Source: Niabella ginsenosidivorans (GTDB taxonomy: Bacteria > Bacteroidota > Bacteroidia > Chitinophagales > Chitinophagaceae). Taken from it: a DNA stretch of 64,000 nucleotides. The notes beneath the pieces were generated by a model. The model searched no databases and was not told the origin of the DNA. It saw only the letters and a program-made list of their open reading frames with translations. A program made the translations under genes and the position numbers. Below, one piece after another: positions 1 to 64,000 of the stretch. Position 1 is the stretch's first letter. Each line of letters starts with the position of its first letter. The DNA is taken from positions 2,666,001 to 2,730,000 of the forward strand of contig NZ_CP015772.1 of the NCBI RefSeq assembly GCF_001654455.1, in the 5' to 3' direction.

Positions 1-130
1 CTGTCCATACATACATACCGATCAGCAGGCAGGATGCAATCCCCACCGAAAGGCCAAGCACATTAATGGCTGTATATAATTTATACTTTTTTAAATTCCG
101 AAAAGCAATTTTTAAATAATTTTTGATCAT
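1..130 (-). CDS. ABC transporter permease (FtsX/MacB type), N-terminal part only
   Basis: This is the first 43 codons of another array permease, cut by the left edge. The start at 130 lies in the context ATCT-ATG-ATCAAAAATTA, shared with the neighbouring permeases. The protein opens MIKNYLKIAFRNLKKYKLY and runs into a first membrane helix (AINVLGLSVGIASCLLIG), matching the opening of the complete paralogues downstream in coordinate. It shows the array continues beyond the window. Function is inferred from that N-terminal signature only. Confidence 0.85.
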   Translation of the reverse strand, partial: MIKNYLKIAFRNLKKYKLYTAINVLGLSVGIASCLLIGMYVWT

Positions 131-371
131 AGATTTGAGAATTGAGATTTGAGATTTCAGTTATCAGTTGTCAGTTTCCAGGGCACCCGCTATTTTCACT
201 ATTTCCCTTCAACATATTTCACATCCTTATTTCTTATTTATCATGACTTATTTAATATTTACACCCCTACCCGCTACTTCCTACATGCCATTGACCATTG
301 ACTATTCACCTCATTTTTACATTCCATATTCAACATTTTATATTTTACATTTCTTATTAATTATTCCCGTC
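131..371. repeat. Inter-permease spacer with short degenerate repeats
   Basis: No gene is seen. On the minus strand the part beside the start at 130 is made of AAATCTC/AAATCTG-like units followed by ACTGATAACTG-like units. The part next to the stop at 372 is purine-rich, with AATAAG, GAATGTAAAATG and similar words. The same two-part design recurs in the other spacers of the array. Confidence 0.6.
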
Positions 372-2765
372 TCATTCATTTTTTAACGCTTTAACCGGTT
401 TAGCCATAGCCGCCTTAACAGCCTGAAAGCTTAAGGTAAAACCGGCTATAATAAGCGCCAGGGTACCTGAAACAGCAAACATCCACCAACTGATGTGGAT
501 ACGGTAGGCAAAATCCTGCAGCCATATACGCATCACATACCACGCAACAGGAATGGCCATCAGCAAAGAGAAAAGAATTAGCTTTAACAGATCTGTGGAC
601 AATAACCGCACCAGGCCAATAGTTGAGGCGCCCAGCACCTTGCGGATACCGATCTCTTTTACCCGCTGCCCGGTTGTAAACGTAATCAACCCGAACAACC
701 CTAAACAGGCAATACCAATCGTAAGCAGGGTAAATACCAACAACACCTGTCCCTGCTTTTCTTCTGATTCGTATTGCTTCTTAAAATTCTTATCCAGAAA
801 TTGATACTCCATTGGCGCTGCCGGATCAAACTTCTTAAAAATATTTTCTATAAACCGCACTGTTTGGCCAATATTTTGAGGGCCTACACGTACATATACG
901 TTATCCTTATCCATTGGAGTTGAGGGCAACTGCATGACCATGGGCTCAATCTTATGTTGCAGCGAATAGATATGAAAGTCATTGGTAACCCCGATCACCG
1001 TTTTGATCAGCGCCTTCCCCATTGTATCCTGGCCTGTTTGTATCTTTTTCCCAATAGCATTTGCCCAGCCCATTTTTTTTGCAAAGGCATCATTGATCAG
1101 CACGGCACTGCTATCAGTTAAAAGTGATTCATTAAAATTACGCCCCTGTTGCATGTGGATACGCATTGCCGGAATATAGTGCGCATCTATAAGTAACCCG
1201 TAAGCCAGCGTTATATTCTGATCAATAGCGCCGTCAGGCCGTTCTACGTTAAAAGCGCCCATTCCAATATTATTATTACCGATGGGGTTGCCGGCAAAAG
1301 CCACTGCTTCTACCGCCGAATTTGTTAATAACGCGTTCCGCAACTCACTGCTTCGCATACGGGCCTGCTCATTATCCAGATGAAAGGTCAGCACCTGATT
1401 CTTATCAAAACCCAGATCCTTCTTTTCCATAAAATGAAGCTGGCAATAAATGACCAGTGTGGCTGCAATCATAATAACCGTTATCGTAAACTGGAACACC
1501 ACCAGGCATTTACGGAACAATTGCTGGACAGACTGCTTTCCCATCTGATTTTTTAATGCAGGAACGGTTTTAAACCCGGAGAGAAAAAGCGCCGGGTAAA
1601 GCCCCCCGATGATACCAAGCGTTAATGAAAATAACAAAATAGTTATTAGCTGAAGTGACCTGAAATAATACAGTATCTGTATATTTTTGCCGGTTAACTG
1701 GTTAAACACAGGCATAAAAACAGCCGCCAGTATAAGGCTCAGCAAAGCGGCGCCAATAGTAAAAAGAACCGTTTCTGCAAGGAAGAGATAAATAAGGTCT
1801 TTACGCCCGGAGCCAATAACCTTGCGGATGGCCACCTCCCGCAGCCGGACAGCGGCCCTCGCAGTGGTGAGATTAATATAGTTAATAAGGGCAATTGCCA
1901 GGATCAGGAAGCCTATTACAGAGAAGATGTAAATAAACTTCATATTCCTGTTTACGCCCAATTCATAGCTGACATTTGAATGAAGATGAATAGATGTCAG
2001 CGGCTGTAATTCCAGGCTGTATTTTATATCAAGCCCCTTGCTATAAAGATATTTTTTTACAAAAGCGGGCAGTTTTTGCTGCAATGCAATACCATCCTCT
2101 TTGCTTTTTAATACTACATAAGTGTAGAGATAAAAATTTGACCAGTCTGCTCTGAAACCAGCCGGAAATGAACGGATAGCCCTGAAAGTAAAATGAGAAT
2201 TTCCGGGTACATTATCAATAACTCCTCTAACGACATTGGGGATGCTATTTTGGAAATAAACCGTTTTGTTCAACGCAGCGCTTACACTTCCAAAAAGATT
2301 GATGGCCAGTTCCTTTGTGAGCACAATTGACTGTGGTTTTAAAAGGGATGTAACGGCATTTCCGGCCAGGAACCGAAAGCTGAAAACGGAGAAAAAACTG
2401 CTGTCCGCAAAAAAAATATCATCCACTTTTAGCCGTTTTTCTCCATAAGAGATCAGACCACCTCCTTCTGCGTCCAGCCGCACTGTTTGTTCCACTTCAG
2501 GATAATCCTTCTTAAGCGCCGCTGCCGTTGGACCGGAAGTGCCTGTAATATCAAAATTGCCCCCCTCCCATTTGCCATGTGATACCAACCGGAAAATGCG
2601 ATCTGATTTTTCATGATAGCGATCGTAGCTCAGTTCATCTGCTACAAAAAGGGCGATTAACCAGAAAGCAGCCAACGCAAACGCCAACCCGGCAATATTG
2701 ATCACCGAGTAAAGCTTATTTCTTGTTAAGTTCCGCCACGCTGTTTTAAAATAATTTCTAATCAT
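372..2765 (-). CDS. ABC transporter permease, double MacB/FtsX type (array member 1)
   Basis: 797 residues, read as an inner-membrane permease with two MacB_PCD-FtsX halves fused, so one chain could pair with an ATPase dimer. Helix 1 is about residues 21-42, followed by a periplasmic domain to about 275. A helix and the coupling segment REVAIRKVIGS (about 309-319) lead to two more helices and a second, similar half with KEIGIRKVLGAS. It ends VKALKNE, the array's usual C-terminal signature. The mid-protein copy of that signature is aberrant (FKTVPALKN instead of xPVxVLKG). Family membership is secure. Substrate is unknown; peptide, lipid or lipoprotein handling are all possible for MacB relatives. 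Confidence 0.9.
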   Translation of the reverse strand: MIRNYFKTAWRNLTRNKLYSVINIAGLAFALAAFWLIALFVADELSYDRYHEKSDRIFRLVSHGKWEGGNFDITGTSGPTAAALKKDYPEVEQTVRLDAEGGGLISYGEKRLKVDDIFFADSSFFSVFSFRFLAGNAVTSLLKPQSIVLTKELAINLFGSVSAALNKTVYFQNSIPNVVRGVIDNVPGNSHFTFRAIRSFPAGFRADWSNFYLYTYVVLKSKEDGIALQQKLPAFVKKYLYSKGLDIKYSLELQPLTSIHLHSNVSYELGVNRNMKFIYIFSVIGFLILAIALINYINLTTARAAVRLREVAIRKVIGSGRKDLIYLFLAETVLFTIGAALLSLILAAVFMPVFNQLTGKNIQILYYFRSLQLITILLFSLTLGIIGGLYPALFLSGFKTVPALKNQMGKQSVQQLFRKCLVVFQFTITVIMIAATLVIYCQLHFMEKKDLGFDKNQVLTFHLDNEQARMRSSELRNALLTNSAVEAVAFAGNPIGNNNIGMGAFNVERPDGAIDQNITLAYGLLIDAHYIPAMRIHMQQGRNFNESLLTDSSAVLINDAFAKKMGWANAIGKKIQTGQDTMGKALIKTVIGVTNDFHIYSLQHKIEPMVMQLPSTPMDKDNVYVRVGPQNIGQTVRFIENIFKKFDPAAPMEYQFLDKNFKKQYESEEKQGQVLLVFTLLTIGIACLGLFGLITFTTGQRVKEIGIRKVLGASTIGLVRLLSTDLLKLILFSLLMAIPVAWYVMRIWLQDFAYRIHISWWMFAVSGTLALIIAGFTLSFQAVKAAMAKPVKALKNE

Positions 2766-2789
2766 AGATTTGAGATTTCAGACATGAAC

Positions 2790-2805
2790 CCCGATAGCGA
2801 TCGGG
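2790..2805. repeat. CCCGAT/ATCGGG palindrome
   Basis: CCCGATAGCGATCGGG lies just upstream of the permease starting at 2765 and is followed at once by two more ATCGGGAT words. It is one of four close copies in the permease array. Confidence 0.6.
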
Positions 2806-2973
2806 ATGGGATCGGGATCAGTTATCAGCTTTTTGTTCTCAATTTTTAATTACCTTCTACCCTACTTGCTATTTACTACTCCCTACTTACTATTCACTAT
2901 TCACCAATGCCCTTCAACCCATTCCTCATCCCTTATTTATTATTTTTCATTTTATGTTCTACATCCTGCATCT

Positions 2974-3130
2974 TTACTCACTCCGCAGCACCTTTACCGG
3001 GTTGGCCATAGCGACCTTTATTGATTGAAAACTTATTGCAATTAACGAGACCACTAAAACCAGGAGCGCTGCAATCAGAAACAGGCTAAATTCAAGTAAT
3101 ACCTGGTAATGGAAGGTTGTCAGCCATTTA
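2974..3130 (-). pseudogene. C-terminal remnant of an array permease
   Basis: About 50 codons read WLTTFHYQVLLEFSLFLIAA and end in FQSIKVAMANPVKVLRSE. This matches the last helix and terminal NPVKxLRSE signature of the complete permeases. Nothing of the upstream 740 residues remains. The frame is open back to 3216, but those codons only read through spacer sequence. The 3' end and adjoining spacer nearly repeat those of the next permease (compare about 2950-3030 with about 3185-3265). That fits unequal recombination between tandem copies deleting a gene body. No start signal is seen, so it is probably not expressed as a functional protein. Confidence 0.75.
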
Positions 3131-3208
3131 TTGTTTTCAGCCTTTAATCTGATTACTGTTCTCTCTCCACTTTTATATTCATTATTTATTATTCTACATT
3201 CTGCATTC

Positions 3209-5593
3209 TTATTCACTCCGCAGCGCCTTTACCGGGTTGGCCAGTGCCGCTTTTATTGACTGAACGCTTATTGTAACCAGTGTGATGAACGCTGCGCTAA
3301 AAGCAGATACCGCAAAGATCCACCAGGGAATTGGAGCACGGTAACTATATCCCTGAAGCCACATATGCATGCAATACCAGCCAACGGGAACGGCAATTAC
3401 AATCGAAACCAATACCAGGCTGAAAAAGTCTTTTGACAATAATTTCCAAAGACTGAATACGGAAGCGCCCAGTACTTTTCTTACGCCTATTTCTTTTACT
3501 CTTTGCTCTGCCATAAACGAGGCCATACCAAATAATCCCAGGCAACTGATAAAAACAGCCAGCAACGCAAAAATCCCTCCCAGTTTCCCGACCCGTTCTT
3601 CATCGCCAAATTTCCGGTTAAAATCTTCATCTATAAACTGAAAGTGAAAATCCTGGTCAGGCACAAACGATTTATAAGTTGCTTCCAGTTGTTTTACGGC
3701 ATCTGAGGCATTGGCACGGGGGTGAATACGTGCTATGATAAAACTGATATTGTTATTTTCCAGGCTGAATACAGCCGGGCGTGCATCTGCATAAGGAGAC
3801 TCCATGATCATATTTTTAATTACCCCGATAACAGTGGCCGGTTTCTCTTCCCAGGTCAACACTATACCCACGGGATTTTTCAGGCCCATGAAATGAACAG
3901 CGGCTTCATTTAATATAACCGCTGAAGAATCAGAAGGAAAATCTTTTGAAAAATCCCTTCCCTGTGTTACTTCCCATCCGATTGTTTTTCCGTAATCCAC
4001 TGTTACATTCTGTGCGCCAAATTCTCCGGCTACACCGGGTTCTTTTCCAGGCCAGTCAATACCTGTGGTCGTATTGTTCACCTGCGTAGGCAGGCTGCTA
4101 CCTAATGCAACAGACTCAAAAATGCCACTGTTTAAAAGCTTTTGCCGCAAAGCCGCAAAATGGCTTTCGATAGCCGGGCTTCCGGCATCTACAGCTATAA
4201 TACCATTTTTATCATATCCTACAGGGCGGTTTTTGGCAAACCGGATCTGCCGGAATACCATTAAAGTACCAATAATAAGAACAATGGAAATAGTGAATTG
4301 CAATACTACCAGCACCTGCCTTTGCAAACCAGCCTTTTTACCTGCCTGAAAGGAGCCCTTTAAAACGTTCACCGGGCGAAAGGATGATAAATAAAGTGCG
4401 GGGTAAATGCCCGCGAGCAGCCCTGTGAACAAACAAAATATCGAACCAAGTATCCAGAAGAGCGGATCGTTCCAAACTGCCGGCATCTCCCTGCCCGTTA
4501 TGGCAGTAAACAAAGGCAGGGAAAGCGCTACCAGGGCAAGGCTTAGTGCAAATGCAAGAACCGCATATAAAAGTGACTCGCAAAAGAACTGGATTATTAA
4601 CTGATTTCTTAAGGACCCAACTGTTTTGCGTATGCCCACCTCCTTTGCCCGTTTAATGCTGCGTGCCGTGCTGAGGTTCATAAAATTAATACAGGCCAGT
4701 AAGAGTACGAATATGCCAATAATGCCAAACAACCAGACATACCGGATACGCCCCCCGTTATTAACACCGTTTTTAAAGCTGTCATACAAATACCATTGAT
4801 CCATAGGGTACAAAAACAGCTGGGGGTTTTGCTTTGCCAGGCGCTCATTGATATGCCGTAAACGGACATCTTTTATTAAAGCAGATGCCTGGTCCAACCG
4901 GGCAGGGTCTTTCAATTCCACTAAGGTCAGAAAAGAATTAGGTCTCCATGGATCCGGCGCCAGGCGTATCCAGTCGGCATGATTGAAATACAGCGTCCAG
5001 GGTGCAATAAATTTCAGGTTATTAAAATCTGAGTTTAATGGAAGATCTTTATAAATTCCTGTAATTTTTAACGGCAGGCTATCTGCGAATACGATTGTTT
5101 TTCCGATTACGCTTTCGTTCCCAAACAATGAACGCGCGGTTGCCTCAGACAGCATAATATTATTGGGCTCAGCCATACCTTCATAAGTGCCTTGCAGCAT
5201 ATGCAGCCCCAGCAAGGGGCCAATGCCTTCCTCAAAAAAACCGCCACCCAGTACCAGCTTTTTATCTCCGGAACGCAAAGAACGGGTCTCATTTACTTCG
5301 GCCAGTACTACCTGCTTAAACAAATTTCCATACTCCCTGCGTAACGCCCCGCTTAAAGGGTAAGGGGTATTGTCTATAGTATTGATTACTCCCTTGTTGG
5401 TTTTGTTCTGCATCACTTTAGCAATCTGCTTATGATTACTGATCCCCTTATTATAGGATACTTCGCTCCATACCCATATACCAATAATCATAGCTACGGC
5501 CATACCAATAGCAAGTCCCAGGACGTTGATCACTGCAAAGGCCCTGCTTTTTCCCAGATTCCGCCACGCTGTTTTAAAATAATTTTTGATCAT
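3209..5593 (-). CDS. ABC transporter permease, double MacB/FtsX type (array member 2)
   Basis: 794 residues beginning MIKNYFKTAWRNLGKS. An in-frame ATG four codons earlier (5605) exists, but the chosen one matches the paralogues. The first half carries ACINFMNLSTARS followed by KEVGIRKTVGS. The second carries KEIGVRKVLGAS and ends NPVKALRSE. The mid-protein signature FRPVNVLKG is intact. It shares stretches such as FKNG-N-GGRI-YVW and the CINFMNLSTARS helix with the member at 7348-9717, suggesting these two are close duplicates. Its upstream gap carries a pair of 17-bp palindromes proposed below as regulator sites, so it may have its own promoter. Confidence 0.9.
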   Translation of the reverse strand: MIKNYFKTAWRNLGKSRAFAVINVLGLAIGMAVAMIIGIWVWSEVSYNKGISNHKQIAKVMQNKTNKGVINTIDNTPYPLSGALRREYGNLFKQVVLAEVNETRSLRSGDKKLVLGGGFFEEGIGPLLGLHMLQGTYEGMAEPNNIMLSEATARSLFGNESVIGKTIVFADSLPLKITGIYKDLPLNSDFNNLKFIAPWTLYFNHADWIRLAPDPWRPNSFLTLVELKDPARLDQASALIKDVRLRHINERLAKQNPQLFLYPMDQWYLYDSFKNGVNNGGRIRYVWLFGIIGIFVLLLACINFMNLSTARSIKRAKEVGIRKTVGSLRNQLIIQFFCESLLYAVLAFALSLALVALSLPLFTAITGREMPAVWNDPLFWILGSIFCLFTGLLAGIYPALYLSSFRPVNVLKGSFQAGKKAGLQRQVLVVLQFTISIVLIIGTLMVFRQIRFAKNRPVGYDKNGIIAVDAGSPAIESHFAALRQKLLNSGIFESVALGSSLPTQVNNTTTGIDWPGKEPGVAGEFGAQNVTVDYGKTIGWEVTQGRDFSKDFPSDSSAVILNEAAVHFMGLKNPVGIVLTWEEKPATVIGVIKNMIMESPYADARPAVFSLENNNISFIIARIHPRANASDAVKQLEATYKSFVPDQDFHFQFIDEDFNRKFGDEERVGKLGGIFALLAVFISCLGLFGMASFMAEQRVKEIGVRKVLGASVFSLWKLLSKDFFSLVLVSIVIAVPVGWYCMHMWLQGYSYRAPIPWWIFAVSAFSAAFITLVTISVQSIKAALANPVKALRSE

Positions 5594-5610
5594 AGAGCTG
5601 AGCATTAAGT

Positions 5611-5626
5611 CCCGATAGTTATCGGG
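5611..5626. repeat. CCCGATAGTTATCGGG palindrome
   Basis: A perfect 7-bp inverted repeat with a 2-bp centre lies 18 bp upstream of the permease start at 5593. The same 16-mer recurs at 9742-9757 in the same place relative to another permease. Confidence 0.65.
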
Positions 5627-5813
5627 ATCGGGATGAGTTTTGAGATTTCGGTCATCTGTTGTCAGGATAGCCGCTATTCATTTTTCACCATTGCCCTCCA
5701 ACACATTCCTTATTTATTATTCCTTATTTTAAATTTTATCCCTTCAGCTATACCCCAACGAACATGCCGCAATTGTAAAATATTGATTTGCATTATTTTA
5801 GAAAATAAAAAGG

Positions 5814-5869
5814 CGGACAAAGTGTCCGTTTTTAAAACAAAAAACTGTACGCTTTCGGTACAGTTTTTT
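5814..5869 (-). terminator. Tandem hairpins after the DUF4097 gene; terminator and/or operator pair
   Basis: Two inverted repeats lie together. The first is CGGACA-AAG-TGTCCG (5814-5828), followed by T5. The second is a 12-bp perfect arm pair (5839-5850 and 5858-5869) around a GCTTTCG loop, with A/T runs outside the core. Read on the minus strand, the second begins about 30 bases past the stop at 5900 and ends in T-rich sequence, as a rho-independent terminator would. The same bases include TGTCCGTTTTTAAAACA (5823-5839) and TGTACGCTTTCGGTACA (5846-5862), centred 23 bp apart. These resemble the palindrome before the NtrC-type regulator, so an operator role is also possible. Confidence 0.6.
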
Positions 5870-5899
5870 TGTTTAAACAAACAGAACAAACAGCATTGC

Positions 5900-6940
5900 T
5901 TAAAGAGATACTTCCACATTGCCGGAAGAAGCAGTAACTTCAACGGCCAACCGGCCATCGCCGATCATCCCTTTTATCTTGCTTTTATCAATAGTGCCGT
6001 TAAAATTATTCAGGGGATTTACTGATACCCGGTTTCCGCTCAGATCCAGTTTTGCATTCCTGGTACGGGGCAGCTGAAGATTTACCCCTCCGGCGGATGT
6101 ATGTAATTTCACATAATCTTTTGTACGGTTCATTGTTGCAGAAATACGCCCGCCACTGGTACTTGCTTCCAGGTTCCCGCTAATGCCTTTCAGTGTAACA
6201 CTGCCGCCGGAAGTTCCGGTAAGCAGCGTTCCACTGATATTTGTAGCGGTAATAGAACCACCGCTGGTATGCGCACGGATGTCGCCCTCTAAATCAGACA
6301 ATGACAACGAACCGCCGGAGGTTTGCAGCCGGATGGTTCCTGACACATGGTCTGCGTGAATAGACCCACCGCTGGTTTGCAGGTCAATATCATTGCCGGC
6401 ATTGGAAAGATCAATGCTTCCGCCGGAGGTTTTGCCCGCGATCTTACCATTTACCCCATTTATATGAAGGCTGCCGCCACTGGTTTTAAAAAGCTGGTTC
6501 CCTGAAAGCTTTGACAGGGAAATACTGCCGCCACTTGTTGAAAGATCAGAACTAACCCTGGAACCGGAATGCACCACAAAAGAAATAGAAAGCGCAGTTT
6601 TGTTCGTCCAGGGCTTGTCCTTTCTTCTGGCCTTTGCTATCAAAGTAGTACCATCTATCCGCACATCAATATCATAATACTGATCCAATACGGCCTTTAT
6701 ATCGCTTTGCGACATCCGGTGCCTCACCTCAGAGTTGGAAGGCTGCACATACATTTCCAGGCTTCCTGTGCCGCTGCCACCCTCTACTGTAATGGATCCA
6801 CCGGAGGTTTCCATATTTACATTACTTACCGCAGCAATATTAAAGGGTTTGATAAGATAAGGTTCCTCGTTAAAGCGTCTTTGCGCATTTGATAGCAAAG
6901 TACCCAGTAACAGAACAATCAGTAACAGATTTTTTTTCAT
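5900..6940 (-). CDS. Secreted DUF4097-type repeat protein (putative adhesin/beta-solenoid)
   Basis: 346 residues starting MKKNLLLIVLLLGTLLSNAQ, a clear signal peptide. An ATG eight codons earlier would spoil that signal and was not chosen. From about residue 40 the chain repeats (T)SGGS motifs roughly every 18-22 residues, about nine times, each followed by alternating hydrophobic residues. That is typical of the DUF4097/DUF4098 family, predicted to form a right-handed beta-solenoid. Location is probably periplasm or cell surface. It lies inside the permease array on the same strand, hinting at a role in the same envelope response. The biochemical role is unknown. Confidence 0.8.
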   Translation of the reverse strand: MKKNLLLIVLLLGTLLSNAQRRFNEEPYLIKPFNIAAVSNVNMETSGGSITVEGGSGTGSLEMYVQPSNSEVRHRMSQSDIKAVLDQYYDIDVRIDGTTLIAKARRKDKPWTNKTALSISFVVHSGSRVSSDLSTSGGSISLSKLSGNQLFKTSGGSLHINGVNGKIAGKTSGGSIDLSNAGNDIDLQTSGGSIHADHVSGTIRLQTSGGSLSLSDLEGDIRAHTSGGSITATNISGTLLTGTSGGSVTLKGISGNLEASTSGGRISATMNRTKDYVKLHTSAGGVNLQLPRTRNAKLDLSGNRVSVNPLNNFNGTIDKSKIKGMIGDGRLAVEVTASSGNVEVSL

Positions 6941-6964
6941 TTGTATTCTTTTTTGGATGATCAT

Positions 6965-6980
6965 TGTTTAAACGTTTACA
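6965..6980. promoter_or_regulatory. Operator-like palindrome TGTTTAAACGTTTACA
   Basis: This 16-bp site lies 24 bp upstream of the DUF4097 start. Its core TAAACGTTTA is a perfect 10-bp palindrome and TGT/ACA ends flank it. The central CG and TGT/ACA ends resemble LacI/GntR-class operators in general. The cognate regulator is unknown. Confidence 0.35.
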
Positions 6981-7168
6981 GAGCAGGCAGCATTCTTTTG
7001 TCATTTCCCAGCTATATATTATAACTAATCGCATTACATAGAAAAATGTTACAGTACGGGGAAGTTTTTAATTATCAGTCGTCAGTTATCAGGGCTGAGA
7101 ATCGGGAACCCGGTAAATCAGCTATAGGCTATGAATCATTAACTGTGAACCATCTCCGGCTACCCGTA

Positions 7169-7182
7169 CCGATAGCTATCGG
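7169..7182. repeat. CCGATAGCTATCGG palindrome
   Basis: A perfect 14-bp palindrome in the spacer past the stop at 7348. It is a variant of the CCCGATA/TATCGGG element found before other permeases. Confidence 0.6.
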
Positions 7183-7347
7183 GGCAGCATCCGGCATTGA
7201 AATAAACCAGAATTCCGCTCCTCTTCCCCGTCCTTATTTGCTGATACTATTCATACCTTACTTTTCACTTTCCCTATTCCCAATCCAACACGCTCCCTCT
7301 TCCATTCATTGTTTCCTGTTTCTTATTTCTTATTTTTCATTTTAAGC

Positions 7348-9717
7348 TTACTCCGCCCGCAGGCTTTTTACAGGGTTGACCGTTGCTGCCTTAATGGCCT
7401 GAAAGCTTACCGTTAACAGCGTAACCGGCAATATAATGCCACCGGCCGTCACAAATACCTGCCAGGAAATCCGAGTGCGGTATGCATAATTTTCCAGCCA
7501 CTGGCTCATACTCCAGTATACCGCCGGTACTGCAATTAAAAAAGCAATACCTGTTAAAACAATAAATTCAAATGAAAGCAGCCTCCATAATCCGGCAACA
7601 GAAGCTCCAAGCACTTTACGGATGCCTATTTCCTTTGTCCGCTGTTCAGCAATAAAAGCAGCCAGGGCATACAAACCCAGGCAGGAGATAACAATAGCCA
7701 ACAAGGTAAATACGCCCGCCAAAAAACCGATCGTTTCAACTGACCGGAAATGCCGTGCATATTGCTCATCTACAAAAGAGTATTCAAACGGGACCTCAGC
7801 ATCAAATTTTTCCATTACTTTTTTGATCCTGTCAAGCGATTTTCTCACCGGCAATCCGGATGATAGCCGTATCGTAATACTGTTCATCGGAAACCAACGG
7901 CCTAAAAAAAATGCAGTAGGCACCGCAGCAGCAAAGGGTGATCCCATAACTGCATCTTTGATCACCCCGATTATGCGGTATTGATCGCCCCGGTAACTAA
8001 TTATTTTACCCACAGGGTGCTGCATTCCCATATATCGCGCAGCCATTTCATTAATGATCAAACCGGATGAATCGGTTAAAAGATCTTTATTGAAATTACG
8101 CCCCTCTTTAAACTTCCATTGTACCGCCGGGGCAAAATCTTCATTCACGGCTACGGAGCCAAAGATGGCGCCTTCGCGGGATTGCATTCCCTCCCAGGTA
8201 TATCCACCATTTGACAGGGATAACTTGTTAACAGGACTGGAGGATAAGGCAACCGTTTTTGCAGCACCGGACTTTAACAGCTCATCTTTTAAGGCGCCAT
8301 AACGCTGCTCCACATTGAAGTGATCTGCCGGTATAATAATTAAATTCTTTCCGCTGTAACCAACAGGCCGGTTTTTGGTGTAGTTCAGCTGCTGCAGCAC
8401 GATCAGCGTGGCAATAATAAGAAATATGGAGGCAAAGAATTGTGTAACCACCAGGGTTTTCCGCAACATTCCGGATCTGCTGCCGGCTTTAAAACCACCC
8501 TTTAAAACGCGGGCCGGTTTAAAGGAAGAGAGATAGAAAGACGGGTACAGGCCGGCGAAAATTCCTGTCAGCAATACAAATACCACGCATATTATCCAAA
8601 ACAGGAAATGCCTGTATGGCAATAACAGGCGGTTGTCGGTAAGTCTGCTCAATAATGGAAGGCTTACCGAAACCAGTAAAATGGCCAGCAAAAAAGCCAG
8701 CAAAGCAGTAAGCACCGCTTCCGTAAGAAAACGTATAACCAAATCTGTTTTTCCGGAGCCGATTACTTTTAATACTCCTATTTCTTTTGCCCGGCGCTCA
8801 CTCCTTGCCGTGCTGAGGTTCATAAAATTGATACAGGCCAGTAACAGTACAAAAATTCCTATCAGTGCAAACATCCATACATACTGGATACGGCCGCCCG
8901 TGTTTTTACCGTTTTTAAATGTTTCATATAAGTGCCATTCAGACATAGGATGCAGCAGCACTACAGGGTTAATATCGGTAAGATGTGGTTTTAACAAGCC
9001 CGAAATTTTGCGTGACACGTTATTATTATCGGCCTGTTGCTGTAATTGCACAAAGATCAGGAACCGGCATTCATTCCATCGGTCTTCCACACCCGGGTTC
9101 AAAGAGGCATAATAGCTCCAGGGCGCTATATAATTCAGATCTTTTGCATAAGTAAAGTTATCCGGCAGGTCTTTATATACAGCGGCAACTCTCAGATAAT
9201 CCCGGTTATCTATTTTAACGGGCTTGCCAATAATGTCAGTACTTCCGAATAGTGTCCGGGCCAGCGATTCACTGATAAAAATGAAAGAGGGATCGTTTGC
9301 TGATTGTAAAGAGCCGCTGATCGCCTGTAATGAAAACAGCTCAGCGTATCCCTCCTGAACAAAGCTGCCGGCAGAAGTTATTTTCTTATCTCCGTACGCC
9401 AGTATATGGCTTTCGGACTGGGTGGAAAGAACCACCCGTTTAAAATCGGCGCCATACTTTGTTCTGAGCTCCGCGGCCATAGGAACAGAACAGGTTGGAT
9501 CTGTGCTTACCTCACCACTAAATGTGCCCGTTAGCATTACCCGGGAAATGTTTTTATACCCGGGAATGCTTTTATTATAAGACCATTCCGATTTGAGCCA
9601 TATTGCAATGATCATAGCAACGGCCATTCCCAGCCCTAACCCCATAATGTTAACCAGCGAAATGCCTGGTGTGTGCCGCATATTGCGCCAGGCAGCCTTA
9701 AAATAATTTTTGATCAT
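7348..9717 (-). CDS. ABC transporter permease, double MacB/FtsX type (array member 3)
   Basis: 789 residues beginning MIKNYFKAAWRNMRHTPG. The first half has ACINFMNLSTARS and KEIGVLKVIGSG, where Leu replaces the usual Arg of IRKV. The second has KEIGIRKVLGAS and ends NPVKSLRAE. The mid-protein FKPARVLKGGFKAG shows the internal duplication clearly. Its first periplasmic domain begins with a SYNKSIPGYK-type opening like that of the member at 3209-5593, so a recent duplication is likely. The start sits directly after the conserved AAATCT repeat unit. Confidence 0.9.
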   Translation of the reverse strand: MIKNYFKAAWRNMRHTPGISLVNIMGLGLGMAVAMIIAIWLKSEWSYNKSIPGYKNISRVMLTGTFSGEVSTDPTCSVPMAAELRTKYGADFKRVVLSTQSESHILAYGDKKITSAGSFVQEGYAELFSLQAISGSLQSANDPSFIFISESLARTLFGSTDIIGKPVKIDNRDYLRVAAVYKDLPDNFTYAKDLNYIAPWSYYASLNPGVEDRWNECRFLIFVQLQQQADNNNVSRKISGLLKPHLTDINPVVLLHPMSEWHLYETFKNGKNTGGRIQYVWMFALIGIFVLLLACINFMNLSTARSERRAKEIGVLKVIGSGKTDLVIRFLTEAVLTALLAFLLAILLVSVSLPLLSRLTDNRLLLPYRHFLFWIICVVFVLLTGIFAGLYPSFYLSSFKPARVLKGGFKAGSRSGMLRKTLVVTQFFASIFLIIATLIVLQQLNYTKNRPVGYSGKNLIIIPADHFNVEQRYGALKDELLKSGAAKTVALSSSPVNKLSLSNGGYTWEGMQSREGAIFGSVAVNEDFAPAVQWKFKEGRNFNKDLLTDSSGLIINEMAARYMGMQHPVGKIISYRGDQYRIIGVIKDAVMGSPFAAAVPTAFFLGRWFPMNSITIRLSSGLPVRKSLDRIKKVMEKFDAEVPFEYSFVDEQYARHFRSVETIGFLAGVFTLLAIVISCLGLYALAAFIAEQRTKEIGIRKVLGASVAGLWRLLSFEFIVLTGIAFLIAVPAVYWSMSQWLENYAYRTRISWQVFVTAGGIILPVTLLTVSFQAIKAATVNPVKSLRAE

Positions 9718-9741
9718 AGATTTGATTCTTGAGTTATCAGT

Positions 9742-9757
9742 CCCGATAGTTATCGGG
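9742..9757. repeat. CCCGATAGTTATCGGG palindrome
   Basis: An identical 16-mer to the copy at 5611-5626, 25 bp upstream of the permease start at 9717 and followed by the same ATCGG extension. Confidence 0.65.
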
Positions 9758-9896
9758 ATCGGAATCGGTTTTCGGTTATCAGAACAGCCCGCTATTCACT
9801 ATGCACAATCGTCATCCAACACATTCCTCATTCCTTTTATTATTTCTCATTTTATATTCAATATTCTACATTTTATATTTCTTATTCCTTATTCCT

Positions 9897-12269
9897 CTAT
9901 TCACTGCGTAATGCCTTGACCGGATTGGCTGTTGCCGCTTTAAGTCCCTGTGTACCAACCGTTAACAAGGCAATAAGTAAAACAGTAGTACCGGCAAGCA
10001 GGTAAATGCCAACCGACAGATCTGTATGATGGTCATATTTTTCCAGCCAGTTATGCATGCACCACCAGGAAACGGGTGCTGCAACCACAAAAGAGATGAG
10101 CACCAATACCAAAAACTCGCGCGACAATAACGCCGTTAACCCCAGCACATCTGCTCCCAATACTTTGCGTACGCCAATTTCTTTGGTGCGCTGTTCCGCT
10201 GCAAAAGCAGAAAGCCCCAGTAACCCCAGGCAGGACAGGAAAATGGCAATCCCTCCGAAAATATTTGCTATAACTCCCAAAACATGTTCATTTTGGTATT
10301 TCCTTTCAAAATTGTCTTCAACAAATGCTATATCAGGAGGAAAAGCCGGGTTTAGTTTTTTTAATTCACTATTAACAGCATCAACGGCTCCTGTAATGTT
10401 TTTCTGCGGATTCAGGCGCATAGTTATAAATCCCGGTGTCTTTTGATAAAATACGATCATAGGATTGATCTTATAATAAGGAGAGCCTTTTGTGATGTCC
10501 TTAAAGACGCCCACAATAGTATATTGTTTACCATCTTCATCCTTTATAAGCGTACCTATAGGAGACTTTAATTTCATTACATTCATGGCCGTTTCGCTGA
10601 TCAGTATATTTTCTCCTGCTGTATCAGCAGGATATTCCCGTGAAAAATCACGGCCGGTAATCAGGGTGGTACCAAATGTTTTTCTGAAATCAAATCCAAC
10701 ACCTAAAAAATCAATCAGCACTTTCTGATTCTCCGGCTTACCCGGCCAGCTGAATCCCCACCCGTTGTTGCCACCCTGCGTAATACTTATTGAGGTTCCG
10801 GTTCCAGCTGTTATAACATTATTGTGCAGCAGCCCATTTATTAAAACATCTTTCCTGTCTTTAAGCGTCCCTTCTGCCTTTATCTCAATAAGGTTGTTTT
10901 TATTATAACCAACAGGCCTGTTCCGGATATATTCAACCTGCTTATAAATACTAAAGGTTGCCACCATTAAAAACACAGCCGTTGAGAATTGAAGTATAAC
11001 AGATATTTTCCGGATCGGGACAACTGACCGGCCATTTGTGATGAGCCCTTTTAATACTTTTACCGGTCTGAAGGAAGATAGATAAAAGGCCGGATAAGAG
11101 CCTGCAATGAAGCTTGTAGTAACCGTAATAAACGCAATTACCGTCCAGAACTTCCAGCTGGATAAAGGCAGTCTGAGCTCTATTTTCAATAAGCTGTTAA
11201 AATAAGGCAACGCAATCAAAAGCAGCAGCAGGGCAACCAAAAGCCCGCATACCGTAACCAGGAAAGACTCACCAAGAAACCGGAAAACAAGTGATTTTCG
11301 ACCGGAACCAATTGTTTTTAATATCCCCACTTCTTTCGCCCGCTTCTGAGAGCGCGCCGTACTAAGATTCATAAAGTTGATACAGGCGATCAATAAGATC
11401 GCTACCGACAAATAAATAAACAAGCGTATCTGGGCGATCTGCCCGGAACCTGTCGCTTTTCCGTTACTGAACTCCCGGTATAAATGATTTTTTGCCAATG
11501 GAAACAAAAAGGCTTCCGCTTTGTAGTTGTCCTGATTGGCCATTACCATTTTCCTGATAAGAGCATCTGCGGTTTTAAAATCCTTCTCCGATCTTAGTTG
11601 TACATAGGTATCTGTAAAATTTGATCCCCATCCGGCATTTTTTGTCCATGGATGCTCATTTTCCAAAACACGCCAGGGTAGTACATAATCAAACTGAAAA
11701 GATTCATTGGGGCGGGGATTTGCAATGACAGCTGATACCACCAGCGGCACGGTATCATTCCTCATTACGGTTTTATTGATCGGATCCTCCTTACCGAAAA
11801 GCTTCTTTGACAGATCTTCTGTAATAACAATATTATTAGGGTTTGTAAGTGCTGTTTCTGCATTCCCCCTTAAAAAATGATAATTGAATAGTTCAAAAAA
11901 AGCACCATCAGCATTTAAGCCGGATGTTCTAAAAATATTATCCTTATAACGGGTAATGCCATCAGCAAAATAACTGGTCACTCTTATAGCATGCACAACA
12001 CCTGGCACCTGGGTTTCAATAGCTTTTGCCATTGGCCCCGGAGAGACCTGATAGGTAAAAATCTCATTGTCCGCAAACTGGTTACTTTCAATTACGTAAA
12101 GATGCTCAAGGTTCCTGAAGCGTTTATCCCAGCTAAGATGATAGTATGCATACAACAATAACAACAGGCAGCTCGCAAGGCCAATAGCAAGACCGGATAT
12201 ATTGAGGATCGAAAAACCCTTGCTTTTCCACAAACTCCGCCAGGCAGTCTTTATATAACTATTAAACAT
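9897..12269 (-). CDS. ABC transporter permease, double MacB/FtsX type (array member 4)
   Basis: 790 residues beginning MFNSYIKTAWRSLWKSKGFS. Coupling segments are KEVGILKTIGSG in the first half and KEIGVRKVLGAD in the second. The mid-protein signature is FRPVKVLKG and the chain ends NPVKALRSE. The first periplasmic domain opens LSWDKRFRNLEHLYVIES, unlike the SYNK opening of members 2 and 3, so the extracytoplasmic parts are diverging faster than the membrane parts. Its last coding bases and 3' spacer are nearly identical to those of the next permease (compare 9870-9935 with 12526-12600), a sign of copying or conversion at gene ends. Confidence 0.9.
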   Translation of the reverse strand: MFNSYIKTAWRSLWKSKGFSILNISGLAIGLASCLLLLLYAYYHLSWDKRFRNLEHLYVIESNQFADNEIFTYQVSPGPMAKAIETQVPGVVHAIRVTSYFADGITRYKDNIFRTSGLNADGAFFELFNYHFLRGNAETALTNPNNIVITEDLSKKLFGKEDPINKTVMRNDTVPLVVSAVIANPRPNESFQFDYVLPWRVLENEHPWTKNAGWGSNFTDTYVQLRSEKDFKTADALIRKMVMANQDNYKAEAFLFPLAKNHLYREFSNGKATGSGQIAQIRLFIYLSVAILLIACINFMNLSTARSQKRAKEVGILKTIGSGRKSLVFRFLGESFLVTVCGLLVALLLLLIALPYFNSLLKIELRLPLSSWKFWTVIAFITVTTSFIAGSYPAFYLSSFRPVKVLKGLITNGRSVVPIRKISVILQFSTAVFLMVATFSIYKQVEYIRNRPVGYNKNNLIEIKAEGTLKDRKDVLINGLLHNNVITAGTGTSISITQGGNNGWGFSWPGKPENQKVLIDFLGVGFDFRKTFGTTLITGRDFSREYPADTAGENILISETAMNVMKLKSPIGTLIKDEDGKQYTIVGVFKDITKGSPYYKINPMIVFYQKTPGFITMRLNPQKNITGAVDAVNSELKKLNPAFPPDIAFVEDNFERKYQNEHVLGVIANIFGGIAIFLSCLGLLGLSAFAAEQRTKEIGVRKVLGADVLGLTALLSREFLVLVLISFVVAAPVSWWCMHNWLEKYDHHTDLSVGIYLLAGTTVLLIALLTVGTQGLKAATANPVKALRSE

Positions 12270-12564
12270 GATTTACAGATTTCAGGTTTGAGTATTGAGA
12301 TTTGAGTTTTCAGTCATTAATTACAAGCTCCTTTTTACCTACCCTGTTCAGGTCTTTTCATATTACTTATTCTTTATTTATTATTTTTCATTCTGTCATA
12401 CTTGAGTTTTTCAGTTTTCAGCGATCAGTTCCAATGGCCATCCGGATCGGTTCTTCAGTCATTAACGCCTTCTCACCGTTCCTGCTTCTTGCCCGCTCCT
12501 CCATTTTACATTCCAAACTCAATATTCTACATTTTATATTTCTTATTCCTTATTCCTTATTTCT
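12270..12564. repeat. Inter-permease spacer with degenerate short repeats
   Basis: No gene is seen. Near 12270-12310 the plus strand shows TTTGAG/GATTT units. Towards 12564 it shows repeated TTATTCC/TTATTTC units. The latter stretch closely repeats the spacer at 9840-9896. Confidence 0.6.
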
Positions 12565-14940
12565 CTATTCACTACGCAATGCTTTGACCGGATTGGCTGT
12601 TGCCGCTCTTAAAGACGTATATCCTATAGTAACCATTACTACTATTGCAGTAATGCCCAGGCAAAACGCAAATACAGGGGCCCCGATCTTCACATGATAG
12701 GCAAAGTCCTGCAGCCAGTGGTGCATTAACAACCACGCAAGTGGCGCCGCTAAAACAAAAGCGATCACAATTAGCTGCACAAATTCTTTTCCAAAAAGCC
12801 AGAGCACAGCCCTCAGATCCGCACCCAACACTTTCCTTATCCCTATTTCTTTCTCCTTACGTACAGCTATAAAGGACACAAGTCCAAATAATCCCATACA
12901 CCCGATTATGATAGCAACAATTGCAAATACTTCTATTATCTGTAATAAAGTGGTTTCAGTTTCGTATAATTTTGCTATGTCTTTATCCAGAAAGGAATAC
13001 GAAAAGATATGATCAGGAAAAGATTCATTCCATACTTTTTCAATGGCCGGAAGCGCCGATTTCAGGCTCTTTAAAGATAGCTGAATGCCGGCAGTATGAT
13101 AGGAACCGGTATTATTATAAAAACAGAGCGGATCAATTGTCGTATGAAAGCTTTCATTATAAAAGTCTTTTACCACCCCCATAATGACACCCTTTCCATG
13201 AACATCCAGCATTTTGCCGATCACATCGCCCGGATGTTTTATTCCCAGTTTTTTTACTGCCGTTTCATTGATCAGGTACCCGTTAATGGTATCAGAAGGG
13301 TATAAATTACGGCCTGCAACCAATTGCAGGTGAAACATAGAAAGATAGCTACTGTCGGCCGGCTTGCAGCTCAGCTGGAACACTTCGTCTTTGATCCTGT
13401 TATCATAAGCAACCGTATTCCAGCTACTATTATCACTCATCGGCGGATATTCATAGAAAGTTATATTTTTAACACCGTTTATTGCAGCAAACCGGTTGCG
13501 CAGTGCCTGAATGCTCTCAGGTGAGGGCTTGGGTATGGTTACCTGCACAATTCCCTCTTTATGAAACCCAAGATCCGACCGGACAGCATACCGCATTTGC
13601 TGGGTAATGATTATGGCAATAATAATCATTACCTGTACAATGACAAATTGCACAATTAAAAGATTTTTTCTTAAAGAGAAGCTTCCCACCTGCTTTTGCG
13701 CAATGCCTCCCTTTAACGCTATTACCGGCTGAAACTTTGAAAGCAGCCAGCCTGGATAATAACCGGCAAAAACAGAAACGCTGATAAACAGTAGCAGCCC
13801 GAAGAAAATAAAAGACGGGCTGTATAAGAATGCCCGGCTAATGGATATTGAAAATAAATGGTTTACCGCAGGAATAGCTAACCAGGCAATAAGCACCGAA
13901 AGTACAACGGCTATCAAAACAATCAGAGCCGTTTCGCGCATAAATTGTAGAAACACCTGGAAACGGGTGCTTCCTAATGTTTTGCGGACACCGATTTCTT
14001 TAGAGCGGGTGAGTGACTGCGCCGTGGACAGGTTAATAAAATTAATACAGGCGGTAATGATCAGGAAGACCCCTACAATGCTCAATGCCCACAAATATTT
14101 TTTTTGAACAGCGCCATCGTACCTGGTGTCAAAATGTATTTCGGAGAGCGGCTGCATATAAAAAGTAAAAAATGCTTTATTGGCCGGTGCATATTTTTCT
14201 ATAAGCCCGGGAAAGGCTTTTTCTACATCCGCCGCTTTTACATTCTTTTTCAGTTTTACAAAACACTGCACATTGCTTGATATAGCGCCCCAACTGCTAT
14301 CGCTTACCAGCCAGGGATTTACTGCTTTAAACGTAGTATACGACACATATATCTGCTGCTGATTATCAGTATTTACAGGGATGTCTTTTAAAAGCCCTAC
14401 AACATTACAGGTGTATTTATTGGCAATAGTAAAAGTTTTCCCGATGGGATTATCATTACCAAAAAGTTTGCTGGCCATGGATTGTGTGAGTATTGCAGTA
14501 TTGGGCTCGCTCAGTTTTGAAGGTACAGTTCCATTAACAAAAGGCAGATTAAAAATAGTAAAATAGTCAGGTGCCACATAAGCGATCGCTTCTTCAAACT
14601 TTTGCCGGTCATTATTTTTTATTACGCTGACCAGTTCATCGCTTCTGCTGATGCGCATGGCTACCGCATCAAAAAAAGGATAATCATTACTGATGGCCTT
14701 ACCAATGGGCTGAGGGATACCCTGGGAATAATCATCTGTTTCATAACTTGTTTTAGAAACAATACGGTATATCCGGTCCTTATCCCGGTAAAAGCCATCA
14801 AAAGACAGATGATAGCTCTCAAAACAAAAGATAAGGATAGCCGAAGCGATCCCCATTGATAACCCGATAACATTAATTATTGTATAGGTCCTGTTCCGCA
14901 CCAGATTCCGCCATGCTATTTTGAAATAACTTTTAAACAC
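12565..14940 (-). CDS. ABC transporter permease, double MacB/FtsX type (array member 5)
   Basis: 791 residues beginning at a GTG codon (MFKSYFKIAWRNLVRN); no in-frame ATG gives a better match to the paralogues. The first half has ACINFINLSTAQS and KEIGVRKTLGST. The second is preceded by an extra-basic VRKEKEIGIRKVLGAD and followed by LWLFGKEFVQL instead of the usual RLLS-type segment. It ends NPVKALRSE. The mid-protein signature FQPVIALKG is weaker than in its neighbours. It is the most divergent complete member on these features, which may reflect a different substrate or partner. Confidence 0.9.
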   Translation of the reverse strand: MFKSYFKIAWRNLVRNRTYTIINVIGLSMGIASAILIFCFESYHLSFDGFYRDKDRIYRIVSKTSYETDDYSQGIPQPIGKAISNDYPFFDAVAMRISRSDELVSVIKNNDRQKFEEAIAYVAPDYFTIFNLPFVNGTVPSKLSEPNTAILTQSMASKLFGNDNPIGKTFTIANKYTCNVVGLLKDIPVNTDNQQQIYVSYTTFKAVNPWLVSDSSWGAISSNVQCFVKLKKNVKAADVEKAFPGLIEKYAPANKAFFTFYMQPLSEIHFDTRYDGAVQKKYLWALSIVGVFLIITACINFINLSTAQSLTRSKEIGVRKTLGSTRFQVFLQFMRETALIVLIAVVLSVLIAWLAIPAVNHLFSISISRAFLYSPSFIFFGLLLFISVSVFAGYYPGWLLSKFQPVIALKGGIAQKQVGSFSLRKNLLIVQFVIVQVMIIIAIIITQQMRYAVRSDLGFHKEGIVQVTIPKPSPESIQALRNRFAAINGVKNITFYEYPPMSDNSSWNTVAYDNRIKDEVFQLSCKPADSSYLSMFHLQLVAGRNLYPSDTINGYLINETAVKKLGIKHPGDVIGKMLDVHGKGVIMGVVKDFYNESFHTTIDPLCFYNNTGSYHTAGIQLSLKSLKSALPAIEKVWNESFPDHIFSYSFLDKDIAKLYETETTLLQIIEVFAIVAIIIGCMGLFGLVSFIAVRKEKEIGIRKVLGADLRAVLWLFGKEFVQLIVIAFVLAAPLAWLLMHHWLQDFAYHVKIGAPVFAFCLGITAIVVMVTIGYTSLRAATANPVKALRSE

Positions 14941-15086
14941 AGTTATAGATTTGAGATTTGAGATTTCAGATTTCAGTTATCAGTCCTGATAGTGCCCCGT
15001 AAAGAGATTTCAGACACTCATTACAGACTACTGACCACTGCTTACTCACTACTTTTACATTTACTATTTTATATTTAACGCTCTTC

Positions 15087-17519
15087 TTACTCCGTTCGTA
15101 AGCTTCTTGCAGGATTACGTAATGCGGCCTTTACTGCCTGAGCGCTTACCGTAACCAGTGCGATCATTAAAGCGCCTAAACCGGCAGCAGCAAATATCCA
15201 CCAGGTCAGTTCCGTTCTGTAAGCAAAGTCCTGCAGCCATCTGTTCATAAAATAACCGCCAGGCGGTGCTGCAATGATAAATGCAATAAGCACCAGTTTC
15301 AGGAAGTCTTTGCTTAATAACCGTACAATGCCCGATGTACTGGCTCCCAGCACCTTTCTTATACCAATCTCCCTCGTTTTTTGCTCCGCGATAAATGTTG
15401 CCAGTCCAAACAGACCCAGGCAGGCAATAAATATTGACAGCGATGAAAACAGGATGGCTATTGTACCCGTCCTGGTCTCCGTCCGGTACATATTGTTAAA
15501 CGATTCATCCAGGAAATGATAACTAAAAGGCATACCCGGTGCCAGCTTTTCCCACGCATTTTTTACCTGCGCAATCAGCCCCGGGATATCGGAAGTGTTG
15601 ATTCTGAATGCAGCGGTGTACGGATTGTAATTCAGAAACAGGCCCAATGGCCCGATATTGCTGTGCAGTGATTCATAATTAAAGTTTTTTACAACACCAA
15701 TCACATGATACTTTGTAATCCGGCCTTCATTATCCGATGCAAAAACATTTTTACCGATCACATTTCCACTGCCCAGGAATTTCGCCGCGGCTTCATTGAT
15801 AATGATGGCGGTGGAATCTGCGCCATAATCTTTTGAAAAGTCTCTGCCCGCCACAATCTGCATACCAAGCGTTGCAATATAATCATAGTCAACATTCCAG
15901 TTTTGCATACTAAACCCGTTTTGCGGTGTCATAACCGCTTCCGTGGAATAAGTATTATCACCCCGGAACGAATTGGAGACCGGCAGGTAACCGCTGTACG
16001 TTCCTTTACTTACACCGGATAATTTCAGCACTTCATTTTTAAATGCCGCTGCATTACTGCCCAGAGTGCCGGTATTATTGATCACCAGTACATGATCTTT
16101 TGCATACCCGATATTCTTTGTTTGTATATAATGCAGCTGCCGGTAAACGACAACCGTTGCGATGATGAGCAGGATGGAAGTGGCAAACTGAAAAACAACC
16201 AGCACGCTTCTCAGGCTGCCGCTTTTCGTGCCCGGTTTCAGGGTGCCTTTTAAAACTTCTATAGGCTTAAATCCTGATAAAAAGAAAGCCGGGTAACTGC
16301 CCGCCAAAAGCCCTACAATTACCGGTAGTAACAATAGCGCGCCTGCAAATGGCGATGATAATAGCGCCGATAAGCGCAATTGCTTTGCTGACAGGTCATT
16401 AAAAACGCCCAGCACGGCATAGTCAATTATAACAGCCAGAATCAGCGCCAGGAATACCATCAGCACCGTTTCAAATAAAAACTGCATAACCAGTCGTATT
16501 CTTTCGGTGCCCAGTACCTTTCTTATACCCACTTCCCGTGCACGGTTGGCAGACCGCGCCGTAGTAAGATTCATAAAATTGATACAGGCTATGAACAGGA
16601 TAAATAAGGCCACTGCGCTGAAGATGTACACATACTGGATATTTCCGGCCGGCATTATTTCATTTTCCCGGTTGCTCTTTAAATGAATACCGGTTAAGGG
16701 TATCAGAGAATAGGCCAGCTTATTGCCTGTCTTTTCAAACTCTTCAAGACTGTTTATATTCATAAACTTCCTTGCATAGGGTATAGCGTATTTTCTTGTA
16801 TAATCCGTAAAGTTTTTCTCAAAAACCCTATAATCCGTACCTTCTTTTAGCAACAGGTAGGTGTAAAAATTGTGGCTGGTTACGGCACCCCAGTTATAAT
16901 CCACGTTCTTCATACTAAAGAAAAGATCAAAGTGGAAATGGCTGTTTGCCGGGATGTCCTTTATCACTGCCGTTATCTTAAAAGGCACCAGCGATCCCTG
17001 CTTTTTTACCTGTAGGATTTTACCCAGCACATTTGTACTTCCAAAATACCGGTTTGCCGCAGCCGCTGTAACCACCACCGTATTCGGTTCATCCAATGCA
17101 TGTCTGGTGCCCCCGGCTATAACCGGTAAGGGAAATATGTTAAAGAAAGTTGAGTCCACGCTGGCCACACTTTTTTCGTTTATATACTGATTTCCCTTTT
17201 TGATCAGACCCGGGCCATCAGAGGTATAGATCCTGGTGTATTCCTCCACCTGGGGATAATCTTTTTTCAGCAAGGGCCCCATCATATCCGAGGTCTGCGC
17301 CATTTTCCGGTATTCATCGCCAAAGCGGAAATCCGTATTGATCCGGTAAATACGATCTGCGTTGGGATAAAAACGGTCATACCCTGTTTCATCGGCTACA
17401 TAGAGCGCAATCAATAAAAAACAGGCAAGACCGATCGCAAGTCCTATGACATTGATAACTGAATACGTCTTATTCTTAACAATGTTTCTCCACGCTGTTT
17501 TTATATAATTACTGATCAT
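15087..17519 (-). CDS. ABC transporter permease, double MacB/FtsX type (array member 6)
   Basis: At 810 residues this is the longest member, beginning MISNYIKTAWRNIVKNKTYS. The extra length lies in the first periplasmic domain, near the SLEEFEKTGNKLAYSLIPL segment before the second helix. Coupling segments are REVGIRKVLGTE and REIGIRKVLGAS. The terminal signature is altered to NPARSLRTE, while the mid-protein FKPIEVLKG is standard. The opening ADETGYDRFYPNADRIYRI resembles member 1 (ADELSYDRYHEKSDRIFRL), suggesting these two form a second subgroup within the array. Confidence 0.9.
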   Translation of the reverse strand: MISNYIKTAWRNIVKNKTYSVINVIGLAIGLACFLLIALYVADETGYDRFYPNADRIYRINTDFRFGDEYRKMAQTSDMMGPLLKKDYPQVEEYTRIYTSDGPGLIKKGNQYINEKSVASVDSTFFNIFPLPVIAGGTRHALDEPNTVVVTAAAANRYFGSTNVLGKILQVKKQGSLVPFKITAVIKDIPANSHFHFDLFFSMKNVDYNWGAVTSHNFYTYLLLKEGTDYRVFEKNFTDYTRKYAIPYARKFMNINSLEEFEKTGNKLAYSLIPLTGIHLKSNRENEIMPAGNIQYVYIFSAVALFILFIACINFMNLTTARSANRAREVGIRKVLGTERIRLVMQFLFETVLMVFLALILAVIIDYAVLGVFNDLSAKQLRLSALLSSPFAGALLLLPVIVGLLAGSYPAFFLSGFKPIEVLKGTLKPGTKSGSLRSVLVVFQFATSILLIIATVVVYRQLHYIQTKNIGYAKDHVLVINNTGTLGSNAAAFKNEVLKLSGVSKGTYSGYLPVSNSFRGDNTYSTEAVMTPQNGFSMQNWNVDYDYIATLGMQIVAGRDFSKDYGADSTAIIINEAAAKFLGSGNVIGKNVFASDNEGRITKYHVIGVVKNFNYESLHSNIGPLGLFLNYNPYTAAFRINTSDIPGLIAQVKNAWEKLAPGMPFSYHFLDESFNNMYRTETRTGTIAILFSSLSIFIACLGLFGLATFIAEQKTREIGIRKVLGASTSGIVRLLSKDFLKLVLIAFIIAAPPGGYFMNRWLQDFAYRTELTWWIFAAAGLGALMIALVTVSAQAVKAALRNPARSLRTE

Positions 17520-17796
17520 TGATTCGAGATTTGAGTTTCGAGATTTCAGATATTCGTCATTGTCATCATTGATTACTGATCATATTTAGTTATTAACTAT
17601 CAGTATGTAACACGCCCTCCCCATTCATTATTGGATTAACAATTATCATTTTATATTCTCAATTATATATTCTACGTTCTATATTTACTATCTCTCCACT
17701 TTTTCATTTCATATTTCTTATTCCTTATTTCTTATTTCGTATTTCGTATTTCGTATTTCGTATTCTTCATCCCGCCTTGCGGAATCTGCACATTAC
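17520..17796. repeat. Inter-permease spacer with ATTTCGT tandem repeat
   Basis: Four perfect ATTTCGT units stand in tandem at 17734-17761, preceded by decayed versions of the same 7-base unit (TTATTTC, TTATTCC). The rest of the spacer has the usual GATTTGAG/TTTCAG words next to the start at 17519. A 7-base unit seems to underlie many of the array's spacers. Confidence 0.7.
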
Positions 17797-20175
17797 TCAC
17801 TCTGCCCGCAATGCTCCCACCGGGTTTACCAATGCCGCTTTTATACTTTGATAACTTACTGTTATTAATGCTATGCCTGCAGTTAATGCGCCTGCAATAG
17901 CAAACAGCCACCCGTTCATGTTAATTTTATATACATAATCCTGCAGCCAGCTATTCATTGCCCACCACGCTACGGGAAAGGCGATTAAGAAAGCAAGTGC
18001 TACCGGCTTTAAAAAATTTACTGACAGTAATTTCATAATACTTGATGAAGAGGCGCCCAGTACTTTACGTATACCAATCTCTTTAGTACGCTGTTCAGCC
18101 GTAAACGTTGCCAGGCCAAACAGGCCAAGGCAGGATATAAATATGGCAAGAAATGCAAAAAGGTTAGCGAGCTTGCTGATCACCGCTTCACTTTTATACA
18201 ATTTCGCATATTCAAGATCGGAGAATTGATATGTAAACGGGAATGCCGGGTTCAATTGCCTGCATAGCTGTTGCAGGAAGGTCAGGGCTTCATTTGTTCT
18301 GCCTGCTTTAATACGTACAAATATGGTTCCCCAGCTCCAGTTTTCATCCAGCCGGATAATCAGCGGCTCAATACGCTCATGCAAAGAACTGAAATGAAAA
18401 TCTTTAATTACCCCAATGATGTGGCCTTCATGGCTACCCCAGCTAATCGTTTTACCAACAGGGTCCTTAAAACCAATCTTATTAACGGCCGTTTCATTTA
18501 ACAGGAACCCAACAGAATCCGTTCCATAGTCTTTTGAAAAATCGCGGCCCGACAGCAGCTGAAGATTCATTGTCTTTACAAAATCGTACCCCACAACCGC
18601 ATCGGCAAACGGCACTGTTAAGTTGGGGTCCTTACCAGGCCAGCTGATATCTAAAAAGTGATGGGATATACCTGTTGGTGAATTGCGCATTTTGGAAATA
18701 TTCACAATAGCCGGATCTGCCAGGGACCTTTGTTTAAAGAGCTCAAAATTTTTAACAAGATCTCCTTCTATAGGAATATAGATAAGGTTGCCCCGATCAT
18801 ATCCTAAATTTTTCGTTTGAATATAGTTGAGCTGTTTATACACCACCATCATAGCAATTACCAGAAACGCGCTCATCGCAAATTGAAAAACCACTAATGC
18901 TTTCCTGAAAAAAGTAGCGCTCCAGCTAAACTTTAAGCTTCCCTTTAAAACGCGCACCGGTTTTAGCGATGAAAGGAACAGCGCAGGATAGCTTCCTGCC
19001 ACAGCTCCTGTAACAATGATTAGACCAAGTATACTTAGCCAGAAAGCGGGCTGGCCGAACGGAAGGGTCAACTGTTTGCCCGTAAGCCCATTAAATGCAG
19101 GCAGGGCAAGCACTGTAAGCAGCACGGCAATTATAATAGAAAAAAAAGCAAGCAGCATCACCTCGCCCATAAACCGGGCAATCAAAGTTGAACGTAAGGC
19201 TCCGATAACTTTTCTTATACCTACTTCTTTTGCACGTTTGGCAGAACGCGCCGTTGCCAGATTCATGAAATTGATGCAGGCGATCAGCAAAACAAATACG
19301 GCAATAATACTGAAAAGGTGCACATACTCTATTCTTCCCCCATCCAGGTAGCCATCTTTAAAATTGGAGTGAAGGTATTTTTCAGTGAACGGCTGCAATG
19401 CCAGCTCCATAATAAAGCTCTTATTCTTTTGCTGGTAATTATAAAGAAAGCTTTTGATCTTATCCTGCACTTTGGCAGCATCAGCATCCGGTCTTAATTG
19501 TATAAACGTTTGCGGGCTTGTGTTGCTCCAGTTATGTACCCAATTGTTTTGCTTTACAAAATCAGCCCATGTTCTTAAAAAATCAAACTGCAATGACGAC
19601 CCGTGGGGCACATTATCAAATACAGCTGAAACTTTTAAATCTTCCTTATTGTCAAACCGGATTATTTTATTAACAGCATCGGATGCATCTCCAAAAAAAT
19701 ATTCAGCCATGTATTTTGACAGGGCGATTGTATTAGGTTCATTTAGCGCAGTTGCGGCATTGCCCTGCAATAAGGGGTAGCTGAACATTTTGAAAAAATC
19801 CTCGCCCGCAAAAGCGCCGCTCATCTTTGTTATTTTTTTCCCGGCTTCAAACGTATTGCTGCTCCCCGGCGGTGCTGCAAATTCAAAGCCGCTTTCATAC
19901 TGAACTTCAGGAACGGTCTTTTTTAATTCCTGGGCCAGGAGGCCCTGTGTGTTATAGCTGGCATCCACCTTTCCATCAAAATAATTACGTTCATATACCT
20001 GGTATAAGAAACTGCCGTTTTTATGGAAGGCATCAACATTTTTTTCATCATTTACCCAAAGCATGATCAGCAAGCTGCAAGCCAGGCCTAAGGCGAGGCC
20101 CATAATATTGATAACGGAGAAGCCCTTTCCGCGAATGATGCCCCGCCATGCTATTTTTATATAATTTCTGAACAT
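17797..20175 (-). CDS. ABC transporter permease, double MacB/FtsX type (array member 7)
   Basis: 792 residues beginning MFRNYIKIAWRGIIRGKGFS, the permease nearest the ATPase gene. The first half has ACINFMNLATARS and KEVGIRKVIGAL. The second has KEIGIRKVLGAS and ends NPVGALRAE, with Gly for the usual Lys. The mid-protein LKPVRVLKGSLKFS is standard. The ATPase gene lies 278 bp upstream on the same strand, so this member is the most likely constitutive partner of that ATPase. That pairing is inferred from position only. Confidence 0.9.
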   Translation of the reverse strand: MFRNYIKIAWRGIIRGKGFSVINIMGLALGLACSLLIMLWVNDEKNVDAFHKNGSFLYQVYERNYFDGKVDASYNTQGLLAQELKKTVPEVQYESGFEFAAPPGSSNTFEAGKKITKMSGAFAGEDFFKMFSYPLLQGNAATALNEPNTIALSKYMAEYFFGDASDAVNKIIRFDNKEDLKVSAVFDNVPHGSSLQFDFLRTWADFVKQNNWVHNWSNTSPQTFIQLRPDADAAKVQDKIKSFLYNYQQKNKSFIMELALQPFTEKYLHSNFKDGYLDGGRIEYVHLFSIIAVFVLLIACINFMNLATARSAKRAKEVGIRKVIGALRSTLIARFMGEVMLLAFFSIIIAVLLTVLALPAFNGLTGKQLTLPFGQPAFWLSILGLIIVTGAVAGSYPALFLSSLKPVRVLKGSLKFSWSATFFRKALVVFQFAMSAFLVIAMMVVYKQLNYIQTKNLGYDRGNLIYIPIEGDLVKNFELFKQRSLADPAIVNISKMRNSPTGISHHFLDISWPGKDPNLTVPFADAVVGYDFVKTMNLQLLSGRDFSKDYGTDSVGFLLNETAVNKIGFKDPVGKTISWGSHEGHIIGVIKDFHFSSLHERIEPLIIRLDENWSWGTIFVRIKAGRTNEALTFLQQLCRQLNPAFPFTYQFSDLEYAKLYKSEAVISKLANLFAFLAIFISCLGLFGLATFTAEQRTKEIGIRKVLGASSSSIMKLLSVNFLKPVALAFLIAFPVAWWAMNSWLQDYVYKINMNGWLFAIAGALTAGIALITVSYQSIKAALVNPVGALRAE

Positions 20176-20453
20176 AGAATTGAAATTTCAGGTTTAAGGC
20201 ATGGGACGTGAGGTATTCAGATTTTAGACGTTAGATGCCAGGCCTCGCTGTCAGTGATCAGTCGTAAGTTTCCGGTTCCGATTGCTATGGGAGTCAGCGT
20301 CAACGATCAACCACATTCAGCCTCCACTTGCTATGCACTTTTCACTGTTCCCTATGCACCCTTTTTACATTCCAAATTCATCATTCTACCTTTTACATTT
20401 CCGCGTTCTCCTTTCTCATTTTTTATTTCTTATTTATGATTCCCTGTTTCCTG
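20176..20453. other. Spacer between ATPase and permease 7
   Basis: No gene is seen. It holds a decayed version of the CCGATA palindrome (about 20275-20290) and pyrimidine-rich spacer repeats on the plus strand. Confidence 0.5.
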
Positions 20454-21203
20454 CTACACCAGAATATTCTCTGTAACCGTATGCCCGTCCAGCATACGGA
20501 TAATGCGATGGCTGTAACGTGCATCATGCTCACTATGCGTAACCATTACAATAGTCGTTCCTGCTTCATTCAGATCCGTAAGCATCTGCATTACTTCGTT
20601 GCCATTGGTGCTGTCCAGGTTTCCTGTAGGCTCATCCGCCAAAATGAGCCTGGGCCTGTTCACTACCGCCCTTGCAACTGCCACACGCTGTTGCTGACCA
20701 CCGGAAAGCTGCTGCGGAAAGTGGTTCCGGCGGTGCATGATCTGCACTTTCTCCAGCACCTCATCGACCCTGGCCTTCCGGTCCGATTTTTTTACACCGG
20801 CATACATCAGCGGCAGCTCTACATTTTCAAAAACGGTCAGCTCATCAATCAGATTAAAGCTCTGGAATACAAACCCTATATTCTTTTTGCGCATATCCGC
20901 GCGCTTGCGTTCATTAAACCTCGCTACTTCTACCCCGTTAAATAAAAAGCTGCCGGCATCAGGGTCGTCCAGCAGGCCCAGGATGTTCAGCAAGGTAGAC
21001 TTTCCACAGCCGGAAGGCCCCATTACGGCTACAAACTCACCCTCCTTTACATCAAAGGACAAATCATTCAAAGCTATCGTTTCCACTTCTTCCGTACGAT
21101 AGATCTTCTCAAGATTGGTAATCTTGATCATATAAGGCGTCGCTGTTTTAGCAGGTGCTGCCTGGGTATTTTCGGGTTCGGGTATTGTATTTACTGGATC
21201 CAT
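20454..21203 (-). CDS. ABC transporter ATP-binding protein (MacB/LolD type)
   Basis: 249 residues. Walker A is GPSGCGKST, the signature LSGGQQQRVAVARA, Walker B LILADEPTGNLDS and the switch His lies in VTHSEHD. The LDS ending and overall length place it with the LolD/FtsE/MacB-type ATPases that power FtsX-like permeases. The first 24 residues are a Pro/Ala/Thr-rich leader outside the domain, and an internal start at 21131 (MIKITNLEKIYR) would remove them. It is the only ATPase in the window despite at least eight permeases, so it is probably shared among them (inference). Confidence 0.92.
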   Translation of the reverse strand: MDPVNTIPEPENTQAAPAKTATPYMIKITNLEKIYRTEEVETIALNDLSFDVKEGEFVAVMGPSGCGKSTLLNILGLLDDPDAGSFLFNGVEVARFNERKRADMRKKNIGFVFQSFNLIDELTVFENVELPLMYAGVKKSDRKARVDEVLEKVQIMHRRNHFPQQLSGGQQQRVAVARAVVNRPRLILADEPTGNLDSTNGNEVMQMLTDLNEAGTTIVMVTHSEHDARYSHRIIRMLDGHTVTENILV

Positions 21204-21362
21204 ATATATGGGTTTGAGTTGAGATTTGAATAATCAGATGTTAGAGTTATTAGTCATCAGTTTTCAGTAAGAGCTATACCGGGTTGTTAATTACTATTAT
21301 TTTTCATAATTCTAATTTATTAATAATCTAAAAAAAACACTATCCAAGATTTTACCAGATTA

Positions 21363-21662
21363 GTGATATGGCAAAGAAGCCATCTGCTCACATTAAATAT
21401 TTACCGCATCAGTAAAAAATTTCCCAAAGTGGAAAGTATGGCGCTGACTTACCAAATAGGGAAAGCTGCTTATTCCATACCAACCAATATAGCAGGAGGT
21501 TGTGAAAGAAAAACAACCCCTCAATTAAAGAGCTTCCTGAACATTGCTGCAGGTTCTGCTGCTGAACTTCACTACCAACTTATTTTATTTAAAGATCTTT
21601 TATATCTACCTCGCGCTATTTCTGAAGAGCTAATCCAGGAAATTCTAGAAATCAAAAAATGA
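21363..21662 (+). CDS. Four-helix-bundle protein, 23S rRNA intervening-sequence (S23) family; ends look damaged
   Basis: 99 residues from a GTG start, matching the S23 family (VIWQRSHLLTLNIYRISKKF, then SIPTNIAGG and AAELHYQLILFKDL). The homologous frame continues upstream as IQDFTRL into an A8 run and a stop with no ATG, so the native start is missing or non-standard. At the 3' end the frame stops in an A6 run. One extra A would read on as KKMIYSFMDKL and stop at 21685-21687, the expected family C-terminus. The gene is probably decaying or affected by homopolymer errors. It lies antiparallel between adaptor and ATPase, interrupting that operon. The role of free-standing members is unclear. 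Confidence 0.75.
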   Translation: MIWQRSHLLTLNIYRISKKFPKVESMALTYQIGKAAYSIPTNIAGGCERKTTPQLKSFLNIAAGSAAELHYQLILFKDLLYLPRAISEELIQEILEIKK

Positions 21663-21743
21663 TTTATAGTTTTATGGATAAGCTTTAATACAAGTTTTCA
21701 GTTATTAGTAATCAGTTTTTAACAACAACTGATAACTGGTTAC

Positions 21744-22997
21744 TCACTTCTTCAAAACCAGCTCCTGCATATCCCCGTAGTTCTCATAACTGCTGGTAAT
21801 TACTTTATCACCGGGTTGCAGTCCTTTCAGCACTTCATAATAATCGGGGTTCTGGCGTCCCAGCTGCACTTCAGCCCGGTAAGCCGTTTTGCCGTCATCA
21901 CTTATTTTAAACACCCAGTTTCCCCCTGTTTGCTGATAGAAGCCGCCTTTAGCTAAAAGCACTGCAGTGGTCTCGTCGCTCAGCGCCAGGCTGATAGACA
22001 GGGTCTGGCCGCGGCGGATATCTTTTGGTACATTGCCCACAAATTCCATATCTACCTGAAAACGCCCGTTTGTTACCTGGGTATATATTTTTTTAACACG
22101 CAGCTGGTACGATTTTCCCGCTATGGTCACATCTCCCATCAAACCGTTAAATATGCGGGAAATATAATGCTCATCAATATCCACCCGTACCTTATATCCT
22201 GTCAGCACATCAATCTGACCCAGGCGCTCGCCTTTATTTTTTGACTGGCCGATCTCAGCATCCAGCGAAGTCAGCTGCCCGTCTACAGGTGCCCTCAGGA
22301 TCAGGTCTCCTACTTTACGACCATACAGATCCAGGGCCTTCTGAGAGCTGCTGAACGACTGCGATGCCTGTTTTGTCTGCAACTCGTTAGACTGCTCATC
22401 CTGCTTAATAATCCTTGCTGCCAGGTCTCTTTTTTTCAGCTTATAATAATAATCGTTCTCCGCCTGCTGAAATTCCTGCTTTCCAATGGCCTTATTCTGG
22501 TACAGGTATTTATCCATATTATAAACGCGTTCCGCTTCTTTCAGCTGGCTTTCGGCATCGGTCATCTGGTTCAGGTTGTTCACGGTATTTTGTTGTGCGG
22601 TCACTTTAGCCAGTTGTACCTGCGCCAGGGTTGTATATACATACGATTGCTGCCCTACCAGGCTTAGCTCCAGGTCGGTGTTGCTCAGTCTCAGAATAGG
22701 TTCTCCTTTTTTCATCATGGCCCCGTCCTCTACATATTTTTCTTCAACCCGGCCTCCTTCCATTGCATCCAGGTAAATAGTGCTGGCGGGCATTACAATT
22801 CCGTTTACGGGAATATATTCTTTAAAAGGTGCTTTTTTAACCTCACTGATTGTAATACGTTCGGTATCCACGTTCAGTTTGCTTTTACCGCTCGCCATTA
22901 CAATGCTGAATATAATCAGCAGCACCAGGGCTGTAATGCCGGCAATGGTCCAGATCCGTTTTTTGTTCCAGAACTTCTTTTCAATAACTCTGTCCAC
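21744..22997 (-). CDS. HlyD/MacA-type periplasmic adaptor of an efflux system
   Basis: 417 residues with one N-terminal membrane helix (about 17-36, IAGITALVLLIIFSIVMA), then a lipoyl-like segment (IYLDAMEGGRVEEKYVEDG). A long helical hairpin follows (about 105-215, rich in Gln/Lys/Glu), then the second lipoyl half (LRAPVDGQL) and a beta-barrel domain. Such adaptors join an inner-membrane ABC permease to an outer-membrane channel. No TolC-like gene is present in the window. It lies 14 bp after the small lipoprotein gene on the same strand, so the two are cotranscribed. The ATPase follows about 540 bp further on. Confidence 0.9.
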   Translation of the reverse strand: MDRVIEKKFWNKKRIWTIAGITALVLLIIFSIVMASGKSKLNVDTERITISEVKKAPFKEYIPVNGIVMPASTIYLDAMEGGRVEEKYVEDGAMMKKGEPILRLSNTDLELSLVGQQSYVYTTLAQVQLAKVTAQQNTVNNLNQMTDAESQLKEAERVYNMDKYLYQNKAIGKQEFQQAENDYYYKLKKRDLAARIIKQDEQSNELQTKQASQSFSSSQKALDLYGRKVGDLILRAPVDGQLTSLDAEIGQSKNKGERLGQIDVLTGYKVRVDIDEHYISRIFNGLMGDVTIAGKSYQLRVKKIYTQVTNGRFQVDMEFVGNVPKDIRRGQTLSISLALSDETTAVLLAKGGFYQQTGGNWVFKISDDGKTAYRAEVQLGRQNPDYYEVLKGLQPGDKVITSSYENYGDMQELVLKK

Positions 22998-23011
22998 GAT
23001 TGGTCTTTTTA

Positions 23012-23389
23012 TTATTTGATTCCGTATTGAATGTCAAACCTGCCAGAAGCATTATTACCGCTGAATGTTACTGTATAGGATTGGTTAGAAGGCAGTGCCA
23101 GCTCATTGCTGACCCGCTGGTCAACCTGCTCCTCCACCAGCACTTTGTTGCCGGAACTGACCAGCATCTTTAAATACCCTGATCCTTTCTCCACATTATA
23201 AGCAACATAGCCCCGTCCTTCCCCCTTCAGATCCATCCTGAATTTCTGTTTCCCGGTCAGGTTGGTGAACCCGGCAGAATGGTGCCCTGGTGTGTCTGCC
23301 CCCTGCCATGCATTGGCAGTAACGCCCGTATACCGGTTGCAGGCGCTCAGACAAAAAACAAAAACGATACAAATACTTATTTTCTTCAT
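23012..23389 (-). CDS. Small lipoprotein of unknown function, first gene of the adaptor operon
   Basis: 125 residues, MKKISICIVFVFCLSACNRY, with a lipobox ending at Cys17. The mature part has mainly polar, beta-like segments (KFRMDLKGEGRGYVAYNVEKG and YTVTFSGNNASGRFDIQYG). I do not recognise a named domain. Its 14-bp distance to the HlyD gene suggests it works with the efflux system, perhaps at the outer membrane or as a sensor of envelope state (inference). A 17-bp regulator-like palindrome lies 118 bp upstream of the start. Confidence 0.75.
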   Translation of the reverse strand: MKKISICIVFVFCLSACNRYTGVTANAWQGADTPGHHSAGFTNLTGKQKFRMDLKGEGRGYVAYNVEKGSGYLKMLVSSGNKVLVEEQVDQRVSNELALPSNQSYTVTFSGNNASGRFDIQYGIK

Positions 23390-23506
23390 TACATGCTATT
23401 GCTTCTGTTATCTATCCCTTAACAATATGCCAATTTGATAAAAATATACAAATCAACACATTGGGCAATTAAACGCTAACTTTTTCGTCCGCTACCGCAC
23501 AGAAAC

Positions 23507-23523
23507 TGTCCGGTTTTGATACA
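23507..23523. promoter_or_regulatory. Putative NtrC-type regulator site TGTCCGGTTTTGATACA
   Basis: A 17-bp imperfect palindrome flanked by AAC/GTT, extending the arms to AACTGT and ACAGTT. Twelve of its bases are shared in order with TGTACGCTTTCGGTACA at 5846-5862, and it differs at two positions from TGTCTGTTTTTGATACA at 24321-24337. It lies 118 bp upstream of the lipoprotein start, a plausible distance for an activator of sigma54 promoters. Confidence 0.45.
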
Positions 23524-23660
23524 GTTGTTGGTTGTAAGAGGCCAGAGCAATGAGAAGCAATCAGTTATGAATCAAACTTTCGCAGACCTGAGCCATTTCA
23601 ATCCCGTTGCTCATTTCTCATTCCGATTCCGAGTTATCGGGACTATCGGGCCTCATTTTT

Positions 23661-23693
23661 TAAAAAAATGGAGCAACCAAGACTAATCGCTCC
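23661..23693 (-). terminator. Rho-independent terminator of the PepSY-like gene
   Basis: On the minus strand GGAGC pairs with GCTCC across a 14-base loop that could partly pair through wobbles. The stem is followed by ATTTTTTT. It lies about 43 bp past the stop at 23736. Confidence 0.6.
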
Positions 23694-23735
23694 GTGAATT
23701 ATACATGAGAAGCTTTTGGATCGGTTTAATGGAAG

Positions 23736-24182
23736 TTACAGATCTCCCCTGTCATAAATACGCTTTTGGATGATGCCGCCATCGGAATCTACCACAACAT
23801 TGAACATTTTTTTATGGTCCAGTAAAACAATGTAATAAGATACATCATTATTTTTTGAAAATTCGGTTACGCCCATGATCTCTTTATTTTCAAACGCTTT
23901 CTTTACGCTGTAGCGGATGTTTACCGGAAGATCTTCTTCCTTATAGTAACGAAGCATGGACACCAGCTTTCCATTATTATCAATAACGACCCTCATCCGG
24001 ATCGTGTTCAAATTAAAGCTGGCTTCATTTTGTTTGCCTGTTATTCTCCAGCTTACGTCAGCGGCTTCTGAAAATACCTGGTGGAATGTTTCCAGTGCCT
24101 TTGCACTGACTGCCGGCTCATCGTTTGCGGCGTTCACACTTACTGTTATAAAAGCGGCTACAATAAGAATTAACTTTTTCAT
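23736..24182 (-). CDS. Small secreted PepSY-like protein
   Basis: 148 residues with a signal peptide (MKKLILIVAAFITVSVNAA). The mature chain has FHQVFSEAADVSWR and the pattern of short beta strands around VVIDNNGKLVSMLRYYKEED, then VNIRYSVKKAFENKEI. This resembles the periplasmic PepSY-like (BLIP-fold) proteins common in Bacteroidota. It is divergent from the NtrC-type regulator gene, with a putative regulator site between them, so it may belong to the same regulon. Role unknown. Confidence 0.7.
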   Translation of the reverse strand: MKKLILIVAAFITVSVNAANDEPAVSAKALETFHQVFSEAADVSWRITGKQNEASFNLNTIRMRVVIDNNGKLVSMLRYYKEEDLPVNIRYSVKKAFENKEIMGVTEFSKNNDVSYYIVLLDHKKMFNVVVDSDGGIIQKRIYDRGDL

Positions 24183-24320
24183 TGTTATAAAATTTAAAGT
24201 TTTAAAAATTTATTTGTTTGAAACCATACATTGAAATGCCGTGCCATAAAAACAAAACATTCATTCATAAATAGTTATAATTTTGCCGGTCAAAAAATCT
24301 GCTTAAAAGCGAACACTGGA

Positions 24321-24337
24321 TGTCTGTTTTTGATACA
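24321..24337. promoter_or_regulatory. Putative regulator site TGTCTGTTTTTGATACA
   Basis: This 17-bp site lies 64 bp upstream of the NtrC-type regulator start and 138 bp upstream of the divergent PepSY-like gene. It matches the site at 23507-23523 at 15 of 17 positions. CTTGCAAAA follows directly, but no GG stands 12 bp before the GC, so a sigma54 core promoter is not evident. Confidence 0.45.
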
Positions 24338-24401
24338 CTTGCAAAAAAATAATCCGGATAATTTGTTTTACCACATTCTCTGTGCATTTTTGTGTACAAT
24401 T

Positions 24402-25751
24402 ATGCTTTTAAAAGACGCTTCCATATTAATTGTTGATGATGATCCTGATGTATTAACAGCAGCCCGTTTGTTGCTGAAATCACAGGCAAAAGAAGTAATG
24501 ACCGAAAAAAATCCTGAGAACCTGCGCTCCCTTTTTTTGAAGAAGGATTTTGACCTGGTGCTGATGGACATGAACTTCAACAGCACGATCAATACCGGTA
24601 ACGAGGGGTTATACTGGCTGCGAAAAATAAGAGAGCTGGGCTCCAAAGCTTCGATCATTATGATCACGGCATACGGAGACATTGATCTTGCCGTACGGTC
24701 ATTAAAAGAAGGCGCTTCGGATTTTATGCTGAAGCCCTGGCAGAACGATCAGCTCATTCAGAATGTAAAAGACCTGCTGAAAAAACGAACGGTAAAATCC
24801 GTACAGCAGGTAAACACCAGCGGTAGCGGATTGCTGGGCCAATCTGAAGCCATACTGGATGTGCTGAAAAAAATAGAAAAAATAGCGCCTACAGATGCAA
24901 ATATCCTGATCCTGGGTGAGAATGGTACCGGCAAGGATCTTGCGGCGCATGCCATACACCAGCAATCATTAAGGGCTGGCAGGCCCTTTATCAAAACCGA
25001 TGTAGGCTCTTTAACAGAAAGCCTTTTTGAAAGTGAACTGTTCGGGCACACCAAAGGCGCATTTACAGATGCGCGTGAAGAACGTACGGGGCGATTTGAG
25101 GCGGCAAACGGAGGTACTTTATTCCTGGATGAGATTGGCAATATCACACTGCATCAGCAGGCCCGTTTGTTAACAGTGTTGCAGAACAGGCAGGTTACCA
25201 AACTGGGGGCGCATCAACCTGTGCCGGTCGATATTCGCCTCATCTGCGCCACCAATGTACCCTTGGAAGAACTGGCAGATGAAAAACGTTTCAGAAAGGA
25301 TTTGATTTACCGCATCAATACAGTAGAGATCATGCTGCCCCCGCTCAGGAAAAGAACGGGAGACATTGAGCTGCTGGCCAGGCATTTTGTAAAACAATAT
25401 GGTGAAAAGTATTTTAAACCAGGTCTTGGGCTGGATAAAAAATCCATCGAAAAACTGAATCAGTATCATTTTCCCGGTAATGTGCGGGAACTGCAGTATG
25501 CTATTGAACGGGCGGTTATTATGAGCGATGGCGAAAGTATACAGCCGGCGGACATTGTTTTTTCACCTATTGAAACCAGGGGGGCAGAAATAACAAAAAC
25601 GCCCGACTCCATCAACCTGAATACCCTGGAAAAAAATGCCATCCTCCTTGCTATTGAAAAGAACAAAGGGAACATTACAAAAGCCGCCAAAGAACTGGGC
25701 CTTACAAGAACAGCTCTTTACCGCAGGTTGAACAAATATGATATTGAGTAA
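24402..25751 (+). CDS. Sigma54-dependent response regulator (NtrC family)
   Basis: 449 residues from the ATG at 24402. A longer open frame exists upstream but gives no recognisable sequence before the receiver domain. The receiver (about 5-125) has the DDD pocket and phospho-acceptor Asp56 (LVLMDMN). The AAA+ domain has Walker A GENGTGKD (172-179), GAFTDA (219-224) and Walker B FLDEIG (241-246). The C-terminal helix-turn-helix is GNITKAAKELGLTRTALYRR. The sigma54-contact loop is GAFTDA where the classic form is GAFTGA. It overlaps the kinase gene by 14 bp, so the pair is translationally coupled. It probably controls the adjacent adaptor/permease array (inference from position and shared palindromes). 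Confidence 0.93.
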   Translation: MLLKDASILIVDDDPDVLTAARLLLKSQAKEVMTEKNPENLRSLFLKKDFDLVLMDMNFNSTINTGNEGLYWLRKIRELGSKASIIMITAYGDIDLAVRSLKEGASDFMLKPWQNDQLIQNVKDLLKKRTVKSVQQVNTSGSGLLGQSEAILDVLKKIEKIAPTDANILILGENGTGKDLAAHAIHQQSLRAGRPFIKTDVGSLTESLFESELFGHTKGAFTDAREERTGRFEAANGGTLFLDEIGNITLHQQARLLTVLQNRQVTKLGAHQPVPVDIRLICATNVPLEELADEKRFRKDLIYRINTVEIMLPPLRKRTGDIELLARHFVKQYGEKYFKPGLGLDKKSIEKLNQYHFPGNVRELQYAIERAVIMSDGESIQPADIVFSPIETRGAEITKTPDSINLNTLEKNAILLAIEKNKGNITKAAKELGLTRTALYRRLNKYDIE

Positions 25752-27075
25752 AAAACGAAGGGAATTAGTGGCCGGGCTCTTAGGGCTGCTGGTTACCACG
25801 GCAGCTATTGCCTGGTGTTTGCTGCACCGGCAATGGTGGGGCGCCATAGCCTGCGCTCTTTTATGGATCTATCTGTTCGTTCTTATTATTAACAGTGCCG
25901 AAAAAACAGATAAAATCGTGCTGGAATTTGTAGAAGCGGTGAAGTATAATGATTTCAGCAAAAGCTACAATACCGCCCAGTCTTCCGGCGACATGAAAAA
26001 GCTTCTTATAGGGCTGAACTCGATCACGGACCGCTTTAAAGCGCTGAACAAGGAACGAAAAGCAGAGAACATTTATCTGCAGACCATTTTAGAAACGGTA
26101 GGCATCGGCATCATTTCTTTTGATGATAATACAGGGAATATTAACTGGATGAATGAATCCTTTAAAAAAATAACCGATATCCCCTACTTCAGAAATATCG
26201 GCGCACTGGAAAAAAGGAACCCCGATTTTTTGAACCTGCTGTTAAAGCTGGAGCCGGGTCAGACAGAGGTTTTTAATTTTAAAAAGGGAATGCTGGATGA
26301 AAAGCTGCTGGCTACCGCAGCGCTTTTTGCAACCAACGGGAAAACCGACAAATTAATATCGCTTCAGAATGTTAAGGAAACACTGGATGAAAATGAATCC
26401 ATTGCCTGGCAGAAACTGCTCAACGTGATGACGCATGAGATCATGAATTCTGTTGCACCCATTTCATCACTTGCTGATACTTTAAAAAAACAACTGGAGC
26501 CAGGCGAAAATGAAGCCCCGCCGGTTATTGAGCCGGAAGACCTGAAACTGGGCCTGGAAACCATAAAGAAAAGAAGCGAAGGGCTGCAGCGCTTTGCCAT
26601 CACTTACCGCAACCTGAATAAGATCACCAAACCGGTGCTGAAAAAAGTGCTGGCAAGCGATATATTTGACAACCTTCAAAACCTGATGCAGCCAACGCTG
26701 GATCAGAAAAGCATTGAACTGGATGTGATTTTAAAAGATCCGTTCTTAAGCATCCATGTTGATACCAGCCTGATAGAGCAGGTGCTCATTAACCTGATGA
26801 CCAATGCCATTGAGGCAGTAAGAACCAGCGCCCGCCCGCGTATTATCCTGTCTGCATTTATGGATGCCGATAAGGCCTGCATAAAGGTAGCAGACAATGG
26901 TATGGGTGTTCCCCCGGATATTGCCGACCAGATCTTTATTCCCTTCTTCAGCACCCGTAAAAACGGTAACGGGATCGGGCTAAGCCTTTGCAAGCAGATA
27001 ATGATCCTTCATAAAGGAAGCATCCAGATGAAAAGCAAGGAAGGGGAAGGCACTGTATTCCTGCTGCACTTTTAA
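25738..27075 (+). CDS. Membrane sensor histidine kinase (NtrY-like), partner of the sigma54 regulator
   Basis: 445 residues. Two adjacent membrane helices (about 10-29 and 34-52) have almost no periplasmic loop, so the signal is probably sensed in or at the membrane or cytoplasm. A PAS-like region follows (about 110-210), then the phospho-acceptor helix LLNVMTHEIMNSVAP with His233. The ATPase domain has N box NLMTNAIEAV, G1 DNGMGVPP and G2 NGNGIGLSL. The ATG lies inside the regulator's last codons. The stop is 8 bp from the convergent DUF4421 gene. Confidence 0.92.
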   Translation: MILSKKRRELVAGLLGLLVTTAAIAWCLLHRQWWGAIACALLWIYLFVLIINSAEKTDKIVLEFVEAVKYNDFSKSYNTAQSSGDMKKLLIGLNSITDRFKALNKERKAENIYLQTILETVGIGIISFDDNTGNINWMNESFKKITDIPYFRNIGALEKRNPDFLNLLLKLEPGQTEVFNFKKGMLDEKLLATAALFATNGKTDKLISLQNVKETLDENESIAWQKLLNVMTHEIMNSVAPISSLADTLKKQLEPGENEAPPVIEPEDLKLGLETIKKRSEGLQRFAITYRNLNKITKPVLKKVLASDIFDNLQNLMQPTLDQKSIELDVILKDPFLSIHVDTSLIEQVLINLMTNAIEAVRTSARPRIILSAFMDADKACIKVADNGMGVPPDIADQIFIPFFSTRKNGNGIGLSLCKQIMILHKGSIQMKSKEGEGTVFLLHF

Positions 27076-27083
27076 GCCTGCCA

Positions 27084-28061
27084 TTACAGGATACCCAGTA
27101 TTTTTTTTGGAAGCGAATGAAAACGGTACCCCACCGTAACGGACAGCCCATTGCCCAGTGCATTTAATTTTTTAACGATCAGGTTGGTTTGCTCGTACTG
27201 GATGTACGCATTCAGATAACCATAAAAAATACGGCCGCTGTAGCCTGCGTTCATCCAGGCCTGTAGCTCAAACACGGGCTTTAATGGGTTATCATTATTA
27301 ACTTCTTTCAGCGCCCCGGCCATAGCCGTTACAGCCGGTGATATGATCCACCGGCCGTTCCGGATGGAAAAATTATAATTGTACCCGGCTCCCAGGGTCA
27401 TGCTGATCCATTGAGGATCTGATGATAGCAATTTATAGGTAAGCGAATCTTTGATCAGGGCATTACTGGGGTTTACCCAGTTAATCCGTTGCCATTGCGG
27501 GGTTGCTGCAAAAATAAGGCCGCCGGCGGATCTCAGCTGCCGCTCAGCAAAAGAACTACCTGCTTTATAGGAATATTTACTGGTATTGGTAAAATACATG
27601 AATTTAAGCCCCGCGTCATAATAACGCATGTCCCGGAAGGCATCATATTCCCGGCGCTCCTTTCCTCTCTGCAGAAGTAACCCGTTATAATAATTATAAT
27701 AGGGAATAAAACTCATATCGGGACGGTTGTACCGGAATGAGAACGACGTATGTTTTAAATGTACATTCCTGTCGAGCTCTGTTCCTGGTATTCCCCACGA
27801 ATACTGAACAGCCACCCATTTATAATTCAGGTACAACCCTGTATAGGCATTGGTGTTTGCAGCAAGCATAAAGCTGCTGGGGCGCTTACCAAATCCACGG
27901 AAATCAAACTTTGCGGAATAGTTCCCCATGTTCCATTCCGCCACATTACTCCGTTCGTATTTCCTTATAAAGCTGCTGTCACGTAAGTCCTGGGCAGCAA
28001 TATCCAACACCACCCCAGTCAAACAAAAAAACAAGAAGAATCTTTTAAAAAAAAATTGCAT
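27084..28061 (-). CDS. DUF4421 outer-membrane-like protein
   Basis: 325 residues with a signal peptide (about 1-23, ending IAAQ). The mature part alternates aromatic and polar residues (YTGLYLNYKWVAVQYSWGIPG and FSFRYNRPDMSFIPYYNYYNG), the look of a beta-barrel, and ends in a strand VGYRFHSLPKKILGIL. This matches the DUF4421 family of Bacteroidota. It starts immediately after the stop of the VirJ-like gene, so it is the last gene of the mprF operon. Function unknown; an outer-membrane partner in lipid handling is possible. Confidence 0.8.
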   Translation of the reverse strand: MQFFFKRFFLFFCLTGVVLDIAAQDLRDSSFIRKYERSNVAEWNMGNYSAKFDFRGFGKRPSSFMLAANTNAYTGLYLNYKWVAVQYSWGIPGTELDRNVHLKHTSFSFRYNRPDMSFIPYYNYYNGLLLQRGKERREYDAFRDMRYYDAGLKFMYFTNTSKYSYKAGSSFAERQLRSAGGLIFAATPQWQRINWVNPSNALIKDSLTYKLLSSDPQWISMTLGAGYNYNFSIRNGRWIISPAVTAMAGALKEVNNDNPLKPVFELQAWMNAGYSGRIFYGYLNAYIQYEQTNLIVKKLNALGNGLSVTVGYRFHSLPKKILGIL

Positions 28062-28727
28062 TTAAAAATACTTCTGTACAGTTTTTGCCAGGAAGTCCGT
28101 ATCCCCGTCAAAATGGTGCCCTCCTCTCAACACTTCATTCTTAAAATTTTTAAGGGTCACCAGTCTTACCGGGAAGTCTTTGTCATCAGCCGCCATAATT
28201 ATAGCGGTTCTGGAATTGCCCAGCTTATTGATTTCGGCAACAACATCCATTCCCCTCTTCTTTGCCTTTCCCCACATATCGGCAATATGAATTTCAAAAT
28301 CAGTAGATGCGGAGGGGGCCATCAGCACAGTACCAACCAGGTATTTTTTTACAGCAACCGGTAACCGGTTGACGATAAACGGGGCCACGTCTGCCCCGAA
28401 TGAATAGCCGATCAGGATTATTTGCCGGTTCGGTCTTCCTTTGACGGCAGCATCAAGATAAGCTGTAAGATCAGCGGCAGCCTGTTCCGGTGTTTTTTTT
28501 GACCAGAAATATGAGCGCGCGTTAATAGCTGCAATTGTATATCCGTCTTTATTGATTGCCGTGCAAAAACTGTTTGTAAAGCTATTAAAACCACCATCGC
28601 CGCTGATATATACCACCAGGGGCTTTTTATTATTGCCATTCCAGTTTTTTACCGGCAGCTCCTGGGCTTCAGTTATCCGGCCCCATAACGTAAAAACAAC
28701 AATCAGAAAAAGGTTCACCGCTTTCAT
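28062..28727 (-). CDS. VirJ/AcvB-type periplasmic alpha/beta-hydrolase
   Basis: 221 residues with a signal peptide (MKAVNLFLIVVFTLWG). It carries VVYISGDGGFNSF, nucleophile motif GYSFGADVAPF, APSASTDFEIH and a late His in RGGHHFDGD, the layout of the VirJ (AcvB C-terminal) domain. AcvB-type proteins of Agrobacterium and Rhizobium hydrolyse aminoacyl-phosphatidylglycerol in the periplasm and are encoded beside the synthase. Here the gene follows mprF by 20 bp, the same pairing, so removal of the amino acid from MprF products is the likely role (inference). Confidence 0.85.
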   Translation of the reverse strand: MKAVNLFLIVVFTLWGRITEAQELPVKNWNGNNKKPLVVYISGDGGFNSFTNSFCTAINKDGYTIAAINARSYFWSKKTPEQAAADLTAYLDAAVKGRPNRQIILIGYSFGADVAPFIVNRLPVAVKKYLVGTVLMAPSASTDFEIHIADMWGKAKKRGMDVVAEINKLGNSRTAIIMAADDKDFPVRLVTLKNFKNEVLRGGHHFDGDTDFLAKTVQKYF

Positions 28728-28747
28728 AAAGATTTTATTTGGGTTAT

Positions 28748-31339
28748 TTAAGGCTTCATTGCTTTTTTGAGTGCCCCGGGTATCTGCAACAGGTCAAAAT
28801 CATTGCTAAAGATCATGTATTTATTCTCCCAGATGGTAGCGTATTTTTCTTTAAAGTCCCTTAGTGTTTTATAATGTTTAAAGCTGCCGATCCTTGCCGA
28901 CGCATATTTTATGATCTGTTCTGCGGGGTTATCCGGCTCCGTGATCCCGTTTAGGGGGATCATGCCCAGGTTCAGGTATTTATAATTCCTTTCTTTGGCA
29001 AATTCCACAAGCTTTACAATCATCGCGTCCATACAACCACCCGGTGCATCCAGGCGCTTCCGGATCAGGTCATAGGTGCACTCATCAGGGGTATAATCCC
29101 TGATAATGGTGAGAAAAGACTGCACTGCGTCCCTGTCATCTTTTACAATAATCACATCCAGGCCGCGTATTTCCTCAGGGTCAAACATTCCCTGAGAAAA
29201 AACCATTTCTTTTTTCTCAAACTTGTCCAGCCATTCATCTGAAATATCCTGCAATTCATCTACAAACACAGCGCTATGTGGCGCTGTTACCAGTTCTGTA
29301 CGGTATCCCTTCTTTTGCAGGCTGTTCAGCCCGTTGCGTAACGATTTCCTGTCTTTACCCTCAAGCGTGAATTTTTCTATTTCCATTATGGCTTCCTGGC
29401 CGATAAAGATTTTCATCTTTTTCAGGTGCTCAAAATAAAAGAGACTGCTTTCATCCACCCGGTAGTAAACAGTTTTCAATCCTTTTTGCCGGCAAAAACG
29501 TTCAAACTCTTCAATAACCTCTGCTTTATCTTCTGCGGCGCAGACCGGTTCTTCTAAAACAGCCGCAAAGCCATTGGCCACGCGGTAAGCAACAAACCCA
29601 TCTGTAAGATTAGAAAAGAAAAGCTGTTTATCGGGAGTTACTTTAAAATAATCAACAGCAGAGCGTCCGTGCTCCTCTAACAGTTCCCTGGCCAGTTCTG
29701 CTTCCGTTCTTGCACCGGAACCATGATCGCTAAAGATCCTCGGCCGCAGCAATGAATAGATCAGCAGCAGCCAGGAGCAAACCCCCAGGAATTTTGTTAT
29801 ATTAATAAAATCACGACCGAAATTCGTTTTGGGCACCAGTTCATCATCTGAAAAAAGCAAAAAGCTTTTTAAAGTATAATAGATGGATTGATGCCAGTTA
29901 AAATCAATTCCGAAATGACGCTTATCTATAAAATAAAAGCTCAGGAAATCAAAAATGCAAACAGAGGTAAGCGTTATGAAAAAGGTTATAAAGCCGATGC
30001 GTATCCATTTAGGATTGGCTTTTATACGATACTGCCTGCTGTTAGAGATTAAGAGGGCCAGTATAAAAAGGGCAAAAAGGCTTTCTTCATAGTCGAGCGC
30101 CTTGGCCATATTGCCGATAATAGAAAGCCCTGTAAACACCAATGCCGCGATCCAGGCAGCCCGCAAACCTTTTATAAGATACGCAGAGGTGACCAGTAGC
30201 GCTATTCCAAGTACCAGGACCATCAATTTGGATGCATGGATCGCTTCTACCGGTAAATAATACCGATCCAGCTTCATACGTTCCGCAAGCGGTGGTGTTG
30301 CTACTGAAATAATATTGATAATACCCAGGATAAAGATGGCCACGGCCGGAACGATCCTTGCCACCAGTTGGCGCCCCCGCCATATAAAGGCAAACAGCCC
30401 GAACAATAAAGGGAGCCAGAACTCAAAAAGACGATACAATAAGGTCACGCTCAGCCCCTGGTTATGCGTATACCCATACCCCATAAAGATGTAGATCATT
30501 GTAAACTCCACAGCGCCCAGGCCACGTAAAAAGGGAGAAATGATCATTAGCACTACTGATAGGGTGTACCCTACAGCAGCCACTTCAAACGAGGGCGACA
30601 CATTCAGCGCGTACATGCTTATAAATACATGGGCGATGCCGCACAACTCAATGCCCAATGAAAGCAGGATGGTGATCAGCAGGTGCTTTTTGTTAACATC
30701 TCCAGAAAAGATTTCATCAATAGCGCCTGTAACAGAGGGGATTTTTTTAGCAATCCATTTGTACAGGTCGCCTTTTGCTCTGAAGGCCAAGGTTAGAAAA
30801 AAGACCGCTCCAAGAATAAGCCCCAGTATAATAAGAGATATCCAGGCATTTCCGAAATTGCGATTCTCCCATAGCGTGTAAATAATGATGGGAATGCCAA
30901 TAATAAAAACGGTCAGCAAGCCTACATACCCGTAAATGGCGCTGGCCTGGTGGATCTGTGTGGCATTCAGATTCCTTTTTCTTAACTGGGTGGTTGTATA
31001 GGCCAGGGAACTGATTCCTCCTGCCGGCAGGAAGACGCTCAGGAAGTTGCGTTTAAGGAACAGCTCCACAGCATCACTTAACCGGAGCCTCATGCCCATT
31101 GCCTTAAAACTATGCACATACATTAACGCCTGTAATAATACATATATACCACAGACCAGCAGGCCTGAAATAACCCATAGCTGATCGGCGGCGTGTAACC
31201 GGGGTATGATGGACTTCAGCTCTTTACGCTCGCTTCTAAAAAACACAAAGGCTAAAAGGATCACAAAAACGGCCAGGATCTCCTTCCAGTAGGTCTTTGG
31301 GGAGAAACGCCTGATGCCCTTTAGAATCCGCTCTTTCAT
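28748..31339 (-). CDS. mprF: MprF: aminoacyl-phosphatidylglycerol synthase and flippase
   Basis: 863 residues, the usual size for full-length MprF. The N-terminal half (about 15-530) holds some 13-14 membrane helices of the flippase. The C-terminal half (about 560-850) is the cytoplasmic DUF2156 synthase domain with GNAT folds (GFVAYRVANGFAAVLEEPVC and KYLNLGMIPLNG). MprF transfers Lys or Ala from aminoacyl-tRNA to phosphatidylglycerol and moves the product outward, lowering surface negative charge and protecting against cationic peptides. The amino acid used here cannot be told from sequence alone. It is second of four genes in a tight operon. Confidence 0.9.
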   Translation of the reverse strand: MKERILKGIRRFSPKTYWKEILAVFVILLAFVFFRSERKELKSIIPRLHAADQLWVISGLLVCGIYVLLQALMYVHSFKAMGMRLRLSDAVELFLKRNFLSVFLPAGGISSLAYTTTQLRKRNLNATQIHQASAIYGYVGLLTVFIIGIPIIIYTLWENRNFGNAWISLIILGLILGAVFFLTLAFRAKGDLYKWIAKKIPSVTGAIDEIFSGDVNKKHLLITILLSLGIELCGIAHVFISMYALNVSPSFEVAAVGYTLSVVLMIISPFLRGLGAVEFTMIYIFMGYGYTHNQGLSVTLLYRLFEFWLPLLFGLFAFIWRGRQLVARIVPAVAIFILGIINIISVATPPLAERMKLDRYYLPVEAIHASKLMVLVLGIALLVTSAYLIKGLRAAWIAALVFTGLSIIGNMAKALDYEESLFALFILALLISNSRQYRIKANPKWIRIGFITFFITLTSVCIFDFLSFYFIDKRHFGIDFNWHQSIYYTLKSFLLFSDDELVPKTNFGRDFINITKFLGVCSWLLLIYSLLRPRIFSDHGSGARTEAELARELLEEHGRSAVDYFKVTPDKQLFFSNLTDGFVAYRVANGFAAVLEEPVCAAEDKAEVIEEFERFCRQKGLKTVYYRVDESSLFYFEHLKKMKIFIGQEAIMEIEKFTLEGKDRKSLRNGLNSLQKKGYRTELVTAPHSAVFVDELQDISDEWLDKFEKKEMVFSQGMFDPEEIRGLDVIIVKDDRDAVQSFLTIIRDYTPDECTYDLIRKRLDAPGGCMDAMIVKLVEFAKERNYKYLNLGMIPLNGITEPDNPAEQIIKYASARIGSFKHYKTLRDFKEKYATIWENKYMIFSNDFDLLQIPGALKKAMKP

Positions 31340-31354
31340 ACAGATTTTGGTTTA

Positions 31355-31945
31355 TTATTTAAGGCGGTAAACATAGCCCAATTTTGCTGTTAATCCATGC
31401 GGATTCACATCTAAATTGTTAAAGGAAAGATGAAATCCTTTTAACCCTGCTTCTGCAAATACACCTGATAGTACCGAAAAATAATAATGGGTATCAATAC
31501 CTGCAAATCCATTAAAACCGTGTTCATTTATATAATACCTCGTACCGGGATGATCCTGGAATTCCTTATAATAATTTATAAAGCCAAGCCCTTCCTGTAA
31601 ATGCAAATTGGGTACCCAATTTCCCGGAGCCGGGCATTTATAATATTCACTGAAATAAAAAGGGAAAAAATACAGATGATACAAATTCCATCTGTTATCA
31701 TTATGTGTTGAAGCGTTCGAGTATTCCATCCCGGCGCCCAGTTCCCATTTTGACCCCAGCCCCTGGTGATAGGCAGCGCTGAGGCCCGGAAAACTATTTC
31801 CGTGCGTACTGTATAAATTTTCAATGTTCACCCGGAAACTGCTGCCGGTCTGTGCCTGCCCGTAATGAGCTGTAAACAGTGTAATGACAAGAGCAATGCA
31901 TACTTTCCCTCTGAGCCCTGCACCAAAAAATAATTGCATAATCAA
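31355..31945 (-). CDS. Small outer-membrane beta-barrel-like protein, first gene of the mprF operon
   Basis: 196 residues with a signal peptide ending near QAQ (residue 32). A second ATG two codons on (31939) is also possible. The mature chain has aromatic, glycine-rich strands (SKWELGAGMEYSN and SGVFAEAGLKGFHLSF) and ends AKLGYVYRLK, a terminal beta-strand as in outer-membrane barrels. No named family is recognised. It is 15 bp before mprF on the same strand, so probably part of the same envelope function. Confidence 0.7.
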   Translation of the reverse strand: MIMQLFFGAGLRGKVCIALVITLFTAHYGQAQTGSSFRVNIENLYSTHGNSFPGLSAAYHQGLGSKWELGAGMEYSNASTHNDNRWNLYHLYFFPFYFSEYYKCPAPGNWVPNLHLQEGLGFINYYKEFQDHPGTRYYINEHGFNGFAGIDTHYYFSVLSGVFAEAGLKGFHLSFNNLDVNPHGLTAKLGYVYRLK

Positions 31946-31962
31946 AAATACAGCAAAAAAAC

Positions 31963-31981
31963 AACCCCATAGAATGGGGTT
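31963..31981 (-). terminator. Hairpin AACCCCAT/ATGGGGTT
   Basis: An 8-bp perfect stem with a 3-base loop, followed on the minus strand by GTTTTTTTG. It lies just before the 31945 gene and would isolate the mprF operon from transcription arriving from higher coordinates. Confidence 0.6.
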
Positions 31982-32211
31982 GACTCTGCATGTAACCTTT
32001 AACCAAAACCTATTACTTCAATTCAATTGTTCAATATTTTGTCTGGCAGTAAACAGAGCGTTAAAGGATGTCTGCCATTAACACTATAAAAATATTTCAT
32101 AATCAGCGGTACTAAACAAAGCAATAGACTAAACGGCAAAAACAATCGGTGAATCCGTTCTATTGCCTTTTGAAAAAAGACAGCCGGGCTCTTTAGCAAG
32201 GTAATAAAAGT

Positions 32212-32340
32212 GACTGTATCAAAAGTCGTCATTTCGAGCGAAACATAGTGTAGCCGAGAAATCTTATATATTGTTTCACGTTGATTACGAGATATCTCTG
32301 TTCCGCTTCGATATGACGATTTCTTTCTTTTGATACAGCC
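32212..32340. mobile_element. MITE/REP-like palindromic element
   Basis: The ends are GACTGTATCAAAA (32212-32224) and TTTTGATACAGCC (32328-32340), inverted repeats matching at 12 of 13 bases. Inside them lie GTCGTCAT/ATGACGA and CGAGCGAA/TTCCGCTTCG arms. The element is 129 bp and non-coding. Its interior resembles the palindromes at 57495-57597 and 57699-57804. Confidence 0.55.
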
Positions 32341-32349
32341 TCAATAAAA

Positions 32350-32370
32350 AGCCCCCGCAAAGCGGGGGCT
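32350..32370 (-). terminator. Strong rho-independent terminator
   Basis: AGCCCCCGC-AAA-GCGGGGGCT, a 9-bp GC-rich stem, is followed on the minus strand by TTTTTATT. It starts 26 bp past the stop of the small repeat protein gene at 32396. Confidence 0.85.
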
Positions 32371-32395
32371 AACAATCAAAACTCAAAACGTATTA

Positions 32396-32635
32396 TTACT
32401 TCTTGTTCTCTTTGTAACGCTTATCCGGTGTACCGTCTTTTTTCACATGCTTATTCTCTTTATACCTTTTGTCCGGAGTGCCGTCTTTCTTTACATGCGC
32501 CGTATTGGCAGCAGCGGTTGCCTTCTTTGAGGTTTGGGCAGTTGCCGGTTTTGTTTGTGCAGGCGCAGTTGTTTGCGCATGCGTGGCCAGGCTAAAACTG
32601 ATAAAAGTAAGGATGGCGATAAAAAGTTTTTTCAT
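32396..32635 (-). CDS. Small secreted basic protein with tandem 16-residue repeat
   Basis: 79 residues. A signal peptide (MKKLFIAILTFISFSLATHA) is followed by an Ala/Thr/Gln/Lys-rich linker. Two exact copies of HVKKDGTPDKRYKENK follow, the second ending the chain. The mature protein is strongly basic. KDGTPDxRYKENK repeats occur in small secreted proteins of Bacteroidota, but no function is established to my knowledge. It has its own strong terminator, so it is probably a single-gene unit. Confidence 0.75.
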   Translation of the reverse strand: MKKLFIAILTFISFSLATHAQTTAPAQTKPATAQTSKKATAAANTAHVKKDGTPDKRYKENKHVKKDGTPDKRYKENKK

Positions 32636-32759
32636 TGTTGTAATATTTTAGGTAATAAGGTAAACTGTTTCTATAAAGCTATTAAAAAACAGGGCTGTTT
32701 CAAAGCAGCAATAGCCCAGCAGGCAAAAACAATCGATGAAATAGCAAATCCTGTTTATC

Positions 32760-34961
32760 TTACAAATATCGCCGGCTGTAATAGGCTTTTGCTTCAGCCA
32801 GGGCACCATTACAGGTATGCTGAAGTGAACGAAAAACGGATCGTATCGTTGAAAGCGCTTCCTCCTGCTCAAGCGCTTCCAGATAAGGATAGGTTTCTTC
32901 ATCAAGCCCTATAACGGCCACGGTTGTTTTTAAGCTATGCGCGGTTTTCCTGATCGCTGCAAAATCCCCGTTTTGAATGGCCGCATCCAGGCGGTCCAGT
33001 TCCCGGGGGAGCAGCTCAAGGAATTGTTCAAAAACCTCTTTTTCATAGGCACTGTTGCCCATACTGATCGCTGAAAGATATTCAAGCTTAAGGAATTGAA
33101 ACGAGTGGGCCGGAACGGGCAGCTCATTCTCTGAAAGCAGCTGTGCCTCTCCCCCTTCCTGTTCTAAATAATGGAATACGATCTTTTTCAGTTCCTGTTC
33201 CCGTATGGGCTTTGCAATATAATCATTCATACCGGCTTCAATACAGCGTTCTCTTTGCCCCGGCAGGGCATCCGCCGTCATGGCAATCACAGGCAGCTCA
33301 TTTTTTAATTCGTTCCTTATGATACCCGTTGCCGTATAGCCATCCATTCCGGGCATTTGGATATCCATTAAAACAAGGTCAAACTTCTCCGTTTTTAAAC
33401 AGGTAATGGCTTCTGTGCCGTTTGATACCGTATCAAACCGGATACACCAGCCTTTCAGCAATTGCTGCAATAACAGCCGGTTCAGTTCATTATCTTCCAC
33501 AATCAACACTTTTCCGGCCGGCAGGCCCCGCTGATGCACTATGTTATCTGAAAAAGGTTCTTCAACCGGTTCTTTCCCTTTGGTCGTTATTTTAAAAGGC
33601 AATTGCAGGGTAAAAGACGAGCCCTGTTGCTCCCTGCTGTAAACCTCAATAGCCCCGTTCATTAAATGTACCAGGTCCTTAACAATTGAAAGCCCCAGGC
33701 CTGTGCCGCCATACTTCCTGGTAATGCTGCCATCACTTTGCTGGAAACGGTCAAAAACGGCAGCTGTCTCATTTTCCGTCATGCCAATGCCGGTATCCCT
33801 TACCACAAACTGCAACAAAACCGCTTCATTCTCTTTGTTCACAACGGCCACCTCAATATGTACAAAACCTTTATCAGTAAACTTAATAGCATTCCCTACC
33901 AGGTTTACCATTACCTGTATCAGGCGCGCCTCATCGCCCAGCAAAAAACGGGGCACTTCCTCATCAATTGCGACAATAAAGTCCAGCCCTTTTTCAATGC
34001 ATTGCCGGCTGTAGATGGCTTTTATATCGGAAAAGGTATGCCGGATCTCAAAGGGAGCTGCTTTCACCACCATCATGCCAGCCTCAATCTTTGAAATATC
34101 CAGAATATTATTGACGATCTGCAGCAGGTTTTCTCCGGCTTTATGGATCAAAGCCGTATAATCTGCCACCTGTCGGGAAGCTTTTTCTTTTTTCAGCAAA
34201 CCGGTAAAACCCAGTATTGCATTTAACGGGGTGCGTATTTCATGGCTCATATTTGCCAGAAAATTTTCTTTAACACGTGCCAGTTGCCGGGCATGCATTT
34301 CGGATACATTCAACTGGTGGATCAGGCGTTGTTGCTCTATGATCTTATAAGAGATGTATCCAAACACAAAAAGGGCGCTGATAGCCGCAAGGATTGCCAG
34401 GATGGTACCAAATGTTTTGGCTTTTACCCCGCTTTTATCAGCATTCCGGATCAGGTCGGTGACCTTTACCTGGTAACGTTCATCTATACGGTTGGACAGG
34501 ATGCGGATAGAATCTGTAAGCTGCTGCTCTTCCTGGTTATTGATCATCTTTTCTGCGGAATCTTTGCCGTCTCCTGAAAAGGTGCGCAACACTTCAGTGT
34601 TCAGGCTTATTTTCCTGTTTACCAGCTGCCTTAATTGCTGTATGCCGGAACCAATTGTCTGGTCGGTTTCAAAGGAATCCAGTGCTTCAAAGGAGCGGTT
34701 GATCTGGTTTACCTGTTGCCGGAAACGCCCATCCTGCAGATCTGCCCCCCGTATCACAATGCTTTTTGCCTCGGTTTCCAGTTGTTCCACATTTTTCTGA
34801 ATCTGCTGCAGCTCTGTCTTCACCTTTAGCAGGCTCATCAGATCTTCATTCCCGTTAATGAGCTCATTAATACTCCTGCTGGAATTAAATTGCAGGAAAA
34901 CAATGACAGTGATCGCTGTTATAAATGCGGCTACCAGTATATAACGAAAAGAAGACTTCAT
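32760..34961 (-). CDS. Hybrid sensor histidine kinase with receiver and HPt domains
   Basis: 733 residues from the ATG at 34961; a TTG 19 codons earlier adds only a charged leader. Order: helix about 8-25, periplasmic CHASE3-like coiled region to about 185, a second helix, then HisKA with His240 (MSHEIRTPLNAILGF). HATPase follows (NLVGNAIKFT, DTGIGM, GGTGLGLS), then a receiver (VLIVEDNELN, acceptor Asp in LVLMDIQMPGMDG) and a C-terminal HPt with His in AHSLKTTVAV. A full internal phosphorelay is thus encoded in one chain. The LytTR regulator nearby on the same strand is the likely output (inference). Confidence 0.92.
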   Translation of the reverse strand: MKSSFRYILVAAFITAITVIVFLQFNSSRSINELINGNEDLMSLLKVKTELQQIQKNVEQLETEAKSIVIRGADLQDGRFRQQVNQINRSFEALDSFETDQTIGSGIQQLRQLVNRKISLNTEVLRTFSGDGKDSAEKMINNQEEQQLTDSIRILSNRIDERYQVKVTDLIRNADKSGVKAKTFGTILAILAAISALFVFGYISYKIIEQQRLIHQLNVSEMHARQLARVKENFLANMSHEIRTPLNAILGFTGLLKKEKASRQVADYTALIHKAGENLLQIVNNILDISKIEAGMMVVKAAPFEIRHTFSDIKAIYSRQCIEKGLDFIVAIDEEVPRFLLGDEARLIQVMVNLVGNAIKFTDKGFVHIEVAVVNKENEAVLLQFVVRDTGIGMTENETAAVFDRFQQSDGSITRKYGGTGLGLSIVKDLVHLMNGAIEVYSREQQGSSFTLQLPFKITTKGKEPVEEPFSDNIVHQRGLPAGKVLIVEDNELNRLLLQQLLKGWCIRFDTVSNGTEAITCLKTEKFDLVLMDIQMPGMDGYTATGIIRNELKNELPVIAMTADALPGQRERCIEAGMNDYIAKPIREQELKKIVFHYLEQEGGEAQLLSENELPVPAHSFQFLKLEYLSAISMGNSAYEKEVFEQFLELLPRELDRLDAAIQNGDFAAIRKTAHSLKTTVAVIGLDEETYPYLEALEQEEALSTIRSVFRSLQHTCNGALAEAKAYYSRRYL

Positions 34962-35105
34962 CAGGAATATAATTCCCTTCAAACGTACATTAAATTTTTC
35001 ATTCTTTTTTTTGTCCAAAAGATGGATGAAAAGTTTAATGACAGTTCTTCCTGGCTAAAAACAATAAAATTTTCAGGAGAAAAATAAAGCGAAAGCAGGA
35101 ATTTA

Positions 35106-35339
35106 TCAGTAATCGTCGTGATGGTTGGCTGTAGCATTCCAGAATAGTTTTATAAATACGACCACATCTGCTACAATTAAAAGTGCAAAAAGGGAAATGA
35201 ACAGCCCGTTTTTTATTACATATAGCTGGTACAGCAACCCGTAAATGAACGCAATCAGCATGACCGCTGCGGCTACCATCCATATAATATTCCTGCTGTT
35301 CACCGGTATATTGTATTCCTTTGTAAATAAAAATACCAA
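35106..35339 (-). CDS. Small two-helix membrane protein, hypothetical
   Basis: Up to 77 residues with two clear hydrophobic helices (IIWMVAAAVMLIAFIYGLLY and LFISLFALLIVADVVVFIKL) and a His/Asp-rich tail HHDDY. The start is uncertain: the frame opens at TTG (35339), with an internal GTG (codon 13) and ATG (codon 21). It lies between the kinase and LytTR genes on the same strand, so it could be a membrane accessory of that system. No family is recognised. Confidence 0.45.
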   Translation of the reverse strand: MVFLFTKEYNIPVNSRNIIWMVAAAVMLIAFIYGLLYQLYVIKNGLFISLFALLIVADVVVFIKLFWNATANHHDDY

Positions 35340-35407
35340 CTCCTTTAATTATATAAACCGTCCAATCGCCGAATCGGCAATAACAATCGTTCAATACCGG
35401 GGAATAG

Positions 35408-36106
35408 TTACAGTATGTTCAGGCGTTTGTTCAGGCTGTTCCGGTAGCCATCAGCAACCGGCACCATCTTTCCCTGAAGTACCAGCGCTCCTTGCTCAAT
35501 TCCGTCAATCTTGTCTACGGCTACTATATAGGAACGGTGAACACGGATAAATTTTCCCGCCGGCAATCGCTCTTCTACTGCTTTCAGCGGGCTATGAACC
35601 GCATAGAATCTCTTAGGCGTATGCAGCTTTACATAGTCGCCCATAGCCTCTGCATACAGGATCTCGCTGAAGCTGAGTCGCTTTACCACGTTTGAATCCC
35701 TTATAAAAATAAATTCATCGTTCACAATATTTACATCCTCATTGTTGCTTTCCAAAAGCTCCCGTACACGGTCAATAGCCTGTATGAACCTTGCGGGCAG
35801 TACCGGTTTGGCAATATAATCTGCTACATTCAATTCAAAGGCCTCAAAGGCATATTCTTTTTTTGCAGAAATAAATACAATAACCGGTTTATCATTACCC
35901 AGGTTACGTGTAAGCTCAAGCCCTGTCATTCCGTCCATTTCAATATCCAGCAACAGGAGATCTACAGGAGTCGTTTTAAGCAGGTTGTAAGCTTCAACAG
36001 CGCTTTCCGCTTCCCCCATTATTTTTAAATCCCTTACCTGCGCCGCCAGTTGTCTTAATGTTGTCCGGGCTAGCTGATTATCATCAACAATCAAACATGT
36101 AATCAT
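35408..36106 (-). CDS. LytTR-family response regulator
   Basis: 232 residues. The receiver domain (about 1-120) has CLIVDDNQLA, acceptor Asp in LLLLDIEMDGMTG and the conserved Lys in ADYIAKP. The LytTR DNA-binding domain (about 135-232) has FIRDSNVVKRLSFSEILYAE, GDYVKLHT and RVHRSYIV. LytTR regulators bind direct repeats and commonly pair with membrane kinases. The hybrid kinase 447 bp downstream on the same strand is a candidate partner. Confidence 0.92.
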   Translation of the reverse strand: MITCLIVDDNQLARTTLRQLAAQVRDLKIMGEAESAVEAYNLLKTTPVDLLLLDIEMDGMTGLELTRNLGNDKPVIVFISAKKEYAFEAFELNVADYIAKPVLPARFIQAIDRVRELLESNNEDVNIVNDEFIFIRDSNVVKRLSFSEILYAEAMGDYVKLHTPKRFYAVHSPLKAVEERLPAGKFIRVHRSYIVAVDKIDGIEQGALVLQGKMVPVADGYRNSLNKRLNIL

Positions 36107-36333
36107 ACTTCCTGTAATTTGATATGGGTCTTTTCAAAAGTAGTGCATATTTTTTTATTCCATGGCTAATAGTGCCTGCTTCCTGCCCGATGCATAACCT
36201 TTTTACATTTGGAACAGATAGCAAGATAATGCGGGAACAGATATGCCCCTCAAGGTGGGATGACCACCTGCCTACCGGCAAGGCTTCAAAAAATGTTATG
36301 CGCCCCTTCCTGCCATTATTAATACAGGGCCAC

Positions 36334-37419
36334 TCAATGCGCTGCCTGTTTTTTTAAGATCTCCATCAGTTTCTTACCTAAATTTTGGGACCAGGTAAAA
36401 TACCCGAGATCCGAAGGGTGTATGCCATCGGCTGTGGTATCATGGCTGACAGATTCCGGTAGCGGGCTATCTATAAAATAAACATTCGGATATTTTTGAA
36501 TCAGTTCTTTCATCAATGCTTTAGCGATATTCCGTTTTTGTGATTCAAACTCCCTGATCTTATTGTTAAAATCAGCGTTTCCCCGGTAAATGGTTTCCAC
36601 AAACACAACAGGAATATCTTTATGACTTCTGGCAACCACATCTAAAAAAAGCGGCAGCCGCTCACTGATCAATTCAGCACCGGGATTTGAAAAGGCATCC
36701 AGTACAATAACATCGGCCTTTACTGCGGCCAGCATTTTTGCAAAATAAGGCTGTAACTTGGAGTTCCCGGAAAACCCCAGATTACAGACATCCAGGTTAA
36801 AATTCCTCTGCAGTTGCATAGGATAACTCATTCCCGGCCGGCTTGCCGAAATGCCCTGGGTATAGCTGGATCCGAAAACAACCGTTTTAATTTTAAAAGG
36901 ATTGGGTATAGCTGCAATCGTGGCACCATCCTCCACTCCTATTTTAAGACCCTTCAGTTCGCTGTAGATGGGCAAATAGAGCAGGCATTCCTTTGGCGCA
37001 GCATCCATTTCCGATACCAGGGTTATTTCCTTATCCCGTTCGGGCGATACTCCGTTACCCGCAAATTCCCATCGATTGCCTTTTTTAATATACAGGTCGA
37101 AGCCCGCAGCAGCAATCCCCGTCATATTATCTTTTTTATAAGTCCATTTATAAGAGGGTAACACCTTTATATAAGCAGAATTTGTTTTGAAGAGTATTGC
37201 CAGCCCGGCACTGCACCGGGCCTGCTGATTTTCTGACTTGCTCATTCCTTTATAAACCGCGGTATCGACCCTATGAAAGGGAAATGAAGCAGGGAAGGCT
37301 TTTCCAACAATGGTTAACCGGGCTCCATCAACAAATTTCGTGGAAGCGGCTGACTGGCTGTAAGCCACGCCGGAAATGAAACATAAAAATGCGCACAGCA
37401 TCAGAATTAACTTTTTCAT
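36334..37419 (-). CDS. Secreted SGNH/GDSL esterase with GxDLY N-terminal domain
   Basis: 361 residues from the ATG at 37419, which gives a signal peptide (MKKLILMLCAFLCFISGVAY). An earlier in-frame start does not. An N-terminal beta domain has the GFDLY motif. The SGNH domain has block I FGSSYTQG with the nucleophile Ser, NLGFSGN, LDAFSNPG and the late Asp/His pair in DGIHPSDLG. Related esterases remove acetyl groups from sugars, so with the xylan enzymes upstream an acetyl-xylan or oligosaccharide deacetylase role is likely (inference). It is 287 bp from the SASA gene, so it may have its own promoter. Confidence 0.85.
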   Translation of the reverse strand: MKKLILMLCAFLCFISGVAYSQSAASTKFVDGARLTIVGKAFPASFPFHRVDTAVYKGMSKSENQQARCSAGLAILFKTNSAYIKVLPSYKWTYKKDNMTGIAAAGFDLYIKKGNRWEFAGNGVSPERDKEITLVSEMDAAPKECLLYLPIYSELKGLKIGVEDGATIAAIPNPFKIKTVVFGSSYTQGISASRPGMSYPMQLQRNFNLDVCNLGFSGNSKLQPYFAKMLAAVKADVIVLDAFSNPGAELISERLPLFLDVVARSHKDIPVVFVETIYRGNADFNNKIREFESQKRNIAKALMKELIQKYPNVYFIDSPLPESVSHDTTADGIHPSDLGYFTWSQNLGKKLMEILKKQAAH

Positions 37420-37706
37420 AAAATGTATTTTGAGCGATCCGGGAGTTGCTGTATGGTTGATGTAACAGCATACTGTTATAAATACTTTTGTTATATACAT
37501 ACAAACATAGAAAAATTGTATGTTATGAGTTCCATCTTTTGAAAATAGTTATAAATGCGCCCGGATGAGCGCTCTGGTTGAAAATCATTAACAATCGGTG
37601 CCACTTACGTAAAGCCAATAAATCACCTCTTTGGGCAACTCATTCAATACCTGCTTCTGATATCATTTGTGTGCGCTGTTTTGAAGTGCCTGTTCCAAAA
37701 ACATTT

Positions 37707-39638
37707 TTATTCATCGGTTCTGAAAGGAGCTGCCGGCAGGCCTTCTTTATTGATGAGGTTGGGATGAACAGGATCATCAGCCCAGGCATAACGCACATAC
37801 CTGGGCGCTGCAATTTCATTACTCGATACCACTATTTTCCGGCCCTCAATTTTTGCATCGGCCCATACAAACTTTTTATCGGCCCCTGCAATAGCAAATT
37901 CAGCCGGAGGTTCCCCATCACTGGTACACAACCCGCTGCCGGTATTTTTGAATGTTATCATCATTTTATTTCCATCAATAACAGCAGATTGAAAAGAAGG
38001 GCCGGAGTACACAATATTCTCGCCATAGGCTATTTTGCCTGCAGCAAGCGCCAGCCGGTCTCCCACTTCTTTTTTCCTGTCGGGATGAATATCATTCCAC
38101 TCCCCCAGGTCAATGGCTACTGCCATAGCGGTGTTTGGCAATGATAAGGTTTGCGCCTGGGCTTCGCGGAACAGCGCCCAGTCGCTTTCTGCAGGCCAGT
38201 AACTGTAATCCATAAAGCCCGGTAATTGTACAAACAGGAAAGGCAGATCCCGGCTTTGCCATTTGGCACGCCAGTCCTGGATCATTGCCGGCTGCAGCTT
38301 TGCATAAGCAGCTGCATTTCCGGTATTGCTTTCGCCCTGGTACCAGACAAATCCCTTTAAAGTATAGTTTGTCAGTGGCGCAATCATGGTATTGTACAAC
38401 GCGCCGGGCTGGTTTTGTAAGGCGATGTTGCCTGCCTTCCCACCACGGGCAGGAGCATTCACTTCCCCTACCTTATACTGCCAGTAGCCGGTAAGGTCAA
38501 TCGTATCGTTGCCCGCAATCAGCTGGTAAGGCTTATCAGGTACAAAACCCCCTTTGCCCGCCTTATTGGAGATCTTTATTACAAAAAGATTTTTACCGGG
38601 TTTTAACAAACCATCCGGCACCGCATACCTTCGTTGGGGATACATATAATAGGTAGCGCCTACTTTAGTGCCGTTGATGTATAGTTCATCCGCATCTACA
38701 ATACGTCCTAAAAATACTTTTGCGCCCCGTTGGGTCATCGGTTGCGGCACCTCAATTTCTCTCCGGAACCATACGGTTCCATCCAGGTCTTTTACTCCCT
38801 GGTCTTCCCAATAGCCGGGAACGGCAAACGGCCGCCAGCCTTTTGGATGATATGAGGGAGCATACCATTGTTCAGTAAGGCCCCTGTCCTGTATTTTGGA
38901 TGGCTGCGCCCCGGAAGGCTCATTGTGAGCAGAGCGGTTGATGTAAGCTGTATCTTTATTTTTTTCTATTATCGCAAGCACATCCGGAAATGGCTGCAGG
39001 CTCTTTTCACTCATCATCGCCTCAATAGGAATACCGCCCCAGCTTGAATTAATAATACCAATCGGCACCTGATATTTTTCATACAAAGCTTTTGCAAAAA
39101 AATAAGCCACCGCGGAAAAATCCCGTACACCTGCAGGGCCGGCCCAGGTCCATGAACCGGAAGGGAGGTCATCCTGTGGCGCTTGCAGGTTGACGGTGTT
39201 CGGCACCTTAAACTGCCTGATCTGAGGAAAATCAGCCGCGGCAATCTCATTTGCGTAAATAATATCATGCAGTTTCATCTGATGCTCCATGTTCGATTGT
39301 CCTGCACACAACCATACATCCCCAACAAGGAGCTCCTTTAAAATAATTTTATTTTTACCGGCAATTTCCATCTTATAAGGCCCGCCCGCCTTCACAGGCG
39401 CCAGCTGTACGGCCCATTTTCCATCATTCCCCGTTATTGCCCTGTATGTTTGGCTGTTAAAGCGAACGGATACTCTTTCTCCCTTTGAAGCCCAGCCCCA
39501 TATATTTATTTTGGCATTCCGTTGTAAAACCATGCTATCGCGCAGGATGCGTGGCAGTTTTATCTGTGCCGAAGCGTTCAATGAAGCAAACGCTGATAAC
39601 AAAAACATCCCCTTCAACAGGCTTTTCATTCTGAACAT
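37707..39638 (-). CDS. Sialate O-acetylesterase-type (SASA) carbohydrate esterase
   Basis: 643 residues with a signal peptide (MKSLLKGMFLLSAFASLNASA after a possible second start at codon 4). SASA family blocks are CAGQSNMEHQM with the nucleophile Ser and DIHPDRKKEVGDRLA with the Asp/His pair. An inserted galactose-binding-like domain (about 255-370, WFRREIEVP and ELYINGTKVG) splits the catalytic domain, as usual in this family. Members act on acetylated sugars; here deacetylation of xylan fragments is the likely task. The start is 2 bp after the GH3 stop, so the genes are in one operon. Confidence 0.87.
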   Translation of the reverse strand: MFRMKSLLKGMFLLSAFASLNASAQIKLPRILRDSMVLQRNAKINIWGWASKGERVSVRFNSQTYRAITGNDGKWAVQLAPVKAGGPYKMEIAGKNKIILKELLVGDVWLCAGQSNMEHQMKLHDIIYANEIAAADFPQIRQFKVPNTVNLQAPQDDLPSGSWTWAGPAGVRDFSAVAYFFAKALYEKYQVPIGIINSSWGGIPIEAMMSEKSLQPFPDVLAIIEKNKDTAYINRSAHNEPSGAQPSKIQDRGLTEQWYAPSYHPKGWRPFAVPGYWEDQGVKDLDGTVWFRREIEVPQPMTQRGAKVFLGRIVDADELYINGTKVGATYYMYPQRRYAVPDGLLKPGKNLFVIKISNKAGKGGFVPDKPYQLIAGNDTIDLTGYWQYKVGEVNAPARGGKAGNIALQNQPGALYNTMIAPLTNYTLKGFVWYQGESNTGNAAAYAKLQPAMIQDWRAKWQSRDLPFLFVQLPGFMDYSYWPAESDWALFREAQAQTLSLPNTAMAVAIDLGEWNDIHPDRKKEVGDRLALAAGKIAYGENIVYSGPSFQSAVIDGNKMMITFKNTGSGLCTSDGEPPAEFAIAGADKKFVWADAKIEGRKIVVSSNEIAAPRYVRYAWADDPVHPNLINKEGLPAAPFRTDE

Positions 39639-39640
39639 CT

Positions 39641-42259
39641 TTAATTGATGACAATCGTTTTCTGCACTACATTGCTGGTTGTTTTATTGGGAACACCGGG
39701 CTGACCGCCACCGGCGCTTATGACCAGGTTGCCTTTGGGGCGGATCATTTGACCATCCGCACCGGGCACAGCCAATGCGGCCCCATCTAAAATAAAGTGC
39801 ACGGTTTTGCTTTCGCCGGGCTTCAGTGCAATACGCTGAAACCCTTTTAATGCCCTTTGAGGAACATGTATGGACTGATTCTTATAGGACACATACAACT
39901 CAACAACTTCTTCGCCTTCCCGGGCCCCGGTATTGGTAACCAGGACACTTACAGGAATGCCGGTATTATCTTTTACGGAAACAGGAGTCGTGAGATGACT
40001 GTATTTAAAAGTGGTATAACTCATTCCATGTCCAAATGGATATAAGACCGCTCCTTTAAAGTAGCGATAGGTACGATGCTCCATACTGTAATCTTCAAAC
40101 GGAGGAAGATCTGCATCACTCCTGTAAAATGTTACCGGCAGGCGGCCTGCAGGGTTATAGTCGCCAAAGAGCACGTCTGCAATAGCTGTACCGGCCGACT
40201 GGCCTCCGTACCATGCATTCACAATTGCCGGAATATTTTCACTTTCCCAGGGCGTTGCAATAGCACTGCCCGTCATCATTACAAAAATCACGGGCCTGCC
40301 TGTTGACTCCAGGGCTTTCATCAGTTCCGTCTGCACAGCAGGCAGCATAATAGAAGTTCTGTCGCCACCATTAAAACCCGGGTAACTTACCGGCATCTCC
40401 TCTCCTTCCAGTTGCGGGGAAATGCCTCCTATAAACAGGATGGCCTCCGCATCCTTAACCCGGCCGGCCAGCGCTGCAAAGTCTGTTTTAACCTTGTTGC
40501 CCGGTGTTAACCGGATATTTGCTTTATACCCTCCCTGCCAGTACTCCAGCCTGAGCTTGTAGACACTGTCTTTCCTTGTTTTTAAAGTATATAACCGGGC
40601 GCCCCAACGGTTCCTTTCCCAGGCATCCACTACCAGCTGATCATTTATATAGAAGCGATACCCATCATCGCCTTCCAGCTCAAATTGCAGTTCTCCTGTT
40701 TTGTCTGCAAGGTAATCAGCACTATACCGTGCCGAGAAATTGTTCCCGTTTATCCTGTCTACAATTGTTTCTCCTTCCTGCCAGTAATGGTCCGGCATGC
40801 CTTCCATCCGCGTTACCGGTGTGCCCTTCAGTTCCCTGTTGGGAAAATATTCGGCTTTAAATCCGTTTTTGCCTTCATAAGTAAAACTTGTATTCAGATT
40901 GCCTGCAGCCCTGAATAAAGTGTCATTTGTAAAATTGACCGCCTGTTCGTAGATGACCTCCGCATCGGGGGCTAACTTGCTTTTAATACCTCCCAGCGCT
41001 GTTACAATTTTTGACGGAATGCCATTATAATTACCTAACACGGCAATATTATTGTCTGCATTGGGGCCGATAACCGCTATTTTTTTTATTGACTTGCTCA
41101 AAGGCAGCGTACCCTGTTCGTTCTTTAGCAAAACGATCGATTGCCGTGCCATTTCTAAGGCATGTGCCTTGTGCGAAGGGCTTTCCAGCACCGACTCCGG
41201 TATTTGGGCATAAGGCACTTTTGATGGCGGGTCGAACATGCCCAGCCTCATGCGGATCATAAACAACCGCTTAACAGATCTGTCGATATCCGATTCCGGT
41301 ATTTTACCTGTTTTAACAGCGTCCGTTAAAGTCAGATAAACGCTGTTGCCGCATTCAACATCTGTACCATTGGCTACTGCATCAATGGCCGCGGCTTCAT
41401 TATTAGGGTGCGTTTTATGATAATTTACAAAATCGTCAATAGCCCCGCAATCAGAGGTTACATAACCGCTGAACCCCCATTGTTTCCGCAGGATATCAAT
41501 CATCAGCTGATCATTACCGCAACAGGGTTTTTTACGAAATGCATTATAGGCGCACATAACCCCTGCCACATTTGCTTTTGTTACCAGCTCTTTGAAGGCA
41601 GGCAAATACGTATCCCACAAATCATAATTGCTTACATCCACATCAAATGAATGACGCACAGGCTCCGGGCCGCTGTGTATAGCATAATGCTTGGCACAGG
41701 CCGCTGCTTTTAAATAGCGGGGGTCCTCCCCCTGCAATCCTCTTACAAAAGCTTTTCCCAGCATCGCTGTTAAAAAGGGATCTTCTCCATAGGTTTCCTG
41801 CCCCCTGCCCCAACGCGGGTCCCGAAAGATATTAATATTAGGTGTCCAGTAAGTAAGGCCAAGATAGCGCTCGGCGCTTTTTCCTTCAGCAATGGCTTTG
41901 TTATGAATAGCCCTTCCTTCCAACGCGCTCTGGCCGGCCATAGTATAAAGCGATGCCGTGTCCCAGGTAGCCGCCATAGCAATAGCCTGCGGGTACACCG
42001 TTGTTTTATAAGGGGTTCTTGCTACCCCGTGCAAAACCTCGTTCCACCAGTCATACGCCGGTATGCCCAGCCGGTCAATAGCCGGGGCATGATTGAGCAT
42101 TTGTGCTACTTTTTCATCCAGCGTCAGCCTGCTTACCAGGTCGTTTACGCGCTCTTCAAAGCTTAACCGGTCGTTCCAGAAAGGAAGCTTTGTTTTATCA
42201 ACCTGTCCCATAACGGTGGCCGACAGGAATATACCGGCAATAAAAAGGATCTTCTTCAT
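39641..42259 (-). CDS. GH3 beta-xylosidase/beta-glucosidase with PA14 insert
   Basis: 872 residues, signal peptide about 1-18. The GH3 barrel has the nucleophile Asp270 in VTSDCGAIDDF. The C-terminal GH3 sandwich is split by a PA14 domain (about 460-600, NGFKAEYFP to GYKANIRLTPG). A fibronectin-III-like domain (VSVLVTNTGAREGEEVVELY) closes the chain. GH3 enzymes with this layout in xylan loci are mostly beta-xylosidases that trim oligosaccharides from the non-reducing end. Periplasmic location is likely. It lies 32 bp after GH43 and 2 bp before the esterase in one operon. Confidence 0.9.
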   Translation of the reverse strand: MKKILFIAGIFLSATVMGQVDKTKLPFWNDRLSFEERVNDLVSRLTLDEKVAQMLNHAPAIDRLGIPAYDWWNEVLHGVARTPYKTTVYPQAIAMAATWDTASLYTMAGQSALEGRAIHNKAIAEGKSAERYLGLTYWTPNINIFRDPRWGRGQETYGEDPFLTAMLGKAFVRGLQGEDPRYLKAAACAKHYAIHSGPEPVRHSFDVDVSNYDLWDTYLPAFKELVTKANVAGVMCAYNAFRKKPCCGNDQLMIDILRKQWGFSGYVTSDCGAIDDFVNYHKTHPNNEAAAIDAVANGTDVECGNSVYLTLTDAVKTGKIPESDIDRSVKRLFMIRMRLGMFDPPSKVPYAQIPESVLESPSHKAHALEMARQSIVLLKNEQGTLPLSKSIKKIAVIGPNADNNIAVLGNYNGIPSKIVTALGGIKSKLAPDAEVIYEQAVNFTNDTLFRAAGNLNTSFTYEGKNGFKAEYFPNRELKGTPVTRMEGMPDHYWQEGETIVDRINGNNFSARYSADYLADKTGELQFELEGDDGYRFYINDQLVVDAWERNRWGARLYTLKTRKDSVYKLRLEYWQGGYKANIRLTPGNKVKTDFAALAGRVKDAEAILFIGGISPQLEGEEMPVSYPGFNGGDRTSIMLPAVQTELMKALESTGRPVIFVMMTGSAIATPWESENIPAIVNAWYGGQSAGTAIADVLFGDYNPAGRLPVTFYRSDADLPPFEDYSMEHRTYRYFKGAVLYPFGHGMSYTTFKYSHLTTPVSVKDNTGIPVSVLVTNTGAREGEEVVELYVSYKNQSIHVPQRALKGFQRIALKPGESKTVHFILDGAALAVPGADGQMIRPKGNLVISAGGGQPGVPNKTTSNVVQKTIVIN

Positions 42260-42291
42260 TTTAACTGAACGTTTATACCTGAAAATGCGGG

Positions 42292-43344
42292 CTATTCCAA
42301 AACGTTTAACCCGTTATACGGATCGATCGTCTTTATATAACCCCTTTCATCATACCTGATCTTTGTCACTTTTACACAGCGCAGGTGCGTTACTCCTTTG
42401 CTTAAACTGCTGTCGTGATAAAACAAATACCATTCCCCGCCAAACGCTGCAATAGAATGATGCGATGTCCATCCTACCACGGGCTTCAGGATCTGACCGG
42501 CATAGGTAAAAGGCCCATAAGGGTTATCTCCGATTGCATAGCATATAAAATGCGTGTCGCCGGTTGAATAAGAAAAATAATATTTTCCATTGTATTTATG
42601 CATCCAGGAGGCTTCAAAAAACCTTCTTCCCTTATCGCCCTGCAACAGCGGCCCCGCGGCTTCATCAAGTAGTACCACATCTCTTGCGTCTTCTGCAAAC
42701 TCCAGAAGGTCATCTGTAAGCCTGGCAACTTTTGCGCACAGCGCCGGCTCATTATCTTCCGGTAAATGCGCCAGCGGGCTTTCCGGCTGTTCTGCATTGA
42801 ATTTACCGGTTCTCCAGCGTTGCAACTGCCCACCCCAGATGCCGCCAAAATACATATAATAGCTGCCATCATCGTCTTTAAAAACAGCGGGGTCAATGGA
42901 AAAGCTTTTCTGAATGGCTTGCGGTTGGGGGAGGAACGGTCCCGTTGGTGAACTGCTGATGGCAACCCCGATCCTGAAAATACCTTCATGATCCTTAGCC
43001 GGAAAGAAAAGGTAATACCGGCCGTCCTTTTCGCCGGCATCAGGCGCCCATAGCTGCTTTGCAGCCCAGGGCACTTCCTTTACATGTAAAGCAACGCCAT
43101 GGTCCCTGGCTTTGCCGGTTGGGCTGTCCATAGAGAGCACATGGTAATCTTCCATTGCAAAATGACTGCCTAAATCGTCAAAAGCATCTCCGGCATCCAT
43201 ATCGTGCGACGGATAAATATAGATTTTTCCATTGAACACATGTGCCGAAGGATCTGCCGTATAGATATGCGTAACCAATGGTTGGGATATTGCTTTCTGA
43301 TTCAGTGCATCAAAATTGATATGTTCAATACTGTCTTCAGGCAT
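42292..43344 (-). CDS. GH43 beta-xylosidase/alpha-arabinofuranosidase, cytoplasmic
   Basis: 350 residues without a signal peptide. GH43 landmarks are the base Asp31 in YTADPSAHVF, the pKa-modulating Asp in SIDPAVFKDDDGSYYMYFGG and the acid Glu in FFEASWMHKYNGKYYFSYS. Length equals a bare five-bladed propeller without extra domains. Cytoplasmic location beside a GPH symporter suggests cleavage of imported short xylo- or arabinoxylo-oligosaccharides. The choice between xylosidase and arabinofuranosidase cannot be made from sequence alone. Confidence 0.9.
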   Translation of the reverse strand: MPEDSIEHINFDALNQKAISQPLVTHIYTADPSAHVFNGKIYIYPSHDMDAGDAFDDLGSHFAMEDYHVLSMDSPTGKARDHGVALHVKEVPWAAKQLWAPDAGEKDGRYYLFFPAKDHEGIFRIGVAISSSPTGPFLPQPQAIQKSFSIDPAVFKDDDGSYYMYFGGIWGGQLQRWRTGKFNAEQPESPLAHLPEDNEPALCAKVARLTDDLLEFAEDARDVVLLDEAAGPLLQGDKGRRFFEASWMHKYNGKYYFSYSTGDTHFICYAIGDNPYGPFTYAGQILKPVVGWTSHHSIAAFGGEWYLFYHDSSLSKGVTHLRCVKVTKIRYDERGYIKTIDPYNGLNVLE

Positions 43345-43372
43345 ATTACAGGTAATTACTAATTTTCAATTG

Positions 43373-44860
43373 CTACTCCTTATGACCCCTTTTCTGTTTC
43401 AGGTCACGCTCTATCTGCACTTCCATTTTTTTATTGATCACATAAAAAAACAATAGTCCGGCCCCTGCCAAAAAGGGGATGGATGGAAAAACGCTCACCA
43501 GCATCTTTGTTCCCTGAATGGCCTGTGGCGTTTGGGTGCTGCTGTTGGCGGTATAATTGTACAAACCAAGAATCCATGTTACCAGCGCCCCGCCAACGCT
43601 CAATCCTACTTTTAACCCCACCATCATGGCAGAAAAAATGATGGCCGTAGCCCGGCGGTTGTTCTTCCATTCACTGTAATCGGCAACATCGGCAATCATG
43701 GCCCATAACAATGGAATGGTTAAGCCGTAAAAAAAGCCGTGAAGGATCTGCGACATAAACATCAACCGTACTGACGTGGGCGGATAAAATACAAAGGCAA
43801 ATATAAACAAGGCAGATATGAATAATGCAATACCAAACACATCCCGCTTTCCATACCTGTTGGCAAAGCGCCGGGAGAGCATGATCCCTACGATCATGAA
43901 AATAATACCTCCGGCATTAAATAATCCGAAACCTGCAGATACCGGGTCCTCTTCAAACACATTGAGACCTATGCCGGAAAAAAAGCGCATAAAAGGAGTT
44001 ATAAAAGCAGTAAGGCTGTCCTTATCCACGTAATTTTTAAAATAATAAACATAGGAACCGCCTTTCATGGAAAGCGTGATAAATACCAGCGTGGTGAGCA
44101 CCAGCATGATGATCCATGGCCGGTTTTTGAACAGATCTCCCAGGTCTTCCTTCAGGCTCGACTTTTGCCCGGGGGCGGGTACAATACGCTCTCTGGTAGT
44201 AAAGAAGGTAATCAGCAATAGAACCGTTCCGATGACGGCCAGCCATGTCATCACTTTTTCTATTCCCAAGGATTTATCTCCGTGGCCGGCTGATATAATA
44301 ATGGCCAGCATAAAGACCTGTACAAAGAATTGTGCAAACATTACCGCTACAAACCGATAGGACGATAAGCTGTTCCGTTCTTTCATGTCGCCTGTTATAA
44401 CACCGCTTAACGCGGAATAAGGCAGGTTGTTGGCCGCATATAACAATAGTAACAAAGTATAGGTAACCACCGCGTAGATCACTTTGCCTTTATAAGAAAA
44501 ATCAGGAGTACTAAAAGCAAGCAATGCCACTATTCCAAGCGGTATTGCTGTAAATAAGATCCAAGGGCGGAATTTTCCCCATCTGGAATTGGTTCTGTCT
44601 GCCAGTGCACCAATGATGGGATTAAATCCAAACGCCGCAACCAATCCTACGATCAGTATCAGCACAGAAGCATGTTTGGGCTCAAGGCCGTAAATATCCG
44701 TATAGAAATAGGCCAGGTAAGTCATTAATGTCTGAAAAACGAGATTGGCTGCAAGATCGCCCAGGCTATAACCCATCTTTTCATATACCGAAAGCTTCCC
44801 GGGAATACGGGATGTAGTTGTTATTACCTGCTCCCCTGCTGTGAAACCCTGTTCATTCAT
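43373..44860 (-). CDS. GPH-family sugar:cation symporter (XynP-like)
   Basis: 495 residues with about 12 membrane helices and family landmarks YSLGDLAANLVF near the start and ALADRTNSRWGKFRPWIL in loop 2-3, the MelB/XynP signature. Glycoside-pentoside-hexuronide symporters import di- and oligosaccharides with Na+ or H+. Placed between GH10 and GH43, it most likely carries xylo-oligosaccharides, perhaps glucuronylated ones, across the inner membrane (inference). Confidence 0.9.
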   Translation of the reverse strand: MNEQGFTAGEQVITTTSRIPGKLSVYEKMGYSLGDLAANLVFQTLMTYLAYFYTDIYGLEPKHASVLILIVGLVAAFGFNPIIGALADRTNSRWGKFRPWILFTAIPLGIVALLAFSTPDFSYKGKVIYAVVTYTLLLLLYAANNLPYSALSGVITGDMKERNSLSSYRFVAVMFAQFFVQVFMLAIIISAGHGDKSLGIEKVMTWLAVIGTVLLLITFFTTRERIVPAPGQKSSLKEDLGDLFKNRPWIIMLVLTTLVFITLSMKGGSYVYYFKNYVDKDSLTAFITPFMRFFSGIGLNVFEEDPVSAGFGLFNAGGIIFMIVGIMLSRRFANRYGKRDVFGIALFISALFIFAFVFYPPTSVRLMFMSQILHGFFYGLTIPLLWAMIADVADYSEWKNNRRATAIIFSAMMVGLKVGLSVGGALVTWILGLYNYTANSSTQTPQAIQGTKMLVSVFPSIPFLAGAGLLFFYVINKKMEVQIERDLKQKRGHKE

Positions 44861-44887
44861 AAACTATTTTTAGAAGATGAAAATTTA

Positions 44888-46021
44888 TTACCGGCCGTTT
44901 GCCGTTGCAATAACCTTATAAAAAGCAGACTTGGGCTTAAAGCTCCTGTCAAACAATAAAGGGTAGTTGGTACGCCCGCTGATCGGCCAGTCGTTCAGCC
45001 ACGACTGCCCGTCGTTAACCCCCCAGAAAGTGATGCGGCCTATCTGCTTCTTATATTTTACAAAAAGCTTAAACAGGTCTTCATATGATTTTGCAAGGGT
45101 TTGCTGAACCGTATCCGGCAGACCGGTCGCATAGGGGTTCATCTTTTCATTTCCCTGCGCAGTAGCGCTCACATCGGCCGTGCTATGATCCCAGGGATTG
45201 GGCAGCACCGTTAAATCCAGCTCTGTAAACAGCACTTCAATGCCCAGAGCACCAAACGTTTTAATGCTTTCTTCTACGTCTTTCAGAGGCACGGCTCCTG
45301 CTTTCCAGTGCCCCTGAATGCCTACGCCATCAATACGCACACCGGCGGCCTGTATCTTTTTGATAATGGCAATAGCACCTGCCCTTTTTGCCGGCTGTTC
45401 AATATTATAATCATTATAATACAGCTTTGTATGCGGTGCGGCTTTTTGTGCCAGCCGGAAGGCTTCAACAATGTAGTTATCGCCCAATTTATCCAGGAAT
45501 ACTGATTTGCGCAAAGTACCATCATCATTCAGCGCTTCATTCACCACATCCCAGGAATACACTTTGCCATCATAGCGGCCGGCAACCGTGCTTATATGAT
45601 TTTCGAAATACATACGCACAGAATCGGCATCCTGTATTTTATGAAGAAAAGCAGGCAACTGGCTATGCCATATCAGCGTATGTGCATTTACTTTCATATT
45701 GTTCTTTTGTGCATACGCCACAAGCTGATCTGCCAGATCAAAATCATAAGTATCCCAGCCTGGTTGGATATTCTCGGCTTTCATACAGTTTTCTGGTGTT
45801 ACAGCATTAAACTGCTGTTGAATAAGCGCATCAGCTACCGCATCTTCCTTCCGTATCTGTCTGGCATCCATCGCTGTGCCAATAAGAAAGTCATTCTTAA
45901 ACAGTTCCTTTAATGACGGTATTGGTTGCGCCATCATCCTTTTGCTGCCCATACAACCAGCCAGCAAAAGAGCCGGAACAGAAAGAATAAATAATTTTCT
46001 TTTTATCATATCCGTAATCAT
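44888..46021 (-). CDS. GH10 endo-1,4-beta-xylanase, lipoprotein
   Basis: 377 residues. The start ATG overlaps the GH115 stop as ATGA, which favours it over the ATG at 46009. A signal with lipobox LLAGC (Cys23) suggests anchoring to a membrane. GH10 catalytic pair: acid/base Glu162 in WDVVNEAL and nucleophile Glu267 in LFTELDL. HTLIWHSQLP and WGVNDGQSWL also match. It is a single-domain enzyme without a carbohydrate-binding module. It cuts the xylan main chain and tolerates decorated chains better than GH11, consistent with the glucuronidases in the operon. Confidence 0.93.
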   Translation of the reverse strand: MITDMIKRKLFILSVPALLLAGCMGSKRMMAQPIPSLKELFKNDFLIGTAMDARQIRKEDAVADALIQQQFNAVTPENCMKAENIQPGWDTYDFDLADQLVAYAQKNNMKVNAHTLIWHSQLPAFLHKIQDADSVRMYFENHISTVAGRYDGKVYSWDVVNEALNDDGTLRKSVFLDKLGDNYIVEAFRLAQKAAPHTKLYYNDYNIEQPAKRAGAIAIIKKIQAAGVRIDGVGIQGHWKAGAVPLKDVEESIKTFGALGIEVLFTELDLTVLPNPWDHSTADVSATAQGNEKMNPYATGLPDTVQQTLAKSYEDLFKLFVKYKKQIGRITFWGVNDGQSWLNDWPISGRTNYPLLFDRSFKPKSAFYKVIATANGR

Positions 46022-48591
46022 TTATTGTTGAAAATCGTTTCCGGCGGACCAAGATAAGATGGCTTCAGTCCGCCCAGATCAAGTACTATTTTTTGCAATA
46101 CTACAGCCGGGCTGATCATCCGGTATTTTATACTGTGCTTACCGGCTTTGTTTATAAAATGTTTAGTAGTTTTTATAATACAATTATCGGCCGCCCATTT
46201 ATCCCAAACGCCCGGTTGGTTTTCATCTTTATTGACAGAAATAATCTGTGGAGCATCATTGTCTATTGAAACGGCGTACTGCAGGCCTGTTGAATCATTA
46301 TGAAAGTTAAGTGTGGGAGAAAAAAAGGCATTCAGTATGACGACCCCGGTATCATAGGTATAAAAATCATATTGCAAATACGGCGCAGCAGAGTGAATAC
46401 CCTGTATGGAAGCCGTCACCGGAAAGGCGGTAATACCATCGCCCTCTCTGCCAATACCGGGTATGTTTTTCCAGTAAATACCGGCAGTATCCTTTTTTAT
46501 TGTAAAATGAGATGCCCCTATGGAAACATACCCATCCTTTTCATAAAAAACAGTACCCGTTGTTCCTGATGGTATTAATTTCTGAGCTGTTGTTACCGAA
46601 GGGGGAATGGTTCTGATACTTTGGGCAGCTGAACCAGTAACCTTTTTTACTTCAGGCATTTTTTGTACAGGAGGTTCCTGCCAGTACGTGTAACCAATAT
46701 GTTTCTGGTCCATCATATGATTCCACTTACCATTATTCAGTTGGTGATATTCAATAGTCAGCAATGAATCCTTCTTATAAAATCTTTCTGCTTCCTCTGC
46801 ATACCTGTTCGCAAGCGGGTCGTTCCTTTGATAATAAAAATGATTCCAGCCAACAGCTGTATATAAATGCTGAAGATTGGAATAGGCTTTTACGGGATGC
46901 AATACCAGCTGAAAATAAGCAGCCTTATAGGTTTCCGGCAGTCTGCTGTTTATTTCACCTGCATCCGCCAGCAAGGTATTCCAATCCTTTGTCACTCTCT
47001 GCGCTTCATTATAATTTTCAAGGCTGTACGTTTCAGCATTCAGCAACTCCGGCTTTTTTCCTGATGCATATTGTGCATACTTTTCAAGAATAGCAGCAAT
47101 TGCTTTCGCGCAGGTTGCTCCGAATTGCTCCTTTGCCCATTGCTGATAGTACACATTCAGGTTCTCTGCGGTCCACTGATCTGTATTGTAAGCATAATCC
47201 AGAAAGAAAGAAACAGGAAATTCCATCGGTTTCAGATCGCCAACATTGACGATCCATATCTGCCTTGCATTGTATGCATAGGCAAGGTGCATCTGCTCCC
47301 AGACCCGTGCAATATTATTGGTATTGATCCATTTATAATTCCTGGGGCCGCCAACATAATCAAAATGATAATAAATGCCATATCCGCCGCTTCGGGGCTT
47401 TTCGTTCAGCTTTGGCAGCCGTCTTATATTTCCCCAGTTATCATCGCATAATAATAAGGTAACATCATCCGGTACACGCATACCCTGGTCGTAATAGTCC
47501 TGCACTTCTTTATACAATGCCCAAAGCTGCGGGGTTTCCCGGGCGGGCTTACGGGTTACTTCCTCTATAATGTTTCGCTGATCTGCAACAATGCGTTCCA
47601 ACAGATCTATGGCAGTGCCGCTGGTCATTGGCTCATCGCCATCACCACGCATTCCAATAGTAATAATGCTTTCGTGATGATCCATTTTTTCAATACCCTT
47701 TTTCCAGAAAGCACGCAATACCGAATCGTTTTTTGTATAATCCCATGTACCGCTGCCGTAACGCTTCCACTCCTGTTGTGCACGCAGCATGGGTTCGTGG
47801 TGCGAAGTACCCATTACAATGCCCCACTTATCGGCCAGAACAGCATTGAGCGTATCATCGTCATTAAAAGCATTTCCCCACATGGCGGGCCATAAATAAT
47901 TTGCCTTCAGCCGGAGCAACAGTTCAAATACGTGCTCATAAACACGATGATTGATGCCTCCAAATTTCTCTTTGGCCCAACCACTGAATGCTGGCGCTTC
48001 ATCATTGATAAAAATACCACGATATTTTACAGACGGGGTGCCATAAGTATATGCGCCTTTCTTCACAAACACTTCCGCTTTCTTTTTTACCGGCACATCT
48101 GCCCACCAATACCACGGTGATACACCTAATTGCCGGGATAAGGTAAACACTCCATATGCTGCACCCCGCTTATCATTTCCGGCAATTACCAAAGCATTCC
48201 GGACGCCCTTAACAGGATTGCTGATGGTTTGCACCTTAAATGCCTCCCAATTATTTTTAATACGGTCAACACTGATCTTTTTTGCTGCTATTAATTGCTG
48301 AAGGGCTTTTGACCCCGCAAGGGTGCCAATAACAATAACGTCGGGGGCAGAAAAAGGAGACGCAACCATTTCAGGTTTCTTACCGGTTACGGCTGCAATA
48401 TCCTGTTGCAACAAAGCAGCAGCTTTATGCACCAGCCAGTCATCCTCCTTATCTACATAAATGGCAGCAACTCCTTCCCCAGATGCTACCGGGAAATCCG
48501 ATCCGGTATTTGTTTGCGAAACAAAATGTTGTGCAAACAATATACCCGTTTGCACAGCGATAAATAATATTAAAAGAACACTTCGCTTCAC
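46018..48591 (-). CDS. GH115 xylan alpha-1,2-glucuronidase
   Basis: 857 residues, signal peptide about 1-20 (MKRSVLLILFIAVQTGILFA). GH115 landmarks are GVSPWYWWADVPV, YRGIFINDEAPAFSGW, LKANYLWPAMWGNAF and MGTSHHEPM, followed by the WKRYGSGTWDYT region. GH115 enzymes remove (4-O-methyl)glucuronic acid from internal as well as terminal xylose units, so they can act on polymeric xylan. It is 3 bp from the GH67 stop and 4 bp overlaps the GH10 start, so expression is coupled on both sides. Confidence 0.92.
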   Translation of the reverse strand: MKRSVLLILFIAVQTGILFAQHFVSQTNTGSDFPVASGEGVAAIYVDKEDDWLVHKAAALLQQDIAAVTGKKPEMVASPFSAPDVIVIGTLAGSKALQQLIAAKKISVDRIKNNWEAFKVQTISNPVKGVRNALVIAGNDKRGAAYGVFTLSRQLGVSPWYWWADVPVKKKAEVFVKKGAYTYGTPSVKYRGIFINDEAPAFSGWAKEKFGGINHRVYEHVFELLLRLKANYLWPAMWGNAFNDDDTLNAVLADKWGIVMGTSHHEPMLRAQQEWKRYGSGTWDYTKNDSVLRAFWKKGIEKMDHHESIITIGMRGDGDEPMTSGTAIDLLERIVADQRNIIEEVTRKPARETPQLWALYKEVQDYYDQGMRVPDDVTLLLCDDNWGNIRRLPKLNEKPRSGGYGIYYHFDYVGGPRNYKWINTNNIARVWEQMHLAYAYNARQIWIVNVGDLKPMEFPVSFFLDYAYNTDQWTAENLNVYYQQWAKEQFGATCAKAIAAILEKYAQYASGKKPELLNAETYSLENYNEAQRVTKDWNTLLADAGEINSRLPETYKAAYFQLVLHPVKAYSNLQHLYTAVGWNHFYYQRNDPLANRYAEEAERFYKKDSLLTIEYHQLNNGKWNHMMDQKHIGYTYWQEPPVQKMPEVKKVTGSAAQSIRTIPPSVTTAQKLIPSGTTGTVFYEKDGYVSIGASHFTIKKDTAGIYWKNIPGIGREGDGITAFPVTASIQGIHSAAPYLQYDFYTYDTGVVILNAFFSPTLNFHNDSTGLQYAVSIDNDAPQIISVNKDENQPGVWDKWAADNCIIKTTKHFINKAGKHSIKYRMISPAVVLQKIVLDLGGLKPSYLGPPETIFNNK

Positions 48592-48594
48592 AAC

Positions 48595-50811
48595 TTATAA
48601 ATTTCCACCTATACCGGGTGCATAAAGGAATTTGAGGGATTTATAGTACGTTAATGTTTTATCGGGCTGCTCATACTTTGATGGTATGGCCATTTTGGAA
48701 AACGTTTGAAAATACAGCAGGCAGGCGTTTCGCCACCATACGGCTTCTTTTTCCTGTATGCCCAGCAATAGTTTAATGCTGGTGAATCTTTCTGCATCCA
48801 CATAAGCGTTCAGCCTGTTCCATTGTTCCCGCATCCACCTTACTGAATCAACACCGGCGTTATATTTATAGCACAATTCATCCCACAGGCTCCGGCCGGT
48901 ATTCATTTTAAAGCTCCACGGAACATGATGAAACCACAATAAATATTTTTCATCGCAGGTGCTTCTATTGTTCCATTGCTTTTGCACCTCCGGCTGGTAT
49001 TGCGCCAATGCATTGCTGCCGGCGGCTGTTCTGTCAAACCCGATCCCTGCCGCATCCGCTTTATGATAGTACACCGGGTTCCAGTCTGCCCGCCCGGCAT
49101 TATCCACCCAGGGAGCTGGGCCATAATGATGCCCGGTACCCATAATATGATGCAGCCCAAGCGGTGTCATATAGTTCACCACTGCTTCCCTGGACGCAAG
49201 CATGATCTTTTGAGCTGCGGCTATAAAAATCTTATTGTTTGAAAAAGTTTGCCGTAACCATTCTTCGGCAACCTGTGCGGATGACAGATGATAATCCCAC
49301 GCCAGCCGGCCAAAGGCATACCAGTTGGCCTGCCCAAAGGGGTGACCCGTCCAGTTAATGTCATTCCCTATATTGGCTACACCCGCTATTCCTGTTACAG
49401 GATGGTCGTTAAGCGACCCATCGATGACCCTTGCAACAGCAGATCCGCTGCCTTTTGCATAGGTGTCTGCATCGAGGCACTCTTTAAATAATGGCGCTTC
49501 ATATACCAGGTGCGTGCCCTGCCCCAGATATTCCTGCGTAAGCTGGAATTCCATCATAAGCGGCGTTTGCGGCATTGCACCAAATAATGGCGAAAAAGGC
49601 TCACGCGGCTGAAAATCGATCGGCCCGTTCTTTACCTGCAGCAAAACATTTTTTCTGAATTTTCCATCAAGCGGCTTAAACTCATCATACGCCTGCTTAA
49701 AACGGTCTTCGGCGGCGATCGCATTCCCGGTTGCTTCCTGATGACCTTCCCCAAAGTGCTCGTTGGTGTTTTGCACCCGTACATCATACACGAAAGCCCT
49801 CCACATTACGATCCCGCCATGCGGGGCCAGCGCATCTGCAAATAGATTAGCGCCATCTGCATGTGTTCTGCCATAGCCTTGCGGCCCTGGCTGCCCTTCA
49901 GAATTGGCTTTGATAAGAAAACCACCGAAATCAGGGATCAGCGCATATATTTCATTACATTTCTGACGCCACCAGTTCTTCACTTCCGCATTCAGCGGGT
50001 CGGCCGTTTTCAACCCGCCGATCTCTTCCGGCGCACTGAACTTTGCGGTAAGAAAAACCTTAATACCGTATGGACGGAAGACATCTGCCAGCGCTTTGAC
50101 TTTTTGAAGGTAAGGAGCTGTAAGTGTTAATGAATTTGCATTTACATTCGTGAGCACCGTTCCGTTAATACCAACGGATGCGTTGGCCCGTGCATAATCT
50201 ATATACCGCTGATCAATATAGTCCGGCAGCGTATGCCAGTTCCAGATAGAAGCGCCCGCATAACCCCGTTCAACTGTCCGGTTCAGATTGTCCCAATGAT
50301 TCAGGATACGGTATTGTATCTTCGGGCTGCTTTCTATAAACAGGTCATGAATATTCTGTTCGGTTTGCAGCAGCCGTAAAAAGGCAAAAACACCATACAG
50401 CACGCCGATATCATTATCAGCAGCGATCACGATCCTGCTTTTGCTGCCTGTTTTTTCTGACTGAATGATATAACCTTCTTTGCCTGGATGATAGTTGCCC
50501 GCGTCTAAAAAGCGCTTAATAAAAGCGGATGAGGCAGGAGTACCGGCAATAATACTATTATTTTCTGTACCCTGTGTTTCGTTGATTCTGTTTCCTGTTA
50601 AGCCCTCAATGCCTTTTAAGAGTTCGTTTTTAGCAACTGATAAGGTGGCTGAGGTTGTTTGGATAGCATAATACTTTAATGCAGACTGGTATTGCTTCAG
50701 CAATACAGGGTTCTGTACTCTTACATAACGCATCCAGAGTTCGTAACCATTCTCCGCTTTCAAACATAAGGAAGCCATCAGAAAAATATATAAAAAGCAG
50801 CTCTTCATCAT
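48595..50811 (-). CDS. GH67 alpha-glucuronidase
   Basis: 738 residues from the MMKSC start (50811 or 50808). A longer frame to 50871 would overlap the LacI gene and loses the signal peptide. It has the full GH67 layout: N-terminal domain, barrel with LIKANSEGQPGPQGYGR (candidate acid Glu), PIDFQPREPF and MMEFQLTQEYLGQ (candidate Asp/Glu pair), then the C-terminal helical domain with GHHYGPAPW. GH67 removes methylglucuronic acid only from the non-reducing terminal xylose of short oligosaccharides, complementing GH115 next door. A signal peptide means it acts outside the cytoplasm. Confidence 0.92.
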   Translation of the reverse strand: MMKSCFLYIFLMASLCLKAENGYELWMRYVRVQNPVLLKQYQSALKYYAIQTTSATLSVAKNELLKGIEGLTGNRINETQGTENNSIIAGTPASSAFIKRFLDAGNYHPGKEGYIIQSEKTGSKSRIVIAADNDIGVLYGVFAFLRLLQTEQNIHDLFIESSPKIQYRILNHWDNLNRTVERGYAGASIWNWHTLPDYIDQRYIDYARANASVGINGTVLTNVNANSLTLTAPYLQKVKALADVFRPYGIKVFLTAKFSAPEEIGGLKTADPLNAEVKNWWRQKCNEIYALIPDFGGFLIKANSEGQPGPQGYGRTHADGANLFADALAPHGGIVMWRAFVYDVRVQNTNEHFGEGHQEATGNAIAAEDRFKQAYDEFKPLDGKFRKNVLLQVKNGPIDFQPREPFSPLFGAMPQTPLMMEFQLTQEYLGQGTHLVYEAPLFKECLDADTYAKGSGSAVARVIDGSLNDHPVTGIAGVANIGNDINWTGHPFGQANWYAFGRLAWDYHLSSAQVAEEWLRQTFSNNKIFIAAAQKIMLASREAVVNYMTPLGLHHIMGTGHHYGPAPWVDNAGRADWNPVYYHKADAAGIGFDRTAAGSNALAQYQPEVQKQWNNRSTCDEKYLLWFHHVPWSFKMNTGRSLWDELCYKYNAGVDSVRWMREQWNRLNAYVDAERFTSIKLLLGIQEKEAVWWRNACLLYFQTFSKMAIPSKYEQPDKTLTYYKSLKFLYAPGIGGNL

Positions 50812-50836
50812 TACAGCAATCAAAAAAATACCGGTA

Positions 50837-51868
50837 TCATTTTCCCTTTTTAAGAGAGGATTCCCTGACAATAAGATCAGAATTAATAATCACAGTATTG
50901 ATCCGGCTGATGTTACTCACACCTTTTAAATGATTGATCAATGCTGTGGCAGCCACTTCGCCCATCTCAATGCCCGGGTAGTTGATCGTAGTAAGCGTGG
51001 GCTCTATCAGGTGGCCGATCGCATCGTTATTAAAGCCTACAACCGCCACATCGCCCGGAACAGAGATGCCGTGTTCTTTTAAGGCTTTAATAAATGCTGC
51101 CGCCACAAAATCGTTGGTAATAAAAGCGCCGTCCGGCAGCGGATCTATTGCCATCATTTTTTTTGCAGATTCGATGCCGGCCCTTTCACTAAGATCATTT
51201 ACAACCACCAGCTTCTCATCAAGGCTGATGCCATTATCAAATAACGCGTCCCGGTAGCCCCTGTACCTTTCAGCATACACATTTCTGCTAAGGCTGGAAG
51301 TAACATGCAGTATTTTTTTACATCCCTGCTCTATCAGGTGGCTGGTGGCCTCGTAGCCGCATTTGTAATTATCAATAACAACAACAGTAGTGTCTTTAAC
51401 TTTTTCCACACGGTCAAAAAATATAACCGGTACCCCTTTATCAATAAACGGGCGAAAATGGTCGGTGCTCCTGGTATCGAAAGAGAGCGAAGCAATAAGC
51501 CCGTCCACTCTCTTATCAAAGAGGTTTCTTGCATTTGCCGCCTCTTTCGTATAGCTTTCTGAAGAGTGCGCAATAATCAGATCATAACCGGCTTCAGTAG
51601 TAATCTTTTCCACCCCGGAAAGCACAGAATTTATAAAATTACTGTTCAGTTCATGCACCAGAAAGCCGATGGTACGGGTAGCGCCGGTTCTTAAGTTACG
51701 GGCAAACAAATTGGTGCGGTAGCCCATCTTCTCTGCCAGATCGAAGATCTTCTTTTTTGTTTTCTTACTTACAACCGGGTCATCTTTTAAAGCCCGGCTT
51801 ACGGTTGCAACAGAAATATTCAATTCATTGGCAAGATCATATATCGTTACATCTTTTTCCTTGGCCAT
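50837..51868 (-). CDS. LacI-family transcriptional regulator of the xylan operon
   Basis: 343 residues from MAKEKDVTIYDLANELN. An upstream in-frame ATG (51928) would add a hydrophobic leader overlapping the putative operator and is unlikely. The helix-turn-helix VTIYDLANELNISVATVSRA is followed by a periplasmic-binding-protein-like sensor domain (GFLVHELNSNF, DGLIASLSF, AVVGFNNDAIGHLIEP). It leads the enzyme operon (25 bp before GH67), so it is likely autoregulated and responds to a xylan-derived sugar (inference). Confidence 0.92.
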   Translation of the reverse strand: MAKEKDVTIYDLANELNISVATVSRALKDDPVVSKKTKKKIFDLAEKMGYRTNLFARNLRTGATRTIGFLVHELNSNFINSVLSGVEKITTEAGYDLIIAHSSESYTKEAANARNLFDKRVDGLIASLSFDTRSTDHFRPFIDKGVPVIFFDRVEKVKDTTVVVIDNYKCGYEATSHLIEQGCKKILHVTSSLSRNVYAERYRGYRDALFDNGISLDEKLVVVNDLSERAGIESAKKMMAIDPLPDGAFITNDFVAAAFIKALKEHGISVPGDVAVVGFNNDAIGHLIEPTLTTINYPGIEMGEVAATALINHLKGVSNISRINTVIINSDLIVRESSLKKGK

Positions 51869-51913
51869 ATACCTGATTTTTTCAATAAAAAGTAAAAATA
51901 AGAAAAAAAATAT

Positions 51914-51927
51914 TGTAATCGGTTTCA
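51914..51927. promoter_or_regulatory. Putative LacI-type operator TGTAATCGGTTTCA
   Basis: A 14-bp imperfect palindrome with central CG (5 of 7 pairs match), 45 bp upstream of the LacI start. It fits the general LacI-family operator shape and would allow autoregulation. Confidence 0.5.
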
Positions 51928-52148
51928 TTTTTACAAAAAACTTATTATTTTAGCGCCTGAATTTGTTATTGTGCTGCCTTTTGAAGGGCTGACGACAAGT
52001 TTAAATGAGGCGTATGCTTGCTTTTATAGCACTTTTGAGGTAATTATAACGATGCTATTCGTATTTAAAACTAGCCGGGAAGCTATGGCTCATAAAGATC
52101 GCTATAGTTGCTTTTGAGGATCATAACAACAATTTTTAGAAAAAAAGA

Positions 52149-52162
52149 TGTAATCGTTTAAA
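52149..52162. promoter_or_regulatory. Putative second LacI-type operator TGTAATCGTTTAAA
   Basis: It shares its first eight bases with the site at 51914 and lies 30 bp upstream of the susC start. Its second half-site is weak (4 of 7 pairs). Confidence 0.4.
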
Positions 52163-52192
52163 GTCTGTTCATATTCAAAAAAATCCATTTTT

Positions 52193-55100
52193 ATGCAAAC
52201 ATTGCTTGTTAAATTGCAAAAGGCAATACCCGCCAGACTGCAGCCCAGAATCACTCAGATGGCTGGTCTGGCAGTGCTGTTATTGCTGCTGTCCGGCCAT
52301 CTTTACGCCCAGAGTAACAAAATATTGGGACATATCAGTAACGAAGCGGGAGAACCGGTGTCCGGGGCCTCTGTACAGGTAAAAGGCACTACCAACGGTG
52401 TCATCGCCGATAATTCAGGCGACTTTGTTATTACGGCCCCGGCAAACAGCACCCTGGTTATTTCTTCAGTTGGTTACATAACACAGGAATTTAAAATAAA
52501 TCAACGCTCTGTTGTAAACGTCCTGTTGGTACAAAACGCCGGTGATCAGAATACCGTGGTCGTTATCGGGTATGGTAACCAGCGTAAAGAGGCAGTTACG
52601 GGCTCTGTAGCATCCATCAGCGGAGCAAAACTCAATGAAATACCCGCTGCAAACATCTCCCAGGCCTTACAGGGCCGTATTGCGGGCGTACAGATGGCAC
52701 AAACATCTACCAAACCGGGCGCCACCATGCAGATACGCATCCGGGGCACACGATCCATAAATGCCGACAACGACCCGCTGATCGTATTAGACGGCATTCC
52801 CTTTGCGGGAACCATTGCCGATATCAGCCCTGAAGACATTAAAAGCATCGATATCCTGAAGGATGCTTCCGCAACCGCTATATACGGCTCCCGTGGCGCC
52901 AATGGGGTGATACTGGTCACCACCAATAAAGGCAACAGGGGGCAAAAGGCCCAGCTAACCTATAGCGGCTACTATGGCATTAAGCAGGCAATCAAATACC
53001 CGATGATGGAAACACCCGAATACCTGGCATTACGCAAAAGAGCCGGTTTAAATAAAAACCCGGGAGCAGATGAAGATACTTCCGGAGCCGTGAATACGGA
53101 CTGGCAGGATCTGTTTTACAGGAACGCCATTGTACAAAACCACGACCTGAGCGTTGCAGGCGGCACCGCAAAAAGCCAGTATAAGGTAGGCGTTGGCTAC
53201 TATCAGGATGAAGCCCCTATCCCCTTATCTCAATACAGCCGTTTTTCCATACGGGCTTCACTGGACCAGGAAATAGGCAAACTGTTCCGTATCGGATTTA
53301 CCTCAAACAATAATTATAATATAACGGATGGCGCCAACCTGGGTATGTATGGCGTATTAAGCATGTCGCCCCTGGCCAATCCCTATAATGAAGACGGCTC
53401 TTTTAAAAGAGTAGTAGCCATGCCACAGGACGTTCAGTGGGTGTACACAAGAGGAACAATGGGGGCGCTCGGCGATCAGTATGTTAACAGAACAAAAGCC
53501 TTTGGTTCCTATAACTCGGTATATGGAGAGTTGAAGATACCCGGCGTTCAGGGCTTAAAGGCCCGTGTTAATTTAGGGGGCAACTACCGCACCAGCAATA
53601 CCGGCAGTTACACCGGTATCGGCGTTTTTAACTCGGACCCTGCAAACCCTAACTCCGCATCCATCAGCAATGCGCTTACCACACAATGGACCATTGAAAA
53701 TTTACTTACTTACGACAGAACCTTTGCGGGAAAGCACAAAATAAATGCGGTAGCCCTGTATTCCGCGGAGCAGATTACCTATAACAGCTCTTCCATAAGC
53801 AGGAGAAATATAGCCGGGGATAATTTTCAGTATTTCAACCTGGGGCAAACATCTTCAGGCAGCAATGATGATATTACGATCGACCCTAACAATCAAAGCT
53901 ACTGGCAAAGCGGCCTGATGTCATATATGGGGCGCATTATGTATTCCTATGCTGATCGCTACATGGTAAGCGCAACGGTACGTTCAGATGCTTCCTCAAG
54001 ACTGGCGCCCGGTCATAAATGGCACACCTATCCCGCAATATCTGCAGGCTGGAACATCAATAAAGAGTCGTTTCTGCAAAATGTCACCTGGATCAATGCT
54101 TTAAAGCTGCGTGCAGGTTACGGGCAAACTTCCAACCAATCCGTAGCACCGTATGCTACCTTAGGGCTGTTGAGCACAAGGCCCTATAACTATGGCGCAA
54201 CCAATGCGATCGGATATTACGTAACACAGTTGCCCAACCCAAATTTAGGTTGGGAATATTCCAAGACCCAAAACTTAGGTTTGGATTTTTCCCTCTTCCA
54301 GAACCGTTTATCTGGTACGGCAGAATATTACATTACAAAAACAGAAGATCTGTTATTGAGTGTTGGGCTGCCCGCAACATCAGGCGTAAGCAGTTATACA
54401 GGAAATGTTGGTTCCACACAGAACAAGGGCTGGGAACTTTCATTGAACGGGATCATACTTGATAACAAAAACGGATGGACATGGGAAGCCGGTGTAAATA
54501 TTTACCGGAATGTAAACAGGATTGTAAGCCTTGCTTCCGGCCAGACCCGGGATGAAAGCAACTGGCTTTTTGTGGGCCATCCTTTAAATGTGATCTTTGA
54601 TTATAAGAGGATCGGCATCTGGCAGGCCGATGAAGCCACTGCCGTAAAGGAATATGAAGGAAGTGGCGGGCAGGTGGGAATGATAAAGGTATTATACACC
54701 GGCACCTATAACGCAGACGGCTCCCCTGCAAGAGTGATCGGGTCTGATGACAGGCAGATCCTGGATGCCGACCCTGCCTGGCTGGGAGGTTTTAATACAA
54801 GGGTAGCTTACAAAAATATTGACCTGACCATTGTAGGAACTTTTCAGCACGGCGGTATCCTTAACAGCACATTATACGGGTCAAACGGTTACCTGAACCT
54901 GGAAGACGGGCGCAGAGGGCAAATAAAAATTGATTACTGGACAGAAGATAACCCCGGTGGAAAATATCCCGATCCCAGTGGTCCCAAAAACAGCAACAAT
55001 CCGAAATACGGATCTACACTTGGATACTTTGATGCATCCTATATGAAGATCCGCACCGTGTCATTGGGATATAATTTCACTCAAAAATGGATGAGATCCA

Positions 55101-55324
55101 TTGGTATAGACAGAATGCGCATTTATGGTACGGTTCAAAATCCTTTTGTATTCTTTTCACCTTATCATAAAGAGTCCGGCATGGATCCGGAAACCAATTC
55201 ATACGCTAATGATAGTTCCAATATGGCTGTAGCATATGACTACGGACAAAGAAGATTGCTGACCGTGGGTTATAACACCCCTGCCACACGCAACTATTTA
55301 TTGGGCATTAATGTAACATTCTAA
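52193..55324 (+). CDS. SusC/RagA-type TonB-dependent outer-membrane transporter
   Basis: 1043 residues. A signal region (about 1-40, ending LYAQ) is followed by a carboxypeptidase-regulatory-like domain (ILGHISNEAGEPVSGASVQV), the TonB-box region VVVIGYGNQRKEAVTG, the plug domain (LDGIPFAGT, ILKDASATAIYGSRGANGVI) and a 22-strand-type barrel to the C-terminus (NYLLGINVTF). No STN domain is present, so a FecI/FecR-type signalling role is unlikely. With SusD it imports oligosaccharides across the outer membrane. Placement opposite the xylan enzymes suggests xylo-oligosaccharides. Confidence 0.95.
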   Translation: MQTLLVKLQKAIPARLQPRITQMAGLAVLLLLLSGHLYAQSNKILGHISNEAGEPVSGASVQVKGTTNGVIADNSGDFVITAPANSTLVISSVGYITQEFKINQRSVVNVLLVQNAGDQNTVVVIGYGNQRKEAVTGSVASISGAKLNEIPAANISQALQGRIAGVQMAQTSTKPGATMQIRIRGTRSINADNDPLIVLDGIPFAGTIADISPEDIKSIDILKDASATAIYGSRGANGVILVTTNKGNRGQKAQLTYSGYYGIKQAIKYPMMETPEYLALRKRAGLNKNPGADEDTSGAVNTDWQDLFYRNAIVQNHDLSVAGGTAKSQYKVGVGYYQDEAPIPLSQYSRFSIRASLDQEIGKLFRIGFTSNNNYNITDGANLGMYGVLSMSPLANPYNEDGSFKRVVAMPQDVQWVYTRGTMGALGDQYVNRTKAFGSYNSVYGELKIPGVQGLKARVNLGGNYRTSNTGSYTGIGVFNSDPANPNSASISNALTTQWTIENLLTYDRTFAGKHKINAVALYSAEQITYNSSSISRRNIAGDNFQYFNLGQTSSGSNDDITIDPNNQSYWQSGLMSYMGRIMYSYADRYMVSATVRSDASSRLAPGHKWHTYPAISAGWNINKESFLQNVTWINALKLRAGYGQTSNQSVAPYATLGLLSTRPYNYGATNAIGYYVTQLPNPNLGWEYSKTQNLGLDFSLFQNRLSGTAEYYITKTEDLLLSVGLPATSGVSSYTGNVGSTQNKGWELSLNGIILDNKNGWTWEAGVNIYRNVNRIVSLASGQTRDESNWLFVGHPLNVIFDYKRIGIWQADEATAVKEYEGSGGQVGMIKVLYTGTYNADGSPARVIGSDDRQILDADPAWLGGFNTRVAYKNIDLTIVGTFQHGGILNSTLYGSNGYLNLEDGRRGQIKIDYWTEDNPGGKYPDPSGPKNSNNPKYGSTLGYFDASYMKIRTVSLGYNFTQKWMRSIGIDRMRIYGTVQNPFVFFSPYHKESGMDPETNSYANDSSNMAVAYDYGQRRLLTVGYNTPATRNYLLGINVTF

Positions 55325-55335
55325 AATACAGAATC

Positions 55336-57336
55336 ATGAAACGATTATATACGCACGCATTTTTATTAACGGCCTTTGCTGCTGTATGCCTCTCCGGCTG
55401 CTCCAAAATTCTTGATGAGAACCCCAGAGCTATTTTTACCCCGGATTATTTTAAAACAGAAGCGGGTGTTAAAGGCGGCATCACCTCTCTGTATGGCCAC
55501 CTCAGGTTAATGTATGGCAACGGCTATTTTCTCAATGCCAATGAAATCAGTACCGATGAAGCTACCTGGGGGCAAAACTCAGACGGCAATGTAAAAAACC
55601 TGGATTTTTCAGGTGTAGGAGATATTGACCCCAGCACCAGCAATACAGGGGTCCTTTGGGGTGCTGCCTTCCCCGCAATAAATACGGCAAGCGGTGTTAT
55701 TGAAAACGGTGCTGCTGTTGGCGTTGCCGATGCCTTAATTGCTGAAGCCCGGTTCTTCAGGGCGTTCGATTATTTCCTGCTGGTACAAACCTTTGGCGGA
55801 GTGCCGCTGGACCTGGGTGCAGGTGAACTGAAATTTAATACATCCACAATAAGAACTTCAAAACGCAATACAGTGCCTGAAGTATATACGAAAGCCATAT
55901 TTCCGGACCTGCTTACGGCAACGCAGCAATTGCCAGATGCAGGGCGCGTTACTGGTGGTGTTACCAAAACAGCCGCCCGTCTTTACCTGGCCAAAGCCTA
56001 TCTTACTTACGGCTGGTGGCTGCAAAATCCCAACAATATTCCCACCTACCCCGAAGCTGCAAGAACCGATCCGGACGGTCATGATGCTGCCTGGTATTTT
56101 CAACAGGCTTATAATACAGCTACGGATGGTATTCAGAATGCCGGAACCAATTTTGGGCTTCAGGCCACTTTTTATGATGTAAATGTAGCCACTAACGACA
56201 GGAACAATGAGCTCCTGCTATATGCCGATCATACACAAAGCAGCAGCATTTATAATGGCGGTGATCTGAATTACAGTAGCGGTGGTTTCGGAACAGATAA
56301 TTTTGCCCAGTGGTTTGAGCAATGGAACTATACCAATATAAAAAGCAGCAGTTCCGGCAGTTCATGGAATGCGGTAAACTCTGTGCAGCGTGCTGCAGTA
56401 CAATCCCTGGGGCGCCCCTGGACCATGCTGGCGCCCCCTCACGGAATATTCAAAAACACGTTTGCGGATAAGGACAATGACTCGCGTTTTGACGGCACAT
56501 TTGTGACCAGCTACCGCAGCAACTGGGTGGAAGCAGGTTTAAAAGTAAACAACGCAATACCCCAGCATTTATATAATGCCAATTTTTTGCCGGTATCCAA
56601 CGGTGATGCCATTCTCACATTCCTGAAAAATGACGTTGGCGGGGTGGACTATTCCAACACCAGATTTAACAGTACCGTTGGTGCAGGGGTTTTACCCGGC
56701 AGGGCCGATTTTGTAATAGAGCCCAGCGCCATCAGCAGGATCTGTTACCCCGGCAACTGGAAACTGGGCCCTTATCGTACAGATAACAATGGCGGTTTAG
56801 GTGCTCCTAACGGAAGTATCACCCGCCCCTTTCCGGTTGCCAAATTCTCTGAGCTGTTTTTTATAGCTGCTGAAGCCGCTGTTAAAGGCGCTGCTACAAA
56901 AGCCGTAACAGGAACCTATGCCAATGATGGTACTGCAAGAGGGCTTATTAATATAATCCGTGCCCGTGCCGGTAAATGGCGCTGGGATAATGGAGGCAAT
57001 ATTGCCAAAACGCAGGATAACAGTGCTGCTATGATTGCAGCAACACCCGCCAATATCGATATCAATTATATTCTTGCAGAAAGGTCACGTGAATACTATG
57101 GCGAAGGTTACAGGTGGCTGGACCTGGTGCGCACACAAAAATGGATTGAGCTCAGCAGTAGTTTTGAAATTGCGGGCAAAACCAATCCCAACGACTGGCA
57201 GGATCATACCGTAGGTACTTTTTCACGCACAATAACAGCCCAGTACTATCTGCGCCCGATACCACAGTCGCAGCTGGATGGGATGGATATGAGCGCAGAT
57301 GAAAAGAAAGCCTATCAAAACCCCGCATACCAGTAA
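55336..57336 (+). CDS. SusD/RagB-type surface sugar-binding lipoprotein
   Basis: 666 residues, starting 11 bp after the susC stop. Lipobox LSGC (Cys22) anchors it to the outer membrane. SusD landmarks include AEARFFRAFDYFLLVQTFGGVP and the C-terminal AERSREYYGEGYRWLDLVRT. It is somewhat longer than many SusD proteins, with a long region between about 280 and 480 that may carry the binding face. It forms the lid of the SusC channel and binds the glycan. The exact ligand is inferred from neighbours. Confidence 0.95.
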   Translation: MKRLYTHAFLLTAFAAVCLSGCSKILDENPRAIFTPDYFKTEAGVKGGITSLYGHLRLMYGNGYFLNANEISTDEATWGQNSDGNVKNLDFSGVGDIDPSTSNTGVLWGAAFPAINTASGVIENGAAVGVADALIAEARFFRAFDYFLLVQTFGGVPLDLGAGELKFNTSTIRTSKRNTVPEVYTKAIFPDLLTATQQLPDAGRVTGGVTKTAARLYLAKAYLTYGWWLQNPNNIPTYPEAARTDPDGHDAAWYFQQAYNTATDGIQNAGTNFGLQATFYDVNVATNDRNNELLLYADHTQSSSIYNGGDLNYSSGGFGTDNFAQWFEQWNYTNIKSSSSGSSWNAVNSVQRAAVQSLGRPWTMLAPPHGIFKNTFADKDNDSRFDGTFVTSYRSNWVEAGLKVNNAIPQHLYNANFLPVSNGDAILTFLKNDVGGVDYSNTRFNSTVGAGVLPGRADFVIEPSAISRICYPGNWKLGPYRTDNNGGLGAPNGSITRPFPVAKFSELFFIAAEAAVKGAATKAVTGTYANDGTARGLINIIRARAGKWRWDNGGNIAKTQDNSAAMIAATPANIDINYILAERSREYYGEGYRWLDLVRTQKWIELSSSFEIAGKTNPNDWQDHTVGTFSRTITAQYYLRPIPQSQLDGMDMSADEKKAYQNPAYQ

Positions 57337-57494
57337 ACCTGGTTACAACAGGATTTCTGATAATGATAGGTACAGGAAGCTGTTTTAAAAAAGAAGTTGT
57401 CATATCTGAAGCAAAGCGGAGGTGACTAAAAGCAGCCTTCATCAGGCTGTTAATGACAGGTATCTTATTGTATTGAAAGCCAACAATATACAAG

Positions 57495-57597
57495 ATCGTC
57501 GTCTCGACCGAGTTCGGAGAACGAGCGGAGAGATCTCTGTAACAGATCAGATCCCCTCTGCGCACCCGCTGAAAGCGCGTTTGGTCGGGATGACGAT
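57495..57597. mobile_element. MITE/REP-like palindromic element
   Basis: The ends ATCGTCGTCTCGACC and GGTCGGGATGACGAT are inverted repeats (13 of 15). The interior carries GAGCGGAGAGATCTCTG. It is non-coding and 103 bp long. The CGACCGA...GAGCGGA...ATCTCTG order is shared with the next element. Confidence 0.55.
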
Positions 57598-57698
57598 TTA
57601 AAAAAAAACTTGTCATCCGAATGAACTTAATGCCCTTTATTTGTGTCTGGTAATGACATGTGCTCTAAGTTGTTGAGAAATGAATCTACATGAGGAAT

Positions 57699-57804
57699 GT
57701 CATTCCGACCGAAGTTTTGCCAAAAAGCAAAACGAGCGGAGGAATCTCTGATATTACAGAGATCCCTCGACTTCTCCCGCTATCGCGGAATGCGGGGTGA
57801 CGAT
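57699..57804. mobile_element. MITE/REP-like palindromic element with nested hairpins
   Basis: It begins TGTCATTCCGACCGA and ends near GGGGTGACGATT. Two perfect inner hairpins are present: GTTTTGC/GCAAAAC (57714-57733) and ATCTCTG/CAGAGAT just after it. Same family as the element 100 bp upstream. Confidence 0.5.
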
Positions 57805-57950
57805 TGAAAAGAATTTGTTATTTCAATGAACCTAAATGCAAACGCATTTATGGTTGGCTCAGGCCGGCATTACTTTTTTGCCACTTCTTAAATGACAACT
57901 TTTGATACGAATCCTTTTTTTACTGATCTGATATTATATACTTCTTTATT

Positions 57951-60704
57951 ATGTCGCCATTACTTTTTAAACAGAGCATATACAGACAAAAAATAATTTT
58001 TATCATCACTTTGCTGGCCGTATCCCTGCCTGCATTCCGGCTTTGTGCACAGCCACCTGCAGCCCAGCCTGCGGCACGTGAGCGCATTTGCCTGAATGAG
58101 GGCTGGCGTTTTATGCGTTATACAAAAGAGCCGGACACACTGATCTATGATGAATGGCCGCAAAGCTTTGACAGGAACGATAATAAGGTGGCAGATACCA
58201 GGGCTACGGAGTCAGCTGTTGTGATTTCATCAGCCCGGTCATTAAAGAACTGGATATTGCCCGCAATCAATGAGTTTGTTAAGGATCCTGCAGCACATTA
58301 CCAGCGGCCACCAGGCAACCCCGGTAAAGACTTTGCGTTTGTTCAAAATAATTTTGATGATTCAAGATGGGCATCCGTATCACTGCCACATGACTGGGCC
58401 ATTAAAGGGCCTTTCTATAAAGAGGAAAATGCCATCGTTGGCGGCGGTATGGGCCGGTTGCCCATCCAGGGAGTAGCCTGGTATCGCAGAAAAATAAATA
58501 TACCCGAATCAGACAAAAACAAAAATATCTATCTGGATATAGACGGCGCCATGAGCTATACTATGGTATGGATCAACGGAATGCTTGCCGGAGGCTGGCC
58601 TTACGGGTATAATTCCTTCAGGATAAATCTTACACCCTATATTAAACCGGGTGAGGATAACCAGCTTGCCATCCGCCTGGACAATCCGGCAAACTCCTCC
58701 CGCTGGTATCCCGGCGCAGGCATTTACCGGAACGTTTGGCTGGTAAAAACAAACCGGCTGCATATAGCACATTGGGGCACTTTTATCCGCACAAACAATG
58801 TATCGGCAGCCTCCGCAACAGTAAGCTTAACTGCCCAGGTTGAAAACACATCTGATGCCAATGAGCAAATCAATACGGTAACAGATATTTTTTTGCTGAA
58901 CAACCAATCACAAAGAACAGGCAATAAGATCGCTTCATTTCCGGCCCGTGCAATCAATATCAATGCCCGCAGTAAAACAACTGTTGAGAACACCGTTAAG
59001 ATAAAAGATCCTTTACTATGGGGGCCGCCGCCCATGCAAAATCCCAATTTATATGTAGCAGTGACCCGTTTGTACCGGCAAGGCAAGCTGATAGATGAAT
59101 ATGAAACCCGGTTTGGCATCCGGGAGTTAACATTTGATGCAGACAAAGGACTTATAGTGAATGGCCGGCCGGTGCGCATTCAGGGCGTTAACCAGCATCA
59201 TGATCTGGGCGCAATAGGCACAGCCTTTAACACAAGAGCGGCAGAAAGACAGCTGGAACTGTTAAAGGAAATGGGATGCAACGCCATCCGGCTGGCGCAT
59301 AACCCCCCGGCTCCGGAGTTACTGGATCTTACTGACCGGATGGGCTTTCTGGTAATAGATGAAGTATTTGATTGCTGGGAAAAAGGTAAAACGCCGCTCG
59401 ATTTTCATCTGATATTTAAAGACTGGCACGAAGCAGATATCAGGTCGTTCATAAGGCGCGACCGTAATCATCCGTCTGTAATTGCGTGGAGCTTTGGCAA
59501 CGAAGTAGGCGAGCAATATACCGGGGAAGAAGGCGCTGCGATAGCAAAAAAACTACATGCTATTGTAAAGGATGAAGACAGCACCCGGCCTGCAACCGCA
59601 TCCATGAACTATGCAAAGCCCGATATGCCTTTTCCGGCGGTTATGGATATCATCAGCCTGAATTACCAGGGGGAAGGTATCCGTGATGCACCGGCCTATG
59701 CTCATTTAAAAGGAATAAAAACAACTCCGCTGTACCCTGCATTCCATCAAAAATTTCCCGGCAAAATGATCGTAAGCAGCGAAACCGCATCCACGTTAAG
59801 CACCCGGGACACCTATATTTTTCCCGTTACCAGCGGTATCAGTGCGCCCGTAAGCGATACTACCGGTGGTGATCCGCAAAACAGTTTTGTCAGTGCTTAT
59901 GATCTCTATACGGCACAATTTGGCGCTTCACCGGATAAAGTGTTTGCCGCCCAGGATCACAATCCCTATGTAGCCGGCGAATTTGTATGGAGTGGCTGGG
60001 ATTACTTAGGGGAGCCTACCCCCTATTATACGGCGCGGAGCTCTTATTCAGGGATCATTGACCTGGCGGGATTTAAAAAGGACCGGTTTTATCTCTATCA
60101 ATCCAGATGGAGACCAAACCTGCCAATGGCACATCTTTTACCACACTGGACATGGCCCGGCCGCACCGGGAAAATAACACCGGTGCATGTATTTACCTCT
60201 GGTGACGAAGCTGAATTATTTTTAAATGGAAAATCCCTTGGCAGAAAAAAGAAAGCTCCTTTTGAATACCGCCTGCGCTGGGACAGTATTATTTATGAAC
60301 CCGGCGAACTGAAAGTGATTGCTTATAAAAACGGAAAGCCATGGGCAACGGATATTGTAAACACCGCAGCAGCTCCGGCTGCGCTGCGTTTAAGCGCAGA
60401 CAGGGATACAATTGCTGTTGGAAATAATGACCTTTCTTTTATCACAGCAGCTGTTACCGACCATAAAGGCACTTTAGTACCTGATGCTGACAACAGCATT
60501 CGCTTCTCGATAAGCGGGCCCGGTGAAATTGTAGCAACTGACAATGGGAACCCTGCTGATATGACCTCCTTTTCCTCCGGAGAACGGAATGCATTTAGCG
60601 GAAAAGCCCTGGTAATTGTTCGCGCAACAGGAAAAGGAGTGATCCGCTTAACGGCGGCATCCAACAACCTGCCCACAGCATCAGTAACCATCAGGACTCA
60701 ATAA
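57951..60704 (+). CDS. GH2 glycoside hydrolase, secreted (beta-galactosidase-like)
   Basis: 917 residues with a signal peptide (about 12-34, ending LCAQ). GH2 order: sugar-binding jelly roll (RICLNEGWRF, SRWYPGAGIYRNVWL), Ig-like domain, then a barrel with acid/base Glu518 (SFGNEVGEQY) and nucleophile Glu677 (VAGEFVWSGWDYLGEP). A DUF4982-like domain follows (TSGDEAELFLNGKSLGRKK), with a C-terminal Ig-like domain. Family GH2 covers beta-galactosidases, beta-glucuronidases and others; specificity cannot be fixed here. Its place between the SusCD pair and xylA/B makes a role in side-chain removal likely. Confidence 0.88.
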   Translation: MSPLLFKQSIYRQKIIFIITLLAVSLPAFRLCAQPPAAQPAARERICLNEGWRFMRYTKEPDTLIYDEWPQSFDRNDNKVADTRATESAVVISSARSLKNWILPAINEFVKDPAAHYQRPPGNPGKDFAFVQNNFDDSRWASVSLPHDWAIKGPFYKEENAIVGGGMGRLPIQGVAWYRRKINIPESDKNKNIYLDIDGAMSYTMVWINGMLAGGWPYGYNSFRINLTPYIKPGEDNQLAIRLDNPANSSRWYPGAGIYRNVWLVKTNRLHIAHWGTFIRTNNVSAASATVSLTAQVENTSDANEQINTVTDIFLLNNQSQRTGNKIASFPARAININARSKTTVENTVKIKDPLLWGPPPMQNPNLYVAVTRLYRQGKLIDEYETRFGIRELTFDADKGLIVNGRPVRIQGVNQHHDLGAIGTAFNTRAAERQLELLKEMGCNAIRLAHNPPAPELLDLTDRMGFLVIDEVFDCWEKGKTPLDFHLIFKDWHEADIRSFIRRDRNHPSVIAWSFGNEVGEQYTGEEGAAIAKKLHAIVKDEDSTRPATASMNYAKPDMPFPAVMDIISLNYQGEGIRDAPAYAHLKGIKTTPLYPAFHQKFPGKMIVSSETASTLSTRDTYIFPVTSGISAPVSDTTGGDPQNSFVSAYDLYTAQFGASPDKVFAAQDHNPYVAGEFVWSGWDYLGEPTPYYTARSSYSGIIDLAGFKKDRFYLYQSRWRPNLPMAHLLPHWTWPGRTGKITPVHVFTSGDEAELFLNGKSLGRKKKAPFEYRLRWDSIIYEPGELKVIAYKNGKPWATDIVNTAAAPAALRLSADRDTIAVGNNDLSFITAAVTDHKGTLVPDADNSIRFSISGPGEIVATDNGNPADMTSFSSGERNAFSGKALVIVRATGKGVIRLTAASNNLPTASVTIRTQ

Positions 60705-61120
60705 TACCGCTTAGACTTTTATATGGCAGCAGGTGACGGTATGTCACCCTGAGGGTAAGATTACAATCGAATCATGGTTCGTCAGACTCCTTGACACTTG
60801 CTTTGATAACCTCCGGCTTATTTGTTATTTCATAGAGCATAATGCAACGCTTTTATGATTGCCTATAGTGTCATGTCCATTATAATGTGTAGGGCAATAT
60901 TTCCGGCAGATTTCGCAGAAAAGCGCAGAATGATTTGATTATCTGCGTAATTCAGTGGGAGAAAATTTAGGCTTGACACGACACTAGGGAACAGTGTTCT
61001 TTTTATATCGAAATAGTATAAGAACAAAACCTTGTTTATCTGTAAAAAACGATCCGGGCGCTAATGATCCCATCAGGCTACTGACTTCAGTGTTCTAATA
61101 CGGACGTGACATTTTAATCA

Positions 61121-61239
61121 GACCAAAAAGTCCCTTTTGTCATGCTGAATTTATTTCAGCATCTAAAATGGCATCTGATTGTCAATAGATTCTGAAACAA
61201 GTTCAGGACGACAATCTACTATAAACAGACTTTTTGGTC
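61121..61239. mobile_element. MITE-like element with perfect 12-bp terminal inverted repeats
   Basis: GACCAAAAAGTC (61121-61132) and GACTTTTTGGTC (61228-61239) are exact inverted repeats. Inside, TGTCATGCTGAATTTATTTC and CTGAAACAAGTTCAGGACG form a second imperfect palindrome. It is 119 bp and non-coding. The termini differ from the other elements, so this is a separate family. Confidence 0.65.
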
Positions 61240-61454
61240 GGCCCCAGGTGAAATTATTATTTTTGATACAGTTCATTATCTGCTATCTGTAATCCGTAAA
61301 AGGATGCATAACATTTTTTCAGTTCGTGAGACAAAAACCGAGGCTTTTCGCTGTGGCTTCGCTGCATATGCCATGCCAGCCAAAAAGGTACTGAAGAATC
61401 CATCAGGATATATACTTCTGCCGGGTGTATAACATTTCTTTGAAGACCGCATCT

Positions 61455-61508
61455 CTCCCGCTGGCCTGCCTGCCGGTAGGCTGGCGGGAGTATCCGCCGA
61501 CTGGCGGA
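61455..61508. repeat. GC-rich cruciform and adjacent hairpin
   Basis: 61455-61490 starts CTCCCGCTGGCC and ends GGCTGGCGGGAG around TGCCTGCCGGTA, a long near-perfect palindrome. TCCGCCGACTGGCGGA (61493-61508) follows at once. The base composition is much higher in GC than the surroundings. Confidence 0.6.
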
Positions 61509-61649
61509 AGAGTGGGAAGGCCTCCCCCGGCCTTTGCCACCCTCCTCCTTGAGGGGGACATTTATTCCTCCCATTATTTTGTTATCCATTCTAAATGGAA
61601 AATGTAATGCACTCCTTCTGTCGTTCTAAGTATAGATCCATGCGGCTGG

Positions 61650-63137
61650 TTATACAGCAACCTGTTGCAATTCTTTATCCAGCAGTTGCTTCCATTTTCC
61701 ATATAAGTCATCATACAAACGGGTTTGTGCTGGTTGTACGCTATTTAATACTTCCTGTTTTTTAAAGGCATCAGCAGTATCCGAAAAATAACCAGATCCT
61801 ATGCCGGCGCCTAAGGCAGCTCCTGTGCTTCCGTCACAGTCATACAACTCCACCGGCACCGCGGTTGCGTTTACAAAAGCCTCAGTAAATACAGGGCTTA
61901 AAAACATATTTGTGTGACCGGCTTTAATAACGGCCGGCTCCATGCCATTGCTGCGCATAATATCCAATCCGTACCGAAAAGAAAATGCAATGCCTTCCTG
62001 CCCGGCTCTGATCATATGAGCGTTGCTGTGTTTATTCAGATCTATATACCGGATGTGCGCACCAATGATCCTGTTATTGAGCACGCGCTCTGCGCCATTG
62101 CCAAACGGCAATACCAGCAATCCCTCACTGCCCGGCTTTACTGATGCAGCCAATTCATTCATTTGCGAATAGCCGGTATTGCCGGTCATATTCTTTATCC
62201 ACCGGTTTAAGATGCCTGTTCCGTTCAGGCAAAGCAACACGCCAATCCTTGTACGATCCTTGCTGTGATTTACATGAGCGAAGCCATTGACACGGCTTTG
62301 AGCATCGTATGTCAGCTGGTCACTTACACCATAAATAACGCCAGATGTACCCGCCGTTGCAGCTACATCACCGGGCTCAAAAACATTCAGGGAAAGCGCA
62401 TTGTTCGGCTGGTCACCGGCCTTGTAGGAAACAGGAATCCCTTCATTCAGCGATAATTCATCAGCTACTGCTTTTGATAAATTTCCATGCGTTGTAAAAA
62501 CATCTTTTACTTCAGGAATATGCTCCCTGTCGAACCCGAAATAATCCATTACAGCCCCGGAAAGCGCGTTGCTCTTAAAATCCCAGAAAATACCTTCCGA
62601 TAAAGCGGAAGGCGTTGTAGTTACGGTGCCTGTTAAACGTTGCGCTATAAAGTCACCGGGCAGCAGGATCTTATCTGTCTTTTCAAAAACATCCGGCTCC
62701 TTTTCTTTTACCCACGCCAGCTTTGCCGCCGTAAAGTTTCCGGGAGCATTTAAAAGGTGCTGTAAGCAATAGGTTGTGCCAAGTGCCTCAAAGGCCCTGG
62801 CGCCATAAGGCACCGCCCTGCTATCGCACCAGATGATACTATTGCGCAAAACGCCTCCGTCCTTATCCAGTAATACAAGGCCATGCATCTGATACGATAT
62901 GCCGATGGCACCAATATCATTTTTATTGTACCGGCCTGTTTGGTTTACTTTTTTTATCGCCATCTTTACATCCTCCCACCATCGCTCCGGCGATTGTTCC
63001 GCCCAGCCCGGCTGAAGCGAAATAATGTCTCTTTCAGTGTCCGGGTACTGCGCCGTTGCAAGCGTTTGCCGGGTTGCCCCGTCCACAACAGCTACTTTAA
63101 CAGATGAGGTACCCAGATCAATACCTAATAACAGCAT
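61650..63137 (-). CDS. xylB: Xylulokinase
   Basis: 495 residues, the usual length for the FGGY family. N-terminal phosphate loop LGIDLGTSSVKVAV, substrate region YQMHGLVLLD, base Asp in KAGDQPNNALSL and C-terminal ATP region IKAGHTNMFLSPVF followed by DGSTGAALGAG. It phosphorylates D-xylulose for entry to the pentose phosphate pathway. It follows xylA by 71 bp on the same strand, the usual pair. Confidence 0.95.
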   Translation of the reverse strand: MLLLGIDLGTSSVKVAVVDGATRQTLATAQYPDTERDIISLQPGWAEQSPERWWEDVKMAIKKVNQTGRYNKNDIGAIGISYQMHGLVLLDKDGGVLRNSIIWCDSRAVPYGARAFEALGTTYCLQHLLNAPGNFTAAKLAWVKEKEPDVFEKTDKILLPGDFIAQRLTGTVTTTPSALSEGIFWDFKSNALSGAVMDYFGFDREHIPEVKDVFTTHGNLSKAVADELSLNEGIPVSYKAGDQPNNALSLNVFEPGDVAATAGTSGVIYGVSDQLTYDAQSRVNGFAHVNHSKDRTRIGVLLCLNGTGILNRWIKNMTGNTGYSQMNELAASVKPGSEGLLVLPFGNGAERVLNNRIIGAHIRYIDLNKHSNAHMIRAGQEGIAFSFRYGLDIMRSNGMEPAVIKAGHTNMFLSPVFTEAFVNATAVPVELYDCDGSTGAALGAGIGSGYFSDTADAFKKQEVLNSVQPAQTRLYDDLYGKWKQLLDKELQQVAV

Positions 63138-63208
63138 AACCTTATGATTTTTTTAAAACAGCTCCTGGTACTATAAGCTGTCAAACATCTGCCCTGTGGG
63201 CATCGCCT

Positions 63209-64000
63209 CTAAATATACCGGTTGATGATATTTTCCAGGTATTCCTGTTTACCACTTTTACGAGCGGGTTCGCCGGCCTCAATGGCATAAGCACGCAGCG
63301 CTTCAATTGAAAGCTTACCTTCTTCAAATTCTTTTCCTTTTCCCGTATCAAAAGAAGCATACCGTTCCCTGCGGAACTGTTTATAATCCGAATGATTTAA
63401 AACTGCATCTGCTGTAATCAGTGCCCGGGCGAAAGTATCCATGCCTCCTATATGCGCATAAAAGAGATCAACCGGATCTGTAGACGACCGCCGGATCTTG
63501 GCGTCAAAGTTGATGCCTCCGCCCTGTAATCCTCCCGCTTCCAGAAAAACCAGCATCGCTTCCGTCAGTTCGTTCAGGTTATTGGGAAACTGATCAGTAT
63601 CCCAGCCATTCTGATAGTCGCCACGGTTGGCGTCTAACGATCCCAGTGCATTATTATCTGCAGCCACCTGCAATTCATGCTGAAACGTATGCCCTGCAAG
63701 GGTGGCATGATTTACTTCGATATTCACTTTAAAGTCGCCCAGCAAATCCCACCGGCGCAAAAAACCGATCACCGTTTCGGTATCGTAATCGTACTGATGC
63801 TTGGTAGGCTCCATAGGCTTGGGCTCTATCAGGAAGGTACCTTTAAAACCATTTTTACGTGCATAATCTTTGGCAGTATGAAGGAAACGCGCAAAATGTT
63901 CTTTTTCACGGTTCATATCGGTATTCAGCAACGTCATATAGCCCTCTCTTCCGCCCCAGAACACATACCCGTCCCCCCCAGTTCAATTGTTGCATCAATA
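63209..64000 (-). CDS. xylA: Xylose isomerase, partial and frameshifted near the window edge
   Basis: About 260 C-terminal residues are visible ([71 protein letters not shown]), with the metal-binding Glu/His/Asp residues of the large xylose isomerases. The 5' part lies beyond the right edge. Upstream codons read IDATIEL in a different frame. A seven-C tract (63973-63979; G on the coding strand) appears one base short: with eight the frame continues as [11 protein letters not shown], whereas with seven it meets a TGA. This is either a real frameshift or a homopolymer sequencing error. It converts D-xylose to D-xylulose in the cytoplasm. Confidence 0.88.

Follow-up and report, generated by a model that had tools for sequence, protein, structure and literature searches.

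The window, by which we mean the whole 64,000-nucleotide stretch of Niabella ginsenosidivorans DNA (genome G000) that was analysed, opens inside an array of double-length permease genes and continues into an ATPase, an adaptor and a regulator pair, with the following features.

1-130, minus strand: 5' part of the permease P8 gene (802 aa), interrupted by the window edge and running on to L001:17722 (G000:C1:2663722-2666130)
372-2765, minus strand: double permease P7 (797 aa), group C; Pfam matches MacB_PCD twice and FtsX twice
2974-3216, minus strand: permease relic, an 80-aa C-terminal remnant, best match P8 (42% identical)
3209-5605, minus strand: double permease P6 (798 aa), group A
5900-6964, minus strand: DUF4097 beta-solenoid ('toastrack') protein (PF13349, 8e-11)
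7348-9717, minus strand: double permease P5 (789 aa), group O
9897-12269, minus strand: double permease P4 (790 aa), group P
12565-14940, minus strand: double permease P3 (791 aa, GTG start), a singleton at 45% identity
15087-17519, minus strand: double permease P2 (810 aa), group M, with an AlphaFold model
17797-20175, minus strand: double permease P1 (792 aa), group W
20454-21203, minus strand: ATPase A (DarD-like), with canonical signature LSGGQQQR and D-loop GNLDS
21363-21662, plus strand: 23S rRNA-IVP-type four-helix-bundle gene (PF05635, 4.6e-29; TIGR02436)
21744-22997, minus strand: HlyD/DarC-like periplasmic adaptor (417 aa; HlyD_3; DarC model 174 bits, below the cut-off of 450)
23012-23389, minus strand: small lipoprotein-like protein (125 aa) with a lipobox-like LSAC start
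23418-23433, minus strand: TTGGCAT-N4-TTAAG, a candidate sigma54-like element lying upstream of the unit formed by lipoprotein, adaptor and ATPase A and matching a relaxed pattern only
23736-24182, minus strand: 148-aa protein with a signal-peptide-like start, present in seven genomes of the genus, G000 among them
24231-24246, minus strand: another candidate sigma54-like element, TGGCACGGCATTTCAA, lying 64 bases ahead of the gene for the 148-aa protein
24231-25751, plus strand: NtrC-type sigma54 response regulator (Response_reg, Sigma54_activat, HTH_8), its true start probably inside this frame
25738-27075, plus strand: NtrB-type histidine kinase (HATPase_c)

An earlier, sequence-only reading of this DNA had listed seven complete permeases, an edge-cut eighth, a relic, an adaptor, a lipoprotein-like protein and a DUF4097 protein, and this inventory is borne out. 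Each of the seven (789-810 aa, window 372-20175, minus strand) has two MacB_PCD and two FtsX matches. The Pfam scan returned no family for the relic, domain-model scans returned none for the 125-aa lipoprotein-like protein, and the 148-aa protein matched no family. P7's group C has members in eight further genomes, and the DUF4097 protein, which scores 60 bits against the NCBIfam LiaG model (cut-off 285), occurs in the arrays of seven genomes including G000. The four-helix-bundle gene between the adaptor and ATPase A is probably a passenger.

The same reading described a single ATPase, which proved incorrect. Past the window edge lie the remainder of P8, three further complete permeases, an alpha/beta hydrolase, a second ATPase (B, G000:C1:2653390-2654064) at the other end of the array, and a TolC-family protein (C1:2652059-2653378). 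G000 thus has 11 intact double permeases in the array and one dispersed copy (C1:4082067-4084460); internal duplication is evident from two FtsX matches in all 12, and two MacB_PCD matches were found in 11, P10 having one. The ATPase genes are separate, with no fusion to a 4-TM permease as in MacB, and no ATPase gene lies alongside the individual permeases of this genome, whereas an adaptor and an outer-membrane factor (TolC) are encoded with them. Three more MacB/LolD-type ATPases are present in G000, one adjoining its own single-length permease, so a different partner for the permeases is conceivable. Against PADLOC anti-phage models the ATPases gave generic ABC matches only, with no match for the DUF4097 protein or for the single permease included in the scan. 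The permeases belong to the type VII ABC (MacB/FtsX) superfamily, with a 4-TM half, a coupling helix and FtsX/MacB_PCD domains. The AlphaFold model of P2 (pLDDT 91.6, pTM 0.89) has eight TM helices and two periplasmic domains; its best PDB fold match is YbbP (Z 24.9, 663 residues, rmsd 9.7 Å), and MacB, LolCDE and BceAB are also matched.

A fundamental question is whether this arrangement is peculiar to one genome. Comparison across related genomes, a check proposed in the sequence-only reading, found constant brackets and a variable permease number: intact arrays hold 2-17 permeases between single-copy A and single-copy B. Of 39 genomes, 17 (G000 included) carry a single copy of A together with a single copy of B, and the other 22 have neither. 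Because the array recurs in relatives, chance and assembly error are excluded. In a phylum sample of 296 genomes, at least three double-permease matches were found in 57/59 genomes with B, 2/32 with A only (G109 and G322) and 0/205 with neither; in G329, B is present and A was not detected. A adjoins B in G088, G076, G319, G153, G261, G296 and G237 and at the named loci L174 and L176, and A-B gene pairs without an intervening permease exist; in G286 and G223 the two genes are far apart yet both retained. TolC directly follows B at 42 of 80 named B loci, and 13 of the 80 have no permease inside the fetched flanks. G022 has three array permeases and 16 more elsewhere among the matches listed, and permeases outside the array are members of groups Q and J, which other genomes have within the array. 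A single A and a single B facing so variable a set of permeases, with groups in and out of the array, agree with the earlier notion of interchangeable permeases on a common engine, except that the engine has two ATPases; the set-up suggests that a cell can gain or lose permeases with the engine unchanged. There are also A-only loci with one or two double permeases, the same adaptor type and partly the same regulator pair.

The two ATPases differ consistently. Across 136 B rows (131 distinct) and 66 A rows (65 distinct), the arginine after the signature (R149) is replaced by Leu, Val or Ile, and the D-loop aspartate (D173) by Asn, His or Gln, in 136/136 B rows and 0/66 A rows; F92-N93, H137 and M196 also separate all B from all A rows. 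The Walker B DE is unchanged in all 136 B rows and the H-loop VTH is intact in the B sequences inspected (sets of 14 and 6), such that no degenerate Walker B or H-loop was found in these. In a quick tree built from 46 A and 34 B rows, B forms a single clade with support of 100. The consensus of A-with-B and A-only ATPases differs at just two positions, neither a motif residue, and A therefore bears no clear trace of B's presence. Such consistent motif asymmetry between two ATPases is heterodimer-like. Each permease had been thought able to bind an ATPase dimer alone; since the engine has two ATPases and B goes with the multi-permease state, this dimer is probably an A·B pair.

The permeases themselves differ between genomes with and without B. 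Position 723, in the C-half, is V/I in 432/440 permeases of A + B genomes versus 11/29 of A-only genomes, the latter sample (n=29) being phylogenetically clumped. The C-half coupling helix and tail are more strictly conserved in B genomes, whereas the N-half shows no difference, its variety in A-only genomes equalling that in A + B genomes. The drop in A-only permeases is greatest at the C-terminal tail, includes the C-half coupling helix (where positions 723 and 719 mainly carry it) and exceeds four control groups; for C-half TM3-4, controls reach up to 0.09, nearly equal to the A-only drop of 0.12.

The earlier description of conserved coupling segments, borne out for the C-half, and divergent periplasmic domains applies to distant paralogs, whose mean identity is 43% in membrane and 24% in periplasmic parts, but among close orthologs the parts are nearly equal (membrane versus periplasmic, 77 versus 74% in the 70-80% identity bin and 88 versus 86% above 80%). 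Permease dN/dS is ~0.07 (maximum 0.14) for the 75 ortholog pairs, of 86, with usable dS, the other 11 having been dropped for saturation. The comparison of periplasmic and membrane rates that had been suggested gave medians of 0.071 and 0.069, hardly any difference, with a median dN ratio of 1.11, and these values rule out hypervariable or positively selected periplasmic domains. This purifying selection indicates that the permeases are not relics, and the 11 array permeases of G000 have full-length open frames. Variable specificity may still hold, as periplasmic domains differ among paralogs, but they are not hypervariable among orthologs.

How might expression of the system be controlled? 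The NtrB-type kinase has two N-terminal hydrophobic helices with nearly no loop between them, a layout common to the 31 kinases listed, that of G000 included. TGGCAY-N4/5-TT directed toward the adaptor occurs at 19/30 loci (opposite direction, 2/30; shuffles, 0.8), and TGGCAY-N5-TTG is found in 10/137 permease upstream regions and in none in reverse. These sigma54-like elements mostly lack GC at -12 and have a spacing of 4 or 5, and a scan with the canonical sigma54 weight set reached a score of at least 0.85 in 1/155 permease upstream regions and 0/19 adaptors. TGG-N9-TGC in intergenic DNA gave six forward and one reverse occurrence, with 2.3 in shuffles. A 200-base scan for TGG-N9/10-TTGC (21 forward, 1 reverse) was dropped because that stretch overlaps the end of the preceding gene's coding sequence. 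We infer that sigma54 may control the adaptor/ATPase unit. The sigma54-permease link is not new, since the accessible text of an earlier report describes sigma54 enrichment for COG0577 permeases in Bacteroidia (PMC12316311). The adaptor, TolC and NtrC-NtrB pair are compatible with the previously suggested role in envelope response or export.

ABC exporters are commonly viewed as having one motor for each membrane part. A literature search, most subscription journals being outside its reach, found no account of the arrangement seen here. The closest known systems each match in part. The darobactin exporter DarBCD (NCBIfam NF038007/8/10) likewise has a separate ATPase, an HlyD-like adaptor and a double-length FtsX permease, and its models are the best NCBIfam match for both ATPases and the adaptor, with scores below the equivalog cut-offs (A 301/375, B 258/375, adaptor 174/450, eight scanned permeases 89-172/700); DarBCD has one permease and one ATPase, whereas the array has eleven and two. 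ADOP (TIGR03434), the best full-length model, shares internal duplication, a length of ~800 aa and large paralogous sets. Its cut-off of 622.3 bits is missed by the seven window permeases and one of L001 (251-303) and by the dispersed permease (325), and matches above it occur in two A + B genomes, G276 and G334 (the genome of L176). ADOP genes are not known to lie beside ATPase genes, whereas this array carries ATPases at both ends. BceAB-BceRS also pairs an FtsX-fold double permease with a kinase without periplasmic sensor domain, BceS consisting of a kinase with two TM helices. Bce modules differ in that an NtrC/sigma54-type regulator, an adaptor, TolC and many permeases per kinase are found here, and the Bce-type single large extracellular domain with 10 TM helices is not matched by the P2 model. 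ECF importers combine a constant motor with a library of membrane parts; the array seems to follow that plan, but with the MacB fold and two unlike ATPases.

In heterodimeric ABC exporters the ATPase domains are part of the membrane subunits. MsRv1273c/72c, described in the accessible text of its source as such an exporter with a degenerate site (PMC12038006), likewise has two related ATPases with asymmetric motifs, whereas A and B stand apart from the membrane subunits and apparently serve many permeases, with Walker B Glu and H-loop His intact in both. YbbAP-TesA of E. coli (PDB 9ge6-9ge8) shares the type VII fold, two fused halves and two periplasmic domains; the accessible text on it gives YbbP 10 TM helices rather than the eight of the P2 model and names a single ATPase kind (YbbA) and neither adaptor nor TolC (PMC12646458). 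MacAB-TolC shares the MacB periplasmic core, adaptor and TolC, but according to the accessible part of its source MacB is a half transporter with a fused ATPase (PMC5985334), whereas here the permease is double and the ATPases are separate.

We hypothesize that the array encodes one multi-permease type VII (MacB-fold) ABC system, a reading we consider probable though well short of assured. Single-copy, non-identical A and B would form the common engine, most likely an asymmetric heterodimer, with A docking beneath the N-terminal half of every double-length permease and B beneath the C-terminal half. The permeases would be an interchangeable library sharing this engine and, because each has two MacB-like periplasmic domains, each would recognize a ligand of its own, either periplasmic or embedded in the membrane. 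Working by mechanotransmission together with the shared HlyD adaptor and the TolC channel, they would expel compounds, of which toxic amphiphiles or peptides are likely, through the outer membrane. The NtrC/NtrB pair, which is divergently oriented, would turn on the adaptor/ATPase unit through sigma54, and likewise some permeases with their own sites; since the kinase is without a periplasmic sensor domain, it probably senses the transporter or membrane, as BceS does with BceAB.

An alternative hypothesis is that the engine is shared by permeases that are not exporters, mechanotransmission serving maintenance of the envelope (extracting lipids or lipoproteins, activating hydrolases) as in YbbAP-TesA, LolCDE and FtsEX. 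The nearest full-length fold is indeed YbbP, and arrays hold hydrolase-type genes: an alpha/beta hydrolase in G000, a beta-lactamase-family protein in G015 and an S41-peptidase-type gene in four genomes (one checked with Pfam). An HlyD adaptor and, in the genus, a TolC channel in the locus, as in tripartite efflux, argue against it; that argument is not decisive because TolC adjoins B at only about half of the named loci, and we regard envelope upkeep as unlikely while giving it real weight. Less probable still is that A alone, as a DarBCD-like homodimer, drives all permeases, B being either an auxiliary or regulatory ATPase or a competing one that keeps the engine poised. In A-only genomes A is evidently enough for one or two permeases, with the same adaptor kind and partly the same regulator pair, so B might serve in regulation or pair with itself; the changes in its signature and D-loop could also render it inefficient at hydrolysis. 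However, B tracks the multi-permease state (57/59 versus 2/32), and the C-half docking face differs in B genomes, which an accessory not touching the permease would not explain.

Could A and B homodimers instead serve different array permeases, as two superimposed systems? The ATPases lie at opposite ends, B beside TolC and A beside the adaptor, but there are no two C-half docking classes (723 is nearly uniform), N-half variety is equal in A-only genomes and A-B pairs exist without a permease between them, which makes this quite improbable. We give almost no credence to an array of mostly decaying duplicates in which just one permease works with A and B. The relic at 2974-3216 would fit, as would the degraded array of G012, whose decay is partly frameshift errors given an assembly completeness of 83% and a broken adaptor and NtrC; against this stand the low dN/dS, alike in membrane and periplasmic parts, and the intact frames of all 11 G000 array permeases.

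If the shared A·B engine is correct, it is a candidate motor for many orphan permeases, and genomes with A·B and with A only offer a natural comparison for why asymmetric ATP sites evolve. Bacteroidota and neighbouring phyla would then possess a modular system for export or detoxification, and its specificity might be readable from periplasmic domains. A broader proposal, which we offer tentatively and would doubt slightly sooner than assert, is that A·B is the common asymmetric heterodimeric engine of double-length MacB-type permeases throughout FCB bacteria, that B arose once from an A-type ATPase, and that C-half docking freed permeases from their own ATPase. ADOP-type 'orphans' would in that case be explained as detachable front ends of A·B, able to stay grouped in an array, travel with insertion sequences or become dispersed over the genome.

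Gene conversion among array members gives no sign, membrane identity being 0.434 both within and between genomes, and recent tandem amplification in G000 is ruled out by top paralog values of 55% (membrane) and 35% (periplasmic). Different segments of a G000 permease often have different best partners, mostly where all identities are low, and P7 segment partners differ against G006, G010 and G015 at 43-45% periplasmic identity; domain swapping may have produced mosaic permeases, but this pattern does not demonstrate it. One recent permease duplicate (88%) is present in G010.

In the complete 5.63-Mb chromosome of Niabella ginsenosidivorans (G000; window at C1:2666001-2730000), the seven complete, one edge-cut and one relic double-length permeases that the sequence-only reading described are all present. 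Upstream of them lie a MacB/DarD-like ATPase (A), an HlyD/DarC-like adaptor, a 125-aa lipoprotein-like protein and a 148-aa protein, and beyond the 148-aa gene stand a divergent NtrC-type regulator and its kinase. The single ATPase of that reading is a window artefact, because the array continues in the neighboring locus L001 (G000:C1:2646001-2666000) with the remainder of the cut permease, an alpha/beta hydrolase gene, three further permeases, a second MacB/DarD-like ATPase (B) and a TolC-family gene. Past the latter are opposite-strand genes, CorA among them.

Features of the G000 array (window positions unless prefixed)
372-20175, minus strand, seven complete permeases of 789-810 aa (sequence and domain searches)
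Window edge, minus strand, eighth permease, truncated by the edge, remainder in L001
2974-3216, minus strand, C-terminal 80-aa remnant of a ninth permease
21363-21662, plus strand, IVP-type (23S rRNA-IVP-type) four-helix-bundle gene between ATPase A and the adaptor
G000:C1:2653390-2654064, left of the window, ATPase B
G000:C1:2652059-2653378, left of the window, TolC-family protein

Genome-wide domain searches found FtsX twice in each of the 12 double permeases of G000 and MacB_PCD twice in 11; P10, beyond the window, has a single MacB_PCD match. Beside the kinase, at window positions 27084-31339, a DUF4421 gene, a 221-aa gene and an 863-aa gene keep their position in several relatives and look like ordinary neighbours.

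The order NtrB-NtrC, divergent adaptor, ATPase A, permeases, ATPase B, TolC recurs in relatives, and the comparison of synteny with permease number proposed from the sequence shows that the brackets are kept and the content varies, from 2 to 17 permeases per region.

Full-length permeases per fetched region (G016 is fragmented; the G003 array is left out of the counts)
17: G006, G015
16: G010
13: G005, G008, G014
11: G000
7: G001, G011
6: G004, G018
3: G022
2: G020

Exceptions to the order are G001, where one of the seven permeases lies between adaptor and A, and G023, with 17 permeases over 100 kb and B on a separate contig. In the G012 array (L049, G012:C1:3490001-3510000) the permeases, adaptor and NtrC are in pieces and A looks intact; this array is degraded or badly assembled, frameshift errors being likely in an assembly of 83% completeness. 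At 45% overall identity, 156 permeases form 30 groups and 15 singletons. Permease order is largely common to G005, G006, G010 and G015, and likewise to G008 and G011; gains, losses and a few exchanges occur between genomes that share it, and the order is not common to all genomes. The only recent tandem duplicate seen is in G010 (88%). In the proposed comparison of periplasmic and membrane parts, orthologs have median dN/dS values of 0.071 and 0.069 and maxima of 0.139 and 0.141, respectively (dS was usable for 75 of 86 pairs). Judged from the sequences, the permease orthologs are under strong purifying selection.

An alignment of the two ATPases comprised 136 rows of B (131 distinct) and 66 of A (65 distinct), chosen at 200-300 aa and >55% identity to G000 A or B. 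Directly following the LSGGQ signature, all 136 B rows have L, V or I and all 66 A rows have Arg, and the D-loop Asp found in all 66 A sequences is replaced in B by N (106), H (28) or Q (2). Moreover, every B carries YH for the Q-loop pair FN, L for H137 and Q for M196, whereas the Walker B DE is retained in A and B alike. Arg and Asp, as in A, are also found in five aligned solved homologues (S. pneumoniae 5xu1, three MJ0796 entries and MacB). A quick tree of 85 rows groups B as one clade (support 100) nested among A sequences, and because of this nesting B would most simply have arisen once from an A-type ATPase.

At identity thresholds of 70% for A and 65% for B, 17 of 39 genomes (G000 and 38 relatives) carry both ATPases, one copy each, with G003 scored by fragments and the B of G016 partial. 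The other 22 have neither, and the best match there to the duplicated orphan permeases (ADOP, TIGR03434) is no better than 7e-46. A phylum sample of 296 evenly drawn genomes was then scored on the best 9-10 ATPase and best 3 permease candidates per genome, so that no permease count can exceed 3. At E 1e-74, B was called in 60 genomes; one of them, G267, is closer to A (64 vs 57%) and was moved to the A genomes, which leaves 59. Of these 59, 57 have at least three strong double-permease matches, as do 2 of 32 A-only genomes (G109, G322) and none of 205 with neither ATPase; 14 of the 205 have a single match. A Fisher test with G267 kept in the B set gives 6e-18, a value that takes no account of kinship and should not be read as a probability. 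The B genomes below three matches are G020, with 2, and G237, with 1 in a 350-contig assembly; G329 has B and no A at threshold.

The 24 A-only loci inspected from the 32 genomes, in sets of 20 and four, consist of adaptor and A, mostly with one or two permeases close by; G322 has three, and G211, G318 and G326 have none nearby. NtrC-NtrB adjoins the locus in 9/20 of one set and 4/4 of the other. Among the best 80 named B loci, which belong to Bacteroidota, Ignavibacteria, Zixiibacteriota, Calditrichia and Latescibacterota, a permease directly precedes B in 59 and a TolC gene directly follows in 42; A directly precedes B in 2, and 13 have no permease within the fetched flanks. A and B are adjacent in G088, G076 and G319, far apart in G286 and G223, and separated by an IVP gene in G153, G261, G296 and G237.

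The AlphaFold model of permease P2 (pLDDT 91.6, pTM 0.89; 72-row alignment) shows eight long TM helices and a pair of MacB-like periplasmic domains, with coupling helices at 327-335 and 715-723. Its best PDB match is YbbP 9ge6 (Z 24.9, 663 residues, rmsd 9.7), followed by the Porphyromonas permease domain 3is6 (Z 21.3) and then BceB, MacB, LolE and others. Conservation was compared between 395 permeases of A+B genomes and 29 of A-only genomes at positions at least 85% conserved in the former. The A-only set drops by a mean of 0.23 in the C-terminal tail (7 positions), 0.12 in C-half TM3-4 (7 positions) and 0.08 in the C-half coupling helix (11 positions, mostly V723 and G719), compared with 0.05 or less in N-half elements. 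In four control groups from A+B genomes the drop is at most 0.01 for the C-half coupling helix and at most 0.10 for the tail; it reaches 0.09 in C-half TM3-4, and the Sphingobacterium control drops 0.23 in the first N-half helix. Position 723 is V or I in 432/440 permeases of A+B genomes vs 11/29 of A-only genomes (10/10 vs 3/8 within family f20, 11/11 vs 4/14 within f38), and its N-half counterpart is equally mixed in both sets. An A.B pair in which B docks on the C-half would predict such a difference; the evidence is comparative and comes from clumped samples. No matching difference was found between the A sequences that accompany B and A-only ATPases.

We hypothesize that each double permease, with adaptor and TolC, is most likely driven by an A.B pair, rather than by the single ATPase previously imagined to serve interchangeable permeases. 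ATP-driven A.B closure would move the coupling helices and through them the periplasmic domains, as in the mechanotransmission described in PMC12646458 and PMC5985334. Since Walker B is intact in both ATPases, two usable ATP sites are suggested. Given the roles of the D-loop, its natural change in B would affect the site that closes on the Walker motifs of A, and may set the order of the two hydrolysis steps. As to substrates, likeness to the darobactin exporter DarBCD and to MacB, together with the kinase layout, points to toxic peptides or amphiphiles; likeness to YbbP and the hydrolase genes in arrays point to membrane lipids.

The 31 listed kinases (>33% identity) have two N-terminal hydrophobic helices with hardly any loop between, the layout of intramembrane-sensing kinases; weaker hydrophobic stretches further along some of them are taken as cytoplasmic. 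In the adaptor/NtrC intergenic DNA, TGGCA(C/T)-N4-5-TT occurs toward the adaptor in 19/30 loci and toward NtrC in 2 (0.8 expected), and the stricter form ending TTG in 12 and 1 (0.2 expected). Before permeases, the N5-TTG form occurs 10 times forward and 0 reverse (0.1 expected; 137 intergenic regions), five of the ten listed sites being one ortholog group counted across genomes. Because a canonical sigma54 scan was weak, these sigma54-like elements are candidates only. Sigma54 enrichment for COG0577 permeases in Bacteroidia is described in PMC12316311.

The type VII fold, double permeases and DarBCD-like units are already known. Our literature search found no description of a two-ATPase, constant-bracket, variable-permease system and no report of A/B motif asymmetry accompanying permease expansion. 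Two genomes that have A and B also have ADOP matches above the 622-bit cut-off: 3/3 scored permeases in G276 and 1/30 double-permease matches, over many contigs, in G334 (the genome of locus L176). Because these genomes carry both ATPases, they link the ADOP 'orphans' to the A/B engine, with foreign contigs a possible source in G276. Double permeases are dispersed across many contigs in both.

Permeases also lie outside arrays. The twelfth G000 permease (C1:4082067-4084460) belongs to group Q, which is part of the array in G004 and lies elsewhere in G022. On either side of the G000 permease is a copy of an IS110-family element, the two copies being identical, 1,594 bp long and equally oriented:

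L004:4343-5936 (G000:C1:4080343-4081936), IS110-family copy
L004:9691-11284 (G000:C1:4085691-4087284), IS110-family copy

This pair brackets the sole non-array double permease of G000 in a composite-transposon-like arrangement. Group J is an array member in G006, G015 and G018 and lies elsewhere in G022; G023 has it in a second, opposite cluster, some 65 kb away from A. Besides its 3 array permeases, G022 has at least 16 more elsewhere, with one A and one B.

Enzyme or beta-solenoid genes lie inside arrays (L001:16548-17408, L013:7959-9374, L029:125-1699, L092:17420-18166, L093:15680-16417); the kinds include an alpha/beta hydrolase, an S41-peptidase-type gene (4 genomes, one tested) and a beta-lactamase-family protein. 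DUF2807 proteins stand directly ahead of B in two genomes of another family. Whole-genome searches of G000 gave only 8 IVP-type matches, 7 over the cut-off. Such genes occupy the same spot, between adaptor, A and B, in G000, G005, G008, G010, G016, G023, G153, G261, G296, G237 and G236, and because their orientation differs, repeated insertion and a kept passenger are both possible.
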